This document shows, piece by piece, positions 1 through 49,178 of a stretch of DNA of 49,178 nt. Position numbers and translations under genes: made by a program. Source of the DNA: a virus. The notes under the pieces are model-generated. The model made no database searches. It had not been told where the DNA came from and saw only the letters and a list, made by a program, of their open reading frames with translations. Where the stretch lies: IMG/VR virus record IMGVR_UViG_3300037247_001236, positions 1 through 49,178 of that record, one strand, 5' to 3'. The stretch's first letter is position 1. Every line of letters begins with the position of its first letter.

Positions 1-127
1 TGTGTACGAGGTAGTCCGTGTTGCTCATCTCCCCGCCGAGCACGGCGGGTAGGGTCTTCATCCCTTCCCATCCAGCCAGGAATGCGGTCAGGCCGCCAGC
101 TTGTTGTATGCGCTTCCCGAACCTCTT
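1..127. repeat. Terminal direct repeat, left copy
   Basis: These 127 bases are identical to 49052-49178. The left-edge reading frame continues in frame across the repeat into the right-edge gene, so this is a closed circle cut at an arbitrary point. A length of exactly 127 is typical of the overlap left by a short-read assembler at its largest k-mer. It is therefore probably not a biological terminal repeat. Confidence 0.95.
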
Positions 128-934
128 GGTGAGCTTCTGGGCCAGCTTGGCGCTCATCTTGCCGACCCGGAGCGGGACATTGGCCCCAGCGAGGGGTGCG
201 AAGGCCAACACTTCGCCGGTCAGGCCCGCGATCGACCTTGTAGCCGCCCCCCGGGGCGTCCGCGAGGGGACATTCTGTAGGGTCTCGGAGAGCGACGGCC
301 CGGTGATGTCTTTCAACCACTGCGGCTCATCATCCGGCCTGCGCAGCGGATTACCTTTCGAGAGGGCCTTCATAATCTTGAACGGCAGGGCTCCGATATC
401 GAGCACTGGCGACATGAGTTCCGCGACGGCAAGATCGGTCTCGCTGACTCCGGGGTCGTAGGGCGGGGCGTTCTGGTTCGCCTCGATAAGCTGTGCCTCA
501 GTTTCCGGGGTGAGTTGGGCCCGTATCCGCGGGTCCATGCCCATCATAAAGCGGTCTGTGGGCGTCGGACGGGGCATGAAGCCGCCCTGTGCCCCCCTCA
601 GCGCCCCCGGCTCTGGCAATATGCGGCCAGCCTGCTGGGTGGCGATCAGGTTGGCAAGTTGGTCAGCCTTGGAGCCCTCGGGGGCTACCGCACCTGGCAG
701 GGGGCCGACCGCAAGGGGTTCCGTTAAGGGCTTGCTAAGTGCTTGCGGTGCTTGCGGTGCTTGCGGCGCTGCGGTAGCGAAGTCCTCGAGCAGGAAGCTC
801 GGGCCCGGCGGCGGGCTCTCCTTCGGACCGAACATACCCTTCGCCCAAGCGGGACGCTCGGCGCTGGGTTGGGGCTCCGCCGGGAACAAGTTGCGGGCCC
901 ACTTCTGCCTGCGTTTTTCCTCAACCTCTGGCAT
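1..934 (-). CDS. Giant internal virion/polyvalent protein, N-terminal part (continues at 49178)
   Basis: This is the start of the 1,993-residue protein completed by 44004-49178. The chosen ATG at 934 overlaps the preceding gene's stop (921-923) by 14 nt; I saw no strong Shine-Dalgarno (SD) site inside the overlap. The frame is open to base 1 and stays in register after the 127-bp repeat. The first 100 residues are charged, then rich in Ala/Pro/Gln with a short APQ repeat near residues 65-73. A more structured region with hydrophobic stretches follows. It is the last gene of the capsid-tail series, the usual place for podovirus internal or ejection proteins. The role is inferred from position and size; no enzymatic motif is visible in this part. 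Confidence 0.85.
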   Translation of the reverse strand, partial: MPEVEEKRRQKWARNLFPAEPQPSAERPAWAKGMFGPKESPPPGPSFLLEDFATAAPQAPQAPQALSKPLTEPLAVGPLPGAVAPEGSKADQLANLIATQQAGRILPEPGALRGAQGGFMPRPTPTDRFMMGMDPRIRAQLTPETEAQLIEANQNAPPYDPGVSETDLAVAELMSPVLDIGALPFKIMKALSKGNPLRRPDDEPQWLKDITGPSLSETLQNVPSRTPRGAATRSIAGLTGEVLAFAPLAGANVPLRVGKMSAKLAQKLTKRFGKRIQQAGGLTAFLAGWEGMKTLPAVLGGEMSNTDYLVH

Positions 935-2483
935 TACTCTGATTGATCCTCCGTAGCCAGTCGTCACGGACCGTTTCGCTGATCCTGCCCTCATTGTACA
1001 TGGACCAGACAATGCCCTCGGCATACTCCTTGGAAGAGCCTTGGTCTCCTGCGTACTTCAGCGCGGCTTCCAGTTCAACCTCCGGGCTCGGTCGCGTTTC
1101 CAGGTTAGCCCCCTCACGAATGAGGTTGTTGAACTCTTGTTCTGATATGGCCCCAGAGACGCCGGGGACGTCTGGCCCACCAATCGGGGCCAGTTGGTTC
1201 TTGGCATCGAGTGCCAGCCTCGCCGCCTTGGTCGGATCAAGCGGCCTTGCCGGGGTGGCCGGCTGACTGGTGGGGACTTTCAGTGCGGCTGCCTGTCGAG
1301 CCTGTTCGGGCGAATAACCAGCCCGTTTCGTCAAAGCATCGAAGCCCCGGGTGGCCGTTGTCGGTTGCCTGGCCCCGATCCCTTGCTCAGCCAAATCGCC
1401 GAGGCGACTGCCAGCATCTTCCACCAGTCCAGCCAACCACTTCCCGCCCCGCCCGATTGGTCCAGTCATAAAGGCGTCGCTCCGCCTCTTCTTCGTCAAC
1501 GCCTCTGTCGAGGCGATGCCAGCCTCGTCTTGCCGGATGCCCCTAGCTCGGTCTGTTGCTATCTGTTCAGGGGTGGGACGAGTGCTCAATCCGTATTCGT
1601 GTGCCTCGGTTTCTCGGCCAAACCGCGTCGCGTCTCGACCGGCGCTCGCTCGTCTGAACCCAAGCTCTTCCTGCTGTCGGCCCTCGCGTGTCACATCCAT
1701 CCGCCGATTCCAGGCATCCCGCCCCTGTTGCTGACCGAACCTTTGCTGGGTAAGTGCGGTCCGGTCCCTCAGATACTGCGAATAGGGGCTCATCGCGTAG
1801 CCGACCATCGCCCCAGGCATCAACGCCCCGGCCGCCGCGCCCTTCCACTGGTTGGCCGTGCCGCCGAGGAACTTGCCCGGAGCGGCTTGTGGGGCCTGTG
1901 GGGCCAAGGCAGTAGGGGTCGGGCCACCGCCTCCGGCGTAAGACGGCCCATATCGTGCTACCACGGTGGGGTCGGCGACGGCGCCGGAAACGCCAGACCC
2001 GGCCGCCGCCCCAAGAGAGGAAGTGCCAACACTCGATGCTGTGGCTCCCGCCTGTGACAGAGCCGGAGTAAACCCAGTCAGGGCTGGTGCTGCCGCTCCC
2101 AACCCGGCGCCGAGTCCCGAGATAGCCCCAGTAGTCAAACCGCCCTCCACAGAACCCGAGCCGTAGCCGCCCAATCCGCCTATGCCGCCACCGACGATCG
2201 CCCCTACAGGGTTGAAGCCACTGGCCAGGAAACCCGTCAGAGCCCCGGCCCCGGCGCCAGCCCCGGCTCCGCCCAGCTTGCCCTTGCCTGCCTCCTTCTC
2301 CGCCTTCTTCTGCTGTTTCTCCTGGTGTTTTCGGTCCTTTTCGCGTTCTCGACGCTGCTCCTCCATCTGCGCCCAGAAGCGTTGATTTTGCAGGAAGCCC
2401 TGGATCGCCTGGCTCACCGAAGAGAGCCCGGGGCCTACAGAACTGCCGTAAACCGAGGTTCCCAAACCGCTCAGATATGACAT
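921..2483 (-). CDS. Glycine/alanine-rich internal virion protein candidate
   Basis: 520 residues, starting 12 nt downstream of the preceding gene. Residues about 35-70 form a strongly charged Lys/Glu/Arg helix. About 70-140 is Gly/Ala-rich with GxxxG-like spacing, resembling membrane-inserting segments of ejection proteins. The remainder is Ala/Gln/Arg-rich and probably helical. It lies between tail genes and the giant virion protein, matching the place of T7 gp14/gp15-type internal core proteins. I recognise no specific family; the assignment rests on composition and gene order. Confidence 0.7.
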   Translation of the reverse strand: MSYLSGLGTSVYGSSVGPGLSSVSQAIQGFLQNQRFWAQMEEQRREREKDRKHQEKQQKKAEKEAGKGKLGGAGAGAGAGALTGFLASGFNPVGAIVGGGIGGLGGYGSGSVEGGLTTGAISGLGAGLGAAAPALTGFTPALSQAGATASSVGTSSLGAAAGSGVSGAVADPTVVARYGPSYAGGGGPTPTALAPQAPQAAPGKFLGGTANQWKGAAAGALMPGAMVGYAMSPYSQYLRDRTALTQQRFGQQQGRDAWNRRMDVTREGRQQEELGFRRASAGRDATRFGRETEAHEYGLSTRPTPEQIATDRARGIRQDEAGIASTEALTKKRRSDAFMTGPIGRGGKWLAGLVEDAGSRLGDLAEQGIGARQPTTATRGFDALTKRAGYSPEQARQAAALKVPTSQPATPARPLDPTKAARLALDAKNQLAPIGGPDVPGVSGAISEQEFNNLIREGANLETRPSPEVELEAALKYAGDQGSSKEYAEGIVWSMYNEGRISETVRDDWLRRINQSNARG

Positions 2484-2495
2484 CGTTCTGTCTCC

Positions 2496-3437
2496 CTACC
2501 CCCTATTGGGGAGAAGCCCTTGAATGAAGCCGAGGCCCTGGCCGGTGGCAGTTTGCCCGGCTCCGAGCAGCCCCAGCAGGATTTGCGCTGCCAATCCTCC
2601 GCCAGCGAGGTCGAGTCCCGCCCGGCCGCTGATCTCGTCGAACTGTGTGCCCCGCGGGCCGTAGGCATTCAGCCCCGGGGCTTGCTGCTGGAGAGCGCTC
2701 CACTGGAGGGCTGACGGCTGGTAGCCGAGTTCCAGGTCAGCCATCGCTTTGGTGAGATCCGTTTGGTAGCCCCTATGTGCTCCCCGGGACCGCTCAAGCG
2801 CCTGCTGGGCGTCGGTCGTCAAACCGCTCCGAATGCCGGCCTTGCCGATGCCTGCGCCCAATTCCGCCTGCTGGACACGATCGATGCTCTTGCCGGACGC
2901 CCGCACACCCGCATTGACGTTGGCGAGCGCCGCATTCGTCCTCGTGTTCTGAATATTGGTGTCGATCGCGCCCTCTGCTGCCTGGAGGGCATCACCGTAG
3001 GTCGTGTCCTTGAAGATGAAGCCAGGCATGAGTTGGCCACCGACATCGCCTGCCCCAGTCTGGCCGGTGAAGCGCTGAACGTCGGATACAAAGCCGGGCA
3101 GGACATCGCGCTCCAGGGTCGCGTAGTCCTCTCGGCTCGCAGCCAAGGCCGCATCCCGATCGGCTATGCGCTGCTCATCCAAGCCCCTGAGCCTGTTAAT
3201 CTCGGAGGTGTCTTGGGCATTCTGTGTAAACCCAAGCATTCCATACGGGTTTCGCTGGAATTGGTCTGTGAGGCTCTGGCGCTGGGCGGGCGTGAGGTTC
3301 CACTCATCGCTCCAAATCCGGTCAATGAAACGCACTGCCTCGTCGTAGGTCGGCGCCCGCTCGCCAGTGAATGGGTCCGGCGCCAGATTGGCCCACCAGT
3401 CGACTTCCGCCTGGTTTGGATTCGGCTGTTCCGCCAT
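2496..3437 (-). CDS. Predicted internal virion or tail-associated protein
   Basis: The open frame extends to 3464, but the ATG at 3437 is preceded by AGGAGA at good spacing, giving 313 residues. The protein is Gln/Ala-rich and largely helical. A C-terminal Gly/Ala/Leu stretch (about residues 280-305) could insert in a membrane. It has no catalytic motif that I recognise. It sits directly before the Gly-rich virion protein and is probably co-translated with it. An internal core protein is the likeliest role; a tail-fibre accessory is possible. Confidence 0.7.
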   Translation of the reverse strand: MAEQPNPNQAEVDWWANLAPDPFTGERAPTYDEAVRFIDRIWSDEWNLTPAQRQSLTDQFQRNPYGMLGFTQNAQDTSEINRLRGLDEQRIADRDAALAASREDYATLERDVLPGFVSDVQRFTGQTGAGDVGGQLMPGFIFKDTTYGDALQAAEGAIDTNIQNTRTNAALANVNAGVRASGKSIDRVQQAELGAGIGKAGIRSGLTTDAQQALERSRGAHRGYQTDLTKAMADLELGYQPSALQWSALQQQAPGLNAYGPRGTQFDEISGRAGLDLAGGGLAAQILLGLLGAGQTATGQGLGFIQGLLPNRG

Positions 3438-3447
3438 GACGATTCTC

Positions 3448-3831
3448 CTATCCTGCCCGCACACACGGGGTTACGTCGATCGTAGTGAGGCTGCTCGCTC
3501 CGGTGCCTATCGTGTGGGTTGTCGAGCCACCTACCGGCCCAATCTGTGGAGCACCTCTCGGGATGGCCCCCGTCCAGTCCGGCAGGCCAAACGTCGTCTC
3601 TCCGTCGCCACCGTGGCCCTCCCTAAAGAAATGGAACAGCCGCGGATTCTGCTGCCGCGAGATCACCCGGCCGTCGAGCGGGTGGTACGTCTTAGGAATC
3701 CGGTCTTTGTCCCCGGCAAACCATTCGACCATCCCCGAACAGCTTGCCACTCGATCGATGTTCTGGTCCAGGCGATCGATCTCTTGATCGATCAGGAACC
3801 CGTGTGCGTGGAGTCGCTTATTCAGAGCCAT
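3448..3831 (-). CDS. Tail-collar-like protein
   Basis: 127 residues. The middle carries the order of features seen in phage tail-collar/microcystin-dependent domains: a hydrophobic 'MVEWFAG' strand, a 'PLDGR' turn, then 'LPDWTGAIPRGA', which resembles the family's LPDLRGRVP-type motif. A Gly/Thr-rich C terminus follows. It is short for a fibre and may be an adhesin tip or collar piece attached to the tail nozzle encoded just upstream. The match is by eye on a degenerate motif. Confidence 0.65.
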   Translation of the reverse strand: MALNKRLHAHGFLIDQEIDRLDQNIDRVASCSGMVEWFAGDKDRIPKTYHPLDGRVISRQQNPRLFHFFREGHGGDGETTFGLPDWTGAIPRGAPQIGPVGGSTTHTIGTGASSLTTIDVTPCVRAG

Positions 3832-3837
3832 CGAAAA

Positions 3838-6800
3838 CTACCGTCCCTTCCGGCCGGTCGGTTCAAGCATGGGCTCGCTCGCGACTAGCTCGGGGTGAGT
3901 TTGATCGTCCACCTGGGTTCCGGAGACCTTGATCTGCAACCGCTTTGCTCGATGCACAGGCCCGACGTGAACCATTCCATCAGCGCTGCCAATCGCCTTC
4001 CCGGCGAATTGCAGGTTGTTGCCGTCAGCGTCGACGTCGATCGTCACTGCCGCGGCGGCCCCGCCGAACGATCGCTCAACGAACTCTAGGGAGACGGTGC
4101 TGTGCTTCTCGCCAAACGAGTCTCCGTAGGAATGCGTGCCAAATTGATAGAACCAGTTGAAGGCAACCCCCCCGTCCGCCTTTCCATCTACCAGCCGGTA
4201 GAGCTTGGCTCCGGGGCCAGCGAACACGACGACTTCGGTGCCCGGCACGGCCACCGCAGAGTCCCATTCTCGGCCAAGGAACATGCAGCGCATGGGGATG
4301 TCCCATAGGGTCCATTCTCTCGTCTCGAGGTCATAGACCATGTTCAGCCACGAATAGCCGCTTCCGGTGTCGTTGACGATGACCGAGAAGATGATCCGGT
4401 TGTTGTCCGGGTCGAGCACGCCGGAACAGAAATACCAACTGTCGAAGTCGGCATCGAAGATGTCGGTATCATGCCAATTCTTACGGACCAGGCTCTTTGC
4501 GGTCTTTATCAGGTTGCGGCCGATCAGTCGCGTTACACCCTCGGCATAGAAGTAGGGCCACCCCTTTGCGTTCATCCAAACCAGGGCCGCGGGAGTGTCA
4601 GGTAGAGTAGCCGCCCGCACGACACACCAATGCGAGGCAAAGCCGGCGGCGCCTTCCAACGGCCGGACGCTGCTCTCTAACACATCGCCTATCGACCGCG
4701 GATCGGAAGCGATCACCTTCTCTGTCATCCCGATCAGAGCGAGCCCGCCGAAAGAATGGACGCCCGTAAATGGCATGTCGGTCGCCTGGTCCATTGCGGG
4801 TTCGATGTAGCCTGAATCCGGGACGTACTCGAAACCTAGTTGCCCAACCCGAAGGGTCCCGGCAACCGGCGGCTCACTGATCCACAGGTTGTAATCGCCT
4901 GGGGTCATGCTGGCCCAGAGCGAAGTCTGGTTGTGGATTGCCACATAGTTCGCATTGGCCGGCGGATAACCGTTGTTCACCATGATCCGATTCGTGTCCG
5001 CCGCCTCGGTGCTGGTGTCTGCGAGGGTATCCGTGAAGGTTTCTAGTGATGCGTCGACATCGGCGATGAGGAACCAATCGCCGCGGACCTGCCCCGCTGG
5101 CAATCCGTCCTCATTCGGGTAGCCCGCCTTACTGCCCAGTCTCTTCCGAAAGATGCGTACCCGGTCGATGAGCGGGCCGGTAGGTATTCCCTCACCATCG
5201 CCGTCAAACCACAGCGTACTCGGATTGGTCCAGTTGAGTCTTAATTGGCCGGCGCTGGACTCGCCAGAGTCAGTGCGGCCCTTGAGTTCGATCGACGGCT
5301 TGCTTTCCAGTCGCAGGGTCGTGCTGTAATAGACGAGCCTGTAGGAGTAGTAGCCGTCCAAGTCGCCGGAGCCCGAGGGCGGGAAGTCGATGTTTGGTTG
5401 GACCAACGGCAAGCCGGCCGGTCGCAAGTACATCCGATGGTCGGTCTCCGTCCCCCCCTCTTGGACGCGCGTAATCAGCGGCGGCGTGCCCCCGGTCGAT
5501 GTCAGGGCCGGTGTGTCTTGGCCGGACCAAATGCCTGAGAACCGGACAATAAACAGCCGATCTCCGGCAGATGGTGAATCATCAACTCGTTCGACTATCA
5601 CGTTGTCGACCGACGCCAGGGCTTCCAAGGCTGCTATGACCTGGGCTCCCCCACTGCTATAGCTCAGGTTGCCGGTTGTCTCGCCGTTGAAGGTAAGGGT
5701 GAAGGTCGCCCCTCCGTTGTACGTTTGCAGGTTCCAGATCGTGTCGCCAAGGACATAGTTGAAGACGTAGCCGCCGCTTCCGTCGGCGATCAGCATTCCA
5801 CCCTTCCCAGTGTTGATCCCGGCGCCTTGCCAAGCATAAGTCGCCCGGCCCGATTTGGTAGAAAAGGGCTCCCCTGGGCCCGCGTCGGCATCCCGGTCGT
5901 TCATGCACCAGAAGCTCGGCGTAACGCCTGCCCCATCCTTGTAGCCTGGTCGAATGAGAAAGGCCTGGTCGGAGTCAGAGAACCATATGCCGTAATCTGA
6001 TGCCTGGCCGACGGTGTCGAGCATTTGGAAGAGTACGAGGTCTTTGGTGAACTCGGTTGCCCCGTCGACGCCCAACAACTGGCGGCGGATGTCGGTAGCC
6101 GAGATTATCTCCACCCCAGAGGTGTCAGTCAGGGCCTTGAATACCAGCGAGGTCGTGCGGTGGAAGAAGTACATCCGGGTGCCGGCCGGATCGAGGGCAA
6201 TTCCGCCAGGGTCGCCGCCCGCATTGGGAATGACAATCACCTGGTTTGAGCCGTCCAAGGCTGATCGGCGGACACTATCGTCGAGGGCCTGCAACCAGTA
6301 GATGTAGTTGTTGGTCAGATCGAGGGCCAGCCGGGTAATCTGCCAAATGGTCGCGGTGATAACTACAGTGGGAGATTGGGCGGCGCCCAGGGGTACGCTG
6401 TAGATTTTATTCTCTGAGATGTTCGAGAAGTAGGCGATCTCGGTGCCAGTATCAATGTCGATGTCGAACGTAGTGCCTCCGACATCGCAGACCTCCTCGT
6501 CATTCAGCCCATCATCATCACAGCGCCGGACCGTATCGCCCGTGCCGGTGGTGTAGTAGATTCTGGCTTGGGGGGGGGAGGGATCGTTGTAGTAGGCCAT
6601 GCCATTGAGAGGCCCCCCAGGGGTCAGCACGTCGGCCGAAGTCCCGCCGGGGATCAGCTTGTTATAGACCCTGATCTTGGTGCCATTCCAGTAGAAGATG
6701 CGAGTGCCGGGTACGTCGAGGGTAAAGCTGTAGACCGGTTCGCTGCTTATCACCTTGGCGGCGTTGGTGCCGTCGAAGTCCATGTACCAGAGGTCTCCAC

Positions 6801-7092
6801 CAACAGAGACGTAGATTTTGTTGTTAGTCACATCGACTTCGATGTCGTTGGCGGCCTGGAACGGGCCGTCCGTGCCAAAGTCCTTCATCGCCGCGGGCGT
6901 GAACGCGAAGGAGACATCTCTGGCCAAGACGTAGCCCGGCCGGGGGGCGATCCGCCCATTGCGCAGCACAACGTTCAGGGCATCCGCCAGTTGCGTCGGG
7001 GCCAGGTGTTCAGCGGCCTGGGACTGGTCAATGCCCCGGAAGCCGCCGGGCGTTTGCGCCGGCCGTCGTCCTACTTCCCGGTCAGCTACCAT
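3838..7092 (-). CDS. Tail nozzle-like protein with beta-propeller repeats
   Basis: 1,084 residues. The N terminus has the 'GGFRGID...ADALNVVLRNGRIAPRPGY' pattern common at the start of podovirus tail nozzle (T7 gp12-like) proteins. Residues about 80-370 contain YWTD-like propeller blades, for example 'NNKIYV', 'TRIFYWN', 'NNYIYWLQ' and 'TRMYFF', each followed by a D/N-G turn. Around residues 440-520 lies a beta domain also found in the adaptor and in the 40.1-41.1 kb protein. The C-terminal half is beta-rich. The gene overlaps the adaptor start by 7 nt. The nozzle role comes from order and the N-terminal motif. The propeller may bind host surface polymers (inference). Confidence 0.75.
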   Translation of the reverse strand: MVADREVGRRPAQTPGGFRGIDQSQAAEHLAPTQLADALNVVLRNGRIAPRPGYVLARDVSFAFTPAAMKDFGTDGPFQAANDIEVDVTNNKIYVSVGGDLWYMDFDGTNAAKVISSEPVYSFTLDVPGTRIFYWNGTKIRVYNKLIPGGTSADVLTPGGPLNGMAYYNDPSPPQARIYYTTGTGDTVRRCDDDGLNDEEVCDVGGTTFDIDIDTGTEIAYFSNISENKIYSVPLGAAQSPTVVITATIWQITRLALDLTNNYIYWLQALDDSVRRSALDGSNQVIVIPNAGGDPGGIALDPAGTRMYFFHRTTSLVFKALTDTSGVEIISATDIRRQLLGVDGATEFTKDLVLFQMLDTVGQASDYGIWFSDSDQAFLIRPGYKDGAGVTPSFWCMNDRDADAGPGEPFSTKSGRATYAWQGAGINTGKGGMLIADGSGGYVFNYVLGDTIWNLQTYNGGATFTLTFNGETTGNLSYSSGGAQVIAALEALASVDNVIVERVDDSPSAGDRLFIVRFSGIWSGQDTPALTSTGGTPPLITRVQEGGTETDHRMYLRPAGLPLVQPNIDFPPSGSGDLDGYYSYRLVYYSTTLRLESKPSIELKGRTDSGESSAGQLRLNWTNPSTLWFDGDGEGIPTGPLIDRVRIFRKRLGSKAGYPNEDGLPAGQVRGDWFLIADVDASLETFTDTLADTSTEAADTNRIMVNNGYPPANANYVAIHNQTSLWASMTPGDYNLWISEPPVAGTLRVGQLGFEYVPDSGYIEPAMDQATDMPFTGVHSFGGLALIGMTEKVIASDPRSIGDVLESSVRPLEGAAGFASHWCVVRAATLPDTPAALVWMNAKGWPYFYAEGVTRLIGRNLIKTAKSLVRKNWHDTDIFDADFDSWYFCSGVLDPDNNRIIFSVIVNDTGSGYSWLNMVYDLETREWTLWDIPMRCMFLGREWDSAVAVPGTEVVVFAGPGAKLYRLVDGKADGGVAFNWFYQFGTHSYGDSFGEKHSTVSLEFVERSFGGAAAAVTIDVDADGNNLQFAGKAIGSADGMVHVGPVHRAKRLQIKVSGTQVDDQTHPELVASEPMLEPTGRKGR

Positions 7093-8096
7093 CCCGACGC
7101 CTCCTCTTTCACGAATCCCGAGGCGGTGCCCTGGAGCAATGCTTCATCCATCTCCCTCATCAGGTTCACGTATTCGATGGTGATGTCGTTGCCCGATTCG
7201 TTGTGGATTCCCAGCAGTGATACGGCGGTTCCGTATACAACCACATCATGCCAGAATTCCGGGATTGTCTCGTAGCGAAGGGCGTCATTCGTCGCATCGA
7301 CGCCGGGGGTGATTTCCCGGCACTTCTTCGAGTACACAAGGTCCCAGGCGCCAACGAGAGAGGTAAGGAATTCGACCGCCCACATAGCTGCGCCCGTGGT
7401 AGTCACCGCGACCGTTACCTCGCCCGTGTCGAAGCCGTCGGCCGTCGTTATGGCCCCGACATCCGTGAGTTTGAGGCTGCCGGTGAACTCGACATCGTAA
7501 AAGTCTCCAGCAGTGCCCGTCACGATGACATTGCCGGTTCCGATGCTGCTGAGCGCCAGCAGAGCGGTTTGCAGGTCAGTTGTCGATATGGCATACGCCA
7601 GGGCGCCGGTGGTTTGCCCATCGAAGGTGAAAGTCCAGGTCCCGCTACTGGGCCCCCCGGTTATCGTCAGACGCACAACCTCGTTGGCGCTCTCCGGGTC
7701 GAACTTCATAAAGGCCAGGGGCCGTCCGCTCCCATCCACGCCTTCAAGGTGTTGCGGATCATTCCGCTGAGACTCGGGGATCAGTCTCGGCGATTGGGTG
7801 ATCTCGCTGCCAATCACGCCGCGTCCGAGGGCCCCGGTGGAATCAGAGTCCGTGGTGAAGTGGTGGGCTTGCTGGAGGTCATCGACTCCTTCAAGCGGAT
7901 AGGCGTAGGTGCCGGCGACCGTGTTGAGGGTGTAGATCGCCCGGGCGTACTTGATCCCAGCCTTCCGGATGATGTGGGCGTGAGTCCGGCGAGCGACCCT
8001 GTTCATCGCACGGTCGATCTTGGTCGCAGTAAAGGTTACGTTGGAGGAGTCTTCAACGACCTCTGCTACTTCGATCCTCATCTCCAAGCGGTCCAC
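7086..8096 (-). CDS. Head-tail adaptor (T7 gp11-like) with inserted beta domain
   Basis: 336 residues. The N terminus has helical segments around 'ATKIDRAMNRVARRTHAHI', and the C terminus has 'REITPGVDATNDALRYE...EFWHDVVVYGTAVSLL', both typical of podovirus adaptor proteins that attach to the portal. Between them (about residues 135-235) is a beta-sandwich-like insertion with 'TFTFDGQTTG' and 'LQTALLALSSIG'. Related insertions occur in two other virion proteins here. The position before the nozzle gene supports the adaptor assignment. Confidence 0.75.
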   Translation of the reverse strand: MDRLEMRIEVAEVVEDSSNVTFTATKIDRAMNRVARRTHAHIIRKAGIKYARAIYTLNTVAGTYAYPLEGVDDLQQAHHFTTDSDSTGALGRGVIGSEITQSPRLIPESQRNDPQHLEGVDGSGRPLAFMKFDPESANEVVRLTITGGPSSGTWTFTFDGQTTGALAYAISTTDLQTALLALSSIGTGNVIVTGTAGDFYDVEFTGSLKLTDVGAITTADGFDTGEVTVAVTTTGAAMWAVEFLTSLVGAWDLVYSKKCREITPGVDATNDALRYETIPEFWHDVVVYGTAVSLLGIHNESGNDITIEYVNLMREMDEALLQGTASGFVKEEASGW

Positions 8097-8099
8097 TGG

Positions 8100-8777
8100 T
8101 CAGCCTCCCATATCAACTATGACCTTTTCCGTTTTCCTTCCGGCAATGAGGTCTCGCCCGGTACGCCGGACGGTTCTCCCGGCCGCCTCTTCGCAGCTGC
8201 CGGTCGGCAAGTAGGGGGCGATCTCTCGTAGATAGTCCATTTGGAGGTCAATGGACTTCTTCACGCTCGCCGCTCGCTGCTCCTTCGTCCGATTCTTGCG
8301 GTCTTCGATCATCCGGCGGCGGGTTGGGTTCACGTCGCCACCCATTGGGCCGACGTAATGCTTCCGAACCAGATTGACGAACCACATACCGGGGGCCGCC
8401 GGGCGCCCCTTGGGCCAAATCATCGCCGCTCCGAACTCGTCGATATCCCACTGGACGGAGACCTCGTACTGGAGCAGGGCATTGCAATCGAAACGGCCGC
8501 CGCCAAGGCGAGTCACCAAATGGTGGCCGGGGCGAAGACTGCCAGGGCCGCCGACCACCGTGAACTTGTCGAAGATGATCTCCAGGTCCGGGTCGATTCG
8601 GTCCAAGGCGTCGATCAGTGGCATTGAGACCTCGCCCCCGATCCACCTGGCCGAGGGGATCTCGTATCGTCGAAACGTAGGGCTCAAAGGCTGCGCGGCG
8701 ACGCCCTTCTCCCACAGGCGCCGCCGCCGATGGTAGTTCTCCAGCCATTCCCGCTCGTGTGGACTCAGATCGAACAT
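8100..8777 (-). CDS. Structural protein of unknown function
   Basis: The frame is open from 8858, but the ATG at 8777 lies just after the stop of the preceding gene (8783-8785) and follows AGGGG, giving 225 residues. The protein is rich in Arg and charged residues, with predicted alpha/beta character; I recognise no motif. It sits between capsid-side genes and the tail adaptor, so a connector or head-completion role is reasonable by position only. Confidence 0.7.
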   Translation of the reverse strand: MFDLSPHEREWLENYHRRRRLWEKGVAAQPLSPTFRRYEIPSARWIGGEVSMPLIDALDRIDPDLEIIFDKFTVVGGPGSLRPGHHLVTRLGGGRFDCNALLQYEVSVQWDIDEFGAAMIWPKGRPAAPGMWFVNLVRKHYVGPMGGDVNPTRRRMIEDRKNRTKEQRAASVKKSIDLQMDYLREIAPYLPTGSCEEAAGRTVRRTGRDLIAGRKTEKVIVDMGG

Positions 8778-8782
8778 CGCCC

Positions 8783-9241
8783 CTAGTAGTTCTTCTCGTC
8801 CAGAGGGAAGAAGTCGATGGTGAGCGCGATCGTCCCGGTCGTCGGCGTGGCGTCGCAAGTCATGTAGATCGGAGCCCCCTTCGGAACGATCGGGAACCCG
8901 TGGGCCTCCGTGACGTTCGGGTTCACCAAGGTTGCCGCCAGGGCGAAGACGTCCACTTCTCCTTCTTGGGTGTCGTCGGCAATGACACCGCCGGCGACGA
9001 GCGAATCGGGGTCCGGCACTACTCCCGACGAGTTCATGACACCATGCCCTACGTCGATCGCCGACGCAGCCACCGAGTCAGCGTCCTCGACGCGGGACCG
9101 AATTGACTTGATGGCGATGTCGGCCTCCGGGAATTCGCCGATCAAGAAAATCTGAGCGCTCGTGATGGACATTCCGTGGCGCACCATCTGCCGGACCTTC
9201 GCGTTCTCCGTCATCTGGTAGTTCGTTACTCCGCCTGCCAT
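8783..9241 (-). CDS. Small capsid-associated protein
   Basis: 152 residues, with ATG preceded by AGGAG. The composition is Ala/Val/Asp-rich and beta-prone, without signal peptide or membrane segment. It directly follows the major capsid gene on the same strand, a frequent place for capsid decoration or head fibre proteins. I recognise no family. Confidence 0.7.
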   Translation of the reverse strand: MAGGVTNYQMTENAKVRQMVRHGMSITSAQIFLIGEFPEADIAIKSIRSRVEDADSVAASAIDVGHGVMNSSGVVPDPDSLVAGGVIADDTQEGEVDVFALAATLVNPNVTEAHGFPIVPKGAPIYMTCDATPTTGTIALTIDFFPLDEKNY

Positions 9242-9318
9242 GGCGCTATTCTCCTTTGCTCTGCTGTTGTCTCGAACCGATCCTCACATCAACCGTGCTA
9301 CTAGCGAATCGCTGGGGC

Positions 9319-10719
9319 CTAGATGGCGGTGTTGAAGCCGGTGATCTGGCCAGCGGCCCGACATCGCCCGGCGAGCAGTTGCCGGCTCGACATCCAGTAG
9401 GCCATAAACTCGTTCTTGCCGCGGCTCAGGTCGCCCAACTCGCGGTTCCAGGTCCCGGTAGTCGTGTCGATGTGCCACGGCTCGGCGACCACAGAGAAGA
9501 GTGACTCGGGCTCGAAGACCATCAGCTTCGTGAAGTCAGCATCGGTGTCAGCGACGATGTAGAGGTCGCCGATCACGATGGCCTGGTATCCACCCGCTTT
9601 GAGCCTGACAGTGAAGTTGGTTCGCTGCGAGCGTTCCAGTTCATCGGAGAGCGAATCCCAGACATCCATCCCGGTCACACCGAGGAGCCAGCCGTGGTTC
9701 CCGCCAGTCTTCTTGTGGATGCGGTTCAGCAGGGGCTTGACGTGCCGAGCGGCCGAAGGGGTGGTAGTCCCGCCGAGGGCGGTCGCCGTCCAGACCTCGG
9801 CATTCCAGTCCGAGTTCGCGCCCACCGATCGGTCGATTCCACCGAAGAGGCCTGCCGTCAGTAGTTGCTCCGTGGTCAACAGCGTTGTCGGGTCGGCAGG
9901 ATCGAAGCCGGCGGCGCCAGGATTGGCATTGCCGCAGATGTTCTCCAAGCCCCAGAGGTCCTTGCCCTGCGAGTCGTACTCGTAGATGCCGAGCAACTCG
10001 TAGGCGTCGAGGTCGGTGTTGACAAACGCGGCTCCGGTGTGCGTAGTGATGGCGAGGGTCTCCGCCGATTCGTCTCGGGCGGTGATGAGCATCGGCGTCG
10101 GCTTGGCACCCGTCGTGGGAGTGGTAGGCCCATCGGTGCCGGTGCGGAGACCGCCGGCCGTCTTGTTCCGGCAAATAATCTCCTGCCAGTCCTTGAAGAG
10201 GGAAGCGTCTGGAACGGTGAGTAGCTTGGTGGTGTCGTTCCAGGTGTTGCCACTGCCCATCGTATCGATGAGCCCGCTCCCGTCCTTGTGCATCTTCTCC
10301 GACACTCGCTTTCGGGCGGCTGTGATGATCGCATCCGCCTCCAGGGAGAGGATGTCGTCCACCGAGGAAACGCCGCCGCGGGTGGTCAGCTTGGCCAGCC
10401 CGGTGATACCCAGAGTGGCGTTCTGCTGGGTAAGCAGGAATTTCCCCTTCCGATAGGTACTCTTGCCCGCCCGGGCGTGCTCGTCGCCCTCTGAGAAACC
10501 GACTGAGGGCATCGGCGGCGGAGCAATCCTGTGCATGAGGGACATAAACTCGCCCTCATACTCTCCGATTGATTTGACGGCCTCCGTAACTTCGGTGCCA
10601 CTGTCGATGAGGTCGTGAAGGACGGTTCCCTCCTCGAACTGATCGATTACCTCCCGGTCTCTCACGAAGACCTCTCGGTGCAGCAGCGCCACGTCAGATC
10701 GTGTCATCGCGCCTGGCAT
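9319..10719 (-). CDS. Major capsid protein
   Basis: 466 residues, with ATG behind AAGGAGAA. An N-terminal helical arm is followed by alternating helical and beta segments ('GVTGMDVWDSL' and 'VIGDLYIVADTD') as expected for an HK97-fold capsid of the podovirus/phage N4-like kind. The gene follows an acidic, coiled-coil scaffold gene and the portal, and precedes tail adaptor genes. That order is the main support. The ribosome-binding site is one of the best in the window, consistent with high expression. Confidence 0.85.
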   Translation of the reverse strand: MPGAMTRSDVALLHREVFVRDREVIDQFEEGTVLHDLIDSGTEVTEAVKSIGEYEGEFMSLMHRIAPPPMPSVGFSEGDEHARAGKSTYRKGKFLLTQQNATLGITGLAKLTTRGGVSSVDDILSLEADAIITAARKRVSEKMHKDGSGLIDTMGSGNTWNDTTKLLTVPDASLFKDWQEIICRNKTAGGLRTGTDGPTTPTTGAKPTPMLITARDESAETLAITTHTGAAFVNTDLDAYELLGIYEYDSQGKDLWGLENICGNANPGAAGFDPADPTTLLTTEQLLTAGLFGGIDRSVGANSDWNAEVWTATALGGTTTPSAARHVKPLLNRIHKKTGGNHGWLLGVTGMDVWDSLSDELERSQRTNFTVRLKAGGYQAIVIGDLYIVADTDADFTKLMVFEPESLFSVVAEPWHIDTTTGTWNRELGDLSRGKNEFMAYWMSSRQLLAGRCRAAGQITGFNTAI

Positions 10720-10776
10720 TATTTTGTTCTCCTTACCTTATTGCTCTTTTGCCGCCTGACTCGCCTTGGACGGTGG

Positions 10777-11769
10777 TTACGCGCCTCCGCCGATCTGTCC
10801 CGCGGCCTGCATTTTTTCTCTTCGCTCCCGGATAACGTCGCGGAATCGCCGTCCGTTTCGCCGATCCTTCAATGCCTCTTGTTCTTGCTGGGACCTTCCC
10901 GATGCCGGCGCCGCCCCTGGAGCGGCGAGCGTGGTGCTGTCTTTCCGTTGCTTTTCCCGCTCGATCGCGTCGTCGGTTTTCTCCTTGGCGGTTTGCTTCT
11001 TCTTCCACTTGATGGCCGATGAGTAGCGTTCGGTCTGTTGGATCACGAGGGCCCCGAAGTCCTCGACGGCGTACTGGCCGGTTCGAGCGGCATTCATCAG
11101 GTCTGCCTTCACCCAGCCCGCCGGCTCCTTGTTTTGGCCGTCCGCGAAGCAGTTGACATTCGCGATCAGGTTGTCGATCGTTCTCTCGTAATAATCCTTG
11201 CGGGCAACGTTCGTGGCTTCCTCACGAGCACCCGCGATGGTTTTGTTGAGGGCCTCGACTTGTTCGCGGATCACCTTGCGCTCTGCCGACGCTTCCCGTT
11301 GGGCCTGCAAGACCTGTCTGGTCTGGGGCTCGATATCACCATCCTCGATGCCGTCGACGAGAGGCGCCGGGGCGGCGGGCGCGGCGGGCGCGGCGGGCGC
11401 GGCCGGGATCTGATATTGGGCCCTGAGTCGCCGGTTCTCTTCTTGCAGAGCCGCCGTGTTGCGCCGGGTCATCTCGAGTTCTGTTTCCGCGCTGTAAGCG
11501 GGGGTGGGGGTTTCGTCGGGCGGCGCGGGCGCTGGGGCTGGCTCTTTCGTCGGCTCGGCCGCGGGCTCGGTCGCCGATGGATCCACAATGGGCGGATCTC
11601 CGTCAGCCCCTTCGTCGGGCGCACCCTCGGCGCCGGCCTCGGCCGAGGCGTCTGGCTCGGGAGTTCCCGCATCTGTTGGGTCGGGGGGGTCCGTCTGTAG
11701 GTCCGGTCCTGACAGGGCAAACGGGGCAAACAAACACGCCGCGGCCAGACACATCAGTAGCTCAATCAT
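10777..11769 (-). CDS. Scaffolding protein
   Basis: 330 residues, with ATG preceded by AAGGAG. The first about 20 residues are hydrophobic; residues about 25-110 are Pro/Glu/Asp/Ala-rich and acidic. A small Ala-Pro repeat ('PAAPAAPAAPAAP') follows near 125, then a long charged coiled coil (about 145-270) and a basic C terminus. Acidic disorder plus coiled coil plus basic capsid-binding tail is the usual build of podovirus scaffolds. The position between portal and capsid genes agrees. The hydrophobic start is odd for a scaffold; the true start may be slightly downstream. Confidence 0.85.
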   Translation of the reverse strand: MIELLMCLAAACLFAPFALSGPDLQTDPPDPTDAGTPEPDASAEAGAEGAPDEGADGDPPIVDPSATEPAAEPTKEPAPAPAPPDETPTPAYSAETELEMTRRNTAALQEENRRLRAQYQIPAAPAAPAAPAAPAPLVDGIEDGDIEPQTRQVLQAQREASAERKVIREQVEALNKTIAGAREEATNVARKDYYERTIDNLIANVNCFADGQNKEPAGWVKADLMNAARTGQYAVEDFGALVIQQTERYSSAIKWKKKQTAKEKTDDAIEREKQRKDSTTLAAPGAAPASGRSQQEQEALKDRRNGRRFRDVIRERREKMQAAGQIGGGA

Positions 11770-11794
11770 GTCACTGCTCCTTGCGCAAGTGATA

Positions 11795-11824
11795 GGGGGG
11801 CCGCACGTTCCCGCACGGCCCCCC
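11795..11824 (-). terminator. GC-rich hairpin between portal and scaffold genes (no U-tract)
   Basis: A perfect 9-bp inverted repeat (GGGGGGCCG and its complement) with a 12-base loop. No run of Us follows, so it is not a classic intrinsic terminator. It may be a processing or stability element just upstream of the scaffold/capsid genes. Confidence 0.4.
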
Positions 11825-11883
11825 GTAGAGCCACGACGTTACAGGCCGTCTTGCCGGTAGCTAATCCGGCTTCGACCTCTACC

Positions 11884-11904
11884 GGCCGCCGAAAGACGGC
11901 GGCC
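11884..11904 (-). other. Perfect 8-bp stem with 5-base loop
   Basis: GGCCGCCG and its complement flank AAAGA. It is the second of three hairpins in the 168-base space between portal and scaffold genes. Confidence 0.45.
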
Positions 11905-11920
11905 CCCAAGTTTGTATCAT

Positions 11921-11936
11921 GGGGCGACAGCGCCCC
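11921..11936 (-). other. Hairpin next to the portal stop codon
   Basis: GGGGCG, a 4-base loop, then CGCCCC, lying directly after the portal stop on the minus strand. With the two neighbouring hairpins it forms a compact structured block. Confidence 0.4.
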
Positions 11937-11937
11937 G

Positions 11938-14346
11938 CTAAACTCCTACGCCTGCTAGATTCTTTGGATCAACGCCCGCGTCGGCTAGGTCTCGGCGCTG
12001 GTCTCGGCCCTCGCCCTCGCCAACACCTTGACGCCCTTGTCCGTTAGTACCGGCCGGCGGCCCTGACGGCGCCCCGGCCACACCCCCAACATCGACCGAC
12101 TCTCCCTGCATCCCGAAGATCGCGGCCAGAGGCAAGAGGGTGCCATCGGCAACCATGTCCAGGATTCGTTTGTCGACTCTGCCTTGCTGCAAGTCTCGGC
12201 CGATCCCTTGTATCGTATTGATCCAGGCTTCGGCCTTGGCCCGCTCCTGCATCATCGGGTCCTTATAGCGAAGCATGTCATGGAGTCGGATGTGATGCTG
12301 GATTTCGGCGTGTAGGTACGGGAACTGCTGCACGATCTCGAAATACTCATTGCCCGTCCGGATCCATTCCTTGATCTGCTCGTTGTGGACTTCGTGGTCT
12401 TGCTGCTCAAGCGGCGGAGGAACGAGTTGGCCTTTACGCCATTGCTCGATTTCCCAGTTTTGCCTCACGCGATCTTTGCGCTGCTCGTCTTGGAAGTATC
12501 GGGTCTCGCCACCGCCGAGCATCTTCCAGATTTGGGCGTCGTGCTCGCCGGGGCGAAGGACCTGACCTTTAATCAAGGCCATGACCGTATCGCGGCGCGC
12601 GGCTCCTGACATCGGCAATTCGCCCGATGATTGGAATTTCACCAGGGCGACCAGCCGGTTCGGTTCATCCCAAGTCGTCGGACGCAGCGATTCCCGGTCC
12701 CAGTCGATCAACTCCATTTCGTTGTCTTCGCCAATGATTTGAGCGACCCGCTGGCCAGTGGGCTTGCTCTGAAATTCGCCGGCCATGAAAGTCCAAAATC
12801 GCTCCTGGTGGGCATCGAGACGCATGGAGTTTTCCACAAGCCGCTCGTTGGTCTTCTCATCGAGCTTATCGATGGCCCGACCGCTACGGATATGGGCGTC
12901 GTCAGTCTTGCCCGCCTGAATCGCGGAGACCGACGCAAGCTCCCGAATGAAAGTGATATCGCGATCGATGGCGCGCAGGTAGTCGAATCCAACGGTGGGC
13001 CGCTGCAAGATGTAGGGGGCATTCTCCTGGCCGCCACGGACCTTTTTCTGTTCACCAGGCCGATTCGTGAACCGCCAATCGTCCTGGTCGACTATCCCTC
13101 CTGTCGGAACGCAGATGGTATTGAAGATCATCTGGTCCCGGTATTTAGTCTCCTGTGACGCCGCCTTGTTCAGATCCATCTGAGCGCTACGCAGTTGCGA
13201 GACGAGGCAAGTACCCCAGGCCTGGTCGGGGATCGGATGCTGGACGAACGGGAAGAAAGGCATCTCGTGGAACTTGTTGGTGATCGGCCCAACCTTGACG
13301 GCCCTCGGATCATTCCCCAGCGTAACCGCCTGGACACCTTCGGGGTATTTGAGTGTCGGCTTGAAGAAGAATTGATGATAGAGGACGGTTTCGGCCTCTT
13401 CCATCCCCCGGGTCGTACCCCTTGGCCGGTAGATGCGACTGTCCGATTGCAGGGCGGGAAAGCCTGCGGCTCCGCGGCGCTGCCCGTAGGCTCGTTGCCG
13501 CACTTCTGCGGCACTCATGCGCAGTTCTTCGGCAACTTGCTCGATCGGTTCCTCGGTCGTGTGGAGGTAGGCTTGAACGTCGTCCCAATGCTTCACGCGC
13601 CAGGGATACCAGCACATTTCGGTAATCGGGATGTTCTTGGAGTATTCCTCGCCGGCGTATTGGGTGACGCTGCCCTTCTTGAAGGCCGCTTCTCCGAACT
13701 GCTTGATGAACTCCTCGGCGGCATCTATCTGGGCGTTGTATTGTTCCTCGGGGGCAACCCGGTCGAGCGAGAATCCTTCTTCGTTGTCCGGATTGATTTT
13801 GGTCCGGATCATGTCATCGAGTGTGGTAGTGACGATCTGGCCCCTGTTGGGCTCCCAACCTCCAGTCATCCAGGAGACGGGCGAACAAAAGCAGAGTTTG
13901 AGGAAAGCTGCCAGCGCCGTCGGCATCTGCAACGTCGTGGTGTAGGCGTAGCTCAGTAGGTCTTTGAGCATTCGGGCGCGTTGCACATCACGGCGGTCGT
14001 TGGTGACGGGAACAGTCGTCAGGGTGGGCCGGTAGCGAACAAAGCGAGAAGCGAGGGTTTCCCCGACCTCCAGAATGAGATTGAGGCTCATCAGGAGTTG
14101 GTCTTCTTTGATCGCCGGGTCTAGGACGCGCTTCGTGCCTCCGGCATCCCACTTCCGCCAGGCCTTGACGCCCCCTTCCCAGAAATCAACATTGGTCTCG
14201 AATTCCCGCTCCAGGTGGCGCTTGAAGTCGCGGCTGGCGTAGATTCGCCGGATCGCGGCAGCGACATCCTCTTCGTCGAGAAGGTTCAGTTGAGAGAATC
14301 GGACGGTACTTCGGCCCGTGCTCATTCCTGGAGCGCTAAAGGCCAC
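11938..14346 (-). CDS. Portal protein
   Basis: 802 residues from a GTG at 14346 with CGGAGG upstream; an ATG eight codons later is an alternative. The protein has long amphipathic helices, the 'LLMSLNLILEVGETLASRF' segment, a conserved-looking 'LYHQFFFKP...PFFPFVQHP' core, and 'IRSGRAIDKLDEKTNERL', typical of portal stem and wing regions in P22/T7-type podoviruses. A Pro/Gly-rich tail closes it. It lies between terminase and scaffold/capsid genes. The portal forms the 12-mer ring through which DNA is packaged. Confidence 0.88.
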   Translation of the reverse strand: MAFSAPGMSTGRSTVRFSQLNLLDEEDVAAAIRRIYASRDFKRHLEREFETNVDFWEGGVKAWRKWDAGGTKRVLDPAIKEDQLLMSLNLILEVGETLASRFVRYRPTLTTVPVTNDRRDVQRARMLKDLLSYAYTTTLQMPTALAAFLKLCFCSPVSWMTGGWEPNRGQIVTTTLDDMIRTKINPDNEEGFSLDRVAPEEQYNAQIDAAEEFIKQFGEAAFKKGSVTQYAGEEYSKNIPITEMCWYPWRVKHWDDVQAYLHTTEEPIEQVAEELRMSAAEVRQRAYGQRRGAAGFPALQSDSRIYRPRGTTRGMEEAETVLYHQFFFKPTLKYPEGVQAVTLGNDPRAVKVGPITNKFHEMPFFPFVQHPIPDQAWGTCLVSQLRSAQMDLNKAASQETKYRDQMIFNTICVPTGGIVDQDDWRFTNRPGEQKKVRGGQENAPYILQRPTVGFDYLRAIDRDITFIRELASVSAIQAGKTDDAHIRSGRAIDKLDEKTNERLVENSMRLDAHQERFWTFMAGEFQSKPTGQRVAQIIGEDNEMELIDWDRESLRPTTWDEPNRLVALVKFQSSGELPMSGAARRDTVMALIKGQVLRPGEHDAQIWKMLGGGETRYFQDEQRKDRVRQNWEIEQWRKGQLVPPPLEQQDHEVHNEQIKEWIRTGNEYFEIVQQFPYLHAEIQHHIRLHDMLRYKDPMMQERAKAEAWINTIQGIGRDLQQGRVDKRILDMVADGTLLPLAAIFGMQGESVDVGGVAGAPSGPPAGTNGQGRQGVGEGEGRDQRRDLADAGVDPKNLAGVGV

Positions 14347-14361
14347 TGGCTTGCCTCCGTG

Positions 14362-14754
14362 CTAAACCTTGTCAGAACCGATGAAGGGTTCGTTCTGTAC
14401 CTCTGCGTCTTCCTCTGGTTCGGATGCTTCCTCGCCGAGGGGCGTCGACGGCGGGATACCTCTATCGAACGGCGGCAGGGGTCCGCCAGAGCCGTTGCCC
14501 CCCGCGGAATTCCTGAGGGCCACGTCAGCCATGTGGGTAACTGTGTTCATCACGCCCTGACGCTCCCGTTTCGCTTGTTTGAGGAAGTCGGTCAGGTGCT
14601 TAATCACGGCGCCGTCGTGTCTGAGGATGCGGACGATAGACCTCTCGACCGCGCGGGTCCCGTCCTGCTTGCGGAGAGTCCAGTAGGTGAACCCGTTGGA
14701 GACGATCAAGAGAGCGGCCCAGAAGAGGCGCTCATCCCAGAGTTCGGCGTTCAT
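14362..14754 (-). CDS. Small membrane-anchored protein before the portal
   Basis: 130 residues. One hydrophobic segment (about residues 10-25, 'LFWAALLIVSNGFTYW') is followed by a basic helix and a disordered acidic, Pro/Gly-rich tail. It is the first gene after the promoter at 14760-14788. The ATG is only 6 nt from the predicted -10 box and lacks an SD site, so translation may be leaderless. I do not recognise the family. Confidence 0.65.
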   Translation of the reverse strand: MNAELWDERLFWAALLIVSNGFTYWTLRKQDGTRAVERSIVRILRHDGAVIKHLTDFLKQAKRERQGVMNTVTHMADVALRNSAGGNGSGGPLPPFDRGIPPSTPLGEEASEPEEDAEVQNEPFIGSDKV

Positions 14755-14759
14755 ACCTA

Positions 14760-14788
14760 AATTGTGGGCTCTATTCCCCAGTTGTCAA
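14760..14788 (-). promoter_or_regulatory. Late (structural operon) sigma70-like promoter
   Basis: On the minus strand, TTGACA (14788-14783), a 17-base spacer, then ACAATT (14765-14760). The predicted transcript starts at or next to the ATG at 14754. It is well placed to drive portal through tail genes with host RNA polymerase. Confidence 0.6.
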
Positions 14789-14796
14789 GGAGAAGT

Positions 14797-14810
14797 GGGT
14801 AAAATTACCC
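14797..14810. promoter_or_regulatory. Inverted repeat upstream of the late promoter
   Basis: GGGTAA, two bases, TTACCC: a perfect 6-bp dyad ending nine bases upstream of the -35 box. It is a candidate operator or activator site for the late promoter. No cognate regulator is identified. Confidence 0.4.
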
Positions 14811-14860
14811 AAGTTCAAGTGGGATAGAGGGTTATGGCGCAGAATGTGGGGAATAATGCC

Positions 14861-14875
14861 CAGGCGTTACGCCTG
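14861..14875. other. Perfect short inverted repeat abutting the parS-type site
   Basis: CAGGCG, three bases, CGCCTG. On the minus strand it follows the stop of the 14900-15280 gene and could act as a weak terminator, although no T-run follows. Confidence 0.35.
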
Positions 14876-14889
14876 TTCCACGTGGAACA
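14874..14889. promoter_or_regulatory. parS-type ParB-binding palindrome
   Basis: The 16 bases TGTTCCACGTGGAACA form a perfect palindrome and match the bacterial chromosomal parS consensus (TGTTnCACGTGaAACA type, with the GTTCCACGTGGAAC form known from pseudomonads). The site is in the intergenic space between the paralogue pair and the late promoter. I recognised no parA or parB gene, so it would have to be read by a host or co-resident ParB. Binding is inferred from sequence identity alone. Confidence 0.75.
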
Positions 14890-14899
14890 TCGGCCGGCT

Positions 14900-15280
14900 T
14901 CACACCAAGGGCGTGTATTCGGGCAGCAGGTCGGCGGCGATCAAAGACTGGCGGATCCTGATACTTCGTTCGCGGTTGGCGATGCACTGCGCCGGCGGTG
15001 TAATGAGCGTCGGATCATCATCATCAAAGTCAAGCAGCCCCTCGGGCACTACGATTATGCGACGAACATCGCGAGCATGGTCGGCACTAGCTTCGTCGTC
15101 GAGGAGTTTGGCGCATTCGACATCGGCCAGAATCTCCTCATCGGAGGGGCCATCCTCCCGCTTGGTTTCCCACACAGTTACAGGCTCCTCGATGGGCATC
15201 AGCCCATTTACCAGCGACTTCCACTCGTCGTAAGTCCCTACCCGGTGGATTGTTAAGTTGCCGATTTGCGTAGTCTTCAT
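14900..15280 (-). CDS. Conserved hypothetical protein, paralogue 1
   Basis: 126 residues of unknown function. It is clearly related to the next gene upstream (15294-15665). Both share 'H/NLTI' near the N terminus, 'SDEEILAD(V/I)EC' in the middle, 'LIDDE/LLDDE', a Pro-rich 'PPxQC' and a 'R(S)IRxRQS' helix near the C terminus. The acidic central part and absence of membrane segments suggest a soluble protein. It lies between terminase and portal genes. Confidence 0.75.
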   Translation of the reverse strand: MKTTQIGNLTIHRVGTYDEWKSLVNGLMPIEEPVTVWETKREDGPSDEEILADVECAKLLDDEASADHARDVRRIIVVPEGLLDFDDDDPTLITPPAQCIANRERSIRIRQSLIAADLLPEYTPLV

Positions 15281-15293
15281 GGCTGGGTCCTTT

Positions 15294-15665
15294 CTAGCCG
15301 ACCAGGGGTGTGTATTTGGGCACTAGGCCAGAGGCGATCGCTGACTGGCGGGCCCTGATGCTTCGCATGCGATTGATGACACATTGGTCTGGCGGATTGT
15401 GGAGCAGGTGTTCCTCGGCGACCAGTGGCTCTCCGGGCGGTGCTATGATTGCGACATTGGCCGTCGCCGCGTAGTCGGCGGCCGATTCGTCATCTATGAG
15501 TTTCGTGCATTCGATGTCTGCCAGGATTTCCTCGTCAGAAATGTCTGGGCCGGGGTCCCACACGATTGCCTTGATATTGCTATCCCAACCCAGGATTAAG
15601 TCCGAGTACTCTGAGCGAGATTCCGGCCGATAGATCGTCAAATGAGCAATCTTGCTTACCTTCAT
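15294..15665 (-). CDS. Conserved hypothetical protein, paralogue 2
   Basis: 123 residues, sharing the motif order of the adjacent 126-residue protein; the two ends 'YTPLV' and 'YTPLVG' are almost identical. The pair is probably a tandem duplication that has since diverged. It lies 12 bases after the terminase stop, so it is likely co-transcribed with it. Function unknown. Confidence 0.75.
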   Translation of the reverse strand: MKVSKIAHLTIYRPESRSEYSDLILGWDSNIKAIVWDPGPDISDEEILADIECTKLIDDESAADYAATANVAIIAPPGEPLVAEEHLLHNPPDQCVINRMRSIRARQSAIASGLVPKYTPLVG

Positions 15666-15677
15666 GGTTCGTCCTTT

Positions 15678-17498
15678 CTAGCTGCCGTAGAGGGCCAGAT
15701 CGACGCCTGTGTAATCGAGCCTGCTGGATTTCGGCCCGGGCCCGCGGTCTTCCTTCTCGAAGGCCTTGCGCTCAGCCTTGGTCAGTAGACGCCGGCGGCC
15801 CGGCCCGTACAGCTTGGCCATCGCGGAGTCCAGGAGTTGGCCCTGGACGTTGGGCGCCGTGGTCCGGAAGTTCGCGTCCGCACCCATGATTGTCTGCACA
15901 ATCGCGATCCCGTCTTCGACTTCGCCAACCTTCTTGTCCTTTCGGTGAGGGAGGATGTGTGGGGCCATCGGGATGCCCCAGGATGCCGTATAGTTATCGA
16001 TCATGTTCTTATTCGACCTGTCGGCAACCCCTTCGTCGAACTTCTCGCCCTTGACCGCAGCGCGATACTTCGTCAGATCGGGGTCCTTGTCGCCTCGGGG
16101 ATGGCGAAAGCCGCTCATCTTATGAATAGTCCGAGCGATGCCTTGAGGCGTCTTGTCTGAGAAGTCCGTGATGTAGAGTTCCTGATAGACGTAGATCAGA
16201 CCCTCAACACGCTTGCTGACGATGCCGATGCGAAGGGCGTCCGTCGTATGATCGTCGATTTTGAGGGGTTGCCCCGTCCGGGCGTCGCGGCCCAGGTTCA
16301 GATGCTGCTCGATCGTCTTCTTGCAGTCGGGATGGACGATCAGTTGCGGCGACTTCGATGGGTCGATCCAAACCCAAAGGCAGACGAATGCGTGATTCTC
16401 ACTCGCGCCCCAGTCGATGAACCTCGTGCGGTAGGCTTTGAGGGAGAAGTCCGAAGCGCTCATCACGCCTTCGTGCTTGTCACGGCTGAACATGGGAAAG
16501 ACTCGGCCGCTACGCTGGATGAAACAGTCTTCGAGAACTAGTGGGTAGTCCCACGCAAACGCCGGCGGGTTTTCGGAGGGGGGGATACCCGGGAACTCGT
16601 CTGCGAGCTTGTTGCGGCGCCATGCGATCTGCCCGTCTGTCGCCCCGTGTGACTCTTTGAGGGTGATTTCGTGTCCGGCCAGCGGGGGATCAAACTCGTC
16701 AGGCAAGAGGTTCTCGTCGTCGGCCAACTCTGGATCGAGAACCCAGGGCAAGAAAACGCAGCCGTAAGTACCCTCGCCCCTGTACGCCGCTCGCGCGCGA
16801 TCCGGCCAGGCTCCGTGAGATCCCTGGCCGGACGATTCGAGGAAGATCGAGGTCAGCGGGCTGGTTTGGGAGACGGCGTTCATCAACGAGTACATCGCCT
16901 TCTTGTCCTGCTCGCTGGTGTACTTGAACTTCGCCACTTCGGAAACGTGAACATCGGTTAGGGTGTCCCCTGAGCCGGCGTATTCGCCCATCGCAGATCG
17001 GCACTGGTACTGCGAGTGCATCTCGGGAAAGCTGATTCTCGAAGAAGCATCCCCCTTCTTGTCTTCGCGGCCACCATCCATACGGTGCATCGTTTTGGTG
17101 ATCTTGAAGATGCCCTTGGTGGCCTCGTCGGACTGGGCGACCGTCCGGGCTTCCTGGTGTGGCCAAACCTTGCACTTGAAGCGGAAGAAGTATTGAATCA
17201 CGGTTGAGATTCCATGCCGGCGGTACTTCGGGATGCACTGGCGGATAGGTTTGCCTTGTAGTGCTTGCTCGACACAGTTGCGATAGAGGCGGAGTTGACC
17301 GATCCGGGGGATGATGAGTTGAAACAGCTTTGTGACATCCTCCCGGTCTTGAATCCAGCAGTGACCGGCAACGATCGACATAAGCATCCGGACGAGCAGT
17401 AGGACCATCGGCTTGTCGCCGGCGTCGCGGTACGGATCGCGGTCGGGGGTGTAGATCGCGGCCTTGCCGTCTCGGGTTTTAGACATCAACGCCGGCAT
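15678..17498 (-). CDS. terL: Terminase large subunit
   Basis: 606 residues. The ATPase part has a deviant Walker A 'RRHGIST' (about residues 93-99) and a Walker B-like 'DVHVSEVA' (about 182-189, Glu at the catalytic position). The RNase H-like nuclease part starts near 'RFIDWG' (about 359-364). Length and motif order fit podovirus/siphovirus large terminases, the motor that pumps DNA through the portal. The gene overlaps the upstream coiled-coil gene. A second ATG four codons in (17486) is an alternative start; neither has a strong SD site. Confidence 0.88.
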   Translation of the reverse strand: MPALMSKTRDGKAAIYTPDRDPYRDAGDKPMVLLLVRMLMSIVAGHCWIQDREDVTKLFQLIIPRIGQLRLYRNCVEQALQGKPIRQCIPKYRRHGISTVIQYFFRFKCKVWPHQEARTVAQSDEATKGIFKITKTMHRMDGGREDKKGDASSRISFPEMHSQYQCRSAMGEYAGSGDTLTDVHVSEVAKFKYTSEQDKKAMYSLMNAVSQTSPLTSIFLESSGQGSHGAWPDRARAAYRGEGTYGCVFLPWVLDPELADDENLLPDEFDPPLAGHEITLKESHGATDGQIAWRRNKLADEFPGIPPSENPPAFAWDYPLVLEDCFIQRSGRVFPMFSRDKHEGVMSASDFSLKAYRTRFIDWGASENHAFVCLWVWIDPSKSPQLIVHPDCKKTIEQHLNLGRDARTGQPLKIDDHTTDALRIGIVSKRVEGLIYVYQELYITDFSDKTPQGIARTIHKMSGFRHPRGDKDPDLTKYRAAVKGEKFDEGVADRSNKNMIDNYTASWGIPMAPHILPHRKDKKVGEVEDGIAIVQTIMGADANFRTTAPNVQGQLLDSAMAKLYGPGRRRLLTKAERKAFEKEDRGPGPKSSRLDYTGVDLALYGS

Positions 17499-17850
17499 TT
17501 TTCAGGAGTTCCTTCAACCGCTGCACCTCGGCTTCGAGTTCCGTGACATGAGCCAGCCGTCGAGATATCTCGGCACTGATGAGGTCCATCTCCACATCTG
17601 TGAATGCGTGCGCGCTCCTCTGTTTCTCGTCAGCCAGATCGCCGAAGTTCCGGCGCACTGCAAGCAAGTCCGACTCCTTCCGCAACCGCTCCACCTCGTC
17701 CAGCAGCAGCGGCACGTCGGCGCAAGGAAGGTGCAATAGCCCAAGGCTAACGCTACATGCGTCGCGCCTGTGCTGCTGAGACTCTCGCCCAGCCATCTCC
17801 CCTCGCTTGCGAATCTCCGCCAACTGCCCGTCTGTCAGGGGCTCACTCAT
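17479..17850 (-). CDS. Coiled-coil protein upstream of terminase
   Basis: 123 residues. It starts 'LTDGQLAEIRKRGEMA' and continues 'DVPLLLDEVERLR', a pattern common in small phage and actinobacterial hypothetical proteins. The C-terminal third is a heptad-rich coiled coil. It overlaps terL by 20 bases. A small-terminase role is possible from position, but no helix-turn-helix is evident. Confidence 0.7.
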   Translation of the reverse strand: MSEPLTDGQLAEIRKRGEMAGRESQQHRRDACSVSLGLLHLPCADVPLLLDEVERLRKESDLLAVRRNFGDLADEKQRSAHAFTDVEMDLISAEISRRLAHVTELEAEVQRLKELLKNAGVDV

Positions 17851-17861
17851 GCATATACCCT

Positions 17862-17963
17862 TTAGAAGAAGGCTACCCGGTTCAGAACATACACGCCCGC
17901 CGCCGCAACCAGAAATCCGATTCCTATCCCCACCCAGAGCATATTCGATTCAGCTTGAGTCAT
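17862..17963 (-). CDS. 33-residue single-pass membrane microprotein
   Basis: Encodes 33 residues with one clear hydrophobic segment (about residues 9-28, 'LWVGIGIGFLVAAAGVYVL'). Its ATG overlaps the stop of the upstream small gene by 14 bases. The SD site is weak (GTGGGC). Tight packing between two genes supports coding. A holin-like or other membrane role cannot be told from sequence. Confidence 0.5.
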   Translation of the reverse strand: MTQAESNMLWVGIGIGFLVAAAGVYVLNRVAFF

Positions 17964-18174
17964 GCCCACTGACAATTACCATCCCCCCAGGGGCTTCAGT
18001 GCTCAAATCATTCTGCAGGACAGGAACCACCAACCGACACCAGTAAGACCAACACCCCTCGCTCTCGTCCCAACTGGGCTCACGAAGCACCTCTAACCAT
18101 TCATAGCCGGTCCATTTATTGCCTCGACGGAATATATCGCCACGCTCGTAGCGCCTACCTCTATTCTGATTCAT
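17950..18174 (-). CDS. Small hypothetical protein
   Basis: 74 residues from the ATG at 18174, which overlaps the preceding stop as TGATG. It is rich in Trp, Arg and Glu and predicted to be a soluble beta-rich domain. The coupled start supports it as a real gene. No family recognised. Confidence 0.6.
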   Translation of the reverse strand: MNQNRGRRYERGDIFRRGNKWTGYEWLEVLREPSWDESEGCWSYWCRLVVPVLQNDLSTEAPGGMVIVSGHDSS

Positions 18175-18692
18175 CACTTCCCCGTTTCAAGATACATCGA
18201 CCAGCGAGCACGGGTGATTGCCTGCTCAGGTTTCGCGGCCTCAGACCTGAATGCGCGGAAAACGGCCCGAACGTGAATCTCAGCCACCCAATGGGCGGGC
18301 GCTTCGAGGTTCGGCGTAGCCCGGCGCACGAGCATGAAGTAGTGCTCTGGGGGCAAGGCATCGACCAACAGCCAGGCGTCGGCAAGCACGTTCTCGAAGT
18401 CGGGAGTGTCGTCGGGGTGTACGTCCTTTCCATCCGGGCGCCGTAGAACCTCGTAACACACCCCATCGGGTGGTATCCGCTTCCAGCCCAGCACTTTCTC
18501 GCACAGGAGGGCCGGGTCGATGTCAGTCTCGGGCTTATGGCAATGCTCCTCGATCGCTTCCTGTAAGATCGTGCATGCTTCTAACTGCTTCTGTTCCTCC
18601 GGCGTTCCAAACACCAACTCTCCGTACCGCTTCAACTCGTCCCACCAAGGGCCTCGCGGGTCCACGGCCTCGCTGTCGATCTGGCCAGACAT
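18174..18692 (-). CDS. Hypothetical protein
   Basis: 172 residues, with ATG preceded by GAGGAA. It is acidic in the N-terminal half with a helix-prone centre; no signal peptide, membrane segment or recognised motif is present. It is coupled to the downstream small gene. Function unknown. Confidence 0.65.
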   Translation of the reverse strand: MSGQIDSEAVDPRGPWWDELKRYGELVFGTPEEQKQLEACTILQEAIEEHCHKPETDIDPALLCEKVLGWKRIPPDGVCYEVLRRPDGKDVHPDDTPDFENVLADAWLLVDALPPEHYFMLVRRATPNLEAPAHWVAEIHVRAVFRAFRSEAAKPEQAITRARWSMYLETGK

Positions 18693-18707
18693 CAGAGGGT
18701 TCCTCTG

Positions 18708-18932
18708 TCAGGCGCCATAGTTCCGAATCCCGCGGCGCTTCTTCTTCCCGCCCCCCTCCGCAGGCAACTTCATCGCTACCTCTTTCTTCAACTGCGCCTT
18801 CTGCGCCTTGATCGCCTTCAGTGTTTGCTCGGTCTTCCGCTTCGCAAACGGCGTCTCCATGAACGCAGTCTTCACCGCCTGCTCGGCGTTGTATCGATCC
18901 TCGTCGTATTCGTGGGGGGTTGCTTTACCCAT
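18708..18932 (-). CDS. Small basic, helical protein
   Basis: 74 residues, with a good AGGA site 9 bases before ATG. It is Lys/Ala/Glu-rich, with a long helix (about 15-60) and a basic 'GGGKKKRRG' C terminus that could bind nucleic acid. It is the first gene downstream of the tandem structured elements at 18963-19213. Confidence 0.65.
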   Translation of the reverse strand: MGKATPHEYDEDRYNAEQAVKTAFMETPFAKRKTEQTLKAIKAQKAQLKKEVAMKLPAEGGGKKKRRGIRNYGA

Positions 18933-18962
18933 GTGGTTTTTCCTTTCTCAAGATCCAAAATA

Positions 18963-19072
18963 GGCGGCGAGCCGGGCCTGGTGGTCGGTGCGTTAAGCCC
19001 GGAGGAAGGAACTCCGACTCGCACCACCAGGCCGCGCCAATTATACGAGCCTTCGCCTGTCGGCCCGCCGCC
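18963..19072 (-). ncRNA. Branched RNA-like intergenic element B
   Basis: The outer arms (18963-18974 and 19061-19072) pair over 12 positions, with one G-U wobble only if read from the minus strand. Inside are an 11-bp stem (18975-18985 with 19023-19033) and a small CGGAG/CTCCG hairpin. It stands just before the start region of the 74-residue gene. It resembles the neighbouring element A and element D at 32236-32320 in build and in the arm motif GGCGG...CCGCC. Confidence 0.5.
19040..19045 (-). promoter_or_regulatory. Perfect -10 box (TATAAT) inside element B
   Basis: A TATAAT on the minus strand with no good -35 at 16-18 bases. If used, +1 falls at about 19033, exactly the first base of the 11-bp stem, so the transcript would begin with a stable hairpin. 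Confidence 0.4.
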
Positions 19073-19090
19073 GTTTTTCTCACTCAAAAT

Positions 19091-19213
19091 GTGCAGCGGG
19101 CCGGATTCCCCACCCGGCTCCCCTCGATACCTGCCCTCTCGTTGAACCGTCGTCACCTGACAAGGCAGACTACAACCCGGCGTGACTCGCACGCTGCCAC
19201 GCCGCCGCCGCAC
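19091..19213 (-). ncRNA. Branched RNA-like intergenic element A
   Basis: The outer arms (19091-19099 and 19205-19213) pair over 9 positions with a G-U only on the minus-strand RNA. Internal stems GGCGTG/CACGCC, CTGCC/GGCAG and GCCGG/CCGGC give a multi-branched fold. It begins eight bases after the stop of the upstream gene. The 5' motif TGCGGCGGCGGCGTGG recurs in element D at 32.3 kb. Confidence 0.5.
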
Positions 19214-19220
19214 GTCCTTT

Positions 19221-20081
19221 TCAACTCATGCCTGATGCCGCCGTGTGTGGCACACGCTCTCCAGTCGGCTTCCCGTTGCGAATCACATACTTGCCGCCCT
19301 GAGCGGGATACGTCCCGACCGGCGCCCTCGTCGGGTCATGGCCTGTGCCGCCCACGCCGCTCTCATCCCCCACCTGTGGGGCCATCCGAGCATACCCGTT
19401 CTCAAACGCCTCCCCCGGGCTGAACGACTCGTAGGCGTTCTCGTGCAAAACCCAGTACCCGCCGGCCTTGGGCTGATGCTTCGCCATCCAGGCAGCGGAC
19501 ATCATCCGCGGCACATGCCCAGGCTCGCAGAATTGCAACTGGCCTCGGGTGCCCTTGTACCCTTGGTCGGCGTTGTCCACCCACACGTCCTTGATCTTCA
19601 ACGCCCACACCCGCTTGTGACACTCGTACCGAGGTAACATCTTCTCGGGGCCATGACGGCCTTTGGCCTCGCCCACAGATCGCGCCTCGGCTGGCTCCCC
19701 CCTGCCCTTGCCGTCCGCATCCTCCTTCACCGGCGCCTCTTCGGCTTTCCCCGGCATAGGACCCTTCCTCAGTGGCGTCGAATCCAAGTCCACATGGGCA
19801 GCCGCCTGGAATTGCTCCGCAGCCGACTCAGTTGCACTGACCTCGTTTTCTGGCATCGCTCGTTCTCCTGGAATTCGTGTGCCTATCGGTTCTAAAGGAT
19901 ACCGGCCCTCCAGCAGTACCCGAGCTCGTGTGATAGAACACATCGCCTCGGGAATCTCGGGGCACGGGTCACGTCTGGCCATAATCAGCAACGTGTCGCT
20001 GGCGATCTTGAGGCAGCACAGCACGCAGTCGGCAACAACTTCGACGAGGAGCGCCTCGGCCTGTCTCTTGTCCATCCGCAT
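19221..20081 (-). CDS. Conserved phage protein, possible two start sites
   Basis: 286 residues from the ATG at 20081, which sits just after the upstream stop. A second ATG at 19856 has a much better SD site (AGGAGA) and would give a 211-residue form. The N-terminal 75 residues have a helical, Cys/Leu-rich make-up that looks coding. The middle is acidic and disordered. The C-terminal part holds 'YECHKRVWALKI' and 'GGYWVLHENAYESFSP', a segment common in uncharacterised phage proteins. Function unknown; both forms may be made. Confidence 0.7.
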   Translation of the reverse strand: MRMDKRQAEALLVEVVADCVLCCLKIASDTLLIMARRDPCPEIPEAMCSITRARVLLEGRYPLEPIGTRIPGERAMPENEVSATESAAEQFQAAAHVDLDSTPLRKGPMPGKAEEAPVKEDADGKGRGEPAEARSVGEAKGRHGPEKMLPRYECHKRVWALKIKDVWVDNADQGYKGTRGQLQFCEPGHVPRMMSAAWMAKHQPKAGGYWVLHENAYESFSPGEAFENGYARMAPQVGDESGVGGTGHDPTRAPVGTYPAQGGKYVIRNGKPTGERVPHTAASGMS

Positions 20082-20083
20082 GC

Positions 20084-20323
20084 TTACAAATCCGCCGGGT
20101 CCACAGTGGTCGCAGTGCCCTCAGCGTTCGTCAAAACCCTGTGACCTACGACTGACGCTAAACCGACGCACAAAAGGTAATTGCCCGCCTGCCAGTAGAA
20201 AACGTCGTAGCCTTCCTTTGAGTTGTCTTGTGGCGGCCGAACGCCGGAAATGATGAGAGAGTCGAATCGCCCCTCCAACTCAGTGACCAACTCCTCGATC
20301 GTGGCGGTGGATAACTCGTCCAT
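20084..20323 (-). CDS. Small hypothetical protein
   Basis: 79 residues starting at the ATG at 20323, overlapping the methyltransferase tail region as TGAGATG; an upstream start four codons earlier is possible. An acidic N-terminal helix is followed by a beta-prone part containing 'WQAGNYLLCVG'. Likely co-translated with the methyltransferase. Function unknown. Confidence 0.6.
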   Translation of the reverse strand: MDELSTATIEELVTELEGRFDSLIISGVRPPQDNSKEGYDVFYWQAGNYLLCVGLASVVGHRVLTNAEGTATTVDPADL

Positions 20324-20324
20324 C

Positions 20325-21341
20325 TCATCCCTCAAGCGCTAGTACGGCCTGCCCCAGCCGTTTGGCCGCCATCGCGCAGTAGTCGGTGTTCAGTTCAATG
20401 TTGATAGAGCCGTGCCCCAAACGCTGGGCAACTACGGCCACAGTGCCGGCCCCGGAGAAAGGGTCCATCACCACACCCCCCTCGGGGCACCCGGCCAGGA
20501 TGCAGGGCTCCACGAGCTTCTCGGGAAACGTAGCGAAGTGGGCCCCCTTGTAGCACTGGGTAGGGATGGTCCACACGTCGCGACGGTTGCGAGTTTCCCG
20601 AATGGCCCGGAAAGCCTCCTTACCAGGTAGGACGTTCTTCCCCCCGAAGGATCCCCGGGGCTTGTCCTCTCGGGAGCCGGGCTTCTTCATGGAGCGGCGT
20701 TTCTGGTTGTATTGGGTGTTCGGCCCCTGGCCCATTCGTGGCCGCTCTGCATTCGATTCGCCGCAAGGTTCTGATATGGCCGCGGCGTCGTAGTGGTAGC
20801 GGGCTGACTTGGTAAGCAGAAACAGGTGCTCGTGGGCCTTGGTGGGTCGATCTGTAACCGACTCCGGCATGGGGTTCGGCTTGGCCCAGATGATGTCCGA
20901 GCGCAAGTACCACCCATCGGCCTGGAGAGCAAGGGCCACCCGCCAGGGGATGCCGATGAGGTCCTTCGGCTTGAGGCCAGATACGTTAGCTCCTGATCGG
21001 TTCTGATACTTTCCTTGCTCCGGCCTCCACTGTTTCTTACCCCCAGGATGACCACCGTCCCGACCAGCATTGTAGCAGTCGCCGAGGTTTAGCCACAGCG
21101 TCCCGTCCTCCCGCAACACCCGCCGCACAGCCCGGAAAACCTCCACCATGTTTGACACGTACTCGTCAGGAGTCGACTCAAGACCAAGCTGGCCACCAAC
21201 CCCGTAGTCCCGCAAACCCCAATACGGTGGACTCGTCACCATGCAATGCACCGACCCCGCCTCCAGCGCCGGCAATACCTCCCGGCAGTCGCCGCGATAG
21301 ATCGTGATGCCGCTGTGTTGGTAATATGGAACCGTCATCAT
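20325..21341 (-). CDS. DNA methyltransferase (beta class, N4-cytosine or N6-adenine)
   Basis: 338 residues from the ATG at 21341 (a second ATG follows at 21338); the frame is open to 21512 but the upstream part lacks family features. The catalytic motif IV 'TSPPY' is near residues 36-40 and the AdoMet-binding motif I 'DPFSGAGT' near 293-300. That order (IV before I) is beta class. SPPY favours N4-cytosine methylation; the variable middle region would set the target. No restriction enzyme gene is nearby, so it is probably an orphan methylase guarding against host restriction. It is likely driven by the promoter at 21347-21375. Confidence 0.9.
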   Translation of the reverse strand: MMTVPYYQHSGITIYRGDCREVLPALEAGSVHCMVTSPPYWGLRDYGVGGQLGLESTPDEYVSNMVEVFRAVRRVLREDGTLWLNLGDCYNAGRDGGHPGGKKQWRPEQGKYQNRSGANVSGLKPKDLIGIPWRVALALQADGWYLRSDIIWAKPNPMPESVTDRPTKAHEHLFLLTKSARYHYDAAAISEPCGESNAERPRMGQGPNTQYNQKRRSMKKPGSREDKPRGSFGGKNVLPGKEAFRAIRETRNRRDVWTIPTQCYKGAHFATFPEKLVEPCILAGCPEGGVVMDPFSGAGTVAVVAQRLGHGSINIELNTDYCAMAAKRLGQAVLALEG

Positions 21342-21346
21342 TCCTA

Positions 21347-21375
21347 ACGGTACACCAAAAGAGGACCCGAGGCAA
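21347..21375 (-). promoter_or_regulatory. GGTG-TAC family promoter before the methyltransferase
   Basis: TTGCCT (21375-21370), a 17-base spacer ending TTGGTG, then TACCGT (21352-21347). The predicted +1 (about 21340) coincides with the ATG pair at 21341/21338, so the mRNA would be nearly leaderless. Confidence 0.5.
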
Positions 21376-21451
21376 GAAGCGAATGGAAATATTTCTTGGG
21401 GATTTCCGCGGGGGGACTCCGGAATATGGGGCCCCAAATGAGACTCTCTGG

Positions 21452-21730
21452 TCACCTTCCCGCCTTGATATCTGCAGCCACGGCGACGTGAGTATAATGC
21501 TTGCCGCCGCAACAGCAGTCTCGTGCTCGCCCAGTTGGGCTGCGATGCCGCGAGCCATCTTCGGGCATGTAGTATGTCCAGCCCGGCCTCATCGTAATAC
21601 CACGCCTATCGTTGCGCTTTCGCATCTGCCGCATGACGTTCTTGTGCGAACGCCACAGGGCCGCCGGCCCAACGAGCATGTCGTAGGCCACCAGTGCCAT
21701 CATGCTGAAGAAAATCAACGTTGCTGCCAT
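21452..21730 (-). CDS. Small membrane protein with Cys/His tail
   Basis: 92 residues, with a GAGGTGAG SD-like site before ATG. An N-terminal membrane segment (about residues 3-27) is followed by a basic stretch and a Cys-rich 'DCCCGGKHYTH'. The topology suggests an inner-membrane anchor with a small cytoplasmic, possibly metal-binding, domain. No family recognised. Confidence 0.6.
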   Translation of the reverse strand: MAATLIFFSMMALVAYDMLVGPAALWRSHKNVMRQMRKRNDRRGITMRPGWTYYMPEDGSRHRSPTGRARDCCCGGKHYTHVAVAADIKAGR

Positions 21731-21853
21731 CGCTCACCTCATACCAGCCCATCACCAGGGGAAGAAGAGGAAAGGACGGGGGGGCCCCAGGAGAACACCT
21801 ATACACTGACGCCCCCGACCGCTCCACGGGGTCAACCTCCTTTTCTGGCCGTC

Positions 21854-22195
21854 CTACGTGAGATAGCGCGCGGACACGAGGCGCCGAGCGCGGCCGATGG
21901 CGTCGATGGCCTCGCTGATTTCGCCCGAGGCTTCGAGGGTGGCCAGGGTATGGGCCGACTGGTTGGCGAGGGCAAGGGCGTCGAAGGTAGCGTTTGCGAG
22001 GTCTGTAGCGGGCGTAGGGGGTGGGGGTGCTGGGGCTGAGGCTTCGGCCGGCCGTGTGGTCTTCGCCTCATCCGGTGTCGGCGGGGCTGGTGGTGCTGCC
22101 GGTGGCTGGCCGTTTGGCGTGGGCGAGGCCGGCGGGTTGGGACCGGTTGTTTGGAGTCTGTCGGCTTTGCGTTGTTGGCTGTTTCTGCTCATCAT
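21854..22195 (-). CDS. Pro/Ala-rich small protein
   Basis: 113 residues, with AAAGGA before ATG. Residues about 20-65 are a Pro/Ala-rich linker, followed by an Ala-rich helical domain ending 'GRARRLVSARYLT'. Its first 128 bases overlap the upstream 206-residue gene in another frame, so one of the two may be shorter than drawn. The good SD site supports this one. Function unknown. Confidence 0.6.
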   Translation of the reverse strand: MMSRNSQQRKADRLQTTGPNPPASPTPNGQPPAAPPAPPTPDEAKTTRPAEASAPAPPPPTPATDLANATFDALALANQSAHTLATLEASGEISEAIDAIGRARRLVSARYLT

Positions 22196-22688
22196 TCAAT
22201 CCTTTCTGCTTGCGTAGCTGCTGGACAATTGGAACGGTCGCCTTCGTCAACTCGACCACCCGAGCGGAGCGGGCGCCGCCCTCGCGTACCGCGATAGCGG
22301 TCTCCGCGATCAGCACTTCGATATCTGCACAGGGTAGCCCGATCTCATAGCGGTGGACAGTGTCCGCAATCCCGACGTCCAGTTCACGCAACAATGCCGC
22401 GGTCTCGTCGGGAATCCCGTCGTATCGGTGATCGACCGCGGCGCCCGGCTTGCTGGTGGGGTCGTCCCCATACTCGCGGGCAAGGTCGATCAGCTTTGAC
22501 GTAGCGGAGTAGTTACCCTTCTTCGATTGCTTGACCAGATCGACCCAGGTGCCCGCCAGGCCGCGAGCCTTCAAGCCCTCCGGACAGGGTACATCCTCTG
22601 GTTTCTCAGGCCTGACCGGGTTCTTGCGGCCAACCGTGAGGCGATGACCAGGGAGGAGCTTTCCTGTCTTTGGGTCTTTGTCGGGCAT
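22068..22688 (-). CDS. Hypothetical protein, possible small-terminase/DUF5681-like
   Basis: 206 residues. The N terminus 'DKDPKTGKLLPGHRLTVGRK' and the following helical part ('GNYSATSKLIDLAREYG') recall the 'GnpGNkn..' starts of DUF5681 and some small terminase subunits; the likeness is weak. The C-terminal 50 residues are Gln/Pro/Thr-rich and disordered and overlap the next gene. No SD site is visible; the ATG lies in a possible stem (see the 22686-22812 entry). It could be the missing small terminase. Confidence 0.6.
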   Translation of the reverse strand: MPDKDPKTGKLLPGHRLTVGRKNPVRPEKPEDVPCPEGLKARGLAGTWVDLVKQSKKGNYSATSKLIDLAREYGDDPTSKPGAAVDHRYDGIPDETAALLRELDVGIADTVHRYEIGLPCADIEVLIAETAIAVREGGARSARVVELTKATVPIVQQLRKQKGLNDEQKQPTTQSRQTPNNRSQPAGLAHAKRPATGSTTSPADTG

Positions 22689-22812
22689 TGCGTATCGACT
22701 TATGTGCCGTGGGGGGCTCTAAACCACCATTCTGGGCCCGTCCATGGGTTCTAATCCAACACCCATTCCAGAGCCAATCAAACGAGGGCGATTCTAACCG
22801 TCGGGGAATGCC
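22686..22812 (-). promoter_or_regulatory. Structured leader candidate that pairs the start codon
   Basis: On the minus strand, GGCATT (22812-22807) can pair with AATGCC, which includes the ATG of the 206-residue gene. Inside, GGCTCT/AGAGCC and ATGGGT/ACCCAT are perfect 6-bp stems. The stretch 22689-22867 holds no convincing gene. A leader that hides its start codon is possible, but the promoter candidate at 22791-22818 would begin transcripts inside it. Confidence 0.35.
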
Positions 22813-22818
22813 TGGCAA
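22791..22818 (-). promoter_or_regulatory. Sigma70-like promoter candidate
   Basis: TTGCCA (22818-22813), a 16-base spacer, TAGAAT (22796-22791) on the minus strand. It would drive the 206- and 113-residue genes and perhaps further downstream. Confidence 0.4.
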
Positions 22819-22867
22819 GTCGAGGTCTACAACGCGTGAGGGGGTGATGATCAGGACGGGGAGGCTG

Positions 22868-23257
22868 CTACTCCACCCACCCGATGCCGTGGCAATAACG
22901 GCACTTGCCGGCTACGGGATCGACGCCGAAGCCGAGGCAGGGCTTGCACTCGTGGGCCAGGACTGGGGTATTGCCGCAGTCAACGTACTGGGCGGGCTTC
23001 TGCCAGAGCACGTTGAGGAGGTGGCCAGGCAGAATCGCGGCGTTACAGCACTGGCAAACCGCATGACTGGTGGATACTACGAAGTGGTCATAGGACATCA
23101 GCTTTCTACGTGGTTTTGTGGAGAGCACTTCCGGAATCTCCCGAATACCATCCGCCCGAGGGTGCGCTCGGAATGGGGATTTGTCAAGGGGTCCGCAGGC
23201 GGCTGCTTTTGGTGATATCTCAGGATTCTGGAGAGTAGCAGGTTCATTTGCCTTCAT
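22868..23257 (-). CDS. Zinc-ribbon protein
   Basis: 129 residues from the ATG at 23257 (a TTG three codons upstream is possible). A Pro-rich disordered N-terminal half is followed by 'CQCC', 'HECKPC' and 'CRYCHG' in the last 60 residues. This is a four-plus cysteine array like a DnaJ-type or rubredoxin-like zinc knuckle. An internal ATG ('MSYDHF') could give a shorter zinc domain alone. Likely a small nucleic-acid or protein-binding factor. Confidence 0.55.
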   Translation of the reverse strand: MKANEPATLQNPEISPKAAACGPLDKSPFRAHPRADGIREIPEVLSTKPRRKLMSYDHFVVSTSHAVCQCCNAAILPGHLLNVLWQKPAQYVDCGNTPVLAHECKPCLGFGVDPVAGKCRYCHGIGWVE

Positions 23258-23266
23258 TCCTTCCAA

Positions 23267-23593
23267 GGCGCGTACCGCCGCTTTCCTGGCATCCTAGGAT
23301 TTCTCCCAGGAGTTCAGGTCAGCGACAGCACAACTGTCCACCCGACTAGGGCAATAGGGAACGGCTTGAATCGGTGATGATGCCAGGGCAGGTTGACCAA
23401 GGCGGTAGCGTCAGGGCCTGCATTTTCGCCGGTGCGCCTTGCCTGAGGGGGCTAGCCTCGACGCACTTTGTGGGTATCCCGTACCACCATGATTTTTGAG
23501 GCTTGAGCATCTCCAGCGGCCTAGGTTGAAACATGGTCCGAAAACCCTCAGTTGGACAGTCGCCGGGGAGGCTACGGCGTCCGAGAATGTGTG
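23267..23593. other. 327-base stretch without a confident gene
   Basis: A minus-strand frame (23346-23597, 83 codons) exists, but it needs a TTG start, has no SD site and its product shows no recognisable pattern. The stretch lies between the zinc-ribbon gene and the 98-residue conserved gene. I see no tRNA, promoter or strong repeat; a short imperfect dyad is present around 23286-23311. Confidence 0.4.
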
Positions 23594-23890
23594 TCAAGAG
23601 GCTTTTCTGACCCGTGCAACCATGTCCTCATGCCCTTTACGGGCATCGGCAAGGCTGGTGTAGCGATCCTGGTCCTGGTCCAACGGCCCGCCGAAGACCA
23701 TCGTTTCCCACAGAATCGGTGGACCGACTCCAAAGCTATGATCCACGCCCAGAAACACAGTCGAGACCTCGGCATCTTTCGTCTTGGTCTTGGCTACGAC
23801 TCTGTTGGCTGTTTCAAACCAAGTGCCCCACTTCATGGTGTCCGGCTCGGGCACTGGCTGCCCCTCAGCATCAGTTCTGTAGAGCATCAT
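23594..23890 (-). CDS. Conserved small phage protein ('ETMVFGGP' type)
   Basis: 98 residues, with the start overlapping the next gene's stop as ATGATG. It carries 'STVFLGVDHSFG', 'ETMVFGGPLD' and 'DARKGHEDMVARV', a module seen in many uncharacterised phage and prophage proteins. It is soluble and mixed alpha/beta. Function unknown, but its conservation makes it a secure gene. Confidence 0.8.
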   Translation of the reverse strand: MMLYRTDAEGQPVPEPDTMKWGTWFETANRVVAKTKTKDAEVSTVFLGVDHSFGVGPPILWETMVFGGPLDQDQDRYTSLADARKGHEDMVARVRKAS

Positions 23891-24759
23891 CGTTCCAACT
23901 TTTGGGGCAGGCCGTTCCGGGCGTCGAACTCTCGATTGTGGGCGTTGGCTTCGCGGTAAGTGCGGATCAGGATGTCCAGGTGGCCGGCGAGGTGTCCGCG
24001 GTGGATCTTGCCGTAGGCCTTGATGCCGTAGACCAGGCCGGTCGATTTCTCCAGCAGGAAACAGCCGCTCATTCCATTGTCGAGGGCGATGTAGAGGTTT
24101 CGGTCCCTAGCCGTCTTGCAGTAGGACTCCGCGTCGTAGTCGAGATTCGAGTAGTCACGCTCGAAGCGTGAGCGGCCATTCTCATGCCAGAGGGTGAGAA
24201 ACTCGGCGATCCTGGGATCATCAGGGGCAATGGAGCCAGTCCCGCCTGTGCGGGGCTCCTGGGGGACGTGAGGGGCCGGCGTTGGCGTTTCCTGGCGTGG
24301 GTCGGCCTCGGGGGGCTGCACATCGGACAGGGGGCAAGCCTGGGCATGATCGCAGGCATCGCAGGGATAGGCCGCACAGTCTGAGGCCGTCGCCGGGCTA
24401 TCCAGATCATCATACGCCAGGGCGGCCATGTCCGGGGCGTCGTGGCCTTCGGCGTCGGCGTGCTCGGTGGCCAGGCGGACAACCTCCAGGCAGGTGTCCG
24501 AGGCTTTGCAGATGTCGCCGAGCTTCGGGCGTCCCATCATGTCGGCCAGCTTGTCGAGGAAGAGGACAGACGCGGGGTGCTCGCGGACAAACTGGTTTCC
24601 GCCGAGGCCGGCCCGATAGAGGTCATCCATAGTTCGGGCCCAGGCCAGGAGCACGCCGAGGGGGTTGGAGGCGTCCTGCACTTCGAGGGCCAGGCGGCAG
24701 GCCATAGCGTAGTGGTCTCGATAGCAGGTGGTGTCGGTTGTTGTGGCTGGTTTGGTCAT
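23887..24759 (-). CDS. Conserved phage protein, two-domain
   Basis: 290 residues from the ATG at 24759 with GGAGG before it (the frame opens at 24813). The N-terminal about 60 residues ('YRDHYAMACRLALEVQDA') form a helical domain found in other phage proteins. The middle is acidic and Cys-containing, with a 'CDACDHAQAC' cluster, then Pro-rich. The C-terminal domain ends 'YGKIHRGHLAGHLD' and resembles conserved segments of other phage hypotheticals. Function unknown. Confidence 0.75.
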   Translation of the reverse strand: MTKPATTTDTTCYRDHYAMACRLALEVQDASNPLGVLLAWARTMDDLYRAGLGGNQFVREHPASVLFLDKLADMMGRPKLGDICKASDTCLEVVRLATEHADAEGHDAPDMAALAYDDLDSPATASDCAAYPCDACDHAQACPLSDVQPPEADPRQETPTPAPHVPQEPRTGGTGSIAPDDPRIAEFLTLWHENGRSRFERDYSNLDYDAESYCKTARDRNLYIALDNGMSGCFLLEKSTGLVYGIKAYGKIHRGHLAGHLDILIRTYREANAHNREFDARNGLPQKLER

Positions 24760-24796
24760 TGTCAATCCTCCGGGGGTTGCGGCCGGCGGGCCCGGC

Positions 24797-25309
24797 CTAG
24801 TCCATGGAGCCAATCTGCCAATCGCTGCCGATCTCGTCGAGCATGAGGGACCGGGCGGCGTCCCTGGTATGCCCGCGGGCCTGACGGGGGCCCGTGTAGG
24901 CTGCTGGGGCGGAGACGACCGAGGCGACCCAGGCGGCCGGAATCTGAAAGGCGGCGGCCTTGTTCCAGTGAGCGTTGATGTGGACGGTGATAATCATCAG
25001 GAGCCCGCGGGACTTCCGGGCGGTCTCGAAGCAGCGGCCACAGTACGAGGCTCCCTCGAAGCGGTGGCCGTCTTCGCGTCCTCCAAGCCACAGCCCACAG
25101 GATGAGCACTCGTCGAGGGCGGCGGCTGGCTCGTCTTCCTTGGCTAGTTCCGTCTCCGCCTGGGTGACAGCTAGGCAGACATCGATCCTGGCGTCGGCGA
25201 GGCAAACGCGGGTGCGGTCACCTTTATCCGGCGGGCGATCCCATTCTCTCAGCAGGGCCCGGGCGGCGCCCAACAAAGCCCGGGCGGTGGGTTGTGTGAT
25301 CTCTGACAT
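24797..25309 (-). CDS. Zinc-ribbon protein of the endolysin operon
   Basis: 170 residues from the ATG at 25309 with GGAGG upstream. An Ala-rich helical N-terminal part is followed by 'CSSCGLWLG' and 'YCGRC' (about residues 70-95), one zinc ribbon. A beta-prone C-terminal part follows. The promoter at 25351-25379 lies directly upstream. Function unknown. Confidence 0.7.
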   Translation of the reverse strand: MSEITQPTARALLGAARALLREWDRPPDKGDRTRVCLADARIDVCLAVTQAETELAKEDEPAAALDECSSCGLWLGGREDGHRFEGASYCGRCFETARKSRGLLMIITVHINAHWNKAAAFQIPAAWVASVVSAPAAYTGPRQARGHTRDAARSLMLDEIGSDWQIGSMD

Positions 25310-25350
25310 GATTCGTACCTCCGCGCTTGAGTCTGCCCCCAGTACGGTAT

Positions 25351-25379
25351 AAGGTACACCAAAACGCATACCAGGTCAA
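25351..25379 (-). promoter_or_regulatory. GGTG-TAC family promoter
   Basis: TTGACC (25379-25374), a 17-base spacer ending TTGGTG, then TACCTT (25356-25351). It overlaps the endolysin gene's stop and would drive the 24797-25309 gene and the genes after it. Confidence 0.55.
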
Positions 25380-25837
25380 CCGCTCGGGCGAGAATCTGGC
25401 GCCCTATTTGCGGGCGCTACAGTTTCCATGCAGTGATTAGAATCTCGGCCAGCCTGTCGAGGACCGCGGGATCGTTTGCCAATCTGCGAAGTTCGCAGGC
25501 GGTCAAGCTCGCGCCGGACCTTGGCCCAATAAGGGCCGGTTGATCGTTTCGAGGGGCCGCGGGGGCCACCGTTCCACGTTCGGGCTTTCTGTTCATAGTT
25601 CGTGCTCCCAGGGGCATAGTGGCCCGTGTAGATGGCGAACATTTCGTAGCTCTTGCGGATGCTTTTGCGGTCCTGGTATCGGTAGCAGATCGGGGCGCCT
25701 TGAGCTTCGAGTATGTGGTTTACGTCGTCGACGCAGATCGTGCGGATTTGGGCTACGCCGATCTCTCCGGCAGCGCCTACGGCTGTCGGATCACAGCCGG
25801 ACTCGACGCAGCAGATAGCTAGAAAAAGGAGTTTCAT
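25376..25837 (-). CDS. Endolysin: lytic transglycosylase (SLT) domain
   Basis: 153 residues from the ATG at 25837 (AGGAAA upstream). The soluble-lytic-transglycosylase pattern is present: catalytic Glu in 'CCVESG' (Glu12), then 'GAAGEIGVAQI' (about 21-31), a later 'YEMFAIYTGHYAP' helix and 'RTWNGGPRG'. It would cut the glycan strand of peptidoglycan. The domain begins at residue 1 with a hydrophobic helix, so it has no separate signal peptide; release probably needs a holin. It lies in the early-side operon, 17 kb from the lysis cassette. Confidence 0.8.
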   Translation of the reverse strand: MKLLFLAICCVESGCDPTAVGAAGEIGVAQIRTICVDDVNHILEAQGAPICYRYQDRKSIRKSYEMFAIYTGHYAPGSTNYEQKARTWNGGPRGPSKRSTGPYWAKVRRELDRLRTSQIGKRSRGPRQAGRDSNHCMETVAPANRAPDSRPSG

Positions 25838-26163
25838 GCCGTGCTTTCCTGGCGGCGGGCGCACTCCGGCTCAGCAGCCTCGGCGGCGGCAGCCTGGGCC
25901 TCGGCTTCGGTCTTGTACTGCTGGAACTCGCCGAGGGTGGAAATCTTCGCGGTCTCGGGGTCGAACTCGCGGACGCTGTAAAGGCGGGGCGATCGCGCGT
26001 CGAATTGTTCCGACGACACGAAGAAGACCCCTCCGGGGCCCTGGTGGACATCCCGCCCGGCGACCGAATCGAAAAACCGCAGGGTCGAGGGCGAGAACCA
26101 GAATTGGCCAGCGTCCTTGTTCGCCTGGCGAATCATCGACATGGTGTAGCCTGTTTTCGACAT
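25834..26163 (-). CDS. Conserved phage protein ('GPGGVFFVSSEQ' type)
   Basis: 109 residues with GGAGCC before ATG. It contains 'FWFSPSTLRFFDSV', 'GPGGVFFVSSE' and 'REFDPETAKISTLGEFQ', a compact beta domain recurring in uncharacterised phage proteins, and an Ala/Glu-rich C-terminal helix. It overlaps the endolysin start by four bases. It is the first gene after the divergent promoter. Function unknown. Confidence 0.8.
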   Translation of the reverse strand: MSKTGYTMSMIRQANKDAGQFWFSPSTLRFFDSVAGRDVHQGPGGVFFVSSEQFDARSPRLYSVREFDPETAKISTLGEFQQYKTEAEAQAAAAEAAEPECARRQESTA

Positions 26164-26208
26164 CTGTTGTGGCTCCTGTTCTAGGGGTTTCGATGCTCAT
26201 GCTCAGTA

Positions 26209-26237
26209 AATGTACACCACAACTGAACCAGTGTCAA
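26209..26237 (-). promoter_or_regulatory. Leftward GGTG-TAC family promoter of the switch region
   Basis: TTGACA (26237-26232), a 17-base spacer ending GTGGTG, then TACATT (26214-26209). It is one of the best sigma70 matches in the window and drives the 25834-26163 gene and endolysin operon. Confidence 0.7.
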
Positions 26238-26256
26238 GCGAATGACCGGATTTCTT

Positions 26257-26285
26257 TTGACTTTTTTCCAGGGTGGGTGTACTCT
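26257..26285 (+). promoter_or_regulatory. Rightward GGTG-TAC family promoter of the repressor gene
   Basis: TTGACT (26257-26262), a 17-base spacer ending TGGGTG, then TACTCT (26280-26285). Seven bases later is the ATG at 26293, so transcription would start at the A of ATG, giving a leaderless mRNA. Confidence 0.65.
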
Positions 26286-26292
26286 TTCTCAG

Positions 26293-26532
26293 ATGGGCAG
26301 GAAACCGACAGGCCGACCGATGGGCAGACCACCCGGGCGAGCGTTCCCGCGGCTGCTGACGATTCGTATGGATGAGGTCACGTTTAAGCGGCTGCAAAAG
26401 CTCGGCAAGGCGGCCGATACGTCGGCGGCGACACTGGGCCGCATGTTGGTGACCGAGGGAATCAATCGTATGAGCGCTCGGGCGGCGCGGCGCGCCGACA
26501 AATCTCAGCCTGCACAAGTTCCCTCCGATTGA
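26293..26532 (+). CDS. Ribbon-helix-helix transcriptional repressor candidate
   Basis: 79 residues from the ATG at 26293; the frame opens at 26242, but the promoter's predicted +1 falls on this ATG. A basic N-terminal arm rich in GRP repeats is followed by 'LLTIRMDEVTFKRL', a turn, and 'SAATLGRMLVTEGINRM', the beta-helix-helix order of CopG/Arc-type DNA-binding proteins. It is the only plus-strand gene and is transcribed away from the endolysin operon. It is a good candidate for the regulator of the shared promoter family. Its last 71 bases overlap the convergent gene at 26462-26671. Confidence 0.8.
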   Translation: MGRKPTGRPMGRPPGRAFPRLLTIRMDEVTFKRLQKLGKAADTSAATLGRMLVTEGINRMSARAARRADKSQPAQVPSD

Positions 26533-26671
26533 CCATTTGTTTGGTTTCTTCCTCTGATTCCGCGGTTTCTATCGCAACCTGGATCCCGCGCAGGGCGTTG
26601 TATAGGACATGCAGTTTCGCCCGCCGGCAGTGGACAGGATAGGGCAGGGAATCCCGACGCTTCTTTCTCAT
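26462..26671 (-). CDS. Small basic helical protein
   Basis: 69 residues. Its ATG overlaps the upstream stop in an ATGA arrangement, good evidence for coupling. The N terminus is Arg/Lys-rich; the rest is helical. The 3' end is antisense to the RHH gene. Function unknown. Confidence 0.6.
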   Translation of the reverse strand: MRKKRRDSLPYPVHCRRAKLHVLYNALRGIQVAIETAESEEETKQMVNRRELVQAEICRRAAPPERSYD

Positions 26672-26910
26672 AGGGCAGTATGATAGCGTGCGGCCGGGGA
26701 GGTAGGCAGTACCTTGACCTCCACGCGGACGGCCTTGCCCTTACTGGCTGGACAACCTCTAACTGCGTACCTTACGTGTTCCCGAGCCTCCTCGCGTGTA
26801 CGGCACACCATATATCCGAGGTGGCGCTTGGGCGTATCATAATCCCACAGTACCCGCCACTCCCTCTGCACGTGCGCCGCTTTCGCCTTCTTTCTCGCTT
26901 GCTTAGCCAT
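26668..26910 (-). CDS. Small basic hypothetical protein
   Basis: 80 residues from the ATG at 26910; the frame opens at 27165 but that part is out of keeping with its neighbours. The start is strongly basic ('MAKQARKKAKAAH') and is followed by 'YMVCRTREEAREHVRYAVRG'. It overlaps the upstream stop by eight bases. Possibly a nucleic-acid-binding microprotein. Confidence 0.6.
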   Translation of the reverse strand: MAKQARKKAKAAHVQREWRVLWDYDTPKRHLGYMVCRTREEAREHVRYAVRGCPASKGKAVRVEVKVLPTSPAARYHTAL

Positions 26911-27394
26911 GTCTGTTACCGTCCTTCGCACACTCCCTCGGGAGCAACTTCTGGAACCCAGTCGCGGCGAACCTCTCATAGAGCGTTTCCCCGTTGGCGG
27001 CTGCGATGTACGGGAGAAAAACCTGCTCGATTTTGACCATTCCGGTCGCCACGAGGGCAAGCTGGGCTTCGATCCAGCGCAGTATTTGACGCCAGGCCAC
27101 CCGTTCAGCCTGCCAGAGATCCGCGTTGGCCTTGTCGATGCGATTGTATCTCTGCCGCCTACCACTGAGCACGTTGAAGATGGGCTGCGCGTTGATCGGC
27201 AAGCGGAAGGGGATCTGCCCGTGTTCCGTGTTCATGCTAAAGGTGAGGGCCACGACCTTACCGTCCGCGCCGTAATCTTGCATCGTCTGCACCGCGCCCG
27301 CTTTGGCCAGGAGCGCGGTGATCTGCCCCGCGGTCTTCTCGACGGAGATTTTCGTCGTTTCCATGTATAGGGTTGCATTCTTCACTTTGGTCAC
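26903..27394 (-). CDS. Conserved phage/plasmid protein, unknown function
   Basis: 163 residues from a GTG at 27394 that overlaps the DUF5131 stop as GTGA; the frame opens earlier but that part is unlikely. It contains 'YMETTKISVEKTAGQI', 'LPINAQPIFNVLSGRR' and 'AWRQILRWIEAQLAL', a pattern I recognise from uncharacterised phage and plasmid proteins. Soluble; function unknown. Coupled to DUF5131. Confidence 0.75.
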   Translation of the reverse strand: MTKVKNATLYMETTKISVEKTAGQITALLAKAGAVQTMQDYGADGKVVALTFSMNTEHGQIPFRLPINAQPIFNVLSGRRQRYNRIDKANADLWQAERVAWRQILRWIEAQLALVATGMVKIEQVFLPYIAAANGETLYERFAATGFQKLLPRECAKDGNRHG

Positions 27395-28458
27395 TTCTTC
27401 CCCGGCCACGGCGGCACCTCGCGCACTCGCAGGTCCTCCGGCCACTCGGAGGGGTCGCCGCCCTTGGGGTGGTTCAGCTTGGGCCAAAAAACGAGTGTGC
27501 CATCACTCGTCGAAGCGCATGGGTTAGACCCCCATTGCTTGACAAACAATCGCACGTCTGCCGCTTCACACTGTCGCCCAATGCTGCGTATCCAATCAAT
27601 GCTGCACGGCCTCGCCCCCGGGCCGGACTCGCCGCCGACGATGACCTGGTCGATCTTGGTTCCGGGCGGCGCACCATAGCTCTGAATGATTGTTGCTGGT
27701 AATCCCCAGTCTCGGCGCTCATCTGGCGGCATGTCTTCACCGTCATCTGTAAACAGTGGCAAGCGCATTGCCTCCAACAACGGCTCCACCGACAACATCC
27801 GGTACGCCGCCGGGCAGCGCAGCAGGTACGGTATCTGCTTGTCTGCATCTGGCTGGGTCGAGATGCTGGTGCCGAGGACGACGTTGCGGAAGGGAAAGCG
27901 GAGCCTGTCGTAGAGGCTGCAACTTGCCAAATCACTAAACGCTTCCTGCTTGTGAAGCCGGTTCGACTGAACAGACCCAGCTATCTGCCCGATTCGGGGA
28001 GCAAGCGAACGATGTGGGCAATCGTAGGCATCTCGCTCGGACGGCTTCTGTTCAATCGTCGCAAAATAGTCCGGCACCCGCTCCGGCCGCTTAGTCAGGA
28101 TTATGAAGAAGTGCTGCGGACAGAGCGATATCACGGCAAACACCTTATCAAGGAAATCAAACGGCACATCCTTATGGAACAGGTCCCCCATCGAACACAC
28201 AAAGATGGTCCGCCCCTTCTTCCACTTCAACGGCTGCTCCAGCTTCTCAGGGAGACACTTGACCACACCATTCCACTGCGGCAGTGCAAGTTCCCGCTCA
28301 TGGTCGAGCTTCACGACGCATTGGTAGTTCGCTTGCCCCATATTGGCCAGACGGGCGCTCATGCGCTCCGCGTAGCAGTTCTTGCAGCCGGGCGAGACCT
28401 TGGCGCAACCAATGACGGGGTTCCACGACTCTTCGGCCCATTCAATCGTCGTTGGCAT
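27391..28458 (-). CDS. DUF5131 (phage Gp37/Gp68) family protein
   Basis: 355 residues from the ATG at 28458. The N terminus has the family pattern 'IEWAEESWNPVIGC' with Cys18, Cys25 and Cys28 ('CAKVSPGCKNCYAE'), a C-x6-C-x2-C cluster that suggests an iron-sulphur, radical-SAM-like fold. Further on are 'FVCSMGDLFHKDVP', 'ILTKRPERV', 'SVEPLLE' and 'VIVGGESGPGARP', all family hallmarks. The reaction is not known. It overlaps the RusA gene by 17 bases. Confidence 0.85.
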   Translation of the reverse strand: MPTTIEWAEESWNPVIGCAKVSPGCKNCYAERMSARLANMGQANYQCVVKLDHERELALPQWNGVVKCLPEKLEQPLKWKKGRTIFVCSMGDLFHKDVPFDFLDKVFAVISLCPQHFFIILTKRPERVPDYFATIEQKPSERDAYDCPHRSLAPRIGQIAGSVQSNRLHKQEAFSDLASCSLYDRLRFPFRNVVLGTSISTQPDADKQIPYLLRCPAAYRMLSVEPLLEAMRLPLFTDDGEDMPPDERRDWGLPATIIQSYGAPPGTKIDQVIVGGESGPGARPCSIDWIRSIGRQCEAADVRLFVKQWGSNPCASTSDGTLVFWPKLNHPKGGDPSEWPEDLRVREVPPWPGKK

Positions 28459-28897
28459 CGGGCACCCCAATCAGCGGCGTAAGCACAACATGCACACCAG
28501 GACTCAACCCCCACACCTTCTGAATGCGCAGGTCGGCGATTTGTGCGTCGTTCGCGAAGAACCCACATTTTTCGAGCACGTCGCACATCTGCTTTCCGAG
28601 GTTGTCGCAGTCGGGTTTCGTATCCTTCCACGGGCAAATGTCCCGGCCCCGAGCGAGCTTCGGGGCGTCGCACTTCCGATAGGGGAATTGAAACCGGAGG
28701 TGCAACGACAGGGGCCCTTCCATTGGCGCGAGTGGTCGGTGCTTCGAGCAGAGCGTTTGCAGCCAACTAGCATTTTCTTTCACCTTCGGCGCCGCATGGT
28801 GGGTGACAAAGGGCTTGCGGCCTGGTCGCTGGATCACTGCCGAACGGTCGCCCTGTTTCGGCAGGACTTCGCAGGGTAGGAAGAAATCAAACCTCAT
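28442..28897 (-). CDS. rusA: RusA-type Holliday junction resolvase
   Basis: 151 residues. The family core is present: 'KPDCDNLGK' (about residues 94-102) supplies the metal-binding acidic residues, followed by 'DVLEKCGFFANDAQIADL' (106-123) with the second acidic site. RusA resolves four-way DNA junctions formed during recombination or replication, before packaging. It is coupled to genes on both sides and fits with the exonuclease and annealing protein genes upstream in the same direction. Confidence 0.88.
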   Translation of the reverse strand: MRFDFFLPCEVLPKQGDRSAVIQRPGRKPFVTHHAAPKVKENASWLQTLCSKHRPLAPMEGPLSLHLRFQFPYRKCDAPKLARGRDICPWKDTKPDCDNLGKQMCDVLEKCGFFANDAQIADLRIQKVWGLSPGVHVVLTPLIGVPDANDD

Positions 28898-29103
28898 CGC
28901 CGTCGCCTCCGTCCGATTAGATGCCGGCAGTCAATAATCTTGTGCTCTAACTCATCGTGGCACTCGCGGCAGCGGTCCTCGATCCTGAGCCCGCGCGCCA
29001 CTTGTTGGTAGCGGGAGTACCGAACCCACCGGCAGGTGAAGCACGTCCAGAGGGCAAAAACCTCCTGGCAGCTTCGGCATTCTCTGTGCGTCTTGGAATC
29101 CAT
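28894..29103 (-). CDS. Zinc-binding small protein (HNH-like Cys pattern)
   Basis: 69 residues from the ATG at 29103 (GAGGAAG upstream; frame open to 29154). 'CRSCQEVF', 'CFTCRW' and 'CRECHDELEH' form a Cys4-type site followed by Glu/His residues, recalling zinc ribbons linked to HNH proteins, but no full HNH motif is present. It overlaps rusA as ATGA. Probably a small nucleic-acid-binding factor. Confidence 0.65.
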   Translation of the reverse strand: MDSKTHRECRSCQEVFALWTCFTCRWVRYSRYQQVARGLRIEDRCRECHDELEHKIIDCRHLIGRRRRR

Positions 29104-29141
29104 CGCTACTCTTCCTCGCTCGCATGTTCGTTTATCCTTTG

Positions 29142-30464
29142 TCATTGGGCCCATTGTTCTCCGACTGGACGGAAGGTTGTCGTTGGGGCGTGAAAGGTAA
29201 AACTGACTTGACCTAGTGGGCCTTCGCGTTGTTTGTGAATCAGTAGGGCAATCGTGTAGCTGGAGGGCCGGGTATGCGGAGGCTCAACAGGGGGATGCAA
29301 AAACATCACCACGTCGCTGTCCTGCTCGAGCGAACCCGAGTCGCGCAGGTCGCTCAGGTTCGGCGTGCGTTTCTCTTTCACCGAAGCCCGGGACAGTTGG
29401 TGGAGGCATAGCACCGGCAGTTCTAACTCCCGCGCCAGATTCTTCACATCGCGACTGAGGTTCGACACCGCCGCGTACCGGCCCTGTTTCGCCCCCGCCG
29501 GATCATCGATCAGGCCGAGGTAGTCGATAACCACCAGGCCGATGCCGTACTGCTGCTTCATCCGCCGGGCCCGGGCGCGCAGGTCCGCCGCGGTCAGGCC
29601 CGTCGAATCGTCGATGACGATGTTCTCGGGAACTCGCTCGACATCCAGGCTGGCCCGTTCGGTTTCCCCTAGGCCGTCCGGCCGAAGCAAGAGTTGACCG
29701 TCGATGCCCGTCCGCATGGACAGCAGCCGCCGGGCCACCCCCTCTTTGCACATTTCCAGGGAGAAGAACGCGACCGGAACGCCCTCGGCCCCAGCGACGT
29801 GATTCGCAATCTGGAGAGCAAAACTGGTCTTGCCGACCGCCGGCCGGGCGGCCAGCATTATCAGTTGCCCGGGCCGCAGACCGCCGAGCTTGTCGTCCAG
29901 GGGCGCGAACCCTGTGGAGATCCCGGAATCAACTTCGCCGGCCAGAATCCGGTCGACAACCTGCTGGACCACCTCGGAGAGCCGCACGGGCTCCCTGGTG
30001 TTCCCCATGCCCCGCAAGCGAAAGGCCGAGGTCTCCGCTAAGTGGATTAGGCTGTCAGCCTGGGCGGACGCGTCATAGGCGCTACTGGCGATGCGGCTGC
30101 CGAGCAAGATCAGGTCTCGCAGGCGCCATTTTTCGCGGACGATTCGAGCGTAGTGCTGGACGTTGGCGGCCGAGGGCACGGAGTTGATGAGGTCCAGCAG
30201 GTAGTCCCGGCCGCCGATTTCCTCCAACTGGCCTCGGGCCCGTAGGTCAGCCTCCAGTGTGATGATGTCGATCGCCCCGTCGTTGATGTGCAGGTCGACG
30301 ACTGCCTCGAAGATGACCCGATGGCGAGGCAGGTAGAATGCCTCGGTCGATCCGCGGGGTAGCACATGGAGGGCCAGGTCGATCGCCTCGTTGGGTGCGA
30401 TCAGCATTGCGCCGAGGAGCGACATCTCGGCTTCGAGGTCCTGGGGGGGGGTGCGATCGTCCAT
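29142..30464 (-). CDS. dnaB: Replicative DNA helicase, DnaB family
   Basis: 440 residues from the ATG at 30464. The N-terminal domain starts 'PPQDLEAEMSLLGAMLI', typical of DnaB. The RecA-like domain carries Walker A 'ARPAVGKTS' (about 206-214), 'FSLEM' (about 234-238) and Walker B 'VVIDYLGL' (about 311-318). Length agrees with bacterial and phage DnaB. No loader or primase was recognised, so host DnaG probably primes. The putative initiator and iteron array lie 2.5 kb upstream in the same transcription unit. Confidence 0.93.
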   Translation of the reverse strand: MDDRTPPQDLEAEMSLLGAMLIAPNEAIDLALHVLPRGSTEAFYLPRHRVIFEAVVDLHINDGAIDIITLEADLRARGQLEEIGGRDYLLDLINSVPSAANVQHYARIVREKWRLRDLILLGSRIASSAYDASAQADSLIHLAETSAFRLRGMGNTREPVRLSEVVQQVVDRILAGEVDSGISTGFAPLDDKLGGLRPGQLIMLAARPAVGKTSFALQIANHVAGAEGVPVAFFSLEMCKEGVARRLLSMRTGIDGQLLLRPDGLGETERASLDVERVPENIVIDDSTGLTAADLRARARRMKQQYGIGLVVIDYLGLIDDPAGAKQGRYAAVSNLSRDVKNLARELELPVLCLHQLSRASVKEKRTPNLSDLRDSGSLEQDSDVVMFLHPPVEPPHTRPSSYTIALLIHKQREGPLGQVSFTFHAPTTTFRPVGEQWAQ

Positions 30465-30465
30465 G

Positions 30466-30690
30466 TCAGTCCTGCACCCAGCTTGGTCGCCATGCATCCG
30501 GATCGCCATCCAGCCCCGAGGTGCCCGGCGGAGATACGTTACCCACGCCGGAAGGCCCCAGAGGCTCGTTCCAGCACTTCATACAGAAGGGGTAGCCATC
30601 CCTCGACTCCCTGTCGGGATCAACTCTGTGCCCGCATTGCCGGCAGATATAAGACCGCCGGCCTATCGGTTTCAGTTTTGGCCGCCGCAT
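30466..30690 (-). CDS. Zinc-ribbon microprotein
   Basis: 74 residues from the ATG at 30690 (frame open to 30783). 'YICRQCGHRV' and 'FCMKCWNEP' form one four-cysteine ribbon, with a Gly/Pro-rich tail. Its stop is one base before the dnaB start, so the two are coupled. It may help bind nucleic acid or replication proteins. Confidence 0.7.
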   Translation of the reverse strand: MRRPKLKPIGRRSYICRQCGHRVDPDRESRDGYPFCMKCWNEPLGPSGVGNVSPPGTSGLDGDPDAWRPSWVQD

Positions 30691-30694
30691 CTCG

Positions 30695-30811
30695 TCACTC
30701 CCCGTGCATCTCGCGTTCCCGGTCGTACCAGGTGTCATCCACCCCCGCCCGGAAGATGAAGTATGTGCACAAGCCGAGGGCAAGAATCAGAAACAGCACC
30801 GCTACCAGCAT
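30695..30811 (-). CDS. 38-residue single-pass membrane microprotein
   Basis: Encodes 38 residues: a hydrophobic segment (about residues 2-20, 'LVAVLFLILALGLCTYFIF') and a charged tail ending 'DREREMHGE'. AGGTG precedes the ATG. Genes on both sides are tightly spaced. Function unknown; membrane anchoring is likely. Confidence 0.5.
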   Translation of the reverse strand: MLVAVLFLILALGLCTYFIFRAGVDDTWYDREREMHGE

Positions 30812-30819
30812 CGCTACAC

Positions 30820-31029
30820 CTAGCCTGCTTCGTTCTCGATCCCTACTAGCTCATAGGAATCGTCCCAAGTGAGATCACAATCGTCACACGAGCAGGGTCC
30901 GGTCGCTCCTCCCTTCTCAGTCTCTAGGGGGTCCGGAGAAATCGACTCAGACCCGCACCGCGGGCAGTTTATCCCGCCATCTTTGAGATACTTGGCCTTC
31001 TGTTCCTGAGTTATCACTGGTTCGGCCAT
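30820..31029 (-). CDS. Zinc-ribbon microprotein
   Basis: 69 residues with AAAGGA before ATG. 'NCPRCGSES' and 'CSCDDCDLTW' form a zinc ribbon of the kind seen in small phage proteins; the rest is acidic. Part of the row of cysteine-rich genes between 28.9 and 32.2 kb. Confidence 0.7.
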   Translation of the reverse strand: MAEPVITQEQKAKYLKDGGINCPRCGSESISPDPLETEKGGATGPCSCDDCDLTWDDSYELVGIENEAG

Positions 31030-31055
31030 GATTCACCGTCCTTTCTCGTTCATCG

Positions 31056-31340
31056 CTACACCTCGTCAAAAAACTCCGCCTGACGAACCTCTGGCGCCGG
31101 TATATCGAGTCGCGCGCAATGATAGACCAGCCAGTTAGTCGCCCTCGCTTCCACTCGCTCAACCCGCAAGCGCATTCTAGGAGTAGCCTTACCCTGCGCC
31201 AGCCTTGAACTACCGCCATACTTATTGAGCTTGCGGGCCCCAAATTCTTCACCCACCCCACGGCCGCAACGCCCAGGCAAATCAGTGCGCACGCGCTCCA
31301 CGCCGCCGCCGTCAACTGTGACCCACAAGTTTCTTGCCAT
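31056..31340 (-). CDS. Small hypothetical protein
   Basis: 94 residues with TTAGGAG before ATG. It is basic and Arg-rich in the centre, with 'VEARATNWLVYHCARL' near the C terminus; no metal site or membrane segment. It follows the hairpin at 31356-31408. Function unknown. Confidence 0.6.
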   Translation of the reverse strand: MARNLWVTVDGGGVERVRTDLPGRCGRGVGEEFGARKLNKYGGSSRLAQGKATPRMRLRVERVEARATNWLVYHCARLDIPAPEVRQAEFFDEV

Positions 31341-31355
31341 CGCTAACTCCTAAAG

Positions 31356-31408
31356 GCGGCGGGGCGGTGGGAGTATCGCACGTTGCGATGGGTTTCCCAC
31401 CCCGCCGC
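31356..31408 (-). other. Long GC-rich hairpin (element C)
   Basis: A 9-bp arm GCGGCGGGG pairs with 31400-31408, a TGGGA/TCCCA stem extends it after a three-base bulge, and an inner perfect ATCGCA/TGCGAT hairpin closes it. It fills the space between two small genes. The arm motif resembles elements A, B and D, but there is only one branch. Confidence 0.45.
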
Positions 31409-31412
31409 ACCT

Positions 31413-31667
31413 CTAATCTTCAACCCGTAACACGTAGGGCAAATCTGCGTCGGTCAACACCTTGCCATTCACTTCCAGGATTCCATGCTCGGGCAAGATC
31501 GTAATCTCCGCGCCGACCGGCAGCCAAATGTCCACAGCTACGTCCTGCCGGGTTGCTACATGGATGACCGGCACCGGCTCGGGGTCCGGCTCGGGGGCTG
31601 GCCGAACAATACAGCCCAACGGAATCAGCACAGTAGCCAGTAGCATTCGCCTTCGTCTTGTTAGCAT
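31413..31667 (-). CDS. Small lipoprotein candidate
   Basis: 84 residues with GGAGAGA before ATG. An Arg-rich start and hydrophobic stretch lead to 'LIPLGC' at Cys19, a lipobox of non-optimal sequence, then a Pro/Glu linker and a small beta domain. It would be exported and lipid-anchored. A superinfection or envelope role is possible but unproven. Confidence 0.6.
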   Translation of the reverse strand: MLTRRRRMLLATVLIPLGCIVRPAPEPDPEPVPVIHVATRQDVAVDIWLPVGAEITILPEHGILEVNGKVLTDADLPYVLRVED

Positions 31668-31680
31668 GATCTCTCCATGT

Positions 31681-31878
31681 CTAGGCCATCGCCGGGGCGG
31701 GCTGCTTGACCCAGGAGTTTCGCGACGTTCGCATTTGCAATGGAGTTACGCGGAAGTATCTATGCTCGATGGAAAGAAACACAGACCCGTCATCGTTGAC
31801 GCGCAGCACTTTAGCGACCCGCATCACCGTGTCCCCCACCGCCAGCCTCGTCCCTTTCGAGTCAAATGCCGTTGCCAT
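31681..31878 (-). CDS. Small beta-barrel-like protein
   Basis: 65 residues from the ATG at 31878 (GGAGAG upstream; two codons upstream is an alternative). The pattern 'GTRLAVGDTVMRVAKVLRVNDDGSVFLS' suggests a compact SH3- or KOW-like barrel, as in small transcription or translation factors. Assignment is by pattern only. Confidence 0.55.
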   Translation of the reverse strand: MATAFDSKGTRLAVGDTVMRVAKVLRVNDDGSVFLSIEHRYFRVTPLQMRTSRNSWVKQPAPAMA

Positions 31879-31894
31879 CGTCACTCTCCAAGTT

Positions 31895-31958
31895 GCCCGG
31901 CTTCACCCACCGGGCGTGAGGGGCCCACCGGTTGAAGGGTCGTTACTCCCAAGGCCCC
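31895..31958 (-). other. Pair of hairpins between small genes
   Basis: GCCCGG/CCGGGC (31895-31900, 31910-31915) and GGGGCC/GGCCCC (31920-31925, 31953-31958). They lie in the 108-base space before the 31681-31878 gene; no T-run follows on the minus strand. Confidence 0.35.
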
Positions 31959-31986
31959 AGGTTGCCGCCCGTTCGATGGCGGCTAG

Positions 31987-32199
31987 TCAAGTTCGTCGGT
32001 CTGCACCACTGCGCCGGTCGTGTATCGCGACGGGTGGCTTCTCTTCTTTGTCGCGGCATTCCTTGCACATCCAAGTCACGTGCCCATTTGCTTTCTTCAC
32101 AAACATACACCAGCGGAGGTCAGATTCAACGAGCGGGCGCGCATGATGGTCCGTCGGACAGTACCGCTGTTCTTCCTTGCCTATCTGAATTACTGCCAT
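31987..32199 (-). CDS. Zinc-binding microprotein
   Basis: 70 residues with AGGAGT before ATG. 'RYCPTDHHARPLV' and 'WMCKECRDKEE' give a Cys/His set that could hold one zinc ion, followed by 'RRSGADRR', a short basic tail. Preceded by element D. Function unknown. Confidence 0.65.
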   Translation of the reverse strand: MAVIQIGKEEQRYCPTDHHARPLVESDLRWCMFVKKANGHVTWMCKECRDKEEKPPVAIHDRRSGADRRT

Positions 32200-32235
32200 C
32201 GTTATGACTCCTCTGCCGCCAAGCGGCTAAAAGAG

Positions 32236-32320
32236 AATGCGGCGGGCCGGGTTACCTACTGCCGGCCTGTGCGACTCCCGCTAATACGTGCACTACTTAT
32301 CACCACGCCGCCGCCGCATT
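32236..32320 (-). ncRNA. Branched RNA-like intergenic element D
   Basis: The outer arms (32236-32245 and 32311-32320) form a perfect 10-bp stem. Inside lie GCCGG/CCGGC (32246-32250, 32262-32266) and a weaker GTGC/GCAC stem. It begins five bases after the stop of the upstream gene, as element A does, and shares the TGCGGCGGCGGCGTGG motif and the CCGGCCCGC end with element A. Confidence 0.5.
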
Positions 32321-32325
32321 TCGTT

Positions 32326-32526
32326 TCAGAGCAAGTCACCAAAGCCGGCATCCCGCAGGCTTTCCGTACCGGCGCCACTGAGACCGCCGCCGTCAAGGAA
32401 TCGCTCTACGATGCGCATCGCGATTGCCCGCTCGTCTGGGCTAGAAGGCGCGGGCAGGCCACGGTCCCACTTGAGAAGCTCCTGTTGGGAAGCTGCTTCA
32501 ACCTCGTTCATTGTCGGGTACTGCAT
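32326..32526 (-). CDS. Small helical protein
   Basis: 66 residues with GAGGAG before ATG. It is acidic and helical, with 'ERAIAMRIVERFLDGGG' and no Cys. It lies between the putative initiator gene and element D. Function unknown. Confidence 0.6.
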   Translation of the reverse strand: MQYPTMNEVEAASQQELLKWDRGLPAPSSPDERAIAMRIVERFLDGGGLSGAGTESLRDAGFGDLL

Positions 32527-32536
32527 TGGTCACTCC

Positions 32537-33397
32537 TCAAAAGTCCGGTCCAAGGGGTTCGGCGGACTGCTCTTTCGCCTGGTGGTAGCCCGAACCACTC
32601 GTCTTCGTCTTCACCCCCGCCAGAGCAGCCCTGAGCGTCCGGTTACGGGGCTTCTCGGCCTTGGGCGCCTCTCGGATGGCCTCAAGCACAAGCTCGGCAC
32701 TCGTCTCGGAGACCGCCTCCTCGATCGTTTCCCGCGTCCGGTGAGGCAACCTCTCGAATGGCCGGCTACCGATCAAGGCCAGCGCCTCGTCAAGCCCCTC
32801 CGGAGGTTCCCACTCCAGGGGCAAGGTCGTAATGCCGGTGTTTGGATCTGAGTGCATCACCTGAGCACGGTCCATGTGGGCCCGCCGGATTGTTCTGTTT
32901 GAGGAGGTCTTAGATGGGGTCTTAGATGGGGTCTTAGATGGGGTCTTAGATGGGGTCTTAGACCCCTTCTTAGTGGGGGTCTTAGCAGGTATACGTTTAG
33001 GTATACCAGGGGGAGGTATAGGGGGGGGTATGGGGGGGGGAAAGGAGGGGGAGAAGAACGGAAGGTCGTGGTTTGCCAAGATCCCCCGGACCCAGTTCGG
33101 CGCATGATCGTGCCAGTCATGGACGACCAATCGGTGTTCCTCTGAGGCGTCCAGCCACCGGGCGGCGACGAGGGCCTTGACGAGATCGGCCGGCTTGCCC
33201 TCCCATTCGAGGTCATCTGCGATGTCGTCATTGCTTAGACATCCGATATTGCCCTGGCGGGTCTTCGCGCTGGAGGCCGTGAGGTCCCACATGCTCTCAA
33301 GGATGCCGATGACAAGCAGCCTGCCAATCCCCAACAGCTTCATCAGCCGGCGGACTTTGCGATGGTGCCGCGTGCCCGATTTCACCGAGGCCTCCAT
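32537..33397 (-). CDS. Putative replication initiator (winged-helix start, low-complexity linker)
   Basis: 286 residues from the ATG at 33397 (frame open to 33457; no clear SD site). The N-terminal about 110 residues ('MKLLGIGRLLVIGILESMWDLT', then 'LSNDDIADDLEWEG' and 'WLVVHDWHDHAPNWV'-like text) match the winged-helix domain of phage replisome-organiser/DnaD-type proteins. A Pro-rich stretch and a repeated KTPS linker (residues about 115-165) join it to a helical C-terminal part that may bind DnaB. The linker DNA carries seven iteron-like repeats, recalling lambda O with its internal origin. The function is inferred from fold pattern and context. Confidence 0.65.
   Translation of the reverse strand: MEASVKSGTRHHRKVRRLMKLLGIGRLLVIGILESMWDLTASSAKTRQGNIGCLSNDDIADDLEWEGKPADLVKALVAARWLDASEEHRLVVHDWHDHAPNWVRGILANHDLPFFSPSFPPPIPPPIPPPGIPKRIPAKTPTKKGSKTPSKTPSKTPSKTPSKTSSNRTIRRAHMDRAQVMHSDPNTGITTLPLEWEPPEGLDEALALIGSRPFERLPHRTRETIEEAVSETSAELVLEAIREAPKAEKPRNRTLRAALAGVKTKTSGSGYHQAKEQSAEPLGPDF
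32908..32985. repeat. Iteron-like array: seven TCTTAG at 12-base spacing
   Basis: TCTTAG occurs at 32908, 32920, 32932, 32944, 32956, 32968 and 32980. The first four units are identical 12-mers (TCTTAGATGGGG). The period keeps frame, so the repeats also encode the KTPS linker. Just beyond are GTATAC palindromes and the G-rich tract. A candidate replication origin within the initiator gene. Confidence 0.65.
33009..33051 (+). other. G-quadruplex-type tract beside the iterons
   Basis: Four G-runs of at least four (33009-33013, 33021-33028, 33032-33040, 33047-33051) lie on the plus strand and encode the Pro-rich linker of the minus-strand gene. A folded quadruplex is possible. Confidence 0.5.
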
Positions 33398-33401
33398 GCC
33401 G

Positions 33402-34568
33402 TTACGAGAGGTCGGAAGCCGCGTCGACGATCTCCGCCGCGGCAACAAAGCACTCACTTAATTGCTTCGCATCCTCGGGCCGCGTCTCCTGGGCCTCAAA
33501 CTCGTTTAGAATCGCGTCAGCACGCTCCAGCGACTCCAGGGGGCAATCCTTGATGGGGGTCGCGCCAAACAGAGATGTCACGATCACACCCCGGAAGCTC
33601 TTGCGGGCCCGGTAGAGGTCGCGGATTCGCGTTTCGATCGACGTTGGTGTGATCTCGCCCGGGGAGGGGGGTTCTGTCGGTTCTGTCGATTCTGCTGGCT
33701 GTGAGGATGGGGCGGGTTGTGCCGGCTGGCTCTGAGCCTTTGGCTGGCCCCGAGTCGTTGGCCGATTCTTCTTCTTCAACTGGTCGACGATGCCCTTGGC
33801 CTTGGCGTCGGTCTTCTCGGCGTCGTCCGAGGCGAAGATCGTGTCGACGCTGACGGTCTCTTCCCGGATGGCCGTGTAGAACCCCCGCAGATCGAATACG
33901 TCCGCGGCAGTCAAATCCTCCACACACTTCCGCTCCATCTTCGCCAGCAGCTTTTCGACCGAGACGCCGATTTTGCCAAATGCCTCTACGCAACGAACTC
34001 GGCGATCTGGATGCCCCTTCTCATCGCCCTGGAGGAACGTGAGCACAGCCGCGTAGACCTCGCGGTAGTTGGGAATGACTTTCAGGATCGCATTCCGCAG
34101 CGCGATCGAGCAGGCGGCGGCCATCGTCACCCCGATCATATCGTCGCCATACCGGGCACCGTTCTTCTTCGTGATCCGCCGCGTGGCGTTGAACGAGAAT
34201 TGATTGTTGGCCTCCAAGTCGTGGCACACCCCTTGTGCGTACACGAACTTGGCGTCTGAGGCTACTGGCCTGGCCCCGTATCGGAGGTTGCCCCAAGTTG
34301 ACGCCAGAATGACCGCTAATTCGATGGATGGGCCGGTGATCGTCTTGCCCTCTCGCGGAATCGCGTAGTAGCAACCCTCCGCGATCTCCCGTGAACTCGT
34401 GGCCAACTCGATTGCATTCAAGGTGGCCTTCTTGATCGACCGCGGCCACTGCTTGGCCGTTGCGATCTGCGTGTCGACCTCGACCTTTGCGATCGCACTC
34501 GTTACGCCGCCGATGTCCTCTTCGCCCCGTGGCGGCAAGATATCCGGGGGTCCTTGGTCGTTGTGCAT
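33402..34568 (-). CDS. Putative single-strand annealing protein (RecT-like role)
   Basis: 388 residues. The first about 230 contain 'QIATAKQWPRSIKKA', 'CYYAIPREGKTITGPSIELA', 'WGNLRYGAR' and 'AACSIALRNAILKVIP', a family that I recall beside YqaJ exonucleases in phages and prophages. A Pro/Gln/Ser-rich linker (about 275-315) and a helical C-terminal domain follow. It would coat and anneal ssDNA made by the exonuclease encoded next to it. The annealing role is inferred from gene pairing; the sequence shows no catalytic motif. Confidence 0.7.
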   Translation of the reverse strand: MHNDQGPPDILPPRGEEDIGGVTSAIAKVEVDTQIATAKQWPRSIKKATLNAIELATSSREIAEGCYYAIPREGKTITGPSIELAVILASTWGNLRYGARPVASDAKFVYAQGVCHDLEANNQFSFNATRRITKKNGARYGDDMIGVTMAAACSIALRNAILKVIPNYREVYAAVLTFLQGDEKGHPDRRVRCVEAFGKIGVSVEKLLAKMERKCVEDLTAADVFDLRGFYTAIREETVSVDTIFASDDAEKTDAKAKGIVDQLKKKNRPTTRGQPKAQSQPAQPAPSSQPAESTEPTEPPSPGEITPTSIETRIRDLYRARKSFRGVIVTSLFGATPIKDCPLESLERADAILNEFEAQETRPEDAKQLSECFVAAAEIVDAASDLS

Positions 34569-34576
34569 GGCTACTC

Positions 34577-34825
34577 CTATTCGGTTGGCAGTCTTAGTTC
34601 GCGTGACAGCCGCTCAATCCCTTTGGCGATGCCGCCGTCCTGGCTATCAAAGCTCTGGCTCTGGAGTGTTTTGAGCCGTGATGTCTTGCGCATCCAGACA
34701 AAGAAGGGTAGCGGCATATGCCCGGACCCAACGTGGTTGTCATAGTCGGTCTGACACGTACCGCCCCTCCTCCGGGCGATGTCCCGTTGAATCTCAATCC
34801 AGCAGGCGCAATTCTGGCAATCCAT
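34577..34825 (-). CDS. Small Cys-rich protein between exonuclease and annealing genes
   Basis: 82 residues from the ATG at 34825 (AAAGGG upstream; frame open to 34894). The start 'MDCQNCACWIEIQ' gives a possible metal site with a later Cys; 'GSGHMPLPFFVW' and 'GIAKGIERLSREL' follow. Possibly a zinc or Fe-binding accessory. Function unknown. Confidence 0.65.
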   Translation of the reverse strand: MDCQNCACWIEIQRDIARRRGGTCQTDYDNHVGSGHMPLPFFVWMRKTSRLKTLQSQSFDSQDGGIAKGIERLSRELRLPTE

Positions 34826-34829
34826 ATCA

Positions 34830-35759
34830 TTACCCTTTGGTGGGCGTCGTCCGGAACGTCGGATAGGGCTTGCCGTGAAAATAGAACCTCTCAAGGCTCG
34901 AGTCGGCCGCGACGGCCTCCTTGTGATTGAAGCCCTGCCGGCCTTTGGTAATCCGGTTGGTGCCCTTCATAACGCCAGGAAACTCAAACGAATCCGCATC
35001 GCCGATGAACGACAGTAAATCCTGGTGGCGCTCGTCTTTCAGATCGCTGGCAATGCGTTCGGCGCACTTGTATTCGAGGAATTCTCGGGCCGCCGTGATG
35101 GCCTGTGGATCGGTGATGATCTTGCGGCCCTCGAGAGGCGGGTCGGTGATCGCTGCCATAGTCGCGTCGGACGTATCCTCGGGAATCTTGCCGACCAACA
35201 CCTGCTCGTAGAAGTCCTGCTCTGCCGCCATCAGGGCTGAGATAATCCCGTCGTCGCGCGGGACCTCCTCGTAAAACCCCTTCTGGTGATCCAGGTTGAA
35301 CACCCAGAAGTGGCAGACGTTCACGCTGCACACAGCCATATTGTGCTGCGCTTGGAGTTCCCAGTAGAGGGGTAGGCCCTCGCGTTCGCAGCGGCGCAGC
35401 ACCGGCCAAAGGGAGCACTTGACCTCTGCGATTCCGTTTGGGCCGTCTAGCCATCCGTCCGGCAGGCAGTGGGATGAGGGGTAGTCTGGACTATAGACGA
35501 ACGCGTTTTGGTCCTGCTCGGCAATGTCCATTCCCAAGTGCTCGGCCAGGGCGAACAGAGCGTTCGGTTCCCCGAAAAGACCACGCCGGATTGCCGACTC
35601 ACCAGTCAGGTCCTCACGCGTAGACGGGTCGAGCATCTCCTGCGCCAGCTTGGACCTGGCCTTGAACGGATTGAGCCCCACCGCCGCCGCGGCCGTGCTT
35701 CCGCTCACCTTGGAGTAGTATTCATCCTCCCATTCTTGGGATTTCTTTAAGACGATCAT
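34830..35759 (-). CDS. YqaJ-type viral exonuclease
   Basis: 309 residues. The family pattern is complete: 'SGSTAAAAVGLNPF' (about 19-32), catalytic Asp in 'LPDGWLD' (about 99-105), 'AEVKCS' (about 111-116, the E-x-K pair) and 'YWELQAQHNM' (132-141) with the conserved glutamines. It would chew 5' ends of double-stranded DNA and hand ssDNA to the annealing protein. Coupled as ATGA to the 147-residue gene upstream. Confidence 0.88.
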   Translation of the reverse strand: MIVLKKSQEWEDEYYSKVSGSTAAAAVGLNPFKARSKLAQEMLDPSTREDLTGESAIRRGLFGEPNALFALAEHLGMDIAEQDQNAFVYSPDYPSSHCLPDGWLDGPNGIAEVKCSLWPVLRRCEREGLPLYWELQAQHNMAVCSVNVCHFWVFNLDHQKGFYEEVPRDDGIISALMAAEQDFYEQVLVGKIPEDTSDATMAAITDPPLEGRKIITDPQAITAAREFLEYKCAERIASDLKDERHQDLLSFIGDADSFEFPGVMKGTNRITKGRQGFNHKEAVAADSSLERFYFHGKPYPTFRTTPTKG

Positions 35760-36199
35760 TGTTGTGGTTCTCCTTCGCCTGGCCGGATTATCCGGTTCTT
35801 GTTGTTGCCGCCCTTCTGGGTCGCGAAGAGGTCCATCATGGCCTTGAGTTCAGCTTCTCGCTTCGCCACTGCAAAGTCTGTAAACACGTCTGCCACCTCA
35901 GCGGCGGCTTCGCAACACATTTTCAGATATTCGGCAGCTTCCTTGCGCTCTTCGCCGGTGTCAACCAACTCGGGATCGCGGGCCGCCCGGGTCGCCAAGA
36001 AGGTAAAATACTGAGTACATGCGGCCAGGGCACAACCCTGAATTGCCGCGGCGAAGAGATGGTCGCGGATCGACATCCCAGGGTACATAACGTCGATCTC
36101 TTTCGCCTTGCCCTCCGGAGTTCTCGCCTTGAGCTTGCGGATGATCGGCGCGGCCGGGCCGCCATCTGGAAGGCCCGCCGGATTGCTCAGGATCAGCAT
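35756..36199 (-). CDS. Hypothetical protein of the recombination operon
   Basis: 147 residues. Helical and Ala-rich in the middle ('EAAEYLKMCCEAAAEVADVF'), with a basic start 'IIRKLKARTPEG' and a C-terminal 'NNKNRIIRPGEG'. Coupled at both ends to the SMC-like ATPase and YqaJ genes, so a recombination accessory role is likely. Not recognised. Confidence 0.65.
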   Translation of the reverse strand: MLILSNPAGLPDGGPAAPIIRKLKARTPEGKAKEIDVMYPGMSIRDHLFAAAIQGCALAACTQYFTFLATRAARDPELVDTGEERKEAAEYLKMCCEAAAEVADVFTDFAVAKREAELKAMMDLFATQKGGNNKNRIIRPGEGEPQQ

Positions 36200-37521
36200 G
36201 GGACTTGTTCTCCATCCCGAAGGAAGCAGACTTCGGTGTCGGGGTCGCCAGTCATCGGCGATCGCACACAGGTCATAAATATCTGATATCCCCGCTCCGT
36301 TGCGAGGTCGCAGAGCGATTCGCGAGAGGCGTCGTCGATGCCATCGGCCTCATCGATGCAGAGAATCCTTGCCCGCTGGGTTGCGGCCATACAGACCAGG
36401 GCCGAGACGTGGAGGCCCTCCCAGCCGCAAATCTGTTTGAGTGGCACGTCGTTGAGGAAGACGCCACCGTCGGAGATTTTCAAGCCCGGCATATTCTTTC
36501 CGAGTTCGCTCGAGTTGAGCCTTTCGATGACCTCGGCGTCGAGGGCCAGGATGTCGTCGGTGAGAGCCCCCGCTTTCTCACACTCCTTCGTTTGGGCTTC
36601 GGCGTACTCGCGGTGGTCGGCCTGCTGCTGGCAGCGAATGTTGTGCTCGCTGCATTCGGTGAGTTGCGACTGCAATGCCTCGGCGTCGATCGGTGGATCG
36701 GCCTCGGCCAGTTGAACCTTTCGCGCAGCAAGCACTTCCTCGCATTCGCCGATCTGGTTTTCGAGGTCGGCGATCTTGCTTTGGAGCGCCCTGATGTCAG
36801 CCTCCCAGTCGGCAAGGCTTGCCTCAGCCGTCCGGATCGCCCTCTCTAACGTATTCCGTCCTGCATTGTGTGCCTGGGCCTCCTCCATCTTCTCCGCCAG
36901 CGCCTCATTAGAAATCACCTCCAGGTCCAGGGCCGGCGCCGGGTCTGGCGTCGAGTCGATCAGCGCGCCTAACCGTTTGACCTCCCGGTTGACATCGGTG
37001 CGGTCCTCGTAGAGTTGCACCCGGTTCGCCTGGGCCTCTTCGTAGAAGTCACCCAGCCCCGACGCCGCCATGAGCATCGCGACTTGCTCCTTCGCGTCGG
37101 CCCGGAGGAACTTGTAGGGATCCAGACCGATATCCCCAATGAGTTCCTCAAGCACGGTCTGTCCGGCCCGTAGGGGTGTTTTCCGCGACCCGTTGAGGCT
37201 CCAAACCTTGAGCACGTCCGACTTGCCCGTGCGCCAGTGACGCTCGATCCGGTACTTCGCCTCCAGGTCCTCGGCAAGCACGACCGCAACATGACCCTCC
37301 TTTGCCCCTGTCCGAATAGGTATTTCGGGCTGCTTTCGCTTGCCGCAGAGCGCCGCGATCAGGGCGTCGAGAGCCGAGGTCTTGCCGCTGCAATTCGCCC
37401 CGACGATCTGTATGAAGGTTTTGTCGCCGGGCTCGATGGTAAGCGTCCGCAGCCCCTTGAAATTCACGACTTCGATGTACGTCACACGCAACGGCGACTC
37501 ATTTTTGGTTTGCTCGGTCAT
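36193..37521 (-). CDS. SMC/RecF-like ATPase
   Basis: 442 residues. 'VVNFKGLRTLTI' (about 19-30) and Walker A 'GANCSGKT' (41-48) open the ATPase head. A coiled coil runs about 160-320. 'ARILCIDEADGIDD' near 390-403 holds Walker B, followed by 'MTCVRSP', the D-loop/H-region. The short coiled coil makes it RecF/AAA23-like rather than a full SbcC. With YqaJ nuclease and annealing protein it forms a recombination module. It overlaps the 205-residue gene by four bases. Confidence 0.82.
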   Translation of the reverse strand: MTEQTKNESPLRVTYIEVVNFKGLRTLTIEPGDKTFIQIVGANCSGKTSALDALIAALCGKRKQPEIPIRTGAKEGHVAVVLAEDLEAKYRIERHWRTGKSDVLKVWSLNGSRKTPLRAGQTVLEELIGDIGLDPYKFLRADAKEQVAMLMAASGLGDFYEEAQANRVQLYEDRTDVNREVKRLGALIDSTPDPAPALDLEVISNEALAEKMEEAQAHNAGRNTLERAIRTAEASLADWEADIRALQSKIADLENQIGECEEVLAARKVQLAEADPPIDAEALQSQLTECSEHNIRCQQQADHREYAEAQTKECEKAGALTDDILALDAEVIERLNSSELGKNMPGLKISDGGVFLNDVPLKQICGWEGLHVSALVCMAATQRARILCIDEADGIDDASRESLCDLATERGYQIFMTCVRSPMTGDPDTEVCFLRDGEQVPC

Positions 37522-38135
37522 GGTTCATTTACTCCCGTGTCGTGTTGGGCGAGGGCGGCCTTGGCGTTACAGATTGAGCAGGTCTCCGCTGTGTGTCCTG
37601 GCCCCGGTGGAGCATCTACGCCACCACATCTACTAACGGTGTAGGCAAGGAGCCGCCTGAGCGCCGCCACCAACTGCGGCAGGCCCGTCTCGCGGTCGAT
37701 GATGGCGGCAAGCACACCCACTGGGGCATAGATATCCACCCCGGACACGTAGGCTTCTGTTGCCCGTTTGGCCCCGGCGCTCGGCGTGGGCTCGGGCTCG
37801 GGTTGCTGCTGCCTCATCCCGAGGACAAGTTTCGGTGCCTCGCCGTATCCCTCTTCGCTGAGCATCTTTGCAATCGCCTCGATCGTCGCTTGGTCTAGGG
37901 GTTGGGTGGAGCAATGAATCCTTGCCGCGAAGTCCTCTTGTTGGGCCTTTGTTATCCCCACCCGATGCCACCATCCGGTGTCGTCCCCGTTCGCTGGTAA
38001 TGCGTTGTGGTTCATCCATCTGTCTGCCGCGATAGGCCCGCGATACATATGGTCTGCACCCTTTCGCCACAGGCAGACATGAATCCCTACAAAGAACGCG
38101 TGGTATCCTTTAAGTAACCACTCCGCTTGATTCAT
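37518..38135 (-). CDS. Hypothetical protein
   Basis: 205 residues with GAGGTG before ATG. The N-terminal half is Trp/His-rich ('GYHAFFVGIHVCLWRKG', 'WMNHNALPANGDDTGWWHRVG') and may be a small fold; a Gln/Pro-rich linker and 'CGGVDAPPGPGHTAETCSICNAK' with three Cys follow. Co-translated with the ATPase gene. Function unknown. Confidence 0.6.
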   Translation of the reverse strand: MNQAEWLLKGYHAFFVGIHVCLWRKGADHMYRGPIAADRWMNHNALPANGDDTGWWHRVGITKAQQEDFAARIHCSTQPLDQATIEAIAKMLSEEGYGEAPKLVLGMRQQQPEPEPTPSAGAKRATEAYVSGVDIYAPVGVLAAIIDRETGLPQLVAALRRLLAYTVSRCGGVDAPPGPGHTAETCSICNAKAALAQHDTGVNEP

Positions 38136-38139
38136 CGCA

Positions 38140-38595
38140 TCACCTCACAAGAGAAACCGCCGGCCGGGATGCCTCTGGCCGTTGGAACTTGGCATTGGCA
38201 GCGCGCCCGGCCGGGCGGCTCGAAACGGACAAAAAGGCGCGCCGGTCCCACGTTACCAAAACCGACGCGCCCCATAGCCCGAGAACCGTGGCCGGTCCCC
38301 GGTGGAAGGACAAAAGGGACGCCGCCGCGTATGTCAGACGACGGCGCCCCCGGAGGGGAAAAGAAGCCAAACCAGCCGCCGGGGTCGACGGCTGGCGCCA
38401 CAACAGTTCGCCGCCAGGGCTCGAATCTGCCGAGCCGTGAGCGAACAGAACAACCAGTACCAGGCCCGCGAGCCCGATCATACAGAGCAGGACGACAACG
38501 GCGAGGCCGACGCTGCTGCGGAGCACGGGCTGGCTGAATCCGGTGATCAGATCCGGCTCGTCGAGGCGTCTAAGATGCTCAACCAGTAGGGGCAT
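38140..38595 (-). CDS. Membrane protein of the early operon
   Basis: 151 residues from the ATG at 38595, which overlaps the RHH gene's end by 17 bases. An N-terminal amphipathic region leads to one strong membrane segment (about residues 27-50, 'SVGLAVVVLLCMIGLAGLVL'), then an Arg/Pro-rich tail. Its stop is two bases from the next start. The tail is compositionally odd and may be partly non-functional. Confidence 0.55.
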   Translation of the reverse strand: MPLLVEHLRRLDEPDLITGFSQPVLRSSVGLAVVVLLCMIGLAGLVLVVLFAHGSADSSPGGELLWRQPSTPAAGLASFPLRGRRRLTYAAASLLSFHRGPATVLGLWGASVLVTWDRRAFLSVSSRPAGRAANAKFQRPEASRPAVSLVR

Positions 38596-38779
38596 CGGAC
38601 TTGGGCTCCAGGGTGACGGGGTCGATACCGCGCTCGAATAGCTCCCGGATGATGGACGGCGATTCGCGGAGGAGTTCTGCAATCGTCTGCGAAACGCTCC
38701 ATTTGTGGGCCTTGGCGATGGCGTCGACCGCCTCGTCGATGATTGGGTCCAAGAACGTTGATCGGTTGATACCTGCCAT
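38579..38779 (-). CDS. Ribbon-helix-helix protein (early operon leader)
   Basis: 66 residues from the ATG at 38779, with AGGAG at good spacing (frame open upstream to 39070, outside the promoter logic). 'MAGINRSTFLDPIIDEAVDAI' is the beta strand and first helix, and 'KWSVSQTIAELLRESP' the second, of a CopG-like DNA-binding protein. As first gene behind the 38805-38833 promoter it may repress its own operon. Confidence 0.65.
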   Translation of the reverse strand: MAGINRSTFLDPIIDEAVDAIAKAHKWSVSQTIAELLRESPSIIRELFERGIDPVTLEPKSDAPTG

Positions 38780-38804
38780 TGCTGAAACTCCTAAGTCTCT
38801 GATA

Positions 38805-38833
38805 AGTGTGCACCATGATCGGCCCGCTGTCAA
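38805..38833 (-). promoter_or_regulatory. GGTG-type promoter of the early operon, -35 inside an inverted repeat
   Basis: TTGACA (38833-38828), a 17-base spacer ending ATGGTG, then CACACT (38810-38805). The -35 lies in a perfect 5-bp dyad (CCGCT, 4 bases, AGCGG; 38824-38837), a likely operator. The -10 is the weakest of the family. Confidence 0.55.
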
Positions 38834-38885
38834 GCGGAAACTCAAGAAAAACTTAAAAATCGTTAAATCCCGAAGTGGCAGGAGT

Positions 38886-39623
38886 TTAGGCCGATAATGC
38901 CGCCAGCCAACTCGGCCGCCAGGAGCCCGGACGCCGCCCCATACGGTTCTCGTAGGGCCGCCGGCGCATCGGCGGCCTGCCCGACCGGACGAATGGCTTG
39001 TAGGTGACGATGAGTTGCGGGTGATAGGCAGCTGTAGCATGATAGGCACTGGCGAATTGAGCTTCAGCATTCACTCCTGCCTCTGTCTTCCGCAGCAGAA
39101 TCAGGGACAGTTGCCGGTCCCGGTTGACAATGGCGCCAATGGCAATCGCCAGGAACGTCTTGTTAACGTCGTCATTTATGGTGAATGGTCCGGTAACGGT
39201 CGGTAGGTTCCAGTCTAACGGGTCGTCCAGGAGTGGCCAGTCGCCTCCTGCTGTGGTCCAGTCGCCGAAGGGAGAAGGACCCCCATTGTTGTACTGATTC
39301 CAGGTAGCCAGCCCTTCAAACCAAGCACCGTCCTCACCAGTGTACCCGGTGTGACGAATACACCGCTGGAGAAAAGCGTCCTCAGCGCTCGCTGCTCCAG
39401 TGAGGACCCACAGCCGTAGTTTTATCGAGAGCAAGTTGGTCGCGGTAAGCGGATAGGGAAGGGTGAACTCAATGAGGGTTCGGTAGATAAAAGAAAACGG
39501 AGACATCGAAAATCCAGCCCACAAATCAATGTCACTGCCAAAGTTGAGGGTCGGAGAGAAGCTGAACAGCCAAGTGTCCTTGGCTGCTGGCTGGCCGGGC
39601 TGAATTATCATCGTGTCGGCCAT
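38886..39623 (-). CDS. Virion protein with DNRLRE-type domain (1)
   Basis: 245 residues. The pattern of beta strands 'SFIYRTLIEFTLPYPL', 'SIKLRLWVLTGAAS', 'LQRCIRHTGYTGEDGAWFEGLATWNQY' and 'LSLILLRKTE' matches DNRLRE/disaggregatase-type domains that make modular stalks or bind sugar in phage and bacterial surface proteins. A basic, Arg/Pro-rich C-terminal tail follows. It is the last late gene before the early operon. Likely a tail fibre or capsid appendage. Confidence 0.65.
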   Translation of the reverse strand: MADTMIIQPGQPAAKDTWLFSFSPTLNFGSDIDLWAGFSMSPFSFIYRTLIEFTLPYPLTATNLLSIKLRLWVLTGAASAEDAFLQRCIRHTGYTGEDGAWFEGLATWNQYNNGGPSPFGDWTTAGGDWPLLDDPLDWNLPTVTGPFTINDDVNKTFLAIAIGAIVNRDRQLSLILLRKTEAGVNAEAQFASAYHATAAYHPQLIVTYKPFVRSGRPPMRRRPYENRMGRRPGSWRPSWLAALSA

Positions 39624-39624
39624 G

Positions 39625-40128
39625 CTACTTGCCTAACAGCCTGCCTATCGCAAATGCAATCTGCCCCGGCCATGTCCGCCAAGTGCGACCAGCCTTTTTC
39701 CGGAAGGTCAAGCACCCGTTACAAAGAACATCTCGCCCGCAAGAGTAAATCGGGTGGTCGCCGCAACGAATCGGATACTCGCGGCACATCGCCGGTCGGT
39801 ACTGGTATATCGCACACCGGCGCGTCTTTTCCTTCCGCTGCGAACAGGACAACCCGGCGGCACAGCGAGACAGGCCCATGTCTGACGTGATAGCATTCAC
39901 CTCCGCCCAGACCGCGTTCCATATCGACAGCGGCATGGTGGGGTCGTCACGTTCTTTGTTGCGGCGTATCTCGTCGTTGCTGAACGGCGGGTGCCCGCAC
40001 GTCGAGCAACACGCCCCGCAGCCGCCGCAGTTGCGGACGGTCAGCCAGGCCCAGGCGCGACCTAGCCAAGATCGTGTGTGGAGCACCAGGTTAGGATTCG
40101 GGTTGCTCTTGCCCATGTTCTGCCTCAT
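39625..40128 (-). CDS. YkgJ-type CxxCxxCC metal-binding protein
   Basis: 167 residues (an ATG at 40116 with GAGG is an alternative start). 'CGGCGACC' (Cys34, 37, 40, 41), 'STCGHPPFS', then 'RCAIYQYRPAMCREYP' match the YkgJ/zinc- or iron-chelating family. A further Cys-rich stretch follows. Such proteins are common in bacteria but unusual in a virion gene block. Coupled to the neighbouring virion genes; role unknown. Confidence 0.75.
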   Translation of the reverse strand: MRQNMGKSNPNPNLVLHTRSWLGRAWAWLTVRNCGGCGACCSTCGHPPFSNDEIRRNKERDDPTMPLSIWNAVWAEVNAITSDMGLSRCAAGLSCSQRKEKTRRCAIYQYRPAMCREYPIRCGDHPIYSCGRDVLCNGCLTFRKKAGRTWRTWPGQIAFAIGRLLGK

Positions 40129-41051
40129 CAGCTCACGCGTTTGAGACTCAAAGCGGCTCGGGTCGCGTTCCCCGTTCCATCCAGAGAGCAGAGATCGAAA
40201 TGGAGGCCGATGTCCGCCATAAGATCGATCCGGAACTCAATCTGCCGGCCGGAAACGCCCGCCGTATCCTCGGTCACAGTCGCACTGTCCAGCGAACCCT
40301 TGTCGGCCACCAGGAGCGGTAGGGCGGCGCCTCCAAGGTCCTTCTCGAACGTGATGAGGTAAGTCTTGTCCGGGGACTCTACGACGCTGGCGATCGCGGT
40401 GGTCCCGATCGTGCTCAGCGCTTCGAGCTTGGTTTTCATCGACGCAGCGCTCTCGGTCTCGCTCATCACCGCCGTCTCTTGCCCACGGAAGGAAAGGGTC
40501 CAGTCGGCGCCCGTGCCGACAATCACGACTTGCTGCTTCATGTTGACCGGCGTGATCCCCCGGTATGAGCCGGTCGGCGGGTCAACCTTGAATTGATCCG
40601 TGTCCAGGACGTAGTGCTCTGTGTTGACGTTGTTCATTTCGTACCAGCGCAGCCCGGGCGTTGCGGCTCCGGTGACGGGGTGTTTCTCGACGAAGACGTT
40701 GCCACCGCAGACCACCGTATAGTCCGCGATCATAATTCCCGCGCCCTGCTGTTTGGCCTGGTCGCTCGCGCTGGCTGCCATCTTCGTCAGGGACTCGGCA
40801 AAGGCAGGGAAGGTGTAGGCGCGTACGCGGAGCTTCTCTCCGACCGTTGCGTCGGCGGAGAGGCCGGCTATCCAGGCTCGGGCTCGCATCCAGGCCGTAC
40901 CGTTGCTGAGGTAGGCCCCTGCCGGGTAAGCCAAGAGATCGCGATCGGCAAGCCCGTAAAGCTCAGCCACAAGGACATCTTGGTGGACACGCATCGGCTC
41001 GCGCCAGAACTCGCTTGATTGTTGTTTGAGAACAGTGGGGTCGCCAGGCAT
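40128..41051 (-). CDS. Predicted virion protein with the shared beta domain
   Basis: 307 residues. The N-terminal half is mixed and Ala-rich. Residues about 170-260 hold a domain like that in the adaptor and nozzle, with 'WTLSFRGQETAVMSETES', 'KTKLEALSTIGTTAI' and 'YLITFEKDL'. It is a likely tail or capsid-surface component. No enzyme motif. Not recognised beyond the domain. Confidence 0.65.
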   Translation of the reverse strand: MPGDPTVLKQQSSEFWREPMRVHQDVLVAELYGLADRDLLAYPAGAYLSNGTAWMRARAWIAGLSADATVGEKLRVRAYTFPAFAESLTKMAASASDQAKQQGAGIMIADYTVVCGGNVFVEKHPVTGAATPGLRWYEMNNVNTEHYVLDTDQFKVDPPTGSYRGITPVNMKQQVVIVGTGADWTLSFRGQETAVMSETESAASMKTKLEALSTIGTTAIASVVESPDKTYLITFEKDLGGAALPLLVADKGSLDSATVTEDTAGVSGRQIEFRIDLMADIGLHFDLCSLDGTGNATRAALSLKRVS

Positions 41052-41088
41052 CGTTCAATTCCTTTGTGTTGGCAAGGGTTTCAGGTTT

Positions 41089-41763
41089 TCACACATTAGT
41101 CAATCCGGCCAAAGCCGGGCGCCATCCCCCGGGCCTTTGTTCGTTTCGTGCTGCGTAGTGCGAGCGGCGGAGATTCGGTCGCCCAGTGCGTATCCGTGAA
41201 CCGGTCACCACCAGTTCCGCCGGGGACGACCCGTCGTCCCTCTCCTTTGAGTAGAAGTCTACATGGTTGCCGGTGGCCTCGTTGATGCTCTTGATGAGCA
41301 GCCTCACGGCTCCAGCCTCGTTGTCGAGGGCGTCCTGAACTAGATCCTTGAGCCCGGTGATCTCCCACCAGATTCCAATGTGCCCCGCGATTGGAAGGAG
41401 AACGATGTCAGAGTAGATCGCTAGGTCGACATCACCAAAGGCCCCTGCACCACCAGGCCACGCCGTCCCGGTCTTGTAGTTGTTATACGAGGACTGCGCT
41501 TCGACCCACCCAGTGCCGGGGTTGATGAGCTTGTACGCACGGCACTGGTCAGCACCGGCAGCAAGCGCGAGAATGCGCGAGCGGACCTTGGCCGCGCCCA
41601 CAACATAAGAGAAGGCACTTGCATCGAATTCCAGAATAGTCCGATGAGCGTCCGCACCGGAACCGTTCCCCACCTCCAGGTAAATGTCGGCCCCGTTGGC
41701 GGTGGTAGCGGCGTCTTCTTCCAGGCGGTTGTCGGCGGTGGTTAGGAACGTGGTGTCGGCCAT
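41089..41763 (-). CDS. Virion protein with DNRLRE-type domain (2)
   Basis: 224 residues. 'HRTILEFDASAF', 'AAKVRSRILALAAGADQ', 'CRAYKLINPGTGWVEAQSSYNNY' and 'AVRLLIKSINEATGNHVDFYSKE' give the same strand order as the 245-residue protein at the end of this block. Both start with 'MADT' and end with an Arg/Pro-rich tail, so they are paralogues with different surface loops. Possibly alternative receptor-binding or decoration proteins. Confidence 0.68.
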   Translation of the reverse strand: MADTTFLTTADNRLEEDAATTANGADIYLEVGNGSGADAHRTILEFDASAFSYVVGAAKVRSRILALAAGADQCRAYKLINPGTGWVEAQSSYNNYKTGTAWPGGAGAFGDVDLAIYSDIVLLPIAGHIGIWWEITGLKDLVQDALDNEAGAVRLLIKSINEATGNHVDFYSKERDDGSSPAELVVTGSRIRTGRPNLRRSHYAARNEQRPGGWRPALAGLTNV

Positions 41764-42518
41764 CAGTTGTCCACCAGGTAAAGGTCAAACCCGGCATGAG
41801 CCTCGGCCGCCGCCCCAATAGGCTTAGCTGTAATCTTGATGTCGCTCTTCTCCGTAACCACTAAATATGGCCGAAAATGATGGACTACCTTATGGGATGC
41901 GTCGCTAGCCGCTTGAGCATGCTTTAACTGGAACTCGTAGCCATTGGCCCGGTCGGCCACCCACAGCCGGAAGTCCGATCCCTTGGGGTCCGCCCCCGTT
42001 ATCCTCACCACGTCAGCATAGTAGTTGGTCAAGAACCCGGTCTTCCCGGCCGGTACGGTGTAAATGGCCATCAGAGTTTGGTTGTTACCCGCCACTATGG
42101 TTGCATAGGTAATCCCCGCTCCGACATTCTTGGCGTGGAGAGCCTGGTCGGCCACCACGTTGGCCAACACGCTCATCCGGAACACCCGTCTAAGGGCCGT
42201 ATTTAGCGCCACCGCCGTAGTGGTATTCGACGCATTGAGGGTCTTGGTCTGGAGTACCAGATTCCAGTCGGCGTCCAGCCCCTCAACCTCGATGGTTTCC
42301 CCCCGCATAGCCACCTGGTCCGCCGCCATAGACAAGTGGGTGATGTCAGCCGTAGAAGGAAACGAGTAGGTCCCCTGTCCGTCCCATACGTCCTCTGTGG
42401 TGTTACTGGCTACCGAAGGGCTGCCCCCGAACTTGTTGATGCCAATGTGCCCGGGAACAATGCCCCTGGAAATCCGCAGAGTGCTTTCGAGAGGAGTGGA
42501 GCTAATTAACCTGCCCAT
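41763..42518 (-). CDS. Predicted virion structural protein
   Basis: 251 residues from the ATG at 42518, overlapping the spanin-like gene as TGATG (frame open to 42536). It contains 'LRISRGIVPGHIGINKFG', 'EDVWDGQGTYSFPSTADI' and a jelly-roll-like beta C terminus, a pattern I recognise from structural proteins of environmental phages. Capsid decoration or tail-associated is likely. Confidence 0.7.
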   Translation of the reverse strand: MGRLISSTPLESTLRISRGIVPGHIGINKFGGSPSVASNTTEDVWDGQGTYSFPSTADITHLSMAADQVAMRGETIEVEGLDADWNLVLQTKTLNASNTTTAVALNTALRRVFRMSVLANVVADQALHAKNVGAGITYATIVAGNNQTLMAIYTVPAGKTGFLTNYYADVVRITGADPKGSDFRLWVADRANGYEFQLKHAQAASDASHKVVHHFRPYLVVTEKSDIKITAKPIGAAAEAHAGFDLYLVDN

Positions 42519-42889
42519 CACCCATCCCTCTTGCATGGTCCCTTGAAGACGGCCTTAACCTTGCGGCCCAACCCGAACCGCTCGGAAACCATGTATACCA
42601 CGAAACAGAGGGGTGTAGCCCCGATTGCTACGATGAGGGCGATGGTGGAGTTGATATCGCCGCCCGCCTCCTGCTTCAACGCAGCGACCTCCACTCGGAG
42701 GGATACGGTGTCGGCCTTGAGTAGAGCGATTTGCTCGATCTTGGCGGCCAGTTCCAACTTCAGCTGATTGGTCTCGGCCCGGTTGTCGGCACCGGTCTGC
42801 GTAATGGAGGGGTTCGCCCCCGCACACCCGAGGGTGACGAGGGCGATTACCCCGCCCATAACCAACCTCCGTGTTGGTCTCAGAATCAT
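42518..42889 (-). CDS. Unimolecular spanin-like protein
   Basis: 123 residues. A signal peptide ends near 'LVTLGC' (Cys22, imperfect lipobox), a coiled coil covers about 38-75 ('AETNQLKLELAAKIEQIALL'), and one membrane segment (about 82-101) lies near the C terminus. An N-terminal outer-membrane lipid anchor plus a C-terminal inner-membrane anchor is the topology of u-spanins (T1 gp11 type), which fuse the two membranes at lysis. It is coupled to an upstream lipoprotein gene in the lysis cassette. No sequence match to a known spanin is claimed. Confidence 0.68.
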   Translation of the reverse strand: MILRPTRRLVMGGVIALVTLGCAGANPSITQTGADNRAETNQLKLELAAKIEQIALLKADTVSLRVEVAALKQEAGGDINSTIALIVAIGATPLCFVVYMVSERFGLGRKVKAVFKGPCKRDG

Positions 42890-43539
42890 GGTATCACTTC
42901 CCTCGACACCTCGTGGCCGTTTGCGTCAAACCCAAGAATCTCCACGTTGTCATCGCCGTTGACTTGTGTGACGTAGCGCACCGGTCGGGTCGGCACACCC
43001 AGGGCTAACGCGAGGTTGCCGTCCGCCTCTTCCAGCGCGTCCTTCAACAACACATCCACCGTCTTCCCTGTTTCTTCGCCTGCCGGCGGGTCCTTGGTTG
43101 ACGGGATATCAACCGCGTCTTTGGCCGGTGTATTGGCCCCGTCCGCCTCGGCCTTTGCTTCCGTTGCCGTCTCGATGTTCAGCGGTGCCTTAGGGTCCTC
43201 TGGTACGTCCGCCAGTTCTGGCAGCTTGGCGTCCTCGATACCCAGCAGCTTGAACGCCTCCAGGTATGCCTTCATCGACGCGGGTGAAACCGCTGCCGGG
43301 TTTATATGGCCGCGAGCGGCGAACTGCGTGCCCGCCGATTCCATCCCGAAACTGTGTTTGGCAAAGGCAGCGGCGACCGCCCTAATGGTCAAATCGATGT
43401 CACCAGTGAACCCGACCATGCCCAGGGCTATGACCACCCCGCTTGCCTGTTTGACATCCACCTCGTTGATCGCCTCGGGGGCCCCGCAACTCGTCACACA
43501 GGCGACGAACAGACATAGGGCCATTGCAATTCTCTTCAT
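42886..43539 (-). CDS. Predicted lipoprotein of the lysis cassette
   Basis: 217 residues. The signal peptide ends at 'CVTSC' (Cys18, a good lipobox); the mature protein is acidic and Ala/Pro/Asp-rich with a disordered middle (about 115-165). It is probably anchored in the outer membrane. Coupled to the spanin-like gene by a 4-base overlap. Function unknown; not a clear Rz1. Confidence 0.68.
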   Translation of the reverse strand: MKRIAMALCLFVACVTSCGAPEAINEVDVKQASGVVIALGMVGFTGDIDLTIRAVAAAFAKHSFGMESAGTQFAARGHINPAAVSPASMKAYLEAFKLLGIEDAKLPELADVPEDPKAPLNIETATEAKAEADGANTPAKDAVDIPSTKDPPAGEETGKTVDVLLKDALEEADGNLALALGVPTRPVRYVTQVNGDDNVEILGFDANGHEVSREVIP

Positions 43540-43580
43540 GTTCTACTCCTCTTGACTTACTGTTGGGCAACCCTGTTGGT

Positions 43581-43694
43581 TCAGAACCACCCGACGAACA
43601 GACCGGCGAACAGAGACTCAAGCCACAGCCAAAGCTCAGCCCACCACGCGGAAATCGCTTCCGTAAGAAGCTTCGAAATCAGATCATTGAACAT
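43581..43694 (-). CDS. 37-residue hydrophobic microprotein, holin-like
   Basis: Encodes 37 residues with AAAGGAGA before the ATG, a very good SD site. A charged N-terminal part leads to a Trp/Leu/Phe-rich segment ('WWAELWLWLESLFAGLFVGW', about residues 17-36) able to insert in a membrane. Location between the 94-residue membrane gene and the lipoprotein gene fits a lysis role. Its size is at the low end for holins. Confidence 0.6.
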   Translation of the reverse strand: MFNDLISKLLTEAISAWWAELWLWLESLFAGLFVGWF

Positions 43695-43722
43695 CGTTCA
43701 GTCTCCTTTCGTTGAACTAAGG

Positions 43723-44007
43723 TTAGTCGCCGCCTGGTACGCCCAGGCTGTTATGTCCACGTACCCGACTATGGGTGGGCATCACGAGGTCATTTTGTCG
43801 AGCAAACGCCTGCATGTACATCTTGTCATCTAATTCACACCAACGGCTCTCCTGGATCGCCCTTACCGTCCGCTCCAATTCGTGCCTCAAATTCTCTTGA
43901 CCGTGGGCCAGGTCTTTCCACGCCATGACTGCGGCAATGATGCCCGCCGCCAAGACTATGGCGAGTCCAATGCTGACGGTCGATGACTTGCTGATCGATG
44001 TGGTCAT
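43723..44007 (-). CDS. Single-pass membrane protein, holin/antiholin candidate
   Basis: 94 residues, starting as ATGA on the giant gene's stop. One membrane segment (about residues 11-30, 'VSIGLAIVLAAGIIAAVMAW') is followed by a charged coil ('LRHELERTVRAIQE') and a polar tail. First gene of the lysis cassette by order. A holin, antiholin or other lysis regulator; topology alone cannot decide. Confidence 0.65.
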   Translation of the reverse strand: MTTSISKSSTVSIGLAIVLAAGIIAAVMAWKDLAHGQENLRHELERTVRAIQESRWCELDDKMYMQAFARQNDLVMPTHSRVRGHNSLGVPGGD

Positions 44008-47000
44008 CCAGCTTTCCTCAATGCTCTGAGCCGATTTCGCAATTCATCCACGTCAGCCTGTTTGCCCTTCTTGGCACGGCGCCTATTGCGTTTCAAGGTG
44101 GTCGCTCGCAGGGCCTTCAAGATTCTCCGCTCAAGCTCTTCCGGCGGCAAGGGCTGATACGAAGAGCCTGAGAAGTAGTAGGACAGCACATCTTGGACAG
44201 AGCGTTTGCCTTTGTTGGCATCCAGGAACCGGCGAACATCTCCGCCTAATACGTCCAAGACCGCGTTACCAACCGCCTTGTCGCTGAACGCCCGGGCGTA
44301 GATCTGGGGGGCGAACACGTCGGGGAAGGTTCGCATTCCCAACAACGAGGACGGCACTTTGAGAAACGGATTCAGCGCCTGATAGATGCGATTTACGGGC
44401 TCCTGGGCCTCAGTCTTGGCGGCGTTGATGAGCAGTTCATTCGTGGTGATCTGGTTCCTCTCCCACCGCCGGAGATCCGGGAGAATGCGATCCAAGCCGA
44501 ACCACTCGGTCCAGTCCGACAGCGCCGTGGGAGAACCCAGATAGCCACCATTGGGCAAGAGCACGTGCGGCCGGAGGCGGAGGTATGCCGGTAGGGCGGC
44601 CTCTCGGGCGGCATACTCGTCATTGTGGTTGTTCCAGAGTTGGAGGGTTCCGTAGGCCGCCGTTACACGAGCCGTCCACTTGCCAATCCCATAGGCTGCA
44701 CCCGGAACTTTGGCCAACCAGGGCCGCGCCGTGTTCCCCTCGCGGGCCGCATTGACCACCACTCGCGGCCAAAAGGTTGTGTTCTTCTTCATCCACGAGT
44801 AGAACGGAATGAGTCCTTGTCGGAGGACAGTGTTCTCCCAAGGCGTGAAGTCGCCGTAGTCGACAAGGGTCTCTTTGGAAATCCGTATCGCGGCGCGAAG
44901 TGGATCGGCCTTGGCAATCGCGTGAATCTCCGCCTGTGATCCAGCCCAGTGGCGGATCGGCTTTCCTGTTTCGACGTGGGCCTTCACATCCTTTAGGGCG
45001 TCGAGGTACACGGCCGCCCGCAAGATGTCCTCGCGGAATTGTGTGACATCCTGTAGCGCTTGCCCTGTGCGACTGAGCTTCTGGAATGGCCACTTTGCTG
45101 CCTGGGCAACCTTTCGGAAGCCCTTGGCATCGGACACCTTCTCAAACCGCTCGAACTCTTTGCTCTTGCGGGCCTCGCCCATCTCATGCCAGAGGCTGCT
45201 ACGATAGGCGCCAAGCTCCTCGCCCTTGCGGTACACCTCTTCAGCGGAGTACGTCTTCTTCCCGATCGTGAGGCCGCCCCCCTTCTTGTCGAACAACATC
45301 TTGATCCCCTCGGGAACCCTGGCGAACGCCTTTGTCCGGCCAGCGGCGTTCACACGCTCGGCATCCCCAAGGGCATTGCGTAGGTTGTACCGAACAGGAT
45401 TCGTCCGAAGATACCAGCGTTTGACCACCTGGGTCACAGGATTGACGGCAGACTTGATCTTTCCGGCTTCGTAGCTGATCGGCAGGTTATCGAGCCGGTT
45501 TGCAAGCCATTCTGGGATGTAGAGCGTCTTGCGCTTGCCGCCCAACACAAGAGAATCCCGCAGCGCCGAGACCGGAACCTGTGCAGCCTTCACAAACTCC
45601 GGATCGGCGACAAGGTCGCCCTGGAGCTTCGCGATCTTCGCCTCAGTGATCGACTTGGCCTCATAGAAGGCGTTTCCTCGCTTGTACTGCCACTCGACGT
45701 AGCCCTCGATGACCTCGCCGCCCTTCGTGCCAGGCCTCGGCTTCGCGTACTCCTTGCCGATGGCCTCTGCAAGATCCTGAATGGCGTTGTGCCTTCGGAT
45801 GTCGCCAAGGGACTTCACCTGGACGTTGAGGTAGTCGGTGGAAATGTCTCTCCGCGTCCCCTTGCGTTCGATTGAGTATGGTCTAAACGGGTCCTGGAGT
45901 TTTCGCCCGATACCCGTCCCCCCCGGGGTCTCCTGTAGGAAGTCCAGCACGAAATGTCGAACGTACGTCTGGTTCTTCGCCGCCTCCTCACTTATGACGC
46001 CGCGCTTGGCGAGATCCCCGCTAACTTCCTTCCACAGGGACCGGTGCAGTTGTAGCGCGTCCTTCACGGACGGCACCTTTGCGATTTCTTGGTCTAGGCG
46101 GGTACGCTCTTTGATGAGCGCAGATTCAGTGAGACCCTTCGGAAGCCGCACCTCTGCATCCTTTCCCGCCTCTCTCGCACGCTTGGCCTCACCTATGAGG
46201 TCGTCCGTGAATACCTTTTTGCTCAGCAGGTCGAGCCCGGCGGGGTCCAAGGCTTGCCTGTTCCCCTCGCCGTCCAGAATGCGAACGATGTCATCGATAC
46301 TGCGCTGAACGGCCCCGCGAGCCTGATCGGGCATCGTCCGGATCATGTCTCGGGCCAACGCCGATTCCGGACCCTTCGGGAATCCGTGCGTTGTCAGGAA
46401 GCGCTCCGACAACCCCGACTTCACTGCGGCGACGACTCGCCTCAGCTTGTCCCGTGGTCCGTAGAACCGCGCGGTCCTCTTAAAGAACCCCTCAATCGCG
46501 GGGTCCGGGCTTTCCACGCGCTTCGCATCCAAGTATGGCTTCGGGGGCCTCGGCTGGAACGGTGGGCCCGTGACGGAGGCGAAGGCCGGTTTGATTGTCT
46601 TCCCAACTGTGCCTTCGGCAGCCGGGTCAAGCTGGAATTCTTTACCAGCACCGCCCGGGGGTGGGGCGCCGAGGGCCCCCAGCCCTGACGGCTTGAGAAT
46701 GGGCTTCTTGGGTTTCTTGAAGCCGAACGACTCAATATCAACAGTGACCCGCTGTCCTTCTTTCAACGCGGCCTTGTCGATGCCGAACATGCCCGGCTCG
46801 AACTTGAACGTACCGCCGTTCTCGAAGACCAGCTTGCCGCCCTTCACCGTGAAAGCGGCATCATTCTTGAACTCGGGAACGGTGCGGATGAACTTCTTGA
46901 GAAATGCACTGGGGGTATTGCCGGCTACGGGGCGCCTTTCAAAGGCCGCAACTGATGCTTCGGGTAGCCCCAACTTCTTAGCCTGCGCTCTCACATCTGC

Positions 47001-49178
47001 CTTGCCGAACTTGATGTCCGGCACACTCTTAGCATCTATGACAACATCCGGTCGGGGGGTAGGCTTGGCTGACGGCGCTTCCGCTTCTGGCTTAGCCAGA
47101 TCCGAGTAGTCCTTTAGCACTTCGGCGGGGACGGGCTTGCCAGCTTTCACGGCATCCTGTACGCCCTTCTTGTGGGCAGCAAGCCATTCTGGCATATTCA
47201 CTAACTCAAACGGGCTCTTGTTGAGAACTGCGTCACGATATTCTTGCCGCGTCATCTTCCACGGCTCTTTCGCCCCTTCGGCAGAAGGGCGGCCCGGCGC
47301 CTCCGGTGGAGCTTCGATCATCGTCGGCGCCGGGCTCGGGGTGGGGGCTTTCTTGGGCGGAGCTTGAACAGCGCGGAGATGTTGCCCAAGATAATACGAA
47401 CTGGAAAGTTCGCCCTCAGCACTTTCTTCCAACCGCGTAAAGCCAGGCAGCTTTCGTCGGCTAAGAATGCTATCGTATATTTCCCGCTTACGGTCTGCTG
47501 GTGTACGTGGATCGTCCAGTGCAGATCGCTCTGCCTTGCTGGCATGCGACAACACTTCACCTTCGGCGGCAAACCCGGTCGTATCCACAGTGCGAGAAAC
47601 GACTTTCTTCCCCGGCTTGCCGAAGGTTTGGGCGTATTCTTTGGTTTCTGACCACCAAGCACCTTCCTGGCGCCCTTGGCGGTAAAGAGTCCGTGCTGGC
47701 TTGGGCGCCGGGACCGGAGGCGCAGTAGCAACCTCCGGCTCCCGAACGCCACGCGCAGCGACTACTTCTTGCCCTTGCCGCCCTTCACGCCTTTCGGCAG
47801 GCTCCGGGCGTACATCACCTTCTTGTCTCGCTTCATCGCCCCGCCGGGGCCGCCCGCGTGCGGTGAGTGAATCGTCGATTTCGGCTTTTTCATCCTTGCC
47901 ACGATCAGGTTCTCCTTTCTTGGTTTCCGGCTTCTGCCGGAGTTTGGTTACGTCAGCCACGGCTTCCTCGGCCGCGATCTTTCTTGTCGGTAAGGGGCGC
48001 TCAGCGCCGGCCGGCTGAGCGCCCGGTCGCCCAGCCACCACCGCGCTCGGGGGCGGCGGGGGGGCTACTTTGGTCACGGCTGGCCCCGCCGGTACTGTGC
48101 CTGGTCGCTGAGCAACCGGCGGGGCTGGAGCCGCGAGTGTTTTCTCTGGGGTGGTCGGCGGCCGAGGACCCGCGATCTGTTGGGGGGCAGGTTCCGGTTT
48201 GGGTTCCGCGCTGGTTCCGGTAGGTTCCGCTCCCATTCTAGGTAGCGCCAGGCCGGTTCCGGTAGGTTCCGGTTTGGGTTCCGCCGCTCTCGGTGGCATC
48301 CAGTCGGGCCGAACGTTCGGAGGTTTGGCCGGCTGTTCTGCCACCCGGAATAGCTTACGTCCCTTCTCTGCACCTCTCGCCTCGGGTCTCTCGTAGCCCA
48401 GGGCCTCGTAGTAGGCTTGCAGGTCGGCAACCGGCGCTCCCGGCGGCAGCGTTCGCTCTCGAACTCCATCCTTGGGCGGCGTCCGCTGGACCTTGGCGAG
48501 TTGCTCTCGGGCGTACTTCGAGAGCGGTTCGACGAGCTTCGGAGCCCCCTGGCCGGTCGGATTGTAGATTTCGGCCTCTTGGCGCTCTACTAGCCGCTGC
48601 TGGTTGGCGGTATCGAGTTCTCGCGACATCGCCGCCCGCTCGCCCTCTACCCGCTCGACCAACTCAGGGCTCGGCTGTGGGGTCGGTATGTTGCGAGGGG
48701 GCGTTCTCTCGAAGGTCGTCTCTTTCGCCTCCGGCTTTGGCTCGGTCGGGGTTGGGCCCGGGCCCTGTTCGGCCGCCTGCTTGGCGCCCTGCTTCGCGAT
48801 CTCCTTCTCGAACCGCTCGGCGTAATACCTGAGCTTGGCCATGTTCGTCGGCGCCTTGCTGCCGCCGATGTTGTGGGCCCATGCGGCCCCGAGCAGCACG
48901 GCCAAGGGTGAGACAGACTCACCAAGCTGCCTGATATTCCCCACCAAGGCCTTTTGGTCGTCGGATTCTGCGATCAGTTGGGCCAGCGAGGATACGACAT
49001 TCGGCGGGACCAGGAGGATGTCCTTGGCCATGTTCGGCCCGGCCGCGAGGGTGTGTACGAGGTAGTCCGTGTTGCTCATCTCCCCGCCGAGCACGGCGGG
49101 TAGGGTCTTCATCCCTTCCCATCCAGCCAGGAATGCGGTCAGGCCGCCAGCTTGTTGTATGCGCTTCCCGAACCTCTT
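44004..49178 (-). CDS. Giant internal virion/polyvalent protein, C-terminal 1,724 residues (continues at 127 of window)
   Basis: In-frame continuation of the 1-934 piece (residue 270 onward; 1,993 in total). Residues about 400-800 are Pro/Glu/Ala/Arg-rich and disordered. 'TLYRQGRQEGAWWSETKEYA' near 790 looks like the start of an ADP-ribosyltransferase-like fold, uncertain. 'WKMTRQEYRDA...GKPVPAEVLKDYSDLA' (about 910-960) is common in phage polyvalent proteins. The last about 800 residues are helical and contain 'RWYLRTNPVRYNLRNALGD' and 'FTPWENTVLRQGLIPFYSW', typical of large internal, membrane-associated ejection proteins. Probably packed in the head and injected with the DNA. The polyvalent assignment is by recall of motifs. 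Confidence 0.85.
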   Translation of the reverse strand, partial: KRFGKRIQQAGGLTAFLAGWEGMKTLPAVLGGEMSNTDYLVHTLAAGPNMAKDILLVPPNVVSSLAQLIAESDDQKALVGNIRQLGESVSPLAVLLGAAWAHNIGGSKAPTNMAKLRYYAERFEKEIAKQGAKQAAEQGPGPTPTEPKPEAKETTFERTPPRNIPTPQPSPELVERVEGERAAMSRELDTANQQRLVERQEAEIYNPTGQGAPKLVEPLSKYAREQLAKVQRTPPKDGVRERTLPPGAPVADLQAYYEALGYERPEARGAEKGRKLFRVAEQPAKPPNVRPDWMPPRAAEPKPEPTGTGLALPRMGAEPTGTSAEPKPEPAPQQIAGPRPPTTPEKTLAAPAPPVAQRPGTVPAGPAVTKVAPPPPPSAVVAGRPGAQPAGAERPLPTRKIAAEEAVADVTKLRQKPETKKGEPDRGKDEKAEIDDSLTARGRPRRGDEARQEGDVRPEPAERREGRQGQEVVAARGVREPEVATAPPVPAPKPARTLYRQGRQEGAWWSETKEYAQTFGKPGKKVVSRTVDTTGFAAEGEVLSHASKAERSALDDPRTPADRKREIYDSILSRRKLPGFTRLEESAEGELSSSYYLGQHLRAVQAPPKKAPTPSPAPTMIEAPPEAPGRPSAEGAKEPWKMTRQEYRDAVLNKSPFELVNMPEWLAAHKKGVQDAVKAGKPVPAEVLKDYSDLAKPEAEAPSAKPTPRPDVVIDAKSVPDIKFGKADVRAQAKKLGLPEASVAAFERRPVAGNTPSAFLKKFIRTVPEFKNDAAFTVKGGKLVFENGGTFKFEPGMFGIDKAALKEGQRVTVDIESFGFKKPKKPILKPSGLGALGAPPPGGAGKEFQLDPAAEGTVGKTIKPAFASVTGPPFQPRPPKPYLDAKRVESPDPAIEGFFKRTARFYGPRDKLRRVVAAVKSGLSERFLTTHGFPKGPESALARDMIRTMPDQARGAVQRSIDDIVRILDGEGNRQALDPAGLDLLSKKVFTDDLIGEAKRAREAGKDAEVRLPKGLTESALIKERTRLDQEIAKVPSVKDALQLHRSLWKEVSGDLAKRGVISEEAAKNQTYVRHFVLDFLQETPGGTGIGRKLQDPFRPYSIERKGTRRDISTDYLNVQVKSLGDIRRHNAIQDLAEAIGKEYAKPRPGTKGGEVIEGYVEWQYKRGNAFYEAKSITEAKIAKLQGDLVADPEFVKAAQVPVSALRDSLVLGGKRKTLYIPEWLANRLDNLPISYEAGKIKSAVNPVTQVVKRWYLRTNPVRYNLRNALGDAERVNAAGRTKAFARVPEGIKMLFDKKGGGLTIGKKTYSAEEVYRKGEELGAYRSSLWHEMGEARKSKEFERFEKVSDAKGFRKVAQAAKWPFQKLSRTGQALQDVTQFREDILRAAVYLDALKDVKAHVETGKPIRHWAGSQAEIHAIAKADPLRAAIRISKETLVDYGDFTPWENTVLRQGLIPFYSWMKKNTTFWPRVVVNAAREGNTARPWLAKVPGAAYGIGKWTARVTAAYGTLQLWNNHNDEYAAREAALPAYLRLRPHVLLPNGGYLGSPTALSDWTEWFGLDRILPDLRRWERNQITTNELLINAAKTEAQEPVNRIYQALNPFLKVPSSLLGMRTFPDVFAPQIYARAFSDKAVGNAVLDVLGGDVRRFLDANKGKRSVQDVLSYYFSGSSYQPLPPEELERRILKALRATTLKRNRRRAKKGKQADVDELRNRLRALRKAG
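49052..49178. repeat. Terminal direct repeat, right copy
   Basis: Identical to bases 1-127; see the left copy. It should be trimmed when the genome is circularised. Confidence 0.95.

Follow-up and report, generated by a model that had tools for sequence, protein, structure and literature searches.

Extrachromosomal mycobacterial prophages and P1-type phage-plasmids carry a full ParABS system, with parA and parB both encoded on the phage genome, and on Pseudomonas chromosomes the parS copies cluster near oriC beside parAB. Other elements rely on the ParB of another replicon. Phage phi29 is reported in PMC9437464, citing Meijer et al. (2005), to exploit host Spo0J for spore entrapment. The island SGI1 has parS sites to which ParB from its helper, an IncC plasmid, binds, and through which the island is stabilised (PMC10954446). 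A parS site can also act on transcription: in P. aeruginosa, promoters neighbouring the intergenic sites parS3 and parS4 are repressed through ParB (PMC5521831).

Here we describe a single parS-type site in a viral genome from IMG/VR (record IMGVR_UViG_3300037247_001236, 49,178 nucleotides, analysed in full and called the window below), and use phages in general to ask what such sites are for.

A solitary parS in a phage lacking recognisable parAB

A 127-bp direct repeat at its two ends indicates that the record is a closed and probably complete genome. The minus strand encodes its principal genes. Recognised among them are a terminase, a portal protein, a tail-sheath-like protein, a DnaB helicase, a RecE-like exonuclease, a RusA-like resolvase, a replisome-organiser-like protein and a DNA methyltransferase. 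The initial annotation had recognised no parAB, and profile searches at E<=10 agree: the phage gave no match to ParB_N (PF02195) or HTH_ParB (PF17762), nor to AAA_31 (PF13614), the sole ParA-type family covered. Tyrosine integrase and serine recombinase domains were likewise unmatched at E<=10. Of the features expected of a phage-plasmid, the replisome-organiser-like gene (32537-33457) and DnaB are present and integrase and partition genes were not detected; with neither parB nor parA found, the genome holds an orphan parS and not a complete ParABS system. A tenth of the genome is taken up by a 1702-aa ORF (44004-49112) with no PHROG or Pfam match.

The site itself, TGTTCCACGTGGAACA, is the exact 16-bp palindrome of parS form that had been claimed for it, and no perfect palindrome in the window is longer, the next in length being two of 14 bp. 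All 16 bases fit the consensus NGTTYCACGTGRAACN of chromosomal-type parS, the target of ParB/Spo0J, and the 16-mer is identical to the P. putida parS and the P. aeruginosa parS consensus tabulated in PMC7022226. From base composition, 7.5e-6 exact copies would be expected per window, and 5e-4 copies of the general parS core GTTYCACGTGRAAC. A scan for parS variants with up to two mismatches returned no second site, in agreement with the earlier reading of a single copy; one parS-like site with three mismatches, at 35287, is at chance level.

Table 1. Coordinates of the parS site, the gap in which it lies and the flanking genes.
Feature	Position	Strand	Basis or remark
Solitary canonical parS TGTTCCACGTGGAACA	14874..14889		Sequence match; equals listed P. 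putida parS (PMC7022226)
Intergenic region with parS, promoter-like site and inverted repeats	14755..14899		145 bp
Sigma70-like promoter TTGACA-16-CACAAT	14761..14788	-	10/12 consensus matches; would drive 130-aa ORF and portal gene
Inverted-repeat arm TGGGCTCTATTCCCCA, 16 nt, over promoter spacer	14765..14780		Possible operator; arms 88% complementary
Second inverted-repeat arm TGGGGAATAATGCCCA	14847..14862		11 nt from parS
130-aa ORF downstream of gap	14362..14754	-	Without family match; precedes portal gene
Portal protein	11938..14346	-	phrog_156, E=1.3e-8
126-aa ORF, stop codon 10 nt from parS	14900..15280	-	Resembles next ORF by eye
123-aa ORF	15294..15665	-	Apparent tandem paralogue of 126-aa ORF, by eye
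Terminase large subunit (probable)	15678..17498	-	24-29% identity to annotated phage terminases, best E=2e-12

The palindrome is non-coding, as first annotated, and falls in a gap between two minus-strand ORFs, one on the terminase side (126 aa) and one on the portal side (130 aa) (Table 1). A plus-strand ORF spanning parS (14834-15256) was rejected as a gene, being antisense to an all-minus gene set. The site was also said to adjoin the late promoter; a sigma70-like consensus match does lie in the same gap, 85 bp downstream of parS and pointing towards the portal gene, and its late status is putative. This promoter is a consensus match only, one being found where 0.4 are expected in shuffled sequence. 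The inverted repeat formed by TGGGCTCTATTCCCCA and TGGGGAATAATGCCCA may be an operator of some phage regulator; its motif shows no excess elsewhere within the window. TGGGGAATAGAG as an operator repeated across the genome was rejected because it showed no excess over chance, and an Rfam search gave no match. The paired ORFs at 14900-15665 (126 and 123 aa) have no family match and share the motifs ...LTIHR/LTIYR..., SDEEILADxEC and QCxxNRxRSIRxRQSxIAxxLxPxYTPLV.

Scans with the portal, terminase and putative capsid proteins identified no close relatives in IMG/VR, and a near-DNA search of phages found no relative. A scan with DnaB recovered 32 distant contigs; when these were searched together with 8 controls, the parS core occurred in 1 of the 40, and that one was a control. 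Naming the host by methyltransferase similarity was tried and set aside, since the matches came from many phyla and the best, from Stenotrophomonas at 56% identity, was too weak.

Lone parS sites across phages

Because no relative of the window phage was found in IMG/VR, the question of selection was put to phages in general. At least 120 contigs of IMG/VR contain the exact 16-mer TGTTCCACGTGGAACA. Two scrambled palindromes that keep its base composition and centre are in 12 and 4 contigs, so that lone sites are enriched at least tenfold, in a collection that may include some host or prophage flanks. Among 50,697 GenBank phage records, 58 contain the 16-mer and none contains either scrambled control. 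Carriers are unrelated phages with G+C contents from 0.23 to 0.71, a recurrence that palindromes of the same composition do not have. The Bacillus form, TGTTTCACGTGAAACA, is present in 286 GenBank phage records, mainly from phages of Listeria, Microbacterium, Arthrobacter, Gordonia, Lactobacillus and Bacillus; these GenBank counts are of records and not of independent lineages, the 87 Listeria records, for example, belonging mostly to one phage group. No Escherichia or Salmonella phage was among the matches listed for TGTTCCACGTGGAACA or TGTTTCACGTGAAACA, and to our knowledge Escherichia, Salmonella and enterobacteria generally have no chromosomal ParABS. Ten Klebsiella phage records do carry the 16-mer, and those that are annotated mostly have it inside genes.

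Further GTTYCACGTGRAAC sites are found at the same IMG/VR loci far above expectation (17 against 0.015), and ParB_N is rarely encoded alongside, in 1 of 50 IMG/VR records bearing the 16-mer and in 1 of the 18 named phages that were examined for it. Taken with the counts against controls and the intergenic enrichment described below, the extra cores and the rarity of ParB lead us to conclude that phages do have lone parS sites between their genes and that these are selected as a class. Our search of the open-access literature, which took in neither preprints nor subscription journals, turned up no general survey of parS sites standing alone in phages.

Several loci had arrangements of their own. 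In five of them a -10-like TATAAT is followed shortly by TGTTCCACGTGGAACA and then by TGTTTCACGTGAAACA, which places the two parS forms in tandem. The 5.9-kb inovirus bajarodino virus 6 (PQ006149.1) has six perfect copies of TGTTTCACGTGAAACA (at 635, 662, 1414, 2857, 4096 and 5628), five of them outside annotated genes and several directly past a stop codon. In Gordonia phage Woes (at 1501 and 1922) and at one further locus, the parS core forms the centre of a longer inverted repeat resembling a terminator hairpin.

Position of the sites relative to genes

After removal of near-duplicates, 109 IMG/VR contexts of the 16-mer remained. The site was intergenic in 42 of these (38.5%), compared with 9.9% of positions drawn at random from those contigs, a fourfold difference (p=2e-15); the simple ORF caller used here predicts too many genes, and the intergenic share is thereby depressed for sites and controls alike. 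By type of gap, 8 of the 42 intergenic sites were convergent and 7 divergent, the same as for random intergenic positions, and this neutrality fits a centromere better than an operator. A mild excess of sites was seen just past stop codons (11 of 31, where 4.3 are expected; p=4e-4), with which the window site, 10 nt past a stop, agrees. In UAVern and at two other loci parS sits just upstream of a ribosome-binding site. Viewed as a whole, the neutral gap types together with the stop-codon excess argue against general promoter silencing and for a position-neutral centromere.

Turnover in Otagovirus-type Pseudomonas phages

The Otagovirus-type Pseudomonas phages were picked because some members carry the site, but DNA similarity, whether or not the site was present, decided which relatives were compared. 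Carriers among them have one to six parS cores per genome (ventosus 4, UAVern 4, SYP 6, Amme-3 3 and M5.1 3), whereas Kremar, Psxphi15 and VCM have none, so that whatever benefit the site confers is not essential, and its presence is not universal even in groups that use parS. None of these phages encodes ParB_N. The sites also change position: UAVern and ventosus have one 21 nt upstream of the start codon of a dndB-like gene, and M5.1, REC, KoPa-4, NoPa, Amme-3 and SYP have one in the gap downstream of the stop codon of that gene. In orthologous gaps (Amme-3 and KoPa-4 against NoPa, and M5.1 against REC) the site differs only at the C/T (G/A) position, at which parS tolerates variation.

In Otagovirus-type phages parS flanks this gene, which is annotated in some of them as a DNA sulfur modification protein (DndB-like). 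DndB-like proteins are possibly related to the ParB fold, and the protein was considered as a reader of parS; this was set aside, since three relatives have the orthologous gene in the same place and no site.

Discussion

The family-wide statistics make recruitment of host ParB the best reading of the window palindrome, and we consider it probable (roughly 0.6) that it is a cis-only centromere, through which host ParB is recruited and the phage genome positioned, tethered or partitioned. The parts of this reading differ in strength. We predict with considerable confidence that host ParB binds the site; that the consequence of binding would be partition or positioning has, in our estimate, even or slightly better than even odds. 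Host chromosomal ParB-CTP clamps would load at the phage parS and slide onto phage DNA, and ParB, acting via ParA, SMC or both, would then tether, position or partition the phage genome beside the host origin, with no need for a phage-encoded parAB. Such an arrangement would be most useful when the genome persists, whether in delayed or carrier infection or as a plasmid-like prophage, the latter being considered because no integrase was found. Counting against it, virulent phages are numerous among the carriers, and it is not obvious what they would gain from partition when the cell divides. The initial annotation had offered segregation, localisation and silencing as uses for the site and had chosen none; since sites show no preference for promoter gaps and move between gaps in Pseudomonas phages, position or segregation is now favoured, and silencing has lost ground as a general use, since both observations argue that most of the sites are not promoter elements.

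Silencing nonetheless deserves consideration for the window site in particular. Here host ParB would spread from parS over the adjacent promoter and keep the portal/late operon silent until displaced or diluted by phage replication. The promoter-like sequence makes regulation in this gap possible, the operator-like inverted repeats beside it are consistent with that, the P. aeruginosa sites parS3 and parS4 show that silencing of this kind could occur (PMC5521831), and the several phage sites just upstream of a ribosome-binding site also fit. However, across phages the intergenic sites are unbiased towards promoter-type gaps, convergent gaps being used at the chance rate, related phages have the site in different gaps, and the excess lies near stop codons. 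We therefore regard a regulatory parS as unlikely and favour partition over promoter silencing for the window site. A different role for ParB binding would be as a decoy, in which parS would increase in number as the phage DNA replicates and would draw host ParB/SMC off the origin, blocking host segregation or division to the phage's advantage. A decoy would be in keeping with the frequency of sites in phages considered virulent (KPP25 and the Otagovirus types) and with their multiple copies in genomes as small as that of the inovirus, and the parS of SGI1 is known to serve both the stability of the island and expulsion of the helper (PMC10954446). Yet one site in a 49-kb genome would be a weak sponge early in infection, and Pseudomonas tolerates loss of ParB (PMC7022226), which together make a decoy distinctly improbable here.

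The remaining explanations dispense with ParB. The palindrome could be a parS look-alike, serving either as the operator of some phage regulator or, in RNA, as a hairpin or terminator; within the 145-nt RNA it does form a short hairpin, further inverted repeats share its gap, and in a few phages, Woes among them, the core lies inside a longer inverted repeat. We consider this very unlikely, as every consensus base is matched, no T-run follows the palindrome, and palindromes of equal composition do not share the recurrence of the 16-mer over so wide a range of unrelated phages. Chance occurrence has in its favour the single copy, the lack of a relative found to show conservation, and the fact that the site was picked from a large scan. 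Set against the expected number of copies, the position of the site in the small non-coding fraction of the genome and the enrichment of lone sites across phages, it is the most remote of the explanations and, in our view, extremely improbable.

If host ParB does load on phage genomes, then a role of chromosomal ParB, SMC and CTP switching will need to be weighed in phage replication, in carrier states and in the interplay of phage and defence. The wider implication would be that phages commonly partner with, or target, the chromosome-segregation machinery of their hosts, that this has been overlooked, and that it extends far past phi29 and sporulation. We judge it an even bet that lone parS is a general strategy, such that tailed, filamentous and micro-type phages of ParABS hosts, virulent ones included, have repeatedly gained intergenic parS for control by host ParB, ParA or SMC; the window phage would then be one case of a cis-only viral centromere that has gone undescribed as a class.

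Comparison with known systems

On Pseudomonas chromosomes, parS1-10 include the same 16-bp sequence as the window site, but they are clustered by oriC and parAB, whereas the window has a lone copy in a phage. The mycobacterial prophages and P1-type phage-plasmids resemble the window in having parS on the phage genome and differ from it in encoding parA and parB. SGI1 is closer, being a mobile element with parS only that uses the ParAB of another replicon for its own stability; its sites, however, are of the plasmid-specific type of its helper plasmid, and it has a helper protein, Sci, while the window site is chromosomal-type and has no known helper. The phi29 family provides the likeness of a phage without its own parAB that exploits host ParB (Spo0J), as is predicted from sequence for the window phage. 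Its members B103, Goe1 and BSP11 carry the Bacillus-type parS, with an exact site inside gene 15 in B103, whereas the window site is the Pseudomonadota-type 16-mer, intergenic, and in an unrelated, larger phage. Moreover, the phi29 case concerns spore entrapment in sporulating hosts, and no link to sporulation is implied for the window phage. Thus, the kind of system is already known from phi29 and SGI1, and the new part is its breadth across phages.

Follow-up and report, generated by a model that had tools for sequence, protein, structure and literature searches.

Why do five predicted promoters of one phage carry the same four bases, GGTG, immediately in front of the -10 box? The DNA analysed here as a whole, called the window below, is the 49,178 nt IMG/VR record IMGVR_UViG_3300037247_001236 of an unclassified environmental phage. 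Its ends are identical over 127 bases, as would be the case in a circular or terminally redundant genome, and the minus strand carries nearly all of its called genes. No close relative was found in the collections searched: the 20 kb tested gave no DNA match among 50,697 phage records, no relatives were found for the portal protein, a 1702-aa protein (44004-49112) had neither a Pfam match nor an IMG/VR relative, and the relatives of DnaB were at most about 39% identical and all lacked the promoter motif. A genome scan for the host returned two distant loci only. Note that no integrase was present among the window genes scanned with Pfam, so that the term 'switch' for the divergent promoter region need not mean lysogeny. 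A DUF5131 (PF07505) gene lies between early genes at 27391-28458.

Layout of the predicted GGTG promoters and the genes they face

The five sites (Table 1) share one layout throughout: TTG(A/C)C, a spacer of exactly 17 bp ending in GGTG, and (T/C)AC--T. The first-pass annotation had described them as a promoter family with a TTG(A/C)C-like -35 box, a 17-base spacer ending in GGTG and a TAC-type -10 box (CAC in the last), and both this description and the coordinates of each site were confirmed; its plus-strand wording is right for 26257-26285 only, the other four reading on the minus strand. It had missed two further constants of the -10 hexamer, a C at base 3 and a T at the last base, each found in 5/5 promoters, the latter making the box TANNNT-like (TACNNT in four). 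The exact string TTGNC-N14-GGTGTAC occurs four times, the fifth site (38805-38833) having CAC instead of TAC. Apart from TTG-C, GGTG, AC, the T at position 6 and one isolated base, the five sites have little in common. With a TTGAC-like -35 box, a TANNNT -10 box and a spacing of 17 +/- 1, all five resemble sigma70/sigmaA promoters, E with the deviating CAC. An extended -10 promoter is defined by a TG that one base separates from the hexamer, whereas here the TG abuts the hexamer in every case. A sixth look-alike at 32102-32129 (N16, GGTG TATGTT) was set aside; it lies inside a Cys-rich ORF (31987-32199).

Table 1. Candidate promoters, upstream elements and genes in the window.
Feature	Position	Strand	Remark
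Candidate promoter A	21347-21375	-	TTGCCT-N13-GGTG-TACCGT; ATGATG 5 nt past the -10 box
Candidate promoter B	25351-25379	-	TTGACC-N13-GGTG-TACCTT
Candidate promoter C	26209-26237	-	TTGACA-N13-GGTG-TACATT; leftward half of divergent pair
Candidate promoter D	26257-26285	+	TTGACT-N13-GGTG-TACTCT; rightward half of divergent pair
Candidate promoter E	38805-38833	-	TTGACA-N13-GGTG-CACACT
AAGAAAT-N5-CATTCGCTT element	21377-21397	-	adjoins the -35 box of A
AAGAAAT-N5-CATTCGCTT element	26236-26256	-	occupies the space separating the -35 box of C from that of D
Promoter-like site without GGTG	14759-14788	-	TTGACA-16-CACAAT (or -18-CAATTT); just before gene 14362-14754
Promoter-like site without GGTG	23159-23187	-	TTGACA-17-CACCCT; upstream of ORF 22868-23098
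Promoter-like site without GGTG	23569-23597	-	TTGACA-17-TAGCCT
DNA methylase gene (PF01555, phrog_67)	20325-21341	-	served by A; leaderless
Gene, function unassigned	24797-25309	-	served by B; leader carries GGAGG
DUF7447 gene (PF24239)	25834-26163	-	served by C
Putative ribbon-helix-helix (RHH) protein, 79 aa	26293-26532	+	served by D; basic N-terminus KPTGRPMGRP
66 aa protein; RHH resemblance seen by eye only	38579-38779	-	first gene after E
Direct terminal repeat, 127 bases	1-127 and 49052-49178		identical copies

Every one of the five sites faces a gene start. Three candidate transcripts would have no leader or almost none, the distance from the -10 box to the start being 5 nt for the methylase, 7 nt for the putative RHH gene and 8 nt for the ATG before the DUF7447 gene, and the two other genes served have leaders with GGAGG or AGGAG. 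Promoter E stands upstream of both the small gene 38579-38779 and the recombination and replication genes.

Upstream of the -35 box, A and C share an additional element, AAGAAAT-N5-CATTCGCTT, that the first-pass annotation did not mention and in which 16/21 bases are identical. Random pairs reach 16 identical bases about once in 1500, and as about 20 comparisons were possible the sharing is only suggestive. The element could be either a second site for regulation or the trace of a cassette duplication. In the latter case all of the promoters might be copies of one cassette duplicated within the phage, with GGTG as a relic of descent that no regulator reads, and A and C do align over some 45 bp, from AAGAAAT to GTAC, with a 3-base gap. 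Outside the core, however, there is little resemblance among B, D and E or between any of these and A or C, and under drift GGTG would not be the one part preserved in every promoter, which makes this explanation quite improbable.

Recurrence of the junction within the window

The motif search against simulated sequence that had been proposed as a check on the family gave a clear result in non-coding or unassigned DNA (8.2 kb), where a count of 4 was reached in 0/1000 simulations that allowed all spacings from 9 to 20 and any 7-mer behind TTGNC. TTGNC-N14-GGTGTAC outscores every alternative gapped 7-mer in this DNA, and the reversed pattern, used as a control, does not occur. In the whole-genome test the best gapped pattern of the same form reached 4 in 15/200 simulations (7.5%), so that the genome-wide count taken by itself is weak or borderline. 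This latter figure, which includes coding DNA, is what could be said for a chance resemblance among promoters selected by the reader for looking alike; against it stand the non-coding test and the gene start behind every site, and we regard such a selection effect as barely credible. The recurrence of the pattern in non-coding DNA is not due to chance. GGTGTAC as such is found 8 times where 2.7 would be expected; four of these copies do not belong to the promoters, and they fall within called coding sequence with a frequency near background.

The first-pass annotation had further maintained that host sigma70 needs no GGTG. Non-coding DNA of the window contains 5 sites of the form TTGACA-16/18-[TC]ANNNT, where 0.15 are expected, against 0 in 41 kb of coding sequence, and three of these five are without GGTG (Table 1). 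These three are sequence predictions only, and their -10 boxes are weaker. With the wider pattern TTG(A/C)C-N17-[TC]ANNNT, GGTG is found in 5/8 non-coding sites, and altogether the tag immediately precedes the -10 box in 5 of roughly 8 recognisable promoters of this phage. In 113 other loci GGTG was present at 2/37 TTGACA-N17-TANNNT sites, both in one contig. Sites of this kind in other phage contigs (1.66 Mb) have T at -3 and G at -2 relative to the hexamer, which is the usual TGn. A sample from Deinococcus radiodurans plasmid MP1, also inspected, had no GGTG preceding its TANNNT boxes. As three promoter-like sites of the window lack GGTG and other phages show TGn, the tetrad does not appear to be required by the polymerase here, in agreement with the earlier claim. 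GGTG thus marks a subset of the promoters predicted in this phage, and a phage-specific determinant is likely.

The main alternative to such a determinant is that GGTG, at -16 to -13, is an unrecognised core-promoter element read by sigma or another part of RNA polymerase, making strong early promoters and used for early genes and not for others. Its position is indeed locked to the -10 box in 5/5 sites. On the other hand, it is out of register with the TGn extended -10 of other phages, and it is absent from the three promoter-like sites of the window as well as from most of those in other phages.

The junction in other phages

We further studied 50 phage records fetched by similarity of the methylase, DnaB or small proteins, and the promoter pattern was present in a single one, G037 (41,278 bp), as one divergent pair. 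The pair lies next to a helix-turn-helix XRE-like gene, at about 26780-26854 of that record, and 17 bases separate its -35 boxes. As G037 thus has an XRE-type regulator instead and yet the same junction at its divergent promoters, the junction is not tied to RHH proteins.

G037 was fetched only through its similar methylase, which bears on the proposal that the phage methylase modifies GTAC within GGTGTAC and switches the promoters by methylation. GTAC is present in 4/5 sites of the window, promoter A is predicted to drive the methylase, and in G037 one of the two GGTG promoters has GTAC; site E, however, has GCAC, and GTAC is only mildly depleted (108 vs 141), like several other palindromes. 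We consider switching by methylation very unlikely.

A scan of IMG/VR for divergent GGTG pairs, with a pattern that demanded only TTGAC and TA around GGTG, returned 18 other contigs, by eye about ten distinct families. They range in GC from 0.33 to 0.70 and have different neighbouring genes and mostly near-consensus TTGACA/TATAAT boxes. Perhaps 0.4 such pairs would be expected, an estimate derived from the density of promoter pairs in a sample and a guessed size of the collection. A broader scan with TTGAC-N14-TGGTGTACNNT yielded 120 contigs and was discarded; the matches were mostly in coding sequence, and the excess of ATG near them came largely from one repeated coding family.

One of the 18 contigs, G061 (IMGVR_UViG_3300028831_000281; 56,668 bp, 70% GC), has eight GGTG promoters built into the dyad TTGACCCC-N9-GGGGTGTA, with a gene start after each. 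In most of them a similar leader follows, with GGAAGGACC or GGAGGACC as its end ahead of the start codon, and promoter and leader together clearly form a repeat family.

Recurrence across phages as dissimilar as these favours the core-element explanation, since the same junction with unrelated neighbours at 33-70% GC is more easily explained by something common to all polymerases, and this counts against an operator. By a rough estimate, moreover, a GGTG frequency of about 2% among promoters would account for the number of pairs found without any shared operator. Clustering within single phages, with five promoters in the window and eight in G061, exceeds what a mild general preference would predict and favours the operator reading. 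On balance we hold the core element to be rather unlikely. A literature search for the letters of the motif returned nothing relevant. Somewhat more doubtful still is a broader proposal, by which TTGAC-N14-GGTG-TA would be a recurrent, unnamed class of phage promoters at 33-70% GC, with the tetrad next to the -10 box either as a new core element or as a place where unrelated phage repressors preferentially land, at the divergent promoters of a switch and, in some phages, at a whole set of early promoters.

A possible regulon and its counterparts

The explanation that we favour, at a probability of roughly 0.45, is that the five sites are operator-bearing sigma70/sigmaA promoters of one phage regulon. 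Each would carry one short asymmetric site, GGTG(T/C)AC, across the junction of spacer and -10 box, and a phage DNA-binding protein docking there would cover the -10 region and block promoter opening, so that expression of the early operon, of the divergent pair, of the methylase and of the 24.8 kb gene would be lowered in concert. The binder would be the 26293-26532 protein, which, as it would be made from promoter D, would regulate itself. What is directly seen is the sites, their register, their enrichment, their position before gene starts and the GGTG-less promoter-like sites in the same phage; promoter status, protein binding, repression and the identity of the binder are what we infer.

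The first-pass annotation had taken the conserved bases for a probable operator and had connected it to two RHH proteins. Of this, a GGTG common to a subset of promoters stands, while its function as an operator is conjectural: no conserved dyad, repeat or second half-site was found at the five promoters, and a second GG half-site at 11-bp spacing, noticed by eye, was considered to be within what chance would produce. For a dimeric repressor, one half-site of 4-7 bp that has neither dyad nor repeat is a small target, which counts against the operator reading. The RHH assignments were made by eye with weak profile hits, and neither putative RHH protein (26293-26532, 38579-38779) gave a confident family match. 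The 26293-26532 protein had no Pfam or NCBIfam match, its profile matches were weak (phrog_3431 Arc-like repressor, E 0.13; phrog_4113, E 0.019), and a single-sequence model yielded one long helix and no strand. Since the sites have no dyad or second half-site and neither protein is confirmed, an operator for RHH proteins is something that we infer. The 26293-26532 gene is the only one identified on the plus strand, and its product is the favoured but unproven candidate for binding the GGTG sites. Its single IMG/VR relative keeps the basic N-terminus, and the promoter motif is absent there. At that locus (L163, 10001-10102) KPTGRPMGRP is common to both proteins, and repeated ACTAGAA stretches lie upstream in place of GGTG promoters.

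Phage promoters with a shared short site are of a known kind. In lambda, the divergent sigma70 promoters pL and pR with OL1 and OR1 share an operator half-site across the junction of spacer and -10 box, each lambda operator being a dyad of 17 bp that CI and Cro recognise. The divergent promoters of the window likewise carry a shared site across this junction, but the sites are 7 bp long, lack a dyad and are spread over five promoters at four locations. The operators and stoperators of L5-type, cluster A mycobacteriophages are asymmetric repeats oriented with transcription and overlapping promoters, with a 13 bp consensus and about 26 sites, including stoperators away from promoters, and one phage protein, a monomer with a helix-turn-helix and a stoperator domain, controls many of them (PMC9283540). 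The window site is equally asymmetric, repeated, oriented with transcription and overlapping promoters; there are, however, only five, none off promoters, as the extra GGTGTAC copies in called coding sequence are at background, and no such two-domain protein was found. In cluster O mycobacteriophages eight to nine SigA promoters are predicted, two of them forming a divergent and leaderless pair (PMC4351075), similar in number and arrangement to those described here, but the repeat of these phages, a palindrome of 17 bp, lies mostly at a distance from promoters (PMC4351075). The start-associated sequences of cluster K, short asymmetric repeats just before the starts of non-structural genes (PMC3203893), are at the ribosome-binding position, whereas GGTG lies within the promoter. 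In extended -10 (TGn) and TANNNT leaderless promoters the TANNNT box is 5-8 nt before the ATG with a TG near the -10 (PMC3160421, PMC12340547); in the window the TG abuts the hexamer instead of standing one base off, and GG precedes it. What is new is the AAGAAAT-N5-CATTCGCTT element at two of the sites.

For an orphan phage the analysis thus provides a testable regulon, in which a candidate regulator and its sites are named, and the promoter configuration recurs in other uncultured phages.

Follow-up and report, generated by a model that had tools for sequence, protein, structure and literature searches.

A candidate replication origin of 12-bp CTAAG iterons within the linker of a phage initiator gene

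Background

Does the array of short tandem repeats inside the initiator gene of this phage mark the origin of its replication, or does the array have another explanation? The window, by which we mean the whole stretch of DNA analysed, is a complete phage contig of 49,178 bp represented by a single virus record, and we regard it as circularly closed because the same 127 bases stand at both of its ends as a direct terminal repeat. We consider it probable, at roughly 0.85, that positions 32906-33051 are the phage replication origin, placed inside the linker of the phage's own initiator gene, opened by the initiator and loaded with DnaB.

Results

Initiator gene and genome setting

The initiator gene is an open reading frame on the minus strand (32537-33397) encoding 286 amino acids, with an N-terminal winged helix, a linker encoded by the repeats and a variable C-terminal domain. 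Family alignments place the winged-helix domain, presumed to bind DNA, at approximately residues 1-110 (33068-33397, minus strand). Residues 6-99 match phrog_9474, annotated as 'replication initiation protein' (E 3.3e-16, profile positions 7-98 of 288); the profile match ends at residue 99 and the homology is thus not full-length. The near-invariant W, G and HDW positions are kept in the N-domain when it is aligned with 29 family members, and the C-terminal 118 amino acids had no match among all family proteins collected. The AlphaFold model of the N-domain consists of helices and a two-strand wing (mean pLDDT 83). Its top structural matches are the N-domains of the RepA_N plasmid initiators 4pql, 4pt7 and 5kbj with Z of about 6 (for 4pql, Z 6.3 and rmsd 2.9 over 83 residues), and SlyA and CRP tie with them within 1 Z. 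Because such values are tied with other winged helices, we take the likeness to the RepA_N fold as a hint only, and since Foldseek with the N-domain returned nothing at E < 0.001, the comparison of folds depends on Z values that are modest. No Pfam family, RepA_N included, matched the initiator sequence at E up to 0.1. A first-pass annotation of this DNA had called the gene a winged-helix replication protein, and the phrog_9474 match, the predicted winged helix and the dnaB gene downstream all agree with this assignment.

The replicative helicase gene dnaB (29142-30509, minus strand; Pfam DnaB_C, E 3.7e-73) lies downstream of the initiator gene in the same direction, and among 66 related loci there are 19 in which dnaB directly follows the initiator gene downstream. 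Genes around the initiator include RecE-like and SbcC-like recombination genes. Viral contigs scanned with single proteins gave no close relatives of the initiator or of its upstream neighbour, a search for the exact two-unit iteron pattern gave no match, and the loci reached through dnaB did not carry the window's initiator family. Some features elsewhere in the window may be recorded here. Homopolymers of nine G stand at 30443-30451, near the 5' end of dnaB, and at 6570-6578, and they are possibly sites of slippage or of sequencing error. An open reading frame resembling a DNA methyltransferase (phrog_67) occupies 20325-21341, and near it, at 22000-22130, the plus strand is strongly G+T-rich. 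The open reading frame at 10777-11769, second in repeat richness among those of the window, contains tandem repeats of GCGGCGGGC and a cluster of G4 motifs at 11364-11537.

Iteron array and its excess over the protein

The array, defined from tandem-repeat and motif counts, consists of seven 12-bp units on the minus strand (32906-32989) with the core CTAAG, which reads CTTAG on the plus strand. On the plus strand TCTTAG begins at 32908, 32920, 32932, 32944, 32956, 32968 and 32980, and the identical 12-mer GGTCTTAGATGG occurs four times, at 32906, 32918, 32930 and 32942. In units 1, 2 and 7 the departures from the consensus are confined to the half that follows CTAAGA, and unit 3 is the dyad GGGGTCTaAGACCCC. 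The array is followed on the plus strand by two GTATAC dyads 12 bp apart, at 32989 and 33001 (32989-33006), and then by four G-runs, namely G5 at 33009, G8 at 33021, G9 at 33032 and G5 at 33047. Along the coding strand of the linker, the C-tracts, in which two ATA codons lie, come before GGTATACCTAAACGTATACC, which has another two, and the seven CTAAG cores at 12-bp steps come last. The TRF score of the array (114) is the highest among the arrays of the window, and a second CTAAGACC array was not found in the genome. The positions and counts that the first-pass annotation had given for the units, palindromes and G-runs are all correct, as is its reading of the array as an in-frame stretch coding a KTPS linker (the peptide is ...AKTPTKKGSKTPSKTPSKTPSKTPSK).

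In order to compare the repeats with what the protein requires, expected values were obtained by shuffling synonymous codons with the protein held fixed. In-frame 8-mer repeat pairs number 95 in the initiator gene, where the shuffles give 8.2 (p at the floor of 0.005), and the linker has seven CTAAG against 1.25 expected under the synonymous shuffle (p at the floor of 0.002). The pairs are nearly all in frame (95 against 2 out of frame), unlike most of the family. Codon usage in the linker is also peculiar. ATA makes up 9.8% of isoleucine codons in the phage, and the four ATA codons of the initiator gene are all in the linker (residues 123, 127, 132 and 136), with none at the other 11 isoleucines; they sit in the GTATAC dyads and the adjoining C-tract. 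Codon adaptation falls to 0.36 at residues 121-140, compared with 0.63-0.89 elsewhere.

Stability, skew and G-runs

By nearest-neighbour energies, no other 100 bp in the genome is as unstable as positions 32907-33006 (-130.1, the next being -131.4), which include the array and both GTATAC dyads, and we regard them as a candidate unwinding tract. At shorter scales the tract ranks fourth (80 bp) and tenth (40 bp), with the least stable 40-mer nearby at 32966-33005. No A+T-rich block is present in the window's linker. Across the family, the least stable 40-mer of the gene is in the linker for 61 of 96 genes, compared with about 27% predicted from length alone.

The array tract is the strongest local GC-skew spot of the window at scales of 60, 100 and 150 nt. 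The genome-wide skew, which had been suggested as a check with its minimum at the array, does not point there: the detrended minimum is at 21857 and the cumulative skew has no turn at the array. We judged genome GC skew to be uninformative as an origin locator because the phage is coded almost wholly on one strand and the skew is weak.

The four G-runs (33009-33051, plus strand; C-tracts on the coding strand) are strongly strand-asymmetric and fit a G4 motif. Among 97 family linkers, 22 have paired C-tracts on the coding strand, compared with none of the N-domains and 3 C-terminal parts, and these tracts usually stand right behind the micro-repeats. Given this recurrence we consider the tract to be a recurrent module. 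Some of the paired C-tracts, for example CCCCCTACCCCCTAAAGGGG (L016, L064, L072, L074 and L086), can pair as hairpins with a G-run. The G-quadruplex, which had been singled out as a specific element, is not supported as such, with G4 motifs in a minority of the linkers and on either strand. A reading centred on it was rejected for this strand inconsistency among relatives.

Linker repeats in the initiator family

The family sample consisted of 143 related loci, 77 from viral and bacterial genomes and 66 from the window's own subfamily, which were gathered with narrower alignments, an eight-member alignment being too diverse to scan with. In the first set (76 genes) the linkers have 841 in-frame 8-mer pairs where 109 are expected and 863 out-of-frame pairs where 72 are expected; in the N-domains the counts are 43 and 26, with 25 and 20 expected. 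The linkers of the second set (59 genes) have 2034 in-frame and 644 out-of-frame pairs against 251 and 41 expected, and the excess is significant in 50 of the 59 genes. The test was significant in 29 of 37 family genes compared with 12 of 111 control neighbour genes, and lambda O, whose origin is known, scores positive in it as a positive control. One DNA word may be read in two or three frames, as seen in FP_Lagaffe and in Microcystis phage Mwe-Yong1318-1, where ACAAACCGTTCA is read in three. Out-of-frame repeats therefore cannot be a requirement of the peptide.

Where two relatives agree in the residue, they also agree in the codon at 499 of 525 sites (95%) inside repeats, compared with 67% in N-domains and 66% elsewhere, where the sites had to be repeats in both genes, which perhaps inflates the identity somewhat, and the pairs compared within one clade are non-independent. 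Codon identity is highest in the repeats in all twelve clades. This synonymous conservation is a measure of the family rather than of the window's own array, for which close relatives were not found. An example is given by L030, L034 and L079, in which a 19-codon block made of the micro-repeats and the following DNA is identical to the letter, with N-domain codon differences of 35-38 of 95 between L030 and the other two and of 25 of 97 between L034 and L079. Past the micro-repeats, the block GATCCTTTAAGTGCT is identical to the letter in all five of L030, L034, L079, L004 (Shimadzu) and L078, and it is possibly a further origin element.

Linkers contain 389 dyads against 250 expected, and N-domains show no excess (201 against 220). 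The sharing of repeated 6-mers grows with N-domain identity, from 0.02-0.03 below 35% to 0.15 at 60-70%, a trend that cannot separate coevolution from common descent. Many family linkers have iterons followed by micro-repeats of 5 or 6 nt, and the linker peptides vary widely. In L026, L028, L033, L057 and L086 the linker has an apparent insert resembling an HNH nuclease (CRYCGK...WKDRKG), with the DNA repeats displaced behind it.

The CTAAG core in the clade of the window

A tree built from 70 N-domains places the window in a clade of 13 rows (support 97/87), which includes every gene marked as a carrier of CTAAG iterons. Three members (L121, L130 and L141) have six or seven CTAAG each, nearly all at 12-bp steps, and L123 has two with one 12-bp step. 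The N-domains of the relatives sharing CTAAG are about 50% identical or less to that of the window, and their linker peptides differ: AKEG in L121, TKQP/PPKE in L130, AKEF/PPKE in L141 and PPKE in L123, compared with KTPS in the window. Residues beside the core change among A, P, S and T, and many of the sites are dyadic about the central A, such as CTCCTAAGGAG, TTGCTAAGCAA and GGGGTCTAAGACCCC. When repeated 5-mers were ranked for clade specificity with the window left out, CTAAG came first, in 7 of 9 weighted members and 3 of 57 outside, although the shared CTAAG had already been spotted by eye before the ranking. CTAAG is absent from L140 and from three rows of the clade (L126, L128 and L138), and these three repeat another word, TACTCCAGTACC or AACTCAGTACC, with spacing partly out of frame. 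The iteron clade usually has AC-rich pentamers after the iterons; the window does not have them, and its asymmetric tract is on the other side.

A core shared by the clade and embedded in differing peptides is the best single argument that the array would be a protein-binding site and not a peptide repeat. The expectation that repeat number and synonymous positions would not drift freely in relatives was borne out in part: the number varies from 2 to 7 copies, and the synonymous sites and the core are not drifting freely.

Discussion

Alternative explanations

Neutral slippage would produce the array if a disordered linker tolerates in-frame expansion by 12 bp and the DNA has no function. Four identical adjacent units, a frame kept by all units and linker peptides that vary widely among relatives would all be expected from such a process. 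However, the core and the 12-bp pitch are common to relatives that have other peptides and N-domains of about 50% identity or less, the family repeats are synonymously conserved and often out of frame, the excess is confined to the initiator linker and is not seen in neighbour genes, and rare ATA codons are clustered, which together make slippage an improbable account. A demand of the protein itself is harder still to credit. If the linker needed a repeated basic KTPS/PPPI peptide as a flexible arm or for non-specific DNA contact, the DNA repeats would simply follow, as nearly all window repeats being in frame and a lysine every four residues, in the clade too, might indicate. Synonymous shuffles of the same protein nevertheless give far fewer repeats, the clade keeps CTAAG while adjacent residues switch, and the reading of one DNA word in several frames in Mwe-Yong1318-1 and FP_Lagaffe is not what a peptide would dictate.

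Iterons can also serve as control elements, as in iteron plasmids, and the initiator might bind the repeats as an operator or a copy-control (incompatibility) site with the origin located elsewhere. The absence of a turn in GC skew at the array and the second origin that SPP1 has outside gene 38 (PMC6316719) are in keeping with this. Yet the genome has no second CTAAGACC array, the least stable 100 bp falls on the array, and known in-gene arrays on this plan are origins, so that we find a purely regulatory site unlikely. It is very improbable that a G-quadruplex in the G-run tract is the functional element, in replication or in transcription, and that the repeats are incidental to it. The tract does fit a G4 motif, the GC skew of the window is strongest there, and paired C-tracts recur in family linkers, but few linkers have G4 motifs, and these lie on one strand in some and on the other in others, the clade member L121 has its G-runs on the strand opposite to the window's, and further G4 motifs are found elsewhere in the window.

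Origin reading and proposed mechanism

The origin in the initiator gene, which the first-pass annotation had put forward as a candidate, is supported by the repeats and their excess over protein need, by the CTAAG core and 12-bp pitch in relatives, by synonymous conservation in the family, by the positive score of lambda O and by the low stability of the 100-bp tract. As in the known in-gene iteron origins, tandem repeats lie between the DNA-binding and the C-terminal parts of the initiator, the repeats are constrained as DNA (for the window through its clade and not through close orthologues), and an easily melted, strand-asymmetric tract adjoins them, though it is not A+T-rich. Points that count against the origin are that the four identical units may have arisen by recent slippage and that a pitch of 12 bp is not a whole helical turn.

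We infer binding, melting, a captured strand, helicase loading and the status of sole origin in the following way. The N-domain of the initiator would bind the CTAAG iterons, with several copies side by side and cooperatively. The bound assembly would strain and open the array and the GTATAC dyads, which together make up a weakly paired tract, and the strand-asymmetric DNA may keep one strand exposed. The C-terminal domain may then help to recruit the phage DnaB helicase, leading to theta replication. This scheme is modelled on lambda O, SPP1 gp38 and pSK41 Rep.

For the family as a whole we tentatively propose, at slightly less than even odds, a common design in which clade-specific and often dyad iterons of about 8-13 bp are followed by strand-asymmetric micro-repeats of 5 or 6 nt, which would take over from an A+T-rich tract the task of unwinding and of capturing a single strand in a sequence-specific way, often with paired C-tracts behind them. 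The N-domain and the iteron word would coevolve and the peptide would be largely a by-product. The window would represent a rearranged and GC-rich form of this design, with the iterons serving as the melting tract. Synonymously conserved repeats in the linker of a winged-helix initiator would offer a way of locating phage origins from sequence, uncultured phages included. Low-complexity linkers such as RVDQS, VPNPT and KTPS would become readable DNA signals, and the specificity of initiators for iterons would become testable over many natural pairs. The window also raises the question of how the DNA is opened at a GC-rich origin that lacks an A+T-rich element.

Comparison with known systems

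Origins inside initiator genes are already known. What is new in the window is a set of 12-bp frame-locked iterons in GC-rich DNA with no A+T-rich element, in a phage for which the collections searched gave no close relatives. The pattern of iterons and micro-repeats seen across the family was not found in the literature searched (open-licence papers only), which is weak evidence of novelty.

The lambda origin in gene O (PMC5043065, PMC6022878, PMC7466680) has the same plan as the window, with dyad iterons arrayed in tandem in the central part of the initiator gene, which codes for the linker, and a strand-asymmetric melting tract adjoining; the lambda unwinding tract is also strongly strand-asymmetric (PMC5043065). 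The likeness to lambda O that had been noted earlier is upheld, lambda O being positive in the same repeat test, as a likeness of layout. The lambda iterons, however, are 18-bp dyads at 20-24 bp spacing compared with units of 12 bp in the window, the tract beside them is A+T-rich whereas that of the window is C/A-rich, and lambda P loads the host DnaB whereas this phage codes its own. In SPP1, gp38 binds direct repeats within its own gene 38 (oriL), beside an unwinding element, and the phage has a DnaB-type helicase (PMC6316719). It shares with the window both the in-gene repeats of the initiator and the phage DnaB-type helicase, but it also has oriR and a separate loader, gp39, and the window has no second array.

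The Rep protein of pSK41 has a winged-helix N-domain of about 120 amino acids and four Rep boxes central in rep, and the protein can do without the linker that the origin encodes (PMC5703833). The window resembles it in the winged-helix N-domain and in repeats central in the initiator gene, and RepA_N N-domains are its top structural matches, at the modest Z shared with unrelated winged helices. However, the Rep boxes of pSK41, a staphylococcal plasmid, are A+T-rich, and the window's initiator has no Pfam match. The phrog_9474 initiators of Microcystis phage Mwe-Yong1318-1, Paenibacillus phage Harrison and Faecalibacterium phage FP_Lagaffe have a homologous N-domain and DNA-repeat linkers like those of the window. 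They differ in that their iteron words depend on the clade, their repeats often cross frames, and many have pentamer or hexamer micro-repeats after the iterons.
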